A stretch of 23,213 bases of DNA, taken from positions 1 through 23,213 of the IMG/VR virus record IMGVR_UViG_3300017752_000175; one strand, written 5' to 3'. Every line of letters begins with the position of its first letter. Positions within the stretch are counted from its first letter, which is position 1. The notes under the pieces are model-generated. The model had not been told where the DNA came from. It did no database searches and saw only the letters and a list, made by a program, of their open reading frames with translations. Positions 1 to 23,213 of the stretch are shown in pieces. The DNA comes from a virus. The translations under genes and the position numbers were made by a program.

Positions 1-1
1 T

Positions 2-145
2 GAGCGTGTGAGGGATTGGAGGGCTGCTGCTAAAGGCTCTAAAAACTTACCACGGCTCCCTTTACGTTTAGATTCGTGTAATACCCCAATAACTTCAACT
101 GCGAAGAACTGTGATCAGTGTGTAGCTTGTTTCGCTAGAGAGTGA
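2..145 (+). CDS. C-terminal fragment of a Cys-rich protein (5' end outside window)
   Basis: An open frame runs from the window edge to a TGA at 143-145 and gives 47 residues. The tail has one isolated Cys followed by a CDQCVAC cluster (CxxCxxC), which could bind zinc or an iron-sulfur cluster. The preceding part is basic (ERVRDWRAAAKGSK), as in DNA- or RNA-binding tails. I do not recognise the family and too little is present to assign a function. The stop overlaps the ATG of the HNH gene (TGATG), so the two are probably translationally coupled. This overlap is also the best argument that the frame is real. Confidence 0.6.
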   Translation, partial: ERVRDWRAAAKGSKNLPRLPLRLDSCNTPITSTAKNCDQCVACFARE

Positions 146-564
146 TGCCATTAGGAGGCCCAAAAACTAGGAATACAAATCAGTGGACTGAGGCGCGGTT
201 TCGTAGCTTCATTACGTCTGCTATCCGTAATGCTTCAACTAGATGGGGTCCTAAGTATTTATGCATTAAGAGAGCTTTTGTTAGCAGAGGCCCTAACCCT
301 AAAACGGGTAGAATGTGTAAACTTCATAAGTGTTCTATGTGCGATGATTTGTTCCCTCAGAGCGAGATGAGAGCAGATCATATTAAGCCAGTGGTAGATC
401 CTAATACAGGTTTTGTTGATTGGGATACTTACATTGAAAGGATGTTTGTAGAGGTTGAAGGTTTCCAAGCTCTCTGCAAGAACTGTCACGACAGAAAGAG
501 TAAAGCAGAGAGGCTCCAACGCAAAGGAGTAACGCTGGCTAAGGCTAAAAGAACAAGAAGATGA
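145..564 (+). CDS. HNH endonuclease
   Basis: The 139-aa product carries a classic HNH/zinc-finger nuclease core. A first knuckle KCSMC lies near residues 62-66, the catalytic DH of ADHIKPV near 78-79, and a second knuckle ALCKNCHDRKS near 110-119 whose His would be the metal-binding residue. The N-terminal third is basic and unassigned. Phage HNH proteins of this size act either as homing endonucleases or as DNA nickases used in packaging or recombination; nothing here separates these roles. I chose ATG 145 over GTG 142 because it gives the TGATG overlap with the preceding gene. The stop overlaps the ATG of a Cys-rich micro-ORF (ATGA at 561-564). Confidence 0.88.
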   Translation: MPLGGPKTRNTNQWTEARFRSFITSAIRNASTRWGPKYLCIKRAFVSRGPNPKTGRMCKLHKCSMCDDLFPQSEMRADHIKPVVDPNTGFVDWDTYIERMFVEVEGFQALCKNCHDRKSKAERLQRKGVTLAKAKRTRR

Positions 565-599
565 TTTGCAATTCGTGCAAATTGTTTGACTGTAAGTAA
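561..599 (+). CDS. Putative CxxCK micro-ORF (12 codons), palindrome-associated
   Basis: ATG at 561 overlaps the HNH stop as ATGA and opens a 12-codon frame, MICNSCKLFDCK, ending at TAA 597-599. The peptide has a CxxC knuckle and a third Cys. The DNA coding for CNSCK is also a 17-bp palindrome repeated elsewhere in the window (565-581), so the frame may be a by-product of a DNA element. It is listed because two other copies of the palindrome also start Cys-rich frames with plausible starts (14282 and 17156). Its translation is unproven. Confidence 0.25.
   Translation: MICNSCKLFDCK
565..581 (+). repeat. 17-bp palindromic element, copy 1
   Basis: TTTGCAATTCGTGCAAA is an imperfect inverted repeat with TTTGC and GCAAA arms. 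It directly follows the HNH stop codon. The -35 of the promoter at 608 begins 26 bp after its end, which puts its centre about 70 bp before the predicted transcription start. The same right half, CGTGCAAA, recurs at 3879, 9762, 14286, 17160 and 22587. It could be an operator or activator site, an RNA hairpin, or the coding trace of a CxxCK peptide. Confidence 0.55.
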
Positions 600-607
600 A
601 AAAGTGC

Positions 608-636
608 TTGCAAACATTCCCGCGCTGTGCTATAGT
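608..636 (+). promoter_or_regulatory. Promoter P1 (TTGCAA-N17-TATAGT, extended -10)
   Basis: The -35 TTGCAA is at 608-613, the spacer is 17 bp with an ATTC word and TGTGC next to the -10, and the -10 TATAGT is at 631-636. Transcription would begin near 643. It belongs to a family of nine near-identical promoters in this window. Unlike most of them it has a leader of about 54 nt before the ATG at 697; the last half of that leader is rich in A and C and lacks a Shine-Dalgarno sequence. Confidence 0.8.
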
Positions 637-696
637 CTTTCTCGTGAATGCTGGGTGTTCCGGCTACCACTTAATAAACACTACCAACAATACAAT

Positions 697-1692
697 ATGG
701 CAAAAAAGAAACAGATTATTCCCGATGGGACTAAGGTTAAGTTCATTAAATACGCAGAGGGTATGCCCGAAGGCGATTTAGAAGCGGGGGCTATGCTTAC
801 TGTTACAGGCTACGACCCAGAGGAAGACCTTTATAATGTAGAGGGTAAGGATGGGATTGAAGACTCTTTAGATTCTGAAGAGTTTGAGGTTCTAAAGGAA
901 AAGCCAAAAGCTGAAGAGAAGTCGGCAGAAGACTTAGAGTCCGAAGCAGAAGTTTTAGAGGATGAGGCAAAAGTCTTAGAGGAGGAAGCAGATGAGTTGC
1001 TGGAAAGCGTTGTTCCTAAGTTTAAGAAGACCGCATCCATTACTGCTGCTTTGAAGGAGCACAAAGGAGATGCCCTTGATGCAGCTTATGATTACGCTGA
1101 GCGTAAGGAGAAGACGGTCTGGGTGTTAGGAGGTATCTTGGCCTTTATTAAGCGTAATAATCTTCACTCTGAAGTTGTAGAAGAGAATGACGAAGGCATT
1201 GAGGTTCCTGTTTACGGATCAGACCTTACGGGGTTTAATCAGTATGTTAAGGACGAGCTAGGTTTAGCCCCTAGGACTGCTGATTACTACGTTAATATCT
1301 ACGAGTGCTTCTCGCAGATTACTACTGAGTCTGCTATTGCTAAGGTAGGGTGGACTAAGCTAAGAGAGCTTATCCCCCTTAAAGAGCATCTTACTAAGGA
1401 TAACGTAGGTGATTGGCTTAAGAAGGCTAAGGATCATACTGCGGTCGAGCTTCACGATTATGTTACCGAGGAGTTGGTCAGCAATGATACTGAAGGGTCG
1501 GTGCATGGCTCTCGTCAGACTGCTAAGGTGGAGACTTTCCATCTAGCTGCTCCTGAGGATATGGCTACTAATTGGCGCAAGGCGTTTGATACTGCTAGGG
1601 AGGTTATCGGTGCTGAGGCTACCGAGTCTGCCTGTATGGATCATATAATTACGGAGTGGATTGCAGTTCACAACGCTCCAGAGGAAGGGTAG
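697..1692 (+). CDS. KOW-like/coiled-coil phage protein, possible DNA-binding accessory factor
   Basis: The 331-aa product has three visible parts. Residues about 8-65 resemble a small KOW- or SH3-like beta barrel (a GTKVKFI start and a glycine-rich turn). Residues about 70-105 are a Glu-rich, probably coiled-coil linker. Residues about 170-265 form a helical region with the pattern LTGFNQYVKDELGL followed by APRTADYYVNIY and GWTKLRELIPL, as seen in phage and plasmid proteins with DUF3102-like helix-turn-helix segments. The family match is from memory and tentative. I reject the longer frame from 586 because it runs through the promoter at 608-636. The gene is followed by a strong terminator at 1712, so it is probably a monocistronic unit. 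Confidence 0.8.
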   Translation: MAKKKQIIPDGTKVKFIKYAEGMPEGDLEAGAMLTVTGYDPEEDLYNVEGKDGIEDSLDSEEFEVLKEKPKAEEKSAEDLESEAEVLEDEAKVLEEEADELLESVVPKFKKTASITAALKEHKGDALDAAYDYAERKEKTVWVLGGILAFIKRNNLHSEVVEENDEGIEVPVYGSDLTGFNQYVKDELGLAPRTADYYVNIYECFSQITTESAIAKVGWTKLRELIPLKEHLTKDNVGDWLKKAKDHTAVELHDYVTEELVSNDTEGSVHGSRQTAKVETFHLAAPEDMATNWRKAFDTAREVIGAEATESACMDHIITEWIAVHNAPEEG

Positions 1693-1711
1693 TTAATTTA
1701 AGCTGGACAAG

Positions 1712-1752
1712 AACCCAGCCCCTGCTGTCTTATACAAACGGGGCTGGGTTTT
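1712..1752 (+). terminator. Rho-independent terminator after the KOW-like gene
   Basis: AACCCAGCCCC (1712-1722) pairs perfectly with GGGGCTGGGTT (1740-1750), an 11-bp GC-rich stem with a 17-nt loop. The T-run covers 1749-1752. It ends only 6 nt before the rnhA ATG and no clear promoter lies between, so it may also act as an attenuator for rnhA. Confidence 0.85.
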
Positions 1753-1758
1753 ATAATT

Positions 1759-2298
1759 ATGAGCGACTTTATAGATGCTGATGATCCAAATACCGTAGTA
1801 GTATATACTGACGGGTCTTGTTACCCTAATCCTTCGGGACAAGGAGGGTGGGCGTTTTACGTTACATACTTAGGTAAGCAAGCCGTTCGTTACGGTAGTT
1901 TTGATGATGCTACTAATAACATGATGGAGTTGTTAGCTATCGTTAGGTCGCTTGAGTTTATTCCTTCCGGACCCTCGTATACTAATCCCCTGCTTATCTT
2001 TACTGATTCTAAATACGCTTTAAATGCCCTAACTGATTGGGTTGATGCTTGGAAGATCTCAGGGTGGAGGACATCTAATGGATCTGAAGTTAAGAACAGA
2101 GAACTTATTGAGCTTGGCGAGAAGTTAATTCACACGCACTCAGAATACAGATTGTTTCAACTTAGATGGGTTCCGGGTCATTCTGGAATCCCTGAGAATG
2201 AGCTTGTAGACCGTGCAGCTAATAACGCTAGAACACAACAACATACTAATTGGTCGCCTAAAAGTGACTGCAAAACTATCCCTGATGCCACTTATTAA
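1759..2298 (+). CDS. rnhA: Ribonuclease HI
   Basis: The 179-aa protein is a complete type I RNase H, which cuts RNA in RNA-DNA hybrids; in phages it typically removes replication primers. The four acidic catalytic residues are visible: D18 in YTDGS, E57 in NNMMEL, D83 in FTDSKYA and D151 in ELVDRAAN. The mobile-loop His is in VPGHSG (H141). The basic handle is replaced by a WKISGWRTSNG segment typical of many bacterial enzymes. The length is normal, with a C-terminal tail of about 25 residues. There is no Shine-Dalgarno sequence before the ATG and the gene sits just after a terminator, so expression may depend on readthrough. The 3' end overlaps the next gene by 14 nt. Confidence 0.95.
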   Translation: MSDFIDADDPNTVVVYTDGSCYPNPSGQGGWAFYVTYLGKQAVRYGSFDDATNNMMELLAIVRSLEFIPSGPSYTNPLLIFTDSKYALNALTDWVDAWKISGWRTSNGSEVKNRELIELGEKLIHTHSEYRLFQLRWVPGHSGIPENELVDRAANNARTQQHTNWSPKSDCKTIPDATY

Positions 2299-3808
2299 TT
2301 CACCTATAGAAGGAAAAGAAATTCACGAGCTTGGAGTTGAGGTAAACTCTCCTGCTGATTGCCCTAAAATGCACATGACTAGGGCTAACCTTAACATTTA
2401 TTTCTCCTTAGTTATCCCGCTTATCTATGGCCGTAGAGACATTATGCCTATTATATGGGCATGGTCTAAAGCGGCGGCAGAGCTACACATTGAGGCGTGG
2501 GCTAAAGAGGACCCAGATTATCTACAGCCAGATATGGAGTGGGCTGTTATGTTTTGTCAAAGGCTTCAAGATATATGCATAGACAATAAGATTTCAGCGG
2601 TCCTGTCTACTAAGTATGGTGGAGAGCCTGATATTAACATTCCTCATATTATGTCTCAATGCCTACGGATAGGCAAAAGCGAGTGTAATGGGTATGACGA
2701 TGAGAATGGTGGTGATGCTCTACAATACATAATTAGTCTTTTAGATTTACCAGAAGATCATCGTAAGACTATTGATTGGGTGTCTCATCAGTGTATGTCA
2801 GGATCTCTTATAGGAGCGTCTGGTTGGAGTGCTGCTAATATTAAGGACGAGCTTGGCGATGATAAGGTAGCTTCTACAGTTATACTAGCATCTCAGACAA
2901 CATTGAGTTCTTTGATAGGACCTGAGTTTATCCACTTACCTTCTAAAGCAATGTGGGCATTTCAGAAGATGGAGGACCTAAATAATTACAGCATGGAGGT
3001 AGTATGGGATTGCTGCTTTAACTCTATGATGAATGGCTACAAGCCTGTAAATTTAGAGGAGGGTCCTGAGTATAGCGATCCTTTTGAACGATCTCAGCAT
3101 TGGAGAAACGGCAACATTGATGATGAGTTGCAGGTTATTAGAGATGAGTGTTCTAACAGGACTTGGCAGCAGTCTGTTGATCTTGTAGTTACAGACTCTA
3201 GTATCGGTGATCCATATAAAGATATTGAGGATTATTTAGCTAGGTCGTGGGCTTTAGCTAGAGACAGGGAGCGCAATGGGCTTTACCAGCCGGTGTCTTT
3301 TATGAGTAAGGACTCTTTTGAATGGCTTATAAAGAATGGCAGAGTAAAGCTTAGGGATGATTTTACAGAAGAGAGCCTTATGCGTTTCTCAGATGACCCA
3401 TTTTACGCTAACGAGGTAGCTATGTCTCGCTTATGGGGGGAAGACTTTAAAGAGCTTACTACGGCCTTTTACGTTAACATTGATGACGATGAACAGATCT
3501 CAACCTTAAGTAAGATGTGTGGTCAAGTTAAGGTCTACTGGAAGCGTGAAGTATTAGGCTACTCTACGTTATCTTTAAACGATTCTCAGTTATCTCAGTT
3601 CTGTTTACCTGCTTCAAGAGATAATAGAGAGAAGTATATGGCTGTCTTAGCTGCATCTCAGGTAGGGACTATGACTGCTAATAATCCAGGGTTTATACCA
3701 GCGTTGGCTAGCAGGGTAGCCGGTAATCCTTGCTGGGTTAATTATGTAGAGCTTCAAGTGCATGAGGCTTTAACCATGAAGCACATTAGCTCAGTAGATG
3801 ATGGGTAA
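2285..3808 (+). CDS. Hypothetical phage protein, 507 aa
   Basis: This is a long uninterrupted frame with the same codon usage as its neighbours (many CTT, GAT, GCT). I do not recognise a family. It looks soluble and acidic, with no clear transmembrane stretch or signal peptide. Cysteines are scattered and form no CxxC pair. I chose the ATG at 2285 (MPLINSPIEG), which overlaps rnhA by 14 nt; the upstream start at 2213 would overlap by 86 nt and lies inside the rnhA reading frame. Its place directly after RNase HI hints at nucleic-acid metabolism, but no motif supports this. Confidence 0.75.
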   Translation: MPLINSPIEGKEIHELGVEVNSPADCPKMHMTRANLNIYFSLVIPLIYGRRDIMPIIWAWSKAAAELHIEAWAKEDPDYLQPDMEWAVMFCQRLQDICIDNKISAVLSTKYGGEPDINIPHIMSQCLRIGKSECNGYDDENGGDALQYIISLLDLPEDHRKTIDWVSHQCMSGSLIGASGWSAANIKDELGDDKVASTVILASQTTLSSLIGPEFIHLPSKAMWAFQKMEDLNNYSMEVVWDCCFNSMMNGYKPVNLEEGPEYSDPFERSQHWRNGNIDDELQVIRDECSNRTWQQSVDLVVTDSSIGDPYKDIEDYLARSWALARDRERNGLYQPVSFMSKDSFEWLIKNGRVKLRDDFTEESLMRFSDDPFYANEVAMSRLWGEDFKELTTAFYVNIDDDEQISTLSKMCGQVKVYWKREVLGYSTLSLNDSQLSQFCLPASRDNREKYMAVLAASQVGTMTANNPGFIPALASRVAGNPCWVNYVELQVHEALTMKHISSVDDG

Positions 3809-3816
3809 TTTACTTA

Positions 3817-4074
3817 ATGAATCTATACCGAGTAGTTAGCCGTTATTGGAAGATTAGTTACATCGTGGCTAGGTCAGGATTGCACGCCGTGCAAATAGCT
3901 ATTGAAATGGGGACTCATGTATCCGGTAAAAGGGTTAAGGCTGATCGCGTAGCTTATAGATCTCTAAGAGGGGAGTTGCTTACGTTTATGCTTAGGATGC
4001 CTGAGGCTGGCCGTGTCCTTATGCCTAATATTTTTAGAAAAGACTATATTTTACTTATTTATGAAGATGATTGA
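3817..4074 (+). CDS. Hypothetical protein, 85 aa
   Basis: This is a small basic protein starting 8 nt after the previous stop, with a run of aromatic and basic residues at the N-terminus (MNLYRVVSRYWK). No known domain is recognised. The gene contains a perfect copy of the palindromic element (3879-3895), read here in a different frame from the CxxCK reading. It overlaps the start of the following membrane-protein gene. Gene organisation, not protein content, is the main support. Confidence 0.6.
   Translation: MNLYRVVSRYWKISYIVARSGLHAVQIAIEMGTHVSGKRVKADRVAYRSLRGELLTFMLRMPEAGRVLMPNIFRKDYILLIYEDD
3879..3895 (+). repeat. 17-bp palindromic element, intragenic copy
   Basis: ATTGCACGCCGTGCAAA contains TTGCACG and CGTGCAA arms around a single C, a perfect 15-bp palindrome and the most symmetric of the eight copies. 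It lies inside the 85-aa gene. There the peptide reading is LHAVQI, so the CxxCK interpretation does not apply in the gene's own frame. In the other frame it reads CTPCK followed directly by a stop. Confidence 0.5.
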
Positions 4075-4687
4075 TGCTGAGCGTATTATAGCTCCCCACC
4101 TTGAGGAGAAGAAGTTTCATATTACTCAAACTTGGCCTGTAGGGGCTTGGGGAGCGGAAGCCAGTATTTTAGTGGGTTATATGTATTTAGTTATAGCTAG
4201 CCTTATTCCTGAGGTTCCTACAGGTGATTGGATCTTAGAGTTCCTTTATGGCTGGCTTATACTTATTAATGTTATCCTATTTGGCGTTATGATGGCTATG
4301 GGAGTAGGGTCTAAGCTTACTAAATCTTATTCACAGGAGTCTGAGTGGCTAGGGTTATCTAATATAAAAGCTGATAAAGATGGTGATCTTGGGGTTACTA
4401 CTTTGCTTAAAGAGCGTGCGTCTCAGCTTGAAAAGAAATACCATAGTTCTGGCTGGATGCTTAGCATTATGCCTGTAGTTCAGAAGAGTCAGCTTGAGGC
4501 TATGAAGTATGGCATAGCAGCAATACTTTTATCTCAGTGCTTGGCTTCTATTATTGATGCTAGCCATTGGGTGTTAGCCGTTACTGCCGTTCTTACTAGG
4601 TCTTGTATCTTAATTCAGATGAGCACCATAAGAGAGTATGCGCTTAAGTCTTGGGAATCGTTGCATACGTCAAACTTGTGGGATTGA
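4061..4687 (+). CDS. Integral membrane protein, about four transmembrane segments
   Basis: The 208-aa product has hydrophobic stretches near residues 33-50, 57-80, 148-165 and 167-187, with a long soluble loop (about 85-145) between the second and third. I recognise no family; a role in lysis, superinfection exclusion or membrane remodelling is possible but unsupported. ATG 4061 overlaps the preceding gene by 14 nt, and ATG 4067 is an equally good start. The track start further upstream (4013) would overlap far more and is disfavoured. The gene ends just before promoter P2. Confidence 0.65.
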   Translation: MKMIDAERIIAPHLEEKKFHITQTWPVGAWGAEASILVGYMYLVIASLIPEVPTGDWILEFLYGWLILINVILFGVMMAMGVGSKLTKSYSQESEWLGLSNIKADKDGDLGVTTLLKERASQLEKKYHSSGWMLSIMPVVQKSQLEAMKYGIAAILLSQCLASIIDASHWVLAVTAVLTRSCILIQMSTIREYALKSWESLHTSNLWD

Positions 4688-4708
4688 ATTATCCAAGTAA
4701 ATTATTAC

Positions 4709-4737
4709 TTGCAAACATTCCCATTCTGTGCTATACT
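4709..4737 (+). promoter_or_regulatory. Promoter P2 (TTGCAA-N17-TATACT)
   Basis: The -35 TTGCAA is at 4709-4714 and the -10 TATACT at 4732-4737, with a 17-bp spacer holding ATTC and TGTGC. A T/A-rich block (AAATTATTAC) precedes it. The predicted start is near 4744, exactly where a structured leader begins. It is almost identical to P3 at 5603. Confidence 0.85.
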
Positions 4738-4743
4738 AATACT

Positions 4744-4858
4744 AACAGGCTTACTAGGAGGAGCTTGTTTCTGATTCCCTTGGTAGGGGAATTGGTCTGT
4801 TGGCTAAGCCCTCCTACTCGGTTTGGTATCCGAGTAGGAGGCACGTCTGTATTAGATA
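4744..4858 (+). ncRNA. Structured 5' leader with three stem-loops (candidate cis-regulatory RNA)
   Basis: Three hairpins are visible in the 115 nt between the P2 start and the ATG. First, AACAGGCT (4744-4751) pairs with AGCTTGTT (4762-4769), including one G-U pair; the loop holds TAGGAGG. Second, ATTCCC (4774-4779) pairs with GGGAAT (4787-4792). Third, CCTCCTACTCGG (4810-4821) pairs perfectly with CCGAGTAGGAGG (4830-4841), 12 bp with an 8-nt loop. The first loop is complementary to the 5' arm of the third stem, so two exclusive folds are possible. No T-run follows the third stem, so it is not a standard terminator. I do not recognise a known riboswitch class. Confidence 0.6.
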
Positions 4859-5578
4859 ATGAATATAAATGATCTTACACCAGAGGATGCTAAGAAGCTT
4901 GAGTATCTTATGATTAAAGCTGCTACTAATATTAAGCTGCTTAAGAGAGAAGACGTAGAGTTTTTATCAAAGTTTTCTTTAAGTAACGCTGAGGGTAGAG
5001 AGTGCGGAGATTGCATTTACTGTTGTCAGGCTCCGGCTATCGAAGAGTCTAGTATACTGGCTGATGAGCCTATTGATTTTGATCCTAAGCCAGCTTGCGT
5101 TGAGTGTTATTACGCAGTGGAGGGTGTAGGCTGCACTGTATACAGTAACAGACCTACAGTATGTAAATCTTATAAATGCCTTTACCTTTTAGGGCTTACT
5201 GATGTAAGGCCAGATAAAGGCGGTGTGGCGTGGTCTTTTCAGCCTTGGACAGAAGGCCCTCCTAGCAGTATGCCGCTGATGGTTACTGGTCATTGCTTGG
5301 ACGTAGTTAAGGCTCTTTTGAATCCTAAGGTTATGGATGATATTAATAGTATCTTTAACCTAGGCATCGAAGTCATAGCTATGAGAGACGATAAGATGGC
5401 TACTCAGCTTAAGCCGGGTAAGGGTAATTGTATTATAGCTAAGATTGATCCTAAAGATTCTATGAAGGTTAAAATTCTTGAAGGGTCTGAGTGTGATGCG
5501 CCTTGGCACATAGAGCTTTTAAAGGAAGAAGATACTACTGCTAAGTATCCTAACTGGAGTTACGGTTCTTTGAATTAG
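4859..5578 (+). CDS. YkgJ-like CxxCxxCC zinc/iron-cluster protein
   Basis: The 239-aa protein shows the signature of the YkgJ-type zinc- or iron-chelating family: C49-x2-C52-x2-C55-C56 (CGDCIYCC), then C80 and C83, C92, and a final SNRPTVCKSYKC block (C102 and C107) with the family's RP dipeptide. The metal is not certain; family members are annotated as zinc- or iron-cluster proteins and their biochemical role is poorly known. The C-terminal 100 residues are unassigned. It is the first gene after promoter P2 and has the only long structured leader in the window, so its expression is likely controlled at RNA level. No Shine-Dalgarno sequence is seen just before the ATG. Confidence 0.8.
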   Translation: MNINDLTPEDAKKLEYLMIKAATNIKLLKREDVEFLSKFSLSNAEGRECGDCIYCCQAPAIEESSILADEPIDFDPKPACVECYYAVEGVGCTVYSNRPTVCKSYKCLYLLGLTDVRPDKGGVAWSFQPWTEGPPSSMPLMVTGHCLDVVKALLNPKVMDDINSIFNLGIEVIAMRDDKMATQLKPGKGNCIIAKIDPKDSMKVKILEGSECDAPWHIELLKEEDTTAKYPNWSYGSLN

Positions 5579-5602
5579 CATCTTACGTAAGTAAATTATT
5601 AC

Positions 5603-5631
5603 TTGCAAACATTCTCATTCTGTGCTATACT
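5603..5631 (+). promoter_or_regulatory. Promoter P3 (TTGCAA-N17-TATACT), leaderless
   Basis: The -35 TTGCAA is at 5603-5608 and the -10 TATACT at 5626-5631. The ATG of the next gene is at 5637, only 5 nt after the -10, so the predicted start site coincides with the start codon. The mRNA should be leaderless. Confidence 0.85.
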
Positions 5632-5636
5632 AAATC

Positions 5637-6089
5637 ATGCAAGAACAAAAGCGACCGTTTCGTGTGCCTATGGTTTTTTATTCTATGACAGCACGTAAGC
5701 CTGACGCAGATAAGATTATTATGTTTATCGCTACACGCTGTAGTGACAGGTATAGGGTTGAGAATCAAAGTAAGCCAGCAGTCAGTAAGGTTGATTGGCT
5801 GACTGTAATAGGGAAGCGCGATGCAGGTAAGCCTTCGCCTTATCGTAGGCTAAATGCTTCTTGGGATGATCTTAATTCCTTTAACGAGTGGCAGGTTAAG
5901 TCATGGGGCTACCTACCTATAGAATACATGGAGCGTATGATCGCCGGAGAGAATCACGAGACTTTACAATCAGAAGCTGAGGATGAGTGGGTAGGTCGCT
6001 CTATTAAGAAAGCTAAGCGTAGGAGGCGACCACAGGCTCATAAGAAAAGTTATGTTATGCGCTCTAAAAGATCTATAGACCTAACATGA
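5637..6089 (+). CDS. Hypothetical protein, 150 aa, basic C-terminus
   Basis: The first gene of a chain running to about 8440. The product has no domain I recognise. The last 30 residues are strongly basic (KKAKRRRRPQAHKKS), which suggests nucleic-acid binding. Translation must start at or next to the 5' end of the transcript, because promoter P3 ends 5 nt upstream. The stop overlaps the next ATG as ATGA, so downstream translation is probably coupled. Confidence 0.7.
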   Translation: MQEQKRPFRVPMVFYSMTARKPDADKIIMFIATRCSDRYRVENQSKPAVSKVDWLTVIGKRDAGKPSPYRRLNASWDDLNSFNEWQVKSWGYLPIEYMERMIAGENHETLQSEAEDEWVGRSIKKAKRRRRPQAHKKSYVMRSKRSIDLT

Positions 6090-6550
6090 ACATATTCGCA
6101 GTAGACATACGACCGCAGCGTGCAGCAAAAGCACTTGGAGACAAGCACGTAAATAAGATGATTCTAGAGACAGCACAGATGATGTGCTCAGCCTACCCCA
6201 AAGGGGACGCTCCTTATCTTAGGGCTTACTACAATCACCCCTGCACTATATGGGCTAGGAAATGCTTAAAGAATTACGAGTGGCTTTATCACCACGGCAT
6301 GGCTTTAGGTAAGGAAAAGGTTTATCGGTTCGGAGGCAGTCATGCTAGTATTGATGTAATTCAATGGTGCTGGGATAATATCTCTATCGACATTATTCCT
6401 GAGTCTTCGTCAATGACACCGTTTGCCCAAGCTATGCCAGAAGAGTTTTATCACGAAGATTCTATAGTTGCTTATAGATCTTATTACCGCTCTGCTAAAT
6501 CACATCTGCATAAGTGGACTAAGAGACAAGCCCCTGCTTGGTTAGATTGA
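6086..6550 (+). CDS. Conserved phage protein of the DKHVxKMIxE type
   Basis: The 154-aa product carries a pattern I recall from many phage genomes: an MNIFAVD start, DKHVNKMILETAQMM near residue 19, a YNHPCTIWARK block near 49, NYEWLYHHGMALGKE near 63, and a YRSYYRSAK...W tail. The several invariant His, Asp, Trp and Tyr residues suggest an enzyme, but the function is unknown to me. The length matches the family. It overlaps the previous gene by 4 nt (ATGA) and is followed 6 nt later by the next gene. Confidence 0.75.
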   Translation: MNIFAVDIRPQRAAKALGDKHVNKMILETAQMMCSAYPKGDAPYLRAYYNHPCTIWARKCLKNYEWLYHHGMALGKEKVYRFGGSHASIDVIQWCWDNISIDIIPESSSMTPFAQAMPEEFYHEDSIVAYRSYYRSAKSHLHKWTKRQAPAWLD

Positions 6551-6556
6551 GGCGAT

Positions 6557-6841
6557 ATGACTAAGAAAGAATCACAAGACCTGTGGGAGGGGATGCCTGA
6601 GTTTCAACAGGAGAAGCAAGAAGCATACGCAACGATTATTGTTCGTGTGCCTGATGCGGAGAGCCTAGACAAATTATCTGAGGCTTTAGATCAGAAGCTT
6701 ACACCTAAGACTAAGAGCGTCTGGTTTCCTAAACTGATTAAGGGACTTAACAGAGGTAAGATGTATGTAGATGCACTGCCTCCATCAAAGACTCGAAAGC
6801 GGAAGCGTAGCCGAGTTAGAAGAAAAGTTATAGTTGATTGA
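6557..6841 (+). CDS. Small conserved phage protein with TKSVWFP motif
   Basis: The 94-aa product begins with an acidic segment containing a WEGMPEF motif, followed by a beta-rich YATIIVRVPDAESLDKL and LTPKTKSVWFPKL. Small phage proteins with an EMPEF start, a ferredoxin-like fold and a TKSIWYP-type motif are common near DNA-modification genes. Their function is not known to me. The C-terminus is extremely basic (KTRKRKRSRVRRK). The stop is one base before the methyltransferase ATG, placing both in one operon. Confidence 0.7.
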   Translation: MTKKESQDLWEGMPEFQQEKQEAYATIIVRVPDAESLDKLSEALDQKLTPKTKSVWFPKLIKGLNRGKMYVDALPPSKTRKRKRSRVRRKVIVD

Positions 6842-6842
6842 G

Positions 6843-7589
6843 ATGAAGATTGAAGAGGCGATTAAATTATACTGCGAGATGTATTCTATAGACATTACAT
6901 CTGCAAAGCAGAGGTATACGGATGTCTTAAATCACTACAACGGAAAAGGCTGCTCTAAGTGGGCTGAAGACTTGAGGAATAAATGGTATGAAGCCTTGGA
7001 CTATGAGGATGCCGCTTACAAGTTATATGACGATGATTGGTATTTCTGCGACCTACTAGCCTGTTACAAAATATATTCATCAGAGTATATAAAGAAGGTG
7101 GGGTCTCTTAATCTTACTGTTGATACCTGTTTAGACTTAGGGTGCGGCTTGGGCCTTACCACTAAAGCACTTGAGGATATAGGATGTGGCAGGGTGGTTG
7201 GCACTAATCTTAAAGGCACTAAGCAGTATGATTTTTGCGCTAGCCACATAGACGTATTGCCTGACCACAAAGAAGCTGGGCCAGTTGATTTAGTCTTCGC
7301 TAGTGAATACTTTGAGCATATTTATCACGCTGGCGATCACCTAATTGAAATCTTAGAAGTGAACAAGCCAAAGGTAATAGTTATGGCTAATGCTTTTAAT
7401 GCAAAATCATTTGGGCATTTTGATTACTTCTACAACCTTCGCTGGTCTTCTAAGGTTATCCCTCTTGATTCGTATATTCATCATAGTAAGATGGGTAGGA
7501 TGTTTGCTAATATCCTTAAGCAATCAGGCTATGAAAAAGTAAAGACGGGGTTTTGGAATGACCGTCCTAACGTATGGCAAAAGAATTAA
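6843..7589 (+). CDS. Class I SAM-dependent methyltransferase
   Basis: The 248-aa protein has a Rossmann-type SAM-binding core: motif I CLDLGCGLGLTTKAL near residues 96-110 and motif IV-like DLVFASEYFEH near 149-159. No NPPY or PC motif of DNA amino- or cytosine-methyltransferases is visible, so the substrate is more likely a sugar or other small molecule, or a modified group on DNA. I chose the ATG at 6843; a TTG at 6834 would add three residues and overlap the upstream gene. The gene overlaps the glycosyltransferase downstream by 16 nt, which argues that the two act together. Confidence 0.85.
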   Translation: MKIEEAIKLYCEMYSIDITSAKQRYTDVLNHYNGKGCSKWAEDLRNKWYEALDYEDAAYKLYDDDWYFCDLLACYKIYSSEYIKKVGSLNLTVDTCLDLGCGLGLTTKALEDIGCGRVVGTNLKGTKQYDFCASHIDVLPDHKEAGPVDLVFASEYFEHIYHAGDHLIEILEVNKPKVIVMANAFNAKSFGHFDYFYNLRWSSKVIPLDSYIHHSKMGRMFANILKQSGYEKVKTGFWNDRPNVWQKN

Positions 7590-8440
7590 GATATCCTGTC
7601 TACGTTATATCTAAAGGTAGACCTAGCTCGTGCATTACTGTTAGATCTCTTAGGAAGTGTAACGTTCCATTTAAGGTAGTAGTGGAGCCTTCTGAGGTTG
7701 ATGCTTATCGACGCAATCAGTGGGTGGGGTCAGATGTCCTAGTGCTGCCCTTAGACTTCTCTGAGAGAGGCTGCGGGTCTATACCCGTCCGTAATTGGGT
7801 CTGGAATCACTCGCTCGCTAGAGGCGACGAGAGGCACTGGATTCTGGACGATAACATTGAGGATTTTAATCGTCTTAACAAGAATACTAAGTTTAGGGTT
7901 AGGACTAATGCTACGTTCCGAGCCTGTGAAGACTTTACTGACAGGTTCTCAAATGTAGGTCTGTCGGGTATGAACTATTATTCCTTCGCTAAAGCGACAG
8001 ACCCTGTTCCTCCTTTTTATACCAACACTAGGATTTACTCATGCATTCTAGTGAACAACTCTCTAGAGTTCCGGTGGCGAGGACGATTTAACGAGGACAC
8101 AGACTTGTCACTTCGCGTCCTTAAGTCTGGGTTATGCACTATTTTGTTTAACGCTTTCCTCTGCGGGAAGGTGACTACGATGAGAATGGATGGCGGCAAT
8201 ACGAATGATTTATACGAGAAGACTAATGACCGTAAGGAGTTTGCTGAGTCTCTGGCTGAGCAGCATCCTGATGTAGTTAGGGTTACTCGTAAGTTTAATC
8301 GCTGGCATCACCAAGTTGATTACTCTTCTTTTAAGGAGAATAAGCTTACTAGGTCTGAAGGTGTTTCTGTAGGTAGCGGGATAGATAATTACGAAATGGT
8401 TTTAGTTGATAGAGGCAAGCACTATAAAGAGGTTATGTAA
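7574..8440 (+). CDS. TET-associated-type glycosyltransferase (TAGT-like, GT-A fold)
   Basis: The 288-aa protein has a GT-A nucleotide-sugar transferase pattern: a YPVYVISKGRPSS start, a VVVEPSEVDAY block, SIPVRNWVWNHS near residue 69, ILDDNIEDFN at 90-99 carrying the metal-binding DDN, and NEDTDLSLRVLKSG near 173-186 with the likely catalytic Asp. This arrangement matches the phage TET-associated glycosyltransferase family, whose members add sugars to hydroxymethylated cytosine in DNA. The family assignment is from memory. The substrate here is inference, and no TET/JBP oxygenase is adjacent, although a 2OG-oxygenase-like gene occurs at 12620. Confidence 0.8.
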   Translation: MAKELRYPVYVISKGRPSSCITVRSLRKCNVPFKVVVEPSEVDAYRRNQWVGSDVLVLPLDFSERGCGSIPVRNWVWNHSLARGDERHWILDDNIEDFNRLNKNTKFRVRTNATFRACEDFTDRFSNVGLSGMNYYSFAKATDPVPPFYTNTRIYSCILVNNSLEFRWRGRFNEDTDLSLRVLKSGLCTILFNAFLCGKVTTMRMDGGNTNDLYEKTNDRKEFAESLAEQHPDVVRVTRKFNRWHHQVDYSSFKENKLTRSEGVSVGSGIDNYEMVLVDRGKHYKEVM

Positions 8441-8458
8441 TTTCTTTTTATTTATTAC

Positions 8459-8486
8459 TTGCAAACGTTCGGACCTGTGCTACCTT
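8459..8486 (+). promoter_or_regulatory. Promoter P4 (TTGCAA-N16-TACCTT), leaderless
   Basis: The -35 TTGCAA is at 8459-8464, the spacer is 16 bp with TTCGG and TGTGC, and a weak -10 TACCTT is at 8481-8486. It is preceded by TTTATTTATTAC. The ATG at 8495 is 8 nt after the -10, so the transcript would be leaderless or carry 1-3 nt. Confidence 0.75.
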
Positions 8487-8494
8487 GTAATGTT

Positions 8495-8755
8495 ATGAAC
8501 GAGATCAATACAGTTACATCACAAGAAGAAAACGCCCACAAATCTCTGGAGCTACTTAGAGCTAGGGCTGAGGCTATTTTAGCCGACAGAGCAGACATTA
8601 ACGAGCGGTGGAAGGATGGAATGACAGGGGCGAGAGCCTACGACAGTGGGTTCCTTACAGTCTGGAGAAACGATATACTTAGGACCGAAAAGGACCTAGC
8701 CGAAGTGAGCCACAGAATCCAGATGATTAACGAGTTATTTCCTACAACTAAGTAA
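8495..8755 (+). CDS. Hypothetical coiled-coil protein, 86 aa
   Basis: The product is a charged, mostly helical protein with heptad-like Leu spacing near residues 16-35 and 55-80, consistent with a coiled coil. No family is recognised. The reading frame stays open upstream to 8459, but that segment is promoter P4; the ATG at 8495 sits where transcription should begin and is the likely start. The base composition resembles its neighbours. Confidence 0.65.
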   Translation: MNEINTVTSQEENAHKSLELLRARAEAILADRADINERWKDGMTGARAYDSGFLTVWRNDILRTEKDLAEVSHRIQMINELFPTTK

Positions 8756-8777
8756 CCCTAGCCCTTATATTTACATT

Positions 8778-9446
8778 ATGAAGATTGGATACACTCATCG
8801 CAAAACAGGTCAGGTCCGCGAGATTGATAGCCCGTATGATAATGACAAATCTGCTTACGATGCCCTACTGGATAAGATCAGTAAGAGCGACAAAGTTAGC
8901 AACTTTGAGCGCAGAGTCGCAGAGGCTTACGCTAATTTCTCTGCGGGGCGTTGGTCTTACTTGTCTGATGCTAAGCGTTACTGGCTTCACTCCTTGACTA
9001 TGGAAGAGGAGTCAGCACCTAGGCATGATAGGGGTATTAGAATGCCTCTTGAGGGTATTAAGCGTATGTTATCTAAGGCGGGTGAGCACGTTAAGTCACC
9101 ATCTATTAGGCTTAACGCTGAGGGCATAGAGCTTAAGGTGTCTATAGCAGGTGCGCGGTCTCGTTACACTGGAGACGTTATGGTTGCATCTCCTAAGTTC
9201 GGAGATGGTTGGTATGGCCGTATAGCACAAGATGGTAAGTTTTATCCCGGCAGGGATAGCACACCCGCAGTTAGGGCTGCTCTGTCTAGGTTGGCTGAAA
9301 GCCCTGAGGAGGTAGCTGCTGAGTTTGGTAAGATTACAGGTAGGTGTTGCTTCTGTAATCGGTCCTTGACTGACGATAGAAGCGTGTCAGTAGGTTATGG
9401 TCCTGTATGCGCTGAACGGTTTGGTTTATCTTGGGGAGCTAATTAG
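8778..9446 (+). CDS. DUF6011-like zinc protein, 222 aa
   Basis: The C-terminal 35 residues hold the DUF6011-type zinc motif: GRCCFCNRSLTDDRSVSVG (Cys 190, 191, 193) followed by YGPVCAERFG (C211), the fourth ligand. The rest is less conserved: a basic N-terminus, a helical region with KRYWLHSL near 66, and a beta-rich segment about 105-165. Proteins with this tail are frequent in phages and in some bacterial defence or modification loci; no activity is known to me. The gene lies 22 nt after the previous stop and has no Shine-Dalgarno sequence. Confidence 0.75.
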   Translation: MKIGYTHRKTGQVREIDSPYDNDKSAYDALLDKISKSDKVSNFERRVAEAYANFSAGRWSYLSDAKRYWLHSLTMEEESAPRHDRGIRMPLEGIKRMLSKAGEHVKSPSIRLNAEGIELKVSIAGARSRYTGDVMVASPKFGDGWYGRIAQDGKFYPGRDSTPAVRAALSRLAESPEEVAAEFGKITGRCCFCNRSLTDDRSVSVGYGPVCAERFGLSWGAN

Positions 9447-9456
9447 ATAATTTACT

Positions 9457-9687
9457 ATGGAGGAAAATTCGGATAACATAGATAAGATAGTAAAGTCTGG
9501 GACCGATGGACCCGTTCTTTTTATTGATGATATACCAGAAGAGTTTTCTGGAGAAACCTTAGAAGAGATTCATCACAATGCTAAGAAAGCTATTAAGCCT
9601 AGCAAGCCTGATACTAAAGAGAAAGTTAGACTCTGGAAGAGATGGATTAGAAGAGCAGCAGACGCTCTTACCAGACTCTCAAGCTGA
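9457..9687 (+). CDS. Hypothetical protein, 76 aa
   Basis: A short frame beginning 10 nt after the previous stop. The N-terminal half is acidic, with FIDDIPEEFSGETLEEIH; the C-terminal half is basic (KEKVRLWKRWIRRAADAL) and could form an amphipathic helix. No homology is recognised. Its co-linear placement and shared codon usage support it as a real gene. Confidence 0.55.
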   Translation: MEENSDNIDKIVKSGTDGPVLFIDDIPEEFSGETLEEIHHNAKKAIKPSKPDTKEKVRLWKRWIRRAADALTRLSS

Positions 9688-9700
9688 CGAACGATTAGTT

Positions 9701-9748
9701 ATGCTTTGCGAAAAGTTATCTGATGCAAAAGACGTTAAAGACTCCTAG
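9701..9748 (+). CDS. Possible micro-ORF in frame with a palindrome-encoded CxxCK
   Basis: ATG 9701 opens MLCEKLSDAKDVKDS, ending at TAG 9746-9748. If the TAG were read through, the same frame would continue SLSLVCTACKNTR across the palindrome at 9762. It is listed for completeness; the frame is short and nothing shows that it is translated. The AAAGAC...GTCTTT inverted repeat (from 9737) in this spacer is an alternative use of the sequence. Confidence 0.15.
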   Translation: MLCEKLSDAKDVKDS

Positions 9749-9761
9749 TCTCTGTCTTTAG

Positions 9762-9778
9762 TTTGCACAGCGTGCAAA
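9762..9778 (+). repeat. 17-bp palindromic element, upstream of P5
   Basis: TTTGCACAGCGTGCAAA has TTTGCAC and GTGCAAA arms around a 3-bp centre, a perfect 7-bp inverted repeat. The P5 -35 begins 19 bp after it, so its centre is about 62 bp before the predicted transcription start. That is close to the classical position of a class I activator site. In the CxxCK frame it reads VCTACK, but no good start codon follows the upstream TAG. Confidence 0.6.
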
Positions 9779-9797
9779 AACACTAGGTATTTATTAC

Positions 9798-9825
9798 TTG
9801 CAAATATTCGGATCTGTGATATATT
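9798..9825 (+). promoter_or_regulatory. Promoter P5 (TTGCAA-N16-TATATT), leaderless
   Basis: The -35 TTGCAA is at 9798-9803 and the -10 TATATT at 9820-9825, with TTCGG and CTGTG in the spacer and TATTTATTAC upstream. The ATG at 9831 is 5 nt after the -10, so the predicted start site falls on the start codon. Confidence 0.82.
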
Positions 9826-9830
9826 AATCC

Positions 9831-10310
9831 ATGAACATTAACACGTTAATACATAAGTTTCTGGTTATCTTTGTATTGGTTTCTAGTTGCCTAGGGACTT
9901 CTTACGGCCAAGAGAAACGTTTATTTAGAGACCTTATTCCCGGACAATACACCGCTACGGCTATTGTATCTGAGGCTAAAAAGTGGGAAGGAAAACATTA
10001 CCGTTACGGGCAGTCTCGTCAGTGCGCTAATTGGGTGGGAAGAATCATTAACGACTCTGGTGGTAATACACCACCCCACTACGCTATGGCTAGGAACTGG
10101 CTATCGTGGGGCAGGCAAGTGTCGCTTATTGGTATTCGACCCGGTGATGTTGTTATAACTTGGAGGGGTAGTAGGTCTGGAACCTCTGGGCATATCCTAA
10201 TTTATGTAGGTAACGGGCAGTGCATTCATCGCCCTACCCAAAGCAGGGCAGTCTGTAAAACTCCTCTGGCTTACTACGAAGGTAAGATACTAGGCGTAAG
10301 GAGGAAGTAA
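9831..10310 (+). CDS. Exported NlpC/P60- or CHAP-like peptidase (candidate lysis enzyme)
   Basis: The 159-aa precursor begins with a signal sequence: a short polar N-terminus with one Lys, then a hydrophobic core at about residues 10-20. A lipobox-like VSSC (17-20) is followed by Gln 27, so it may be a lipoprotein or be cleaved near residue 26. The mature part has a Cys-His amidase/peptidase pattern: C65 in QCANWVGRI, an RPGDVVITW block near 103, and H121 in SGHILIYVGNG. Such enzymes cut peptidoglycan peptides or amides. A secreted lysin used in host lysis, or a cell-wall remodelling enzyme, is the best guess. No holin is recognised next to it. Confidence 0.75.
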   Translation: MNINTLIHKFLVIFVLVSSCLGTSYGQEKRLFRDLIPGQYTATAIVSEAKKWEGKHYRYGQSRQCANWVGRIINDSGGNTPPHYAMARNWLSWGRQVSLIGIRPGDVVITWRGSRSGTSGHILIYVGNGQCIHRPTQSRAVCKTPLAYYEGKILGVRRK

Positions 10311-10331
10311 GGTAGCTCTTAATATCAAGTC

Positions 10332-10360
10332 TTGACACAAAGAAACAGGCGCAGTAAGAT
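10332..10360 (+). promoter_or_regulatory. Host-type sigma70 promoter (TTGACA-N17-TAAGAT)
   Basis: A consensus -35 TTGACA (10332-10337) and -10 TAAGAT (10355-10360) are separated by 17 bp. The predicted start near 10367 precedes the ATG at 10402 by about 35 nt. It differs from the TTGCAA family in this window and may drive the long operon that follows. The -10 abuts a 26-bp repeat. Confidence 0.5.
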
Positions 10361-10386
10361 ATTAACGTTACCCGCATTTATGACGG
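10361..10386 (+). repeat. 26-bp direct repeat, upstream copy (gene fragment)
   Basis: This stretch matches 10497-10522, inside the next gene, at 25 of 26 positions. Read in the corresponding frame it also encodes LTLPAFMT, then diverges into a short tail and ends at the TAA at 10408-10410. It is probably the scar of a partial duplication or gene replacement. It is followed by a 10-bp palindrome AGGCCGGCCT at 10388-10397. Confidence 0.7.
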
Positions 10387-10401
10387 CAGGCCGGCCTTAC
10401 A

Positions 10402-10893
10402 ATGAAAAGTAACCAGAAAAAGACAGTTACGACAGTCACTTGGGGCAACGCGCCTTGGAACCGTTACGTCTTTACACGCACAGCACACAACGGCGAATTA
10501 ACGCTACCCGCATTTATGACGGAAGAAGAAATAAAAGATTTAGTAGAAGATTGCACTTGGGAGCCTGCGAAAACAATGCCGCAGTATCCTCACGAATACA
10601 CACGTATCGAGGCTACCGTACCACAGAACCGAATCCCTGACTACAAGCGGTTCATTAAGCATATTCATGACTACGGCTACGACGCTTACTTCTGGAAGCT
10701 GAAGCTACGTTACTTCGATTTTGAGGGCAGGTGTTACTGGTATATGGACAAGGACTATCGAGTGGTCGGTCTAGTCAATCGGTCGAAGCTGCCGAACATC
10801 GCTACTCATCTTCCGGGGCCACCTAAACGCCCAGCGATGACCGCAAAGCAAGACTTCGAGCTTATGAAGAAAAAGTTTAGAGATGATTCCTGA
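10402..10893 (+). CDS. Conserved phage protein with PHEYT and YW motifs
   Basis: The 163-aa protein resembles a family I recall from phage and methyltransferase-rich loci, with the order YPHEYT near residue 62, a helical IPDYKRFIKHIHDYGYD, then an aromatic core around GRCYWYMD and a VVGLVNRSKL tail. Its function is unknown to me. Base composition is higher in GC than in the genes before 10310 (about 48% in a sampled line), hinting at separate ancestry. Residues 32-40 (ELTLPAFMT) are duplicated in the upstream spacer. The 3' end overlaps the next gene by 11 nt. Confidence 0.7.
   Translation: MKSNQKKTVTTVTWGNAPWNRYVFTRTAHNGELTLPAFMTEEEIKDLVEDCTWEPAKTMPQYPHEYTRIEATVPQNRIPDYKRFIKHIHDYGYDAYFWKLKLRYFDFEGRCYWYMDKDYRVVGLVNRSKLPNIATHLPGPPKRPAMTAKQDFELMKKKFRDDS
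10497..10522 (+). repeat. 26-bp direct repeat, genic copy
   Basis: This is the in-gene partner of the 10361-10386 copy, 136 bp downstream, with one mismatch. The reading frame is the same in both. The pair could promote recombination that deletes or swaps the 5' end of this gene. Confidence 0.7.
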
Positions 10894-11515
10894 GAATACG
10901 GTTATTCAGACTGTTCCCTCAAGGTCTATTATGATTCCTTCCTTGGTCGAAAGGCTGAAGGGCCTTAACCCCTATGTGTCTACTGATCCAGATTACCTAG
11001 GAACACATTGGCATCTGACTAAGATAATGAAGGAGAATAGAGATGGGGTTCTAATTATCCAAGATGATGTCATTATCCCTACGTGGTTTAGAGAGGAACT
11101 CGATAAAGCTATGGTTCCTGATCGGTGTATGATTTTTCTCATCGGTCTAACAGACAAACAAAGGCAGCTTTACGATGAAGGATTCTGTTATGCTGAAACA
11201 CAAAGGCTCTGGTGTCCGGCGAATTACTACACAGGTAAGTTCATCGAAGAGTATCTTGAGTGGGCTACCGATGAGAATTTATACCAGCCGGAGAAAGGAA
11301 GGATCACAAGGGCGGATGACTATGGATTACAGAAGTTCCTTAAGCAGACTGGAAAGTCATTCCTTTTAACACTACCAAATCTCTGCAACCATAACAACCA
11401 AATCCCATCTACCCTAGGACATCCTAAGTCCATCAAAGGTAAAGCAAGAGTCTCGTCGCTCTTCTCTAAAGACCTTTTGAGAAGATGGGATCACGCTAAG
11501 ATTGGCAAGTTATGA
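10883..11515 (+). CDS. Glycosyltransferase-like protein, first of three related genes
   Basis: The 210-aa product has a GT-A-like pattern: an N-terminal VPSRSIMIPSLVERL, a QDDVIIPTWF motif at 60-69 with the likely metal-binding DDV, a later TRADDYGLQKFLKQTGK with the probable catalytic Asp, and an end block LPNLCNHNN...STLG that in relatives reads as a VDH. The layout parallels the two following genes but sequence identity is low. It probably transfers a sugar from a nucleotide donor; the acceptor is unknown. The stop overlaps the next ATG (ATGA). Confidence 0.7.
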   Translation: MIPENTVIQTVPSRSIMIPSLVERLKGLNPYVSTDPDYLGTHWHLTKIMKENRDGVLIIQDDVIIPTWFREELDKAMVPDRCMIFLIGLTDKQRQLYDEGFCYAETQRLWCPANYYTGKFIEEYLEWATDENLYQPEKGRITRADDYGLQKFLKQTGKSFLLTLPNLCNHNNQIPSTLGHPKSIKGKARVSSLFSKDLLRRWDHAKIGKL

Positions 11516-12048
11516 ATTATCGTTTTATTCTTCGTCATAGGCCGCAGGACGTGAGAGGATTCCTGTCTACGTGGGGATTCTTCTCCGATACTACAGGCCG
11601 CGTCCACGTCCCCGAAAATGAGCAGGATCGGTTCTCTACGTTCTTGACTGCTTTGGGTAAAGCTGAAGGTGACGCTGCTCTTCACATGGAATCCGGTGTT
11701 CGCGTTAATGGTAAATTTCGCTCGGTGGTAGAAGATGTCATTTTAGAAGACCCACACAGAATGGTCCAATTCTTTTCAATGAGAAAGAAAGACTTAACCG
11801 AAGGCTCTCGGTGGGATCGGAATTTTATGATGACAACCTGCTTTTACTTACCGTCTGGGTGGAGTGAGGAACTATTGGACTACCTTCCTAGATGGCGCGA
11901 GATTCAGAAGGCATCACGGGCTATTCATTATGACGAAGGGATTGCTGATTGGGTGAAAGAGACAGGGCGTAAGTTCTGGATTCATTGCCCGAATCCAGTA
12001 GACCGTGTAACTAACACCCAATGGGTATCTAAGACTTACCGACCATGA
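11512..12048 (+). CDS. Degenerate glycosyltransferase-like paralogue
   Basis: The 178-aa protein aligns along most of its length with the next gene: shared DAALHME near 55-60, QFFSMRKKDLTEGSRWD near 86-102, CFYLPSGWS near 110-118 and WIHCP near 156-160. Key residues differ. The MEDD metal motif is MESG here (59-62), and the VDH near the end is VDR (163-165). The open reading frame and tight ATGA overlaps on both sides argue against a simple pseudogene. It may be a catalytically dead partner subunit, or one with a changed mechanism. The loss of catalysis is inference from the motif changes. Confidence 0.72.
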   Translation: MNYRFILRHRPQDVRGFLSTWGFFSDTTGRVHVPENEQDRFSTFLTALGKAEGDAALHMESGVRVNGKFRSVVEDVILEDPHRMVQFFSMRKKDLTEGSRWDRNFMMTTCFYLPSGWSEELLDYLPRWREIQKASRAIHYDEGIADWVKETGRKFWIHCPNPVDRVTNTQWVSKTYRP

Positions 12049-12617
12049 CAAGACGAATCGTAAGAGCAGTTCCTAATCATCGACCTCATTGTGTTGATTA
12101 TTTACAGAAGCACTTGAAGGGTGCGGAGTTCTGTATGGATACGACCCAATCAGCGTGGGATACCTTTTACCGCGCTCTTCTGCAAGCAGGTCACGATGCC
12201 GCTTTGCACATGGAAGATGACATTATTCTGACTCAGGGATTTAACGAGAAGGTTGAATCTGTGATCGCCTCGATGCCCGATACCGCTATCCAGTTCTTTT
12301 CTATGAGGAAGGCCGACCTTACCGAAGGGTCTCGTTGGGACAACAGCTTTCTTATGGCTCAGTGCTTTTACCTTCCGGCAGGGTGGAGCCGAAGAATGTC
12401 TGAATACATGTTACGTCAAGATCGTGACGATCCTAAGCTGCTATACAAGGAGCCTCTTGATATGGTTGTCCGGTTTTACTTTAAGAAAGTGGAGAAGAAG
12501 AAATACTGGATTCATTGTCCGAGCCTAGTCGACCATCTTGAAGGCAAGAGCGTGATTGATCCTAAGCGTTCGTCCAAGCGTCAATCGAAAACATTTTCAA
12601 ATCCAATACCTTATTAA
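12045..12617 (+). CDS. Glycosyltransferase-like protein with intact acidic motif
   Basis: The 190-aa product keeps the motifs that its upstream paralogue has lost: HMEDDIILT at 55-63 (metal-binding EDD), a later Asp at 139 (PLDMVVRFY) and CPSLVDHLEG at 158-167. It resembles small phage glycosyltransferases related to the GT25-like pattern. The length is compact, so it is probably a minimal GT-A domain without accessory parts. It starts within the ATGA of the upstream paralogue and is followed 2 nt later by the oxygenase-like gene. Donor sugar and acceptor cannot be read from the sequence. Confidence 0.75.
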   Translation: MTRRIVRAVPNHRPHCVDYLQKHLKGAEFCMDTTQSAWDTFYRALLQAGHDAALHMEDDIILTQGFNEKVESVIASMPDTAIQFFSMRKADLTEGSRWDNSFLMAQCFYLPAGWSRRMSEYMLRQDRDDPKLLYKEPLDMVVRFYFKKVEKKKYWIHCPSLVDHLEGKSVIDPKRSSKRQSKTFSNPIPY

Positions 12618-12619
12618 TT

Positions 12620-13135
12620 ATGGGAGCTTTTAAATACACAGACCCTTTAGAAACCCACATGGTACCGAACCCTGTGCTGATGTCTACTTACGTTGAGTTG
12701 CCTGACGATGCATGGACACCTACTCAAGAAGAACTGGATATAGTGTTCGGAGGACCAAACAGATACCTTAAGACGTGGAAGCGTGCTCCCGATAAGAGAG
12801 CAGAGATGGACCCTCATTACATTGGAGCGCAGAAGGGTGTGCCTCTTCATATTGACCCGGGATTTCTGCGTTACACCATGCAGATTCTTTTCTTCGTAGA
12901 TGAGTATGAATTGTCAGGCTACAATAAAGTAGGTCTGCCCCTAACTAGAGGGACTTATTTCCTGCTGGATACGTGGTCGCCTCACGCCGTGCTACCACGC
13001 GAGGATGCTACAGAGAAGCCTAAATATTATCTTGCGGCATCGGTTGACTCTTCAAAACCTTACGCACCAGAAGAAGCCATTCCTCTTCTCTTGGGACTGC
13101 TTACTGGATCAAAAGGAGGTCACCTACCTGAATGA
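12620..13135 (+). CDS. 2OG-Fe(II) dioxygenase-like protein
   Basis: The 171-aa protein carries the facial-triad pattern of Fe(II)/2-oxoglutarate oxygenases: H77-x-D79 in PLHIDPGF and a distal H122 in DTWSPHAVL, with beta-strand-like segments between (residues 84-118) and a Lys/Tyr strand (KYYLAASVD) after it that may bind 2-oxoglutarate. The N-terminal 60 residues are variable. The enzyme would hydroxylate a substrate such as a nucleobase, sugar or protein; its position between glycosyltransferases and an IbrA-like gene suggests a DNA-modification role, which is inference. The stop overlaps the next ATG as ATGA. An AGGAGGT at 13114-13120, inside its own 3' end, could serve as a rare Shine-Dalgarno for the next gene. 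Confidence 0.7.
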   Translation: MGAFKYTDPLETHMVPNPVLMSTYVELPDDAWTPTQEELDIVFGGPNRYLKTWKRAPDKRAEMDPHYIGAQKGVPLHIDPGFLRYTMQILFFVDEYELSGYNKVGLPLTRGTYFLLDTWSPHAVLPREDATEKPKYYLAASVDSSKPYAPEEAIPLLLGLLTGSKGGHLPE

Positions 13136-14334
13136 AAATTTACTCAAATAGAAACGTTCTTGAGGCGGCAAAGGCGAGGATCAAGTGGATCTTTGATGAA
13201 TTTGAGAACGTCGTAGTTAGTTCTTCTGGGGGTAAGGATTCTACAATCGTATTTGAACTTGCTCTGGCTGAGGCTCAATCCCGTGGTGAGAAGCTTAAAG
13301 TGTTATTCCTTGATCAAGAAGCAGAGTGGCAAGCTACCATTGATGCTGTAAGAGAGCAGATGGAGCACCCTGATGTTGAGCCTTACTGGTTACAGGTTCC
13401 TTTTAGGCTCTTTAATGCTACATCTACTGAAGAGCATTGGTTACAGTGCTGGAGTCCTGAGGAGGAGGATCGGTGGATTCGTCCTAAGGAAGATTACGCT
13501 ATTACAGAAAACAACTTAGGGACTGATCGTTTTAGTAAGATGTTTACCCATATACCAAAAGCTATATGGCCGGATAAGAGAACAGCTTTTTTAGCTGGTG
13601 TCCGAGCAGAAGAGTCCCCTTCACGCGCTGCTGGACTTACAGGAACTCCGGGACACAAATGGGTTACTTGGGTTAAAAAGCTTAAGATAACTCAGAAGGA
13701 GGAGAACCCTAATCTTACCTTTTATCCTATTTACGATTGGTCATATACTGATGTCTGGAAGGCAATTCACGAGCATGGCTGGTCTTACTGTAAGCTTTAC
13801 GATCATTTTTATCGTTATGGGGTTGAGACGGGTAAGATGCGAGTATCTAACGTCCACCATGAAACAGCGGTATGGTCTTTATTTATAATTCAAGAAGTGG
13901 AGCCTGAGACTTACGAGAAGTTAGTTCAAAGAATCTCAGGAATAGATATGGCAGGTAAGATGGGCTTTGCTGATTATTTCCCAAAAGAAGTTCCACCAAT
14001 GTTCTCTGGTTGGCGTGAGTATAGGGATCATTTATTAGATAAGCTTATAGAAGACGAAGATTGGAAAGAGAGATTTAAGAAAAATTTTGCTAGGATGGAG
14101 CTAGACCTAGCTGGTCATAATGAAAAGGGTATGTATAAATGCCAAGCCCGTGCTGTTTTATGTAATGATTGGGAGGGAGTAAAGATGGATAATTTTATGG
14201 CTGCACCTCAGAATTATGGAATCGCCAAAGCTAACCGAAAAGCTAGAAAAGAAGCTACAGAAGCATCTGACCCTAAAGACGGTGATTTGCCCATCGTGCA
14301 AACGCATGACGAACACGAGGATTCCGTTGTGTGA
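13132..14334 (+). CDS. ibrA: IbrA-like PAPS-reductase-family protein
   Basis: The 400-aa protein has the PP-loop SGGKDS at residues 32-37 (SSSGGKDSTIVFEL), followed by LFLDQEAEW near 58, GVRAEESPSRAAG near 166 and YPIYDWSYTDVWKAI near 204. This is the layout of IbrA-type PAPS-reductase-like proteins rather than of true CysH, which ends in a catalytic ECGLH motif that I do not see. The PP-loop binds ATP or an adenylyl/PAPS group. Its direct partner is the IbrB-like ParB protein downstream, as in known ibrAB pairs, whose exact chemistry is unsettled. A Cys-rich micro-ORF overlaps its last 53 bases in another frame. Confidence 0.82.
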   Translation: MKIYSNRNVLEAAKARIKWIFDEFENVVVSSSGGKDSTIVFELALAEAQSRGEKLKVLFLDQEAEWQATIDAVREQMEHPDVEPYWLQVPFRLFNATSTEEHWLQCWSPEEEDRWIRPKEDYAITENNLGTDRFSKMFTHIPKAIWPDKRTAFLAGVRAEESPSRAAGLTGTPGHKWVTWVKKLKITQKEENPNLTFYPIYDWSYTDVWKAIHEHGWSYCKLYDHFYRYGVETGKMRVSNVHHETAVWSLFIIQEVEPETYEKLVQRISGIDMAGKMGFADYFPKEVPPMFSGWREYRDHLLDKLIEDEDWKERFKKNFARMELDLAGHNEKGMYKCQARAVLCNDWEGVKMDNFMAAPQNYGIAKANRKARKEATEASDPKDGDLPIVQTHDEHEDSVV

Positions 14335-14395
14335 GTGGTGTAGCTTTTATCTCTTAGATAATTTACCAAAAACTGTAATTGAGTATAAAGACTAA
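14282..14395 (+). CDS. 37-aa zinc-ribbon micro-ORF between ibrA and ibrB
   Basis: A GTG start at 14282 opens a 37-aa frame with two CxxC knuckles: MICPSCKR (C3, C6) and LCEWC (C17, C20), spaced as in a small zinc ribbon, then a hydrophobic-acidic tail ending KTVIEYKD. It overlaps the last 53 bases of the ibrA frame and its TAA shares a base with the ibrB ATG (TAATG). This overlap fills what would otherwise be a 60-nt gap in an operon that has almost none. The 5' end coincides with palindrome copy 14286-14302. It is too short for most gene finders. A separate zinc peptide or a subunit of the IbrAB pair are both possible. Confidence 0.55.
   Translation: MICPSCKRMTNTRIPLCEWCSFYLLDNLPKTVIEYKD
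14286..14302 (+). repeat. 17-bp palindromic element, ibrA 3' end copy
   Basis: TTTGCCCATCGTGCAAA keeps the TTTGC and CGTGCAAA arms. It lies within the end of ibrA and encodes the first CxxCK of the zinc-ribbon micro-ORF. No TTGCAA-type promoter follows it. Confidence 0.5.
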
Positions 14396-15078
14396 TGACT
14401 AAAGAACAGCAATCTACCTTGGAGTCCCTCTTCTCAGACTGCGATAACGCTAGAGAGAAGATAGACAGGCAGCAAGAAATCTCTCAATGGATTTTTGATC
14501 GTAGCCCTCTCTCAGAACAACCTATTGCCAATATACGATGGGTCCCTGTAGAGCAAGTTGAGGCGAATGACTATAACCCTAACTCCGTAGCTAAAACTGA
14601 GATGGGGCTTCTATACACTTCGATTAAGCATGACGGCTATACTCAGCCTGTGGTTACTATCTATGATGAGGCTAAAGATAAGTATGTTATCATTGACGGC
14701 TTTCACAGATTTACCACAATGCGTATGAACGCTGATATTAAGAAGTGGTGCAAGGGCTTCCTCCCTATCGTTGTCCTAGACAAGCAGATTAATGATCGCA
14801 TGGCATCTACTGTTAGGCATAACCGCGCACGGGGTAAGCATTCGGTGGCTGGTATGGGTAATATGGTGTTGGAGATGTTAGATAATGGCTGGTCTGATGC
14901 TGAGATTTGCGCTGAGCTTGGCATGGAGGCTGACGAACTTGTAAGGCTTAAGCACGTTACAGGATTTAGTAAGCTATTTGAGGACGTAGAGTATAAGAAA
15001 GCGTGGGAAATGAAAAATCAGCTTTTGGCTAAAAAGAAATATAAAGAGGAGCACCCGGAAGAAGAGATGACCGTATGA
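14395..15078 (+). CDS. ibrB: IbrB-like ParB/Srx-fold protein
   Basis: The 227-aa product has the ParB N-terminal-domain pattern characteristic of IbrB: NDYNPN at 58-63, SIKHDGYTQPVV near 76-87, VIIDGFHRF at 98-106 (the conserved GxHR), and RHNRARGKHS at 141-150. An ICAELGMEADELVRL helix-turn-helix-like segment follows near 170. ParB/Srx domains can bind nucleotides, and IbrB partners the IbrA PAPS-reductase-like protein. The DNA-modification or regulatory role is inferred from this pairing. It is joined to the micro-ORF by TAATG and overlaps the next gene by 4 nt. Confidence 0.85.
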   Translation: MTKEQQSTLESLFSDCDNAREKIDRQQEISQWIFDRSPLSEQPIANIRWVPVEQVEANDYNPNSVAKTEMGLLYTSIKHDGYTQPVVTIYDEAKDKYVIIDGFHRFTTMRMNADIKKWCKGFLPIVVLDKQINDRMASTVRHNRARGKHSVAGMGNMVLEMLDNGWSDAEICAELGMEADELVRLKHVTGFSKLFEDVEYKKAWEMKNQLLAKKKYKEEHPEEEMTV

Positions 15079-15914
15079 GAAGAGCCGTTATAGTTCCCTG
15101 CGTACATCATCGAGAGGAGATGATCTGGCGTTTCCTCAAGACTGAGGAAGAGCACCAGCCTCTTAGGGGATGGGACATTATCCTCGTGCCGCAGGGATTC
15201 CATCCGACCGAAAAACAGCTTTCCCCATTCCCGAAGGTTAGGTCGGTGCTTAGCTTCCCGGACATGATCGGGATGGTAGGCGCACGGTTCGCTGGTCTGA
15301 ATCTAGCGTTGCAGGAAGGCTACGATCTCATCTGCTTTGCAGACGATGATATGTATTTCATCGAAGAGACGAAGCCCTACATCTTAGCCGAGCCTCTGGC
15401 GATGCGGCATGATACTGGGGTCGTGACGGTTGAGAGCAAGAACACGGTCAATCGCGTGAAGGAGTTCGTCCGCAAGGACAAGCCAACCATCGAGAAGAAA
15501 GTGATGCTTCACCTGCGCGGCGGGATGATGATGTCGAGGGCGAGCGCGAAGCGAATGATGAAGCTCCACGAAGGCAGGAACTTCTGCTGGGATGACCTGA
15601 GCTACTCCCTGCACGCCTACCTCGCCGGAGGGATTAACTACCACTACAACAAGGTCTGTGCTGTCCATGCCATTCAGCACGTTGACGGGAAAGCGATGTT
15701 CCGAATGTGGGCAAAGATGACTGGTAACACTACGCTTGTCAGGCTCCCAGAGGAGTATATAGTTCCTGCCGAACCGCCGAAGGGGGCCAAGGATGGGTGG
15801 GACGTGATGATGAAGACCATGAAGGGGGTTGACTTCCACGTTGGGGATTCAGCACTGACTCAGGCCGCTCACGAATTTCACCAGAAAAATCACCAACAAT
15901 TAATTATAGAATGA
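15075..15914 (+). CDS. GC-rich glycosyltransferase (GT-A fold), likely acquired
   Basis: The 279-aa protein has GT-A motifs: a VIVPCVHHREE start, an ARFAGLNLALQEGYD helix near 70-84, ICFADDDMYF at 86-95 with the metal-binding DDD, LRGGMMMSRAS near 147, and FCWDDLSYSLHAYLAG at 170-185 with the probable catalytic acids. Its base composition is plainly different: a sampled 60-base line (15181-15240) is 57% GC against 42% in one inside the preceding gene. Even so it is joined by ATGA overlaps at both ends, so it was integrated precisely or replaced a resident gene. The acceptor may be modified DNA like that of the other glycosyltransferases here, but this is inference. Confidence 0.82.
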   Translation: MRRAVIVPCVHHREEMIWRFLKTEEEHQPLRGWDIILVPQGFHPTEKQLSPFPKVRSVLSFPDMIGMVGARFAGLNLALQEGYDLICFADDDMYFIEETKPYILAEPLAMRHDTGVVTVESKNTVNRVKEFVRKDKPTIEKKVMLHLRGGMMMSRASAKRMMKLHEGRNFCWDDLSYSLHAYLAGGINYHYNKVCAVHAIQHVDGKAMFRMWAKMTGNTTLVRLPEEYIVPAEPPKGAKDGWDVMMKTMKGVDFHVGDSALTQAAHEFHQKNHQQLIIE

Positions 15915-16477
15915 ATAAAAAAGTTTTACCTATAACTGACATTAAGCCTTACGAAAAGAATCCCCGTAAGGCTTCTGCTGACGCTATTAATGCCGTAAAG
16001 AAATCTATCGAACGGTTTGGATACAACGTGCCAATAGTGGTTGACGAAAACAACGTAGTCCTTACAGGCCACACAAGGTTGTTAGCTATAAAGGAACTTA
16101 AGTGGGAAAAAGTTACGGTTTTAGTAGCGTCAGATCTTACAGAAGAGCAAGCCAGAGAGTTCCGTATTATTGATAATAGAATCTCTGAGATGTCTGTATG
16201 GGATCACGATCTTCTCAAGGATGAACTTCGTGCAGTAGCAGCAGCCGGAGAAATGGCTGATTGGTATGATGAAAGTGAGTTAGAGAATATTATGGGGTCG
16301 TTAGATGAGGCTGGAGCCTCTGCGATAGCTCCCACGCAAGAACAGATTGATAAGAAGCTTGAGGCTAACGAGAATCATTATAAGAACAGAGATGAAGAGG
16401 CTCATTCACGCATGGTAGAGATTAAGTGCGGTCATTGTTCAGAAAAATTTTACGTTGATTCAAGACTTGGCGATTAA
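15911..16477 (+). CDS. ParB-like protein with C-terminal zinc knuckle, paralogue 1
   Basis: The 188-aa product has a ParB/Srx N-terminal domain: ITDIKPYEKNPRK at 8-20, IERFGYNVPIVVD near 33-45, LTGHTRLLA at 51-59 and EFRIIDNRISE near 83-93. A short C-terminal tail carries KCGHCSEKF (C173, C176), a probable half zinc ribbon. Phage proteins of this type often sit just before the terminase and are annotated as ParB nuclease or as methyltransferase/terminase-associated. The catalytic role is uncertain. The start overlaps the upstream stop as ATGA, and the stop abuts the next ATG. Confidence 0.82.
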   Translation: MNKKVLPITDIKPYEKNPRKASADAINAVKKSIERFGYNVPIVVDENNVVLTGHTRLLAIKELKWEKVTVLVASDLTEEQAREFRIIDNRISEMSVWDHDLLKDELRAVAAAGEMADWYDESELENIMGSLDEAGASAIAPTQEQIDKKLEANENHYKNRDEEAHSRMVEIKCGHCSEKFYVDSRLGD

Positions 16478-17137
16478 ATGCATATAACGATCACTAATTC
16501 TAAAACATTACCCCACCATTCAATGAACATTGTAGAAGTTAGCATTAATGACATCCGACCTTACTGGCGTAATCCAAGGAAAAACGATGATACGGTAGCC
16601 GCTCTTAAGGACTCTATACAGAAATATGGCTACACAGTGCCTATCGTAGTTGACCAAGACGGAGTTATTTTGGCTGGTCACGCTAGGTATAGGGCCTTGG
16701 TTCAGCTTGGATACGAGAAGGTAAGGATTGTCCAAGTTGAACTAGATGAAGAGAAGGCTAGGCAGTTTCGGATCGCAGACAATAAGGCTGGAGAGTTTAC
16801 TGAGTGGGACATGGATACTCTTGAAAAAGAGCTTGAGGATCTCGGTGCTGGGTCAATGGAGAATATTGCTGGATTCTTTCAATCGGAGGAGTGGAAAGAC
16901 ATTATGGATCTAAGCTCTTTTAACGATGCACAAGATGATACTGACGAAGGTGAGGAGCCGCTCGATCAGCAAGTCCCCACGCCTGGGTCCTCTCAAGGTT
17001 CTGACGGAGAAACAGAAGATACGGTGATCGATCTTCTTTGCCCACATTGTCTTGAGGAGAATGTATTTACCATAGAAGAGTTTAGAGAGATTGTAGCTAA
17101 AGCTAGATCTGTGGCTAATGCTGAGGATGATAGCTAA
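16478..17137 (+). CDS. ParB-like protein with C-terminal zinc knuckle, paralogue 2
   Basis: The 219-aa product repeats the architecture of its neighbour: NDIRPYWRNPRK at 24-35, IQKYGYTVPIVVDQDG near 47-62, LAGHARYRAL near 65-74, FRIADNKAGEFTEWD, and a C-terminal LLCPHCLEENVF (C188, C191). The pair arose by tandem duplication, with the zinc-knuckle tail kept in both. An internal ATG at 16523 (MNIVEVSIND) matches the start of paralogue 1 better and could be the true start; I keep 16478 because it abuts the previous stop. The acidic region about 145-185 is an added linker absent from paralogue 1. Confidence 0.8.
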   Translation: MHITITNSKTLPHHSMNIVEVSINDIRPYWRNPRKNDDTVAALKDSIQKYGYTVPIVVDQDGVILAGHARYRALVQLGYEKVRIVQVELDEEKARQFRIADNKAGEFTEWDMDTLEKELEDLGAGSMENIAGFFQSEEWKDIMDLSSFNDAQDDTDEGEEPLDQQVPTPGSSQGSDGETEDTVIDLLCPHCLEENVFTIEEFREIVAKARSVANAEDDS

Positions 17138-17155
17138 GCAAAGATCTTAGCGTTG

Positions 17156-17206
17156 ATGGTTTGCCATTCGTGCAAATGTAACCTTACGTATTATGGGAGT
17201 AACTAA
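17156..17206 (+). CDS. Putative CxxCKC micro-ORF (16 codons), palindrome-associated
   Basis: ATG 17156 opens MVCHSCKCNLTYYGSN, stopping at TAA 17204-17206 and overlapping the start of the small terminase gene in another frame. Three Cys and a His in the first eight residues could bind metal. The frame starts one base before palindrome copy 17160-17176. Like the frame at 561 it may be only a by-product of the DNA element. Confidence 0.25.
   Translation: MVCHSCKCNLTYYGSN
17160..17176 (+). repeat. 17-bp palindromic element, upstream of terminase genes
   Basis: TTTGCCATTCGTGCAAA keeps the TTTGC and CGTGCAAA arms. It occupies the 55-nt gap between the ParB-like and small terminase genes, the only sizeable gap in that part of the operon, and ends 16 nt before the ATG at 17193. 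A repressor or RNA-processing role at the entry to the packaging genes is possible. Confidence 0.55.
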
Positions 17207-17795
17207 AGCAGTCAGGGCTAGAAGACGGAAGAGAGCTATTGAAACCCAAGAGCGCGTTGCTACTAGGGTTGATGTTATGGGTAACACCGTTCCTTTAGAT
17301 CAAGGAGGTAGACCAGATCGACGTTTTGATGACAAGGTAGTTAAGAAGGTATGCGATGCGCTTATCGCAGGTAATACTTATACTAACGCTGCACGCTTAG
17401 CGGGTATATCTAAGGATGCACTTTATCGCTGGAGAAAGGAAGGTGAGAAAGCTCCAGAAGGCTGTAAAGCTAAGGAAGTTTATGACCGTATTGAATCCGC
17501 TTGTGCAGAGGCTGAACATAGAAATGTTATGGTTATACAAAAAGCTGCTGGCTCTGGAAAGTCGTGGCAAGCGGCGGCATGGTTCCTAGAAAGGCGTAAT
17601 CCTCAAGAGTTCGGTAGGCGCGAGAGAGTAGATGTGGGAAATGCAGATGGCGGCGTATTTCTTACTGGATCTGTAGACGAGGGAACTTTAAACGACGAGG
17701 AGAAGTTAGCTGCTTTAAGAGGAGTATTAGCTACAAAGCCAGATTTGAAGTTAGCTATTACCCAAGATGAAGGAGATGGCGATGCCGGAAGCTGA
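17193..17795 (+). CDS. terS: Terminase small subunit (HTH DNA-recognition protein)
   Basis: The 200-aa product has a basic N-terminus (VRARRRKRA), a helix-turn-helix with the homeodomain-like pattern NAARLAGISKDALYRWRKEG at 65-84, a helical EAEHRNVMVIQKAA and the phrase WQAAAWFLERRNPQEFGRRER at 125-145. This phrase is typical of small terminase or phage HTH proteins that lie before TerL. It would recognise the phage packaging site and load the large subunit. The stop overlaps the TerL start region by up to 29 nt. The GSGKS at 120-124 resembles a P-loop but is probably coincidental. Confidence 0.78.
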   Translation: MGVTKAVRARRRKRAIETQERVATRVDVMGNTVPLDQGGRPDRRFDDKVVKKVCDALIAGNTYTNAARLAGISKDALYRWRKEGEKAPEGCKAKEVYDRIESACAEAEHRNVMVIQKAAGSGKSWQAAAWFLERRNPQEFGRRERVDVGNADGGVFLTGSVDEGTLNDEEKLAALRGVLATKPDLKLAITQDEGDGDAGS

Positions 17796-19260
17796 ACCAC
17801 AAGACCAGCAAGTTACTTTTACTCAAGAGGAACACTTAGCTGTGATGGAGGCCCTTGTTGAGGCTGCTAGGGAAGATCTTCTTTCGTTTTTACATATAAT
17901 ACATCCTCAAGTTGAGTCACGTAATTATACGATAGGTGATTTACATAAATACTTGGCTACCATAGTAACTGAAGTCTTGTCTGGAGATAGAGGACCTAAC
18001 CAAACTATTTCAGTTCCACCTCAGCATGGTAAGAGCCGTATGTTATGCGTTCGTGCAGTTGCTTGGCTTATTGGAAAGTTCCCAGGCTTACACATAGGGA
18101 TGACAGGATTCTCTGGAGCATTGTTAGCTGACTTCATGAAAGAAGTTATCTCGCTAACTGAGAGTTCAATATATCAGCAGATATTCCCTGATGTTCATCC
18201 CGTATGGGGTCAAAACACTAGATTCGCTAAGGTATTCTCAAATGGCACTTCTGTTCAGATAAGGTCTGCCGGATCTAAACTTACTGGACGAAGGGTTGAT
18301 TGGCTTATCATTGATGATGCTCATGCTGGACGTAAGGAAGCAGAGTCGCCGTCCTCAAGGAGAAATATTATTCAGTGGTTTTACGGTGATTGTATTAGCC
18401 GTATTTCTAAAGATGCTAAAATCTTCATTATAGGAACTAGGTGGCATCCTGACGATCTTATAGGACACCTTATATCAGAAGAGTCTAAGCAAAGACTGCA
18501 AGATGCAGGTCAGGCTGATAGAATATTTCAAGTTACTAATTTACCGGCAATCTGTAACTCAGAAGATGATCCTTTAGGCAGAGAGATAGGAGATGCTTTA
18601 TTTCCAGAGGAAAGACCTATTTCATTCTTAGAAGGTCAAAAAGCTATGATTCCCTCTTATGAGTGGGAATCTCAATACATGGGAAGACCCGTAGCTGCAT
18701 CGTCAGGTCAGGTTGATGTATCTAAAATAAATTACACTACCCTTGAAGAAGTCCCTAAAGACGTTGAGTGGGTTCGTGGATGGGATTTAGCGTTGACTGA
18801 GAAGCAATCTTCTGACTACACGGCAGGGGCTTTATGCGCTATTGATCGAGAGAAGAGATTTTACATTATTGATGTAACTAAAGGTCAGTTAGCTTGGGCT
18901 AGAATGAGAGCAAGAATATTAGAGACTAGCCGTGTAGATAGAGAAGCTTACAGAGTTTTTAGGATAGGCGTAGAAGGAGTGGGCGGCTTTGATGCAGTTT
19001 ATCAAGATGTTAGGGAGCAGTTGATGGGTGATGTAAAAGTGGAGAAGAAAAATCCACCAAGAGGAGGAAAGTTACTGCGTGCTCAGCCGTGGATTAACTT
19101 GGTAGAGGCAGGTAAAGTATTTATTGTCCGTGGAGCATGGAATTTAGACTTTACTACTGAGCTTGAGCTTTTCCCTGAGGCTTTACATGACGATCAGGTT
19201 GATGCCGTATCAGTAGCTTATGAGTTACTTCAGTCTAAGCCTAGATTGCTTATAGCGTGA
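17767..19260 (+). CDS. terL: Terminase large subunit (ATPase-nuclease)
   Basis: The 497-aa protein has both TerL domains. The ATPase carries Walker A PPQHGKS at 84-90 and Walker B WLIIDDAH at 179-186, plus a coupling motif around IIGTRWHPDDL. The RNase H-like nuclease shows an opening Asp in VRGWDLAL, a middle acidic segment at IGVEGVGGFDAVYQD and a closing HDDQVDAVS near the end. It moves DNA into the prohead and cuts the concatemer. The length is normal. ATG 17767 gives the longest frame, but AAGGAG at 17770-17775 lies 6 nt before another ATG at 17782, which may be the true start. No portal gene follows; the next gene is a 51-aa protein behind its own promoter. Confidence 0.93.
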   Translation: MKEMAMPEAEPQDQQVTFTQEEHLAVMEALVEAAREDLLSFLHIIHPQVESRNYTIGDLHKYLATIVTEVLSGDRGPNQTISVPPQHGKSRMLCVRAVAWLIGKFPGLHIGMTGFSGALLADFMKEVISLTESSIYQQIFPDVHPVWGQNTRFAKVFSNGTSVQIRSAGSKLTGRRVDWLIIDDAHAGRKEAESPSSRRNIIQWFYGDCISRISKDAKIFIIGTRWHPDDLIGHLISEESKQRLQDAGQADRIFQVTNLPAICNSEDDPLGREIGDALFPEERPISFLEGQKAMIPSYEWESQYMGRPVAASSGQVDVSKINYTTLEEVPKDVEWVRGWDLALTEKQSSDYTAGALCAIDREKRFYIIDVTKGQLAWARMRARILETSRVDREAYRVFRIGVEGVGGFDAVYQDVREQLMGDVKVEKKNPPRGGKLLRAQPWINLVEAGKVFIVRGAWNLDFTTELELFPEALHDDQVDAVSVAYELLQSKPRLLIA

Positions 19261-19268
19261 TTTATTGC

Positions 19269-19296
19269 TTGCATACATTCGGATATGTGCTAGATT
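19269..19296 (+). promoter_or_regulatory. Promoter P6 (TTGCAT-N16-TAGATT), leaderless
   Basis: The -35 TTGCAT is at 19269-19274 and the -10 TAGATT at 19291-19296, with TTCGG and TGTGC in the spacer and TTTATTG upstream. The upstream end directly follows the terL stop. The ATG at 19305 is 8 nt after the -10. It is the most diverged of the TTGCAA family. Confidence 0.7.
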
Positions 19297-19304
19297 GGTA
19301 TGTT

Positions 19305-19460
19305 ATGATTGAACTGAGTTACCAACTGAAAGACAGCAACGGCGTTGCCGTTGGAGAAACCCGAGTGATACCGTTTTACGGTAACCGCCGAAAGGCTGAG
19401 GCTTACCGAGACAAGATTCTGAAGAAATTCCCTAAATCACTAATCGCTTGGAGTGAGTAA
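19305..19460 (+). CDS. Hypothetical protein, 51 aa
   Basis: A small protein with a beta-rich first half (MIELSYQLKDSNGVAVGE) and a basic helical second half (NRRKAEAYRDKILKKF). No family is recognised. The open frame extends upstream to 19257 but only through the promoter, so the ATG at 19305 is preferred and would be nearly at the 5' end of the transcript. It is followed 2 nt later by the next gene. Confidence 0.55.
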   Translation: MIELSYQLKDSNGVAVGETRVIPFYGNRRKAEAYRDKILKKFPKSLIAWSE

Positions 19461-19462
19461 TT

Positions 19463-19717
19463 ATGGATCAGATTATTGAACAAAGGATTGAGTATTTGCA
19501 GCGTAAAATATCTCAGCTAGTTAAGCATAAGCTTAAGATGAGAGAAACGTTTTATGACAACGGAGTTATCTTATCCGGTATGTTAGAGCAGTATGATGAT
19601 ACTATGACTAGCATAGATAATGAGATCTCTCAGGTTAATGCTGCGGTTGATGAGTTAACGTTTATACTTAAGGTAATTATGTATGATGATTTTAAGAAAT
19701 CTGGAGAGCAGACTTAG
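19463..19717 (+). CDS. Hypothetical coiled-coil protein, 84 aa
   Basis: The sequence is predominantly helical, with heptad-like hydrophobic spacing across residues 5-75 (YLQRKISQLVKHKLKM and an EISQVNAAVDELTFILK segment), suggesting a coiled-coil dimer. It is probably co-transcribed with the 51-aa gene. No function can be read from it. The spacer after it (19718-19803) is A/T-rich; I see no convincing promoter or terminator there. Confidence 0.6.
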   Translation: MDQIIEQRIEYLQRKISQLVKHKLKMRETFYDNGVILSGMLEQYDDTMTSIDNEISQVNAAVDELTFILKVIMYDDFKKSGEQT

Positions 19718-19803
19718 TGTCTTTACTTTATATTGACTTTATACACATTTAGTGTAATCGTTGTATTTGAGGACTGCGATTTATTACCCCAAATACCTTA
19801 TAT

Positions 19804-20706
19804 ATGAGCGATGATCTTATACCTCAAGAAAAGCCCCTGTTTAGTAGCGCATGGGAGGGAGACTCCGCAAGGATAGATGTTCCGGTAGTTAGAAACGGAG
19901 ATTGGAATTGGTGGGTTTTATTATGGGCTGACAGGCATTGGGACAACCCTGACTCAGATCATAAGATGATGAATGAGCAGTTGCGTCAGGCTAGGCAAAT
20001 GAATGCCGCTATCATTGACGTAGGTGATTTCTTTTGCGCTATGCAAGGCAAGTATGACCCTAGATCAAGCAAGTCAGCACTAAGACCAGAGCACACATCA
20101 GGAGATTACTTGGATGCTCTTGTAAACACAGCTACCGACTATCTTAGCCCTTACGCTGACCTGTTTGCTTGGATGTGTCCGGGGAACCATGAGAAGTCTA
20201 TTCACGACCGCAGGGAAACTAACCTTACTGAAAGGCTCGTATCTAATCTGAGGGCAAAGGGAAGCCAGTGTATCCGACACCGATACTCAGGCTTTACTAG
20301 GATCTGCTTTAAAGATCATAAGACTCTGGACCAGAAGAAAGGCTACTCTCAGACGGTGGTTATGTGGCATACTCACGGTTACGGCGGCGGTGGACCCGTT
20401 ACTAAGGATACCATTCAAGCTAATAGACAGGGTGTGTATTTAGACAACGTGGACATAGTGGTTAGTGGGCATACTCACGACTCTTGGATATGGCCGCAGT
20501 CTACCGTGAGGGTAAGTCAGCAAGGTAACCTCGTTCATAGCGAGAGGCTGCACTTAAAGATACCGTCAGCTAAGAACAAGTTCGGCAAAGACTCGTGGGA
20601 AGACCTTAGGGGTATGCCACCTAAGCCCTTAGGTTGTTTATGGCTAAAGTTTGCTTGGGATAGTTCTAATCATAAAGTTACGTATGACGTAAGACGCTCC
20701 TTATAA
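19804..20706 (+). CDS. Calcineurin-like metallophosphoesterase
   Basis: The 300-aa protein has the metallophosphoesterase motifs in order: WADRHWD at 41-47 (the D-x-H metal ligands), DVGDFF at 72-77, CPGNHEKS at 125-132, WHTHGY near 187, and VVSGHTHDS near 218. It would use two metal ions to hydrolyse phosphoester bonds in nucleic acid, nucleotides or protein. Phage members often work in DNA repair or recombination, but there is no SbcC-like partner here. The GC content is somewhat higher than in its immediate neighbours. It is terminated by a strong hairpin at 20732. Confidence 0.9.
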   Translation: MSDDLIPQEKPLFSSAWEGDSARIDVPVVRNGDWNWWVLLWADRHWDNPDSDHKMMNEQLRQARQMNAAIIDVGDFFCAMQGKYDPRSSKSALRPEHTSGDYLDALVNTATDYLSPYADLFAWMCPGNHEKSIHDRRETNLTERLVSNLRAKGSQCIRHRYSGFTRICFKDHKTLDQKKGYSQTVVMWHTHGYGGGGPVTKDTIQANRQGVYLDNVDIVVSGHTHDSWIWPQSTVRVSQQGNLVHSERLHLKIPSAKNKFGKDSWEDLRGMPPKPLGCLWLKFAWDSSNHKVTYDVRRSL

Positions 20707-20731
20707 TTTATAGGCCGAGATGCCTAACTAG

Positions 20732-20773
20732 AACTGGCTTATCTTCTTTACTGGAGGTGAGCCAGTTTTTTTT
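20732..20773 (+). terminator. Rho-independent terminator after the phosphoesterase
   Basis: AACTGGCTTA (20732-20741) pairs with TGAGCCAGTT (20758-20767), a 10-bp stem with one G-T pair, followed by eight T residues (20766-20773). A smaller hairpin (TAGGC at 20711-20715 with GCCTA at 20722-20726) precedes it. Confidence 0.9.
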
Positions 20774-20794
20774 ATGTCTAATATCATTTATTGC

Positions 20795-20822
20795 TTGCAA
20801 ATAATCATTCCTGAGCTATAGT
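20795..20822 (+). promoter_or_regulatory. Promoter P7 (TTGCAA-N16-TATAGT), leaderless
   Basis: The -35 TTGCAA is at 20795-20800 and the -10 TATAGT at 20817-20822; the spacer has ATAATCATTCC and TGAGC. It follows a terminator and precedes the ATG at 20832 by 9 nt. With P8 and P9 it forms a near-identical trio. Confidence 0.82.
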
Positions 20823-20831
20823 GATCTCGTT

Positions 20832-21359
20832 ATGAATGACATCGCATCCCAACATCCTAAGTTTATTAAAAATCAAGTTAACTCAAACATTATGCGTGAA
20901 GCATGGCGCATACGACGCGAAGCCGCAGCATCGGTAGGTGCAGAGCGCGTTACGTTTATTGCATGGGGTCCATGCCTTGAACGGGCGCGAGGTAAGCGCA
21001 CACCGTTACGGAATGCGTTCGGTTCTATGCTTAAAGCTGGTAAGGGCGTTAAAATTGATCTGTCTATCCTTGATCCGACAATGCCGGTTAACCTTGACGC
21101 TGAGACGATAAGTGAGCTTAGCGGAGTTGAATTATCTTACGTAAGGCCGCACTTGGCGTATCTGGAGAATACAGGAGTGCTTAACAATCATTATGGATTT
21201 ATCTCAGTTCCGGCAGAGCGGCGACCTTACTCTAACTGTCTTGATGATTGGGCAGCGTGGGAGAATAACGACCGTAAGCGTAAGCAGCGTGAAGTAGATT
21301 TTCAGAGCTTACTTCGTGAGAAGGCTGAGCAGCACGTTGAGGTGTCGCTTTATGCTTAG
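20832..21359 (+). CDS. Hypothetical protein, 175 aa
   Basis: A predicted soluble protein with a basic N-terminal half (RIRREAAASVGAER and RARGKRTPLRNAF) and an LSGVELSYVRPHLAYLENTG segment near 95-114 that looks like a winged-helix or HTH. The C-terminus is helical and charged (NNDRKRKQREVDF). It may be a small DNA-binding regulator, but the HTH is only suggestive. Expression should be from leaderless promoter P7. Base composition is slightly higher in GC than in the genes before 19260. Confidence 0.62.
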   Translation: MNDIASQHPKFIKNQVNSNIMREAWRIRREAAASVGAERVTFIAWGPCLERARGKRTPLRNAFGSMLKAGKGVKIDLSILDPTMPVNLDAETISELSGVELSYVRPHLAYLENTGVLNNHYGFISVPAERRPYSNCLDDWAAWENNDRKRKQREVDFQSLLREKAEQHVEVSLYA

Positions 21360-21362
21360 GCT

Positions 21363-21418
21363 AAAAAGTTTAACTTTTAGATATTTATTGCTTGCAAATA
21401 ATCATTCCTGAGCTATGG
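21363..21418 (+). repeat. Promoter module repeat A (palindrome plus P8)
   Basis: A 56-bp stretch nearly identical to 21781-21836. It holds a palindrome AAAAGTTTAACTTTT (21364-21378) with 7-bp arms, then TATTTATTG and the P8 -35 and spacer. The two copies lie 418 bp apart and look like a duplicated promoter cassette. Confidence 0.75.
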
Positions 21419-21419
21419 T
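21392..21419 (+). promoter_or_regulatory. Promoter P8 (TTGCAA-N16-TATGGT), leaderless
   Basis: The -35 TTGCAA is at 21392-21397 and the -10 TATGGT at 21414-21419, with TGAGC beside it. The ATG at 21429 is 9 nt after the -10. The -10 is the weakest of the trio. Confidence 0.75.
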
Positions 21420-21428
21420 TATATTGTT

Positions 21429-21764
21429 ATGAGAGATTACACTGCACACGATACAATTAGTCACTGCCTTACCGTAGAGGAAGATGGATGGACTATCGAA
21501 GCCGAAGCTGATATTGACATCTGCATTATTCACGAGGGTATGGTTCGTTACTACCGTGATGGATCTGGCTACCCTGGATTTCACATGGTTGAAGTTTCTG
21601 ACGTTCGTTCAATTACGGTAGAGGGTGCATCGCACTCTAATCGACTAATTGATTGGATTGTTAAGAATGCCGATGATTTGCCACGGTGGATTCGTAATTG
21701 GGTTAATCGTAAGATGGAGGCGATTGTGGAACCTGCGGTATGGGAGGCTGAAATAAATGCCTGA
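21429..21764 (+). CDS. Hypothetical protein, 111 aa
   Basis: A small, mostly acidic protein with a beta-rich first half (CLTVEEDGWTIEAEADIDI) and a helical second half with RLIDWIVKNADDLPRWIRNW. I recognise no family. The gene lies in a row of short genes with one leaderless promoter each, which is typical of phage early host-takeover genes; that role is inference. Its stop overlaps a 13-codon frame at 21757 carrying the degenerate CxxCK reading. Confidence 0.6.
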   Translation: MRDYTAHDTISHCLTVEEDGWTIEAEADIDICIIHEGMVRYYRDGSGYPGFHMVEVSDVRSITVEGASHSNRLIDWIVKNADDLPRWIRNWVNRKMEAIVEPAVWEAEINA

Positions 21765-21798
21765 TATTTGCACACCGTTCAAAAAGTTTAACTTTTAG
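21757..21798 (+). CDS. Degenerate CxxCK micro-ORF (13 codons)
   Basis: ATG 21757 overlaps the previous stop and opens MPDICTPFKKFNF, ending at TAG 21796-21798. Compared with the other copies the second Cys is Phe (TGC to TTC). This change also breaks the palindrome. It is either a decayed micro-ORF or a chance frame on a weakened DNA element. Confidence 0.15.
   Translation: MPDICTPFKKFNF
21767..21783 (+). repeat. 17-bp palindromic element, copy upstream of P9
   Basis: TTTGCACACCGTTCAAA differs from the consensus by one base in the right arm (GTTCAAA). The P9 -35 begins 26 bp after it, the same spacing as between copy 565-581 and P1. Confidence 0.5.
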
Positions 21799-21836
21799 AT
21801 ATTTATTGCTTGCAAATAATCATTCTTGAGCTATAG
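21781..21836 (+). repeat. Promoter module repeat B (palindrome plus P9)
   Basis: This is the second copy of the 56-bp module, with the palindrome AAAAGTTTAACTTTT at 21782-21796. It differs from copy A mainly near the -10 and by ATTCTTGAGC in place of ATTCCTGAGC. Confidence 0.75.
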
Positions 21837-21837
21837 T
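21810..21837 (+). promoter_or_regulatory. Promoter P9 (TTGCAA-N16-TATAGT), leaderless
   Basis: The -35 TTGCAA is at 21810-21815 and the -10 TATAGT at 21832-21837. The ATG at 21847 is 9 nt after the -10, as in P7 and P8. A palindromic element lies 26 bp upstream of the -35. Confidence 0.82.
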
Positions 21838-21846
21838 GATCTTGTT

Positions 21847-22227
21847 ATGACTGAAAACACTTTACCAAACCAGCCAGCCCGCCTTTACTCCGAAGAACGC
21901 CGTGAGCTTAACAGACTGTTCGCAGATGATGCAGTCCTTAACGGTAACGACCGTGAGGGCAGCTTCGGAAGGGCATTGAACCGGCTTAATGAGCATCTGC
22001 ACTCTTGGGGCTTTGAGTTGGACATGGTTTCAGCAGATTTACTGCTAGGGCATCGAGGGTCTAACCTTCTTACGTTCCGCAGACGCAATCACACTAGCGA
22101 CCCGTTCCACGAGAATCCGATGGTCGATAATGCTAGAGTTACATTTTCCTGGGAGTGCATGAACGCTCAGCCGTCAACGACGATAAGAGATTCAAGCCGC
22201 TTGGAGACGCTGGCTTACATAGGGTAA
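21847..22227 (+). CDS. Hypothetical protein, 126 aa
   Basis: A charged soluble protein with a helical N-terminal half (EERRELNRLFADD and a FGRALNRLNEHLHSWGF segment) and a short beta-rich C-terminal half (SNLLTFRRRN). No family is recognised. The reading frame extends upstream to 21826 but only through the -10 of P9, so ATG 21847 is preferred. It is the first gene of a short unit that continues with the 105-aa gene. Confidence 0.62.
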   Translation: MTENTLPNQPARLYSEERRELNRLFADDAVLNGNDREGSFGRALNRLNEHLHSWGFELDMVSADLLLGHRGSNLLTFRRRNHTSDPFHENPMVDNARVTFSWECMNAQPSTTIRDSSRLETLAYIG

Positions 22228-22268
22228 GCCAAATAGTTACAGATAAACACCTACTACCAATACACAAT

Positions 22269-22586
22269 ATGAACTACACTAAAGCTAACGAGCTTCTTAC
22301 TGGAAGATGCCATGAATCCCGAAGGATTGGAAATAACACCTACTTACAGCGCAGACCGGGAGGAGAGATTGCAGTGCGTCTACACAGAACTGACATAGTT
22401 ACTTACCGCCCTGACGGTTCTGTTATCCTAGACAGTGGAGGCTGGAGAACAGTTACCACCAAAGCTCGCATTAATCAGTATATGCCAGCGGAATGTTCTT
22501 TATACCAGCGAGATTGGGAGTGGTATCTGGAGCGTGATGGGTCTGACCCAATCGTATTTGAAGATGGAATGTATGCTACTAGATAA
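22269..22586 (+). CDS. Conserved small phage protein with GWRTVTTKxRIN motif
   Basis: The 105-aa product matches a small protein I recall from many phage genomes: a TGRCHESRRIGNNTYLQRR start, a VRLHRTDIVTYRPDG strand pair, and the signature GGWRTVTTKARINQY near 57-71. The function is not known to me. I chose the ATG at 22269 rather than the upstream start at 22155, which would lie within the preceding gene. It is preceded by an A/C-rich, SD-free stretch (CACCTACTACCAATACACAA) very like the leader of the gene at 697. Confidence 0.72.
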   Translation: MNYTKANELLTGRCHESRRIGNNTYLQRRPGGEIAVRLHRTDIVTYRPDGSVILDSGGWRTVTTKARINQYMPAECSLYQRDWEWYLERDGSDPIVFEDGMYATR

Positions 22587-22603
22587 TTCGCACACCGTGC
22601 AAA
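22587..22603 (+). repeat. 17-bp palindromic element, last copy
   Basis: TTCGCACACCGTGCAAA directly follows the stop of the previous gene and differs from consensus by one base in the left arm. In the CxxCK frame the first Cys is Arg. It ends 19 nt before the ATG at 22623. Confidence 0.5.
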
Positions 22604-22622
22604 CCGAGAATCCAACAACATA

Positions 22623-22835
22623 ATGACTACCTTCAAAAACACTTTTACCCAGATTGACCCGAAGACTTTTAAGGGGGCGATGCTTGCAGGTTACGACCTG
22701 ATCGTAGTGGATCGAGATGACACCGAGTTCGTTGATGCGACCGTCCTATACGGGTTTGACGAGATTTACCAGTTCGACCACGCCTTTGAGAATCCAATTC
22801 ACGGCTTCCTCAAAACGGAGGTTATCTCTTCGTAA
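22623..22835 (+). CDS. Hypothetical protein, 70 aa
   Basis: A small acidic protein (LIVVDRDDTEFVDATVLYGFDEIYQFD) with alternating beta-like strands. No family is recognised. Its GC content is higher than that of the genes upstream. No Shine-Dalgarno sequence is visible, and the only nearby regulatory candidate is the palindrome ending 19 nt upstream of the ATG. It is the last gene before the non-coding end of the window. Confidence 0.55.
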   Translation: MTTFKNTFTQIDPKTFKGAMLAGYDLIVVDRDDTEFVDATVLYGFDEIYQFDHAFENPIHGFLKTEVISS

Positions 22836-23213
22836 GATCGCTTTAGACGCGCCGATCATATAATCCGCCGTGGTAATCCCTGCTTATGTATTACGGCGCG
22901 TTAGGTGCGGCAAGAGAGCTTAGCTTTGCGGCAAGCCTGTGGTAACACTAATACCCAAGTCAATATGTAACTTAAATATCTTAGGATTTACTTAACGATT
23001 GCGGTTTACCTTTGCGTGAAGGATTTAGATTTAGGATAATCTAAGAGATAACTTAACAGATTTGCGGCAGGTATAAGGACAAGGTTTCCCCTTTAGAGGA
23101 AGAGTAATACTAAGGATTAGGTCTGCGGCAGGGACAACTTAAAACCCCATACAAGACATAAGACAAGACAGAATATAAGAGATAATTGAAGGATTATGTA
23201 AGTCGTTGATACA
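22836..23213 (+). other. Non-coding region with TGCGGCA words and an inverted repeat
   Basis: No open frame of note lies in these 378 bp. TGCGGCA occurs exactly at 22906-22912, 22927-22933, 23063-23069 and 23124-23130, with a related TTGCGGT near 22999. Related words such as TTAGGAT and ACTTAAC also recur around them. An 8-bp inverted repeat, ACGCGCCG at 22847-22854 and CGGCGCGT at 22894-22901, encloses a 39-nt A/T-rich loop. The layout of repeated short words beside an inverted repeat is compatible with a replication origin or packaging site, but no initiator or pac motif is recognised. Confidence 0.45.

Follow-up and report, generated by a model that had tools for sequence, protein, structure and literature searches.

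Phage A, an uncultivated tailed phage of 74 kb of which the 23,213-nt stretch analysed here (the window) is a part, carries a promoter family that appears to have its translation starts built in. A preliminary description of the window had proposed this for seven of nine sites, and it is now strongly supported by the sequence of the whole phage and of a distant relative, phage B, with proteins 24–65% identical to those of A: leaderless or near-leaderless starts are predicted at 13 of the 19 family sites in A and at 23 of the 29 in B, compared with 0.5 and 0.2 in controls, and three ortholog pairs keep the layout. We take the sites to be strong early or middle promoters that are read by a host sigma-70-type RNA polymerase and give transcripts with leaders of 0–3 nt, a reading to which we assign a probability of about 0.8.

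The nine plus-strand sites listed earlier for the window are all present, with the spacers and ATG distances given for them (Table 1). The motif wording stands apart from three sites: the upstream TTTATT or ATTATT is replaced by AAAGTG at 608, the TGTGC or TGAGC word by TGTGA at 9798, and the wording needs correction at 19269, which has CTTGCATA. The three proposed classes blur into a continuum once all 19 A copies are aligned, and we keep them as description only. Class patterns written from the nine sites, searched on both strands with at most three mismatches, occur at exactly six (16-bp class) and exactly three (17-bp class) places in the window, and dinucleotide-preserving shuffles give means of 0.01 and 0.00, respectively. 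Because the patterns were drawn from the sites themselves, these numbers rule out a chance set and do not demonstrate working hexamers. A generic sigma-70 scan of positions 3300–23213 gave no promoter excess (33 found vs 35.3 expected) and lists five of the eight family sites in that interval, so the case for promoters rests on the repeated block.

Table 1. Putative promoter copies and other elements in the window, with predicted start layout
Feature	Position	Strand	-35	Spacer (bp)	-10	ATG (nt past -10)	Remarks
Promoter copy 1	600–636	+	TTGCAA 608–613	17	TATAGT 631–636		Next long ORF from ATG 697, leadered; 8-codon ATG ORF 11 nt past -10; 45-codon GTG ORF 7 nt past -10; palindrome at 565, centre about -70
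Promoter copy 2	4701–4737	+	TTGCAA 4709–4714	17	TATACT 4732–4737		Strongly folded 121 nt separate -10 from gene 4859
Promoter copy 3, leaderless	5595–5639	+	5603–5608	17	5626–5631	5637 (5)	150 codons
Promoter copy 4, near-leaderless	8451–8497	+	8459–8464	16	TACCTT 8481–8486	8495 (8)	GTT-ATG; 86 codons
Promoter copy 5, leaderless	9790–9833	+	9798–9803	16	TATATT 9820–9825	9831 (5)	NlpC/P60 protein, N-terminus signal-peptide-like by eye; palindrome at 9762, centre about -62
Promoter copy 6, near-leaderless	19261–19307	+	TTGCAT 19269–19274	16	TAGATT 19291–19296	19305 (8)	GTT-ATG; 51 codons; B ortholog aligns from residue 1 and is leaderless too (among the three kept pairs)
Promoter copy 7, near-leaderless	20787–20834	+	20795–20800	16	TATAGT 20817–20822	20832 (9)	GTT-ATG; B ortholog leaderless too (among the three kept pairs)
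Promoter copy 8, near-leaderless	21384–21431	+	21392–21397	16	TATGGT 21414–21419	21429 (9)	GTT-ATG
Promoter copy 9, near-leaderless	21802–21849	+	21810–21815	16	TATAGT 21832–21837	21847 (9)	GTT-ATG; palindrome at 21767, centre about -69
Intrinsic-terminator-like hairpin and T-run	20730–20769	+					Directly ahead of promoter copy 7
Palindromes TTTGCACnnCGTGCAAA	565–581, 3879–3895, 9762–9778, 14286–14302, 17160–17176, 21767–21783, 22587–22603	.

When the full 74 kb was scanned, the 19 sites were all found on the coding strand. The lowest score among them is 23.3, and the next match has 13.0, which is the shuffle level; three matches at that level (11.7, 13.0 and 11.2) were left out of the count. 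The -35 is TTGCAA at 18 sites, matching TTGACA at only 4 of 6 positions, and TTGCAT at one. In all 19, a TAnnnT -10 follows at 16 or 17 bp, in keeping with the -10 of a sigma-70-type promoter (near TATAAT, at 16–18 bp). Counted by eye, a TGn extended -10 (TG at -15/-14) is present at 10 of the 19, exclusively TGTG sites, and is missing in the alignment from eight TGAG sites and one TGCGC site; in the TGAGC sites, the TG lies two bases farther upstream than the canonical position. A strict form of the motif, searched in one genome per species, gave 40 exact matches where a back-of-envelope estimate expects ∼4; these are scattered over many phyla, more than half being Clostridia by title, as a generic sigma-70 promoter would be, and they point to no host clade.

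Phage B has a family of its own with the consensus TTGACAAAGGTTTTA..TGTGnTATAGT, distinct from that of A, at 29 sites (24 TTGACAAA and 5 TTGCAAAG), 24 of which have TTGACA as the -35. The B numbers were obtained with two patterns, TTGACAAA[GT] and TTGCAAAG, and vary with them; the latter comes from A and its relatives, and one TTGCAAAT site at ∼51.7 kb was left out. In both phages, the sites are grouped ahead of small genes in the interval from terminase to ligase, which suggests early timing. Outside the window, too, gene starts of the phage are enriched in the motif, an outcome that favours the preliminary description under its own refutation test. Its “phage-wide” set, however, has to be given up: A has no site after 49.6 kb, i.e., in the 24 kb with portal, head, and tail genes, and none of the counted B sites falls within 25.6–51.7 kb, the region of the portal, capsid, and tape-measure genes.

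The 13 A sites that we class as leaderless have an ATG 5–9 nt past the -10 that opens at least 40 codons; the other six have no ATG at that distance. Shifted-site controls gave a mean of 0.52 and a maximum of 4 in A (2000 rounds) and a mean of 0.24 and a maximum of 3 in B, where the leaderless sites comprise 21 TTGACAAA and 2 TTGCAAAG. The ATG lies 5–6 nt past the -10 at four of the 13 A sites and 8–9 nt past it at nine. GTTATG, its G 6–7 nt past the -10, is common to nine of the 13 (five within the window), and in the 5–6 nt class of A and most of B, it is the A of the ATG itself that occupies this position. In the promoter that we propose, an A/T-rich block precedes TTGCAAA at -35, the spacer is conserved in its first half, and a block with TG comes before a TATA-like -10; the host sigma-70-type polymerase would start transcription at the sole purine 6–7 nt past the -10. 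The start would then be the A of the ATG in the 5–6 nt class and the G of GTT-ATG, three bases ahead of the ATG, in the 8–9 nt class, with translation beginning at or no more than 3 nt from the 5′ end, without a Shine-Dalgarno (SD) sequence.

For the nine GTTATG-type sites, a true zero leader and a 3-nt leader from the G are equally likely. With this G as the most likely start position, one may also picture the transcripts as short-leadered, the polymerase starting at the G or upstream of it and the ribosome starting in an ordinary SD-free manner. We hold this to be possible but the less probable account, since the A of the ATG sits at the same distance in the 5–6 nt class of A and most of B, and 0–3 nt falls inside the usual meaning of “leaderless”, defined in one paper as a leader under 8 nt (PMC10783764).

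A leaderless promoter stands on both sides in the ortholog pairs A15011/B62079, A42290/B19926, and A43817/B17876, the second of which aligns at 43% identity from residue 1 to residue 1 and supports one start codon. Five B leaderless genes have an A homolog, and two of these homologs are without the layout: A5243 is leadered behind a family promoter, and A50066 has no family promoter. A stretch of 81 bp is 90% identical between two copies, and in one relative (G008), several copies of the repeat extend into coding sequence (ATGTCCAATCCATCC, M-S-N-P-S), as would be seen if the repeats were recently copied DNA, i.e., mobile promoter cassettes kept by duplication with no common regulatory role. 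This explanation is improbable in our judgment, because, compared inside each phage at E 1e-3, the proteins of the leaderless genes have no mutual similarity, most flanks diverge by eye while the promoter block persists, and the three pairs keep the layout despite the difference between the A and B consensus.

SD-like words (GGAG/GAGG/AGGA) are not enriched genome-wide in A (12/100 vs 14 in the upstream control) or in B (15/101 vs 15). AGGA alone leaves a slightly mixed picture, with 8 vs 4 in A and 9 vs 3 in B against the upstream control, values that are below the coding controls of 11 and 17. Of 40 loci, 10 were read as whole records. Promoter counts cover five further relatives, G009, G011, G012, G014, and G015 being listed but left out of the table; the -35 word of each tabulated relative was chosen from over-represented words, and a promoter was scored as leaderless with an ATG 4–10 nt past the best -10 opening at least 30 codons. 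The counts are 6/9 in G005, 8/21 in G008, 1/5 in G007, 2/10 in G016, and 0/7 in G013, and become 4/4, 1/9, 1/4, 2/8, and 0/7 when a good -10 score is also required; the case of G008 is weaker because its -10 is mostly CATCCT-like. SD words are clearly enriched in G013 (31/59 vs 14), the one clear SD-using relative on which the contrast between SD use and leader is based, and are enriched also in G005 (9/37 vs 1), yet six of its nine promoters look leaderless. The B-type TGTGnTATAnT with an ATG 4–9 nt later matches none of the records of 14 further relatives, and no motif copy is present in record C (18 kb, 45% terminase).

A phage-coded sigma factor was sought with the sigma-70 region 4 model (PF04545), and 47 of 100 called A proteins were scanned against Pfam or PHROGs. 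With that model no such domain was found in A or B, and the host polymerase is thus the simplest reader. Conservation exceeds the hexamers in both phages: A has ATTTATTG upstream and a spacer ATTC, B has TTTTTA and AAGGTTTTA. The block is near-uniform inside each phage and different from phage to phage; an A-type pattern scan of IMG/VR matched only phage A's own two records. The window also holds a second multicopy element, the palindrome TTTGCACnnCGTGCAAA, which ends 9–21 bp upstream of the block at six A promoters, centred at about -61 or about -70, and three B palindromes are centred near -60. All of this would fit a block that doubles as, or chiefly serves as, the binding site for a regulator of the phage; the operator would then overlap the promoter, the spacer words and palindrome would be its contacts, and the set would be a true regulon. 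We consider that rather unlikely: T4 early promoters carry extra consensus too and are read by the host polymerase (PMC2988021), copying can cause concerted change, as the 81-bp pair illustrates, no regulator came to light, and the palindrome lies within 130 bp upstream of only 6 of 19 A promoters. As for the hairpin ahead of copy 7, it is possibly a boundary at which an upstream unit gives way to the dense cluster of small genes; terminator-like sites overall show no excess (12 found vs 12.8 expected), and no known RNA family in the window reaches the gathering threshold.

In a search for the host among sampled Verrucomicrobiota, a portal profile matched 9 of 387 (best 2.6e-24 at ∼25% identity) and a capsid profile 1 of 387 (1.5e-4). 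The capsid profile also matched 1 of 285 in the phylum of an Omnitrophota genome (two matches, best 6.8e-27); it gave 0 of 386 and 0 of 395 in the phyla of a Gastranaerophilales and a Flavobacterium genome, empty results that carry no weight without a known positive. Upstream regions of the sampled Verrucomicrobiota (contigs under 9 kb skipped) are mixed, several having SD sequences. One genome, G032, had a TA-led look (a -10-like box ahead of the start codon) on 14 genes and was rejected when 143 genes gave SD 27 vs 10, with TA boxes, of uneven quality, at 16 vs 5.

A broader reading, which we put forward tentatively, is that promoter and translation start have merged into a single repeated unit across a wide clade of uncultivated tailed phages. 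In place of a ribosome-binding site there would be a sigma-70-type promoter, specific to the phage, with the start codon as its start site; the unit would have been copied before early genes, and its use would follow the SD use of the host. The palindrome, which lies at about -61 or -71 in a subset, would bring in an activator or repressor of class-I type encoded by the phage. Leaderless phage transcripts are already known. A full set in which promoter and start codon form one repeated unit, with a different consensus in the divergent phage B and no leaderless promoter in the SD-using G013, would open the relation of host translation style to phage promoter layout to direct testing. The layout also offers a practical cue for calling start codons in phages that lack SD sequences.

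Several known systems are comparable. T4 early promoters have a UP/-35/TGn/-10 build and are used by the sigma-70 polymerase of the host (PMC2988021); the present sites, with sequence conserved beyond sigma-70 need, would resemble them as a set of strong promoters, early timing being suggested by their clustering ahead of small genes. They differ in sequence, the A -35 being TTGCAA and not TTGACA, and in having the -10 directly ahead of the ATG. T4 uses Shine-Dalgarno leaders. In the late promoters of phiKZ, an overlap of a promoter word with the start codon is conceivable, the word being TATG and its G the start site (PMC5312081), but these promoters are served by a phage-encoded multisubunit polymerase and have no sigma-70-type -35. 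A possible parallel for the TTTGCAC palindromes is found in cluster A mycobacteriophages, whose stoperators are repeats that bind the repressor at many places in the genome; a paper on the repressor describes an asymmetric DNA sequence, whereas the present element is a palindrome. In cluster K mycobacteriophages, the SAS/ESAS repeats lie right before start codons, mostly in one orientation, and about half of the SAS have an upstream inverted repeat whose consensus differs between subclusters (PMC3203893). Our sites are like them in being repeats just before start codons with an inverted repeat upstream of some, but the SAS word GGGATAGGAGCCC contains AGGAG, ribosome-binding-like by our own reading, and is absent by eye from the 19 aligned A sites, whereas the present block is promoter-like and SD-free. 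Finally, TA-led bacterial genes lack an SD and have a -10-like box ∼10 bp ahead of their start codons (Zheng et al. 2011, PMC3160421), and the box before the ATG and the lack of SD enrichment in A and B are alike; TA-led is a per-gene property of host genomes, whereas here one repeated phage promoter would carry the layout, with another version in the relative.

The preliminary description placed nine copies of an extended promoter block, in three classes and seven of them leaderless, in this stretch as part of a phage-wide regulon, and all nine were found at their positions (see table). Most of the words given for them are as described, except that the copy at 608 lacks TTTATT, that at 9798 reads TGTGA, and that at 19269 reads CTTGCATA. 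With patterns derived from the sites themselves, the 16-bp-class pattern fell at six places in the window and the 17-bp-class pattern at three, which are exactly the nine, as compared with 0.01 and 0.00 matches, respectively, in dinucleotide-preserving shuffles. A generic sigma-70 scan of positions 3300-23213 gave no promoter excess, so the evidence rests on the long repeated block. The 121-nt stretch that follows the second copy folds at -48.3 kcal/mol (z -3.6). It folds into several hairpins, and by eye its CUAGGAGG stretch might instead pair with CCUCCUAC; an Rfam search gave no match for it.

The window matches part of a 74,020-bp IMG/VR record (phage A) at 99.99% identity, and record D (14,299 bp) matches another part at 99.97%. 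Our gene calling gives A 100 genes on a single strand, and its tailed-phage genes include terminase, portal, major head protein, tape measure, DnaB-type helicase, RecA, DNA ligase, and RNase H. In phage-collection protein searches (terminase, portal, tape measure, capsid), nearly all records were <60% identical to A, with 60-80% identity in 4 of 1049 portal matches; two Vibrio phages have 6-7% of a 4.4 kb stretch in common with A, at 68-71%. Searching A with a two-block profile of the nine window sites gives 19 strong copies, all on the coding strand, with scores of 23 to 40 (next match, 13). They span 4.9 to 49.6 kb, nine of them within a small-gene cluster between 43.7 and 49.6 kb whose first copy is preceded by an intrinsic-terminator-like hairpin, and none falls in the last 24 kb, which holds the portal, head, and tail genes. 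Near this cluster, several hundred bases are without a called gene and carry repeated gcggca words (by eye), a possible origin or control region.

At 13 of the 19 sites, an ATG lies 5-9 nt after the -10 and opens at least 40 codons (the layout that we call leaderless), whereas shifted-site controls in A average 0.5 and reach at most 4 in 2000 rounds. At three of the six other sites, the 12 nt after the -10 are free of start codons. All 13 leaderless sites show, by eye, a single purine 6-7 nt after the -10, which is the A of ATG at the four 5-6 nt sites and the G of GTT-ATG at the nine 8-9 nt sites; both classes therefore point to a single start distance. Judged from this spacing, the leaders would be 0 and 3 nt, respectively. 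When scanned across all IMG/VR, the A-type pattern matches in A and D only, and the exact consensus therefore belongs to phage A.

Coordinates of the features described in the text.
Feature	Record	Position	Detail
Promoter copies	window, + strand	608, 4709, 5603, 8459, 9798, 19269, 20795, 21392, 21810	
Terminator-like hairpin	window	20730-20769	
Folded stretch	window	4738-4858	promoter copy 2 (4709) to gene 4859
Stretch without called gene	window	22836-23213	
Palindrome TTTGCACnnCGTGCAAA	window	565-581, 3879-3895, 9762-9778, 14286-14302, 17160-17176, 21767-21783, 22587-22603	seven copies
Promoter site	A	23585 (window 608)	GTG at 7 nt, 45 codons; ATG at 11 nt, 8 codons
Promoter site	A	46571	ATG directly after -10, 45 codons; GTG at 6 nt, 43 codons
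Promoter site	A	47649	GTG at 7 nt after -10, 16 codons
AAA ATPase gene close to DUF1257 gene	A	5243-8048	each with leadered family promoter upstream
ATGATG leaderless starts	B	13439, 14438, 15232, 16019	examples; reversed-record coordinates
Repeat extending into coding sequence	G008	59300, 64737, 74496	examples

Phage A has a relative in the 70,709-bp record B, which is circularly permuted and whose matching proteins are 24-65% identical. Its promoter family, TTTTTAnTTGACAAAGGTTTTAnnCTGTGnTATAnT, was first detected by a motif search independent of A's sequence and comprises 29 sites (24 TTGACAAA and 5 TTGCAAAG), none of them between 25.6 and 51.7 kb, where the portal, capsid, and tape measure genes lie. 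By the same test as in A, 23 of the 29 are leaderless (control, 0.24), and 13 of these 23 genes have a doubled start, ATGATG, which is found at 12/102 called gene starts in B and 1/100 in A. The leaderless promoter is kept on both sides in three orthologous pairs (A15011/B62079, A42290/B19926, and A43817/B17876), and the alignment of A42290 with B19926 from residue 1 (43% identity) supports that start codon. For two other leaderless genes of B, the homolog in A lacks the layout: A5243 has a leadered family promoter and A50066 no family promoter. What the sequences show directly about the family is where its copies lie, how many there are and on which strand, how they compare with chance, and that they recur and are conserved.

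A second element is the palindrome TTTGCACnnCGTGCAAA, with 23 copies in A (shuffle mean, 0.9), whose B counterpart TTTGAACnnCGTTCAAA has 18 (shuffle mean, 1.3), each at up to 3 mismatches. Within 130 bp upstream of family promoters, its centers lie at -61, -70, -62, -69, -61, and -72 in A, relative to the predicted transcription start, and at -60, -60, -59, -51, and -92 in B. Helical phasing is seen among the ten that lie closer than -80 (P about 0.002 versus uniform positions, in a test chosen post hoc). One reading is a binding site for a regulator dimer, placed as for class-I activators such as CRP. The palindrome lies outside called genes in 17/23 (A) and 14/18 (B) cases and begins 0-2 nt after a stop codon in 9/23 and 6/18; another reading is hairpins at mRNA 3' ends.

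A capsid-profile search gave 40 related loci, of which ten larger records were examined. Repeats of the TTGCAAAG or TTTACAAA type also occur in G005, G007, G008, and G016, with 6/9, 1/5, 8/21, and 2/10 copies leaderless, respectively; the counts in G005 and G008 drop when a good -10 is also required. The B-type leaderless pattern matched none of 14 further records, and no promoter copy was found in record C (18 kb fragment, terminase 45% identity). Shine-Dalgarno words show no excess over control in A (12 versus 14 of 100) or B (15 versus 15 of 101), whereas their use is clear in G013 (31/59 genes versus 14 in a control stretch), where none of seven TTGACAAAAG promoters is leaderless. G005 breaks this tidy contrast, with Shine-Dalgarno words at 9/37 versus 1 and yet 6/9 promoters leaderless. 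Separately, several copies of the G008 promoter repeat extend into coding sequence as ATGTCCAA(T/G) followed by CATCC-like letters, and the multicopy words GAACCCGA (G014) and AAAACTTT (G016) are intergenic in 23/31 and 21/28 copies.

How active the promoters are, when they fire, which polymerase reads them, and how the transcripts are translated is inferred; the most likely way of working is as follows. The host housekeeping polymerase would read the strong promoters of the family soon after phage entry, RNA would start at the AUG or just before it, and ribosomes would begin translation there without need for Shine-Dalgarno pairing. The layout would give many small genes a promoter of their own. 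Hosts in which Shine-Dalgarno sequences are scarce include Bacteroidota, Prochlorococcus, and some Verrucomicrobia (PMC10783764).

Among the papers listed in literature searches (most subscription papers fall outside), none dealt, judging by title and abstract opening, with a leaderless promoter repeated in this way. Leaderless mRNA in phages is no novelty in itself, since a study of phage AR9 describes phage transcripts as often leaderless (PMC5312081). The SAS/ESAS elements of cluster K offer a parallel in form but differ in sequence (PMC3203893), the extra consensus of the family is reminiscent of T4 early promoters (PMC2988021), and TA-led genes have the same layout (PMC3160421).
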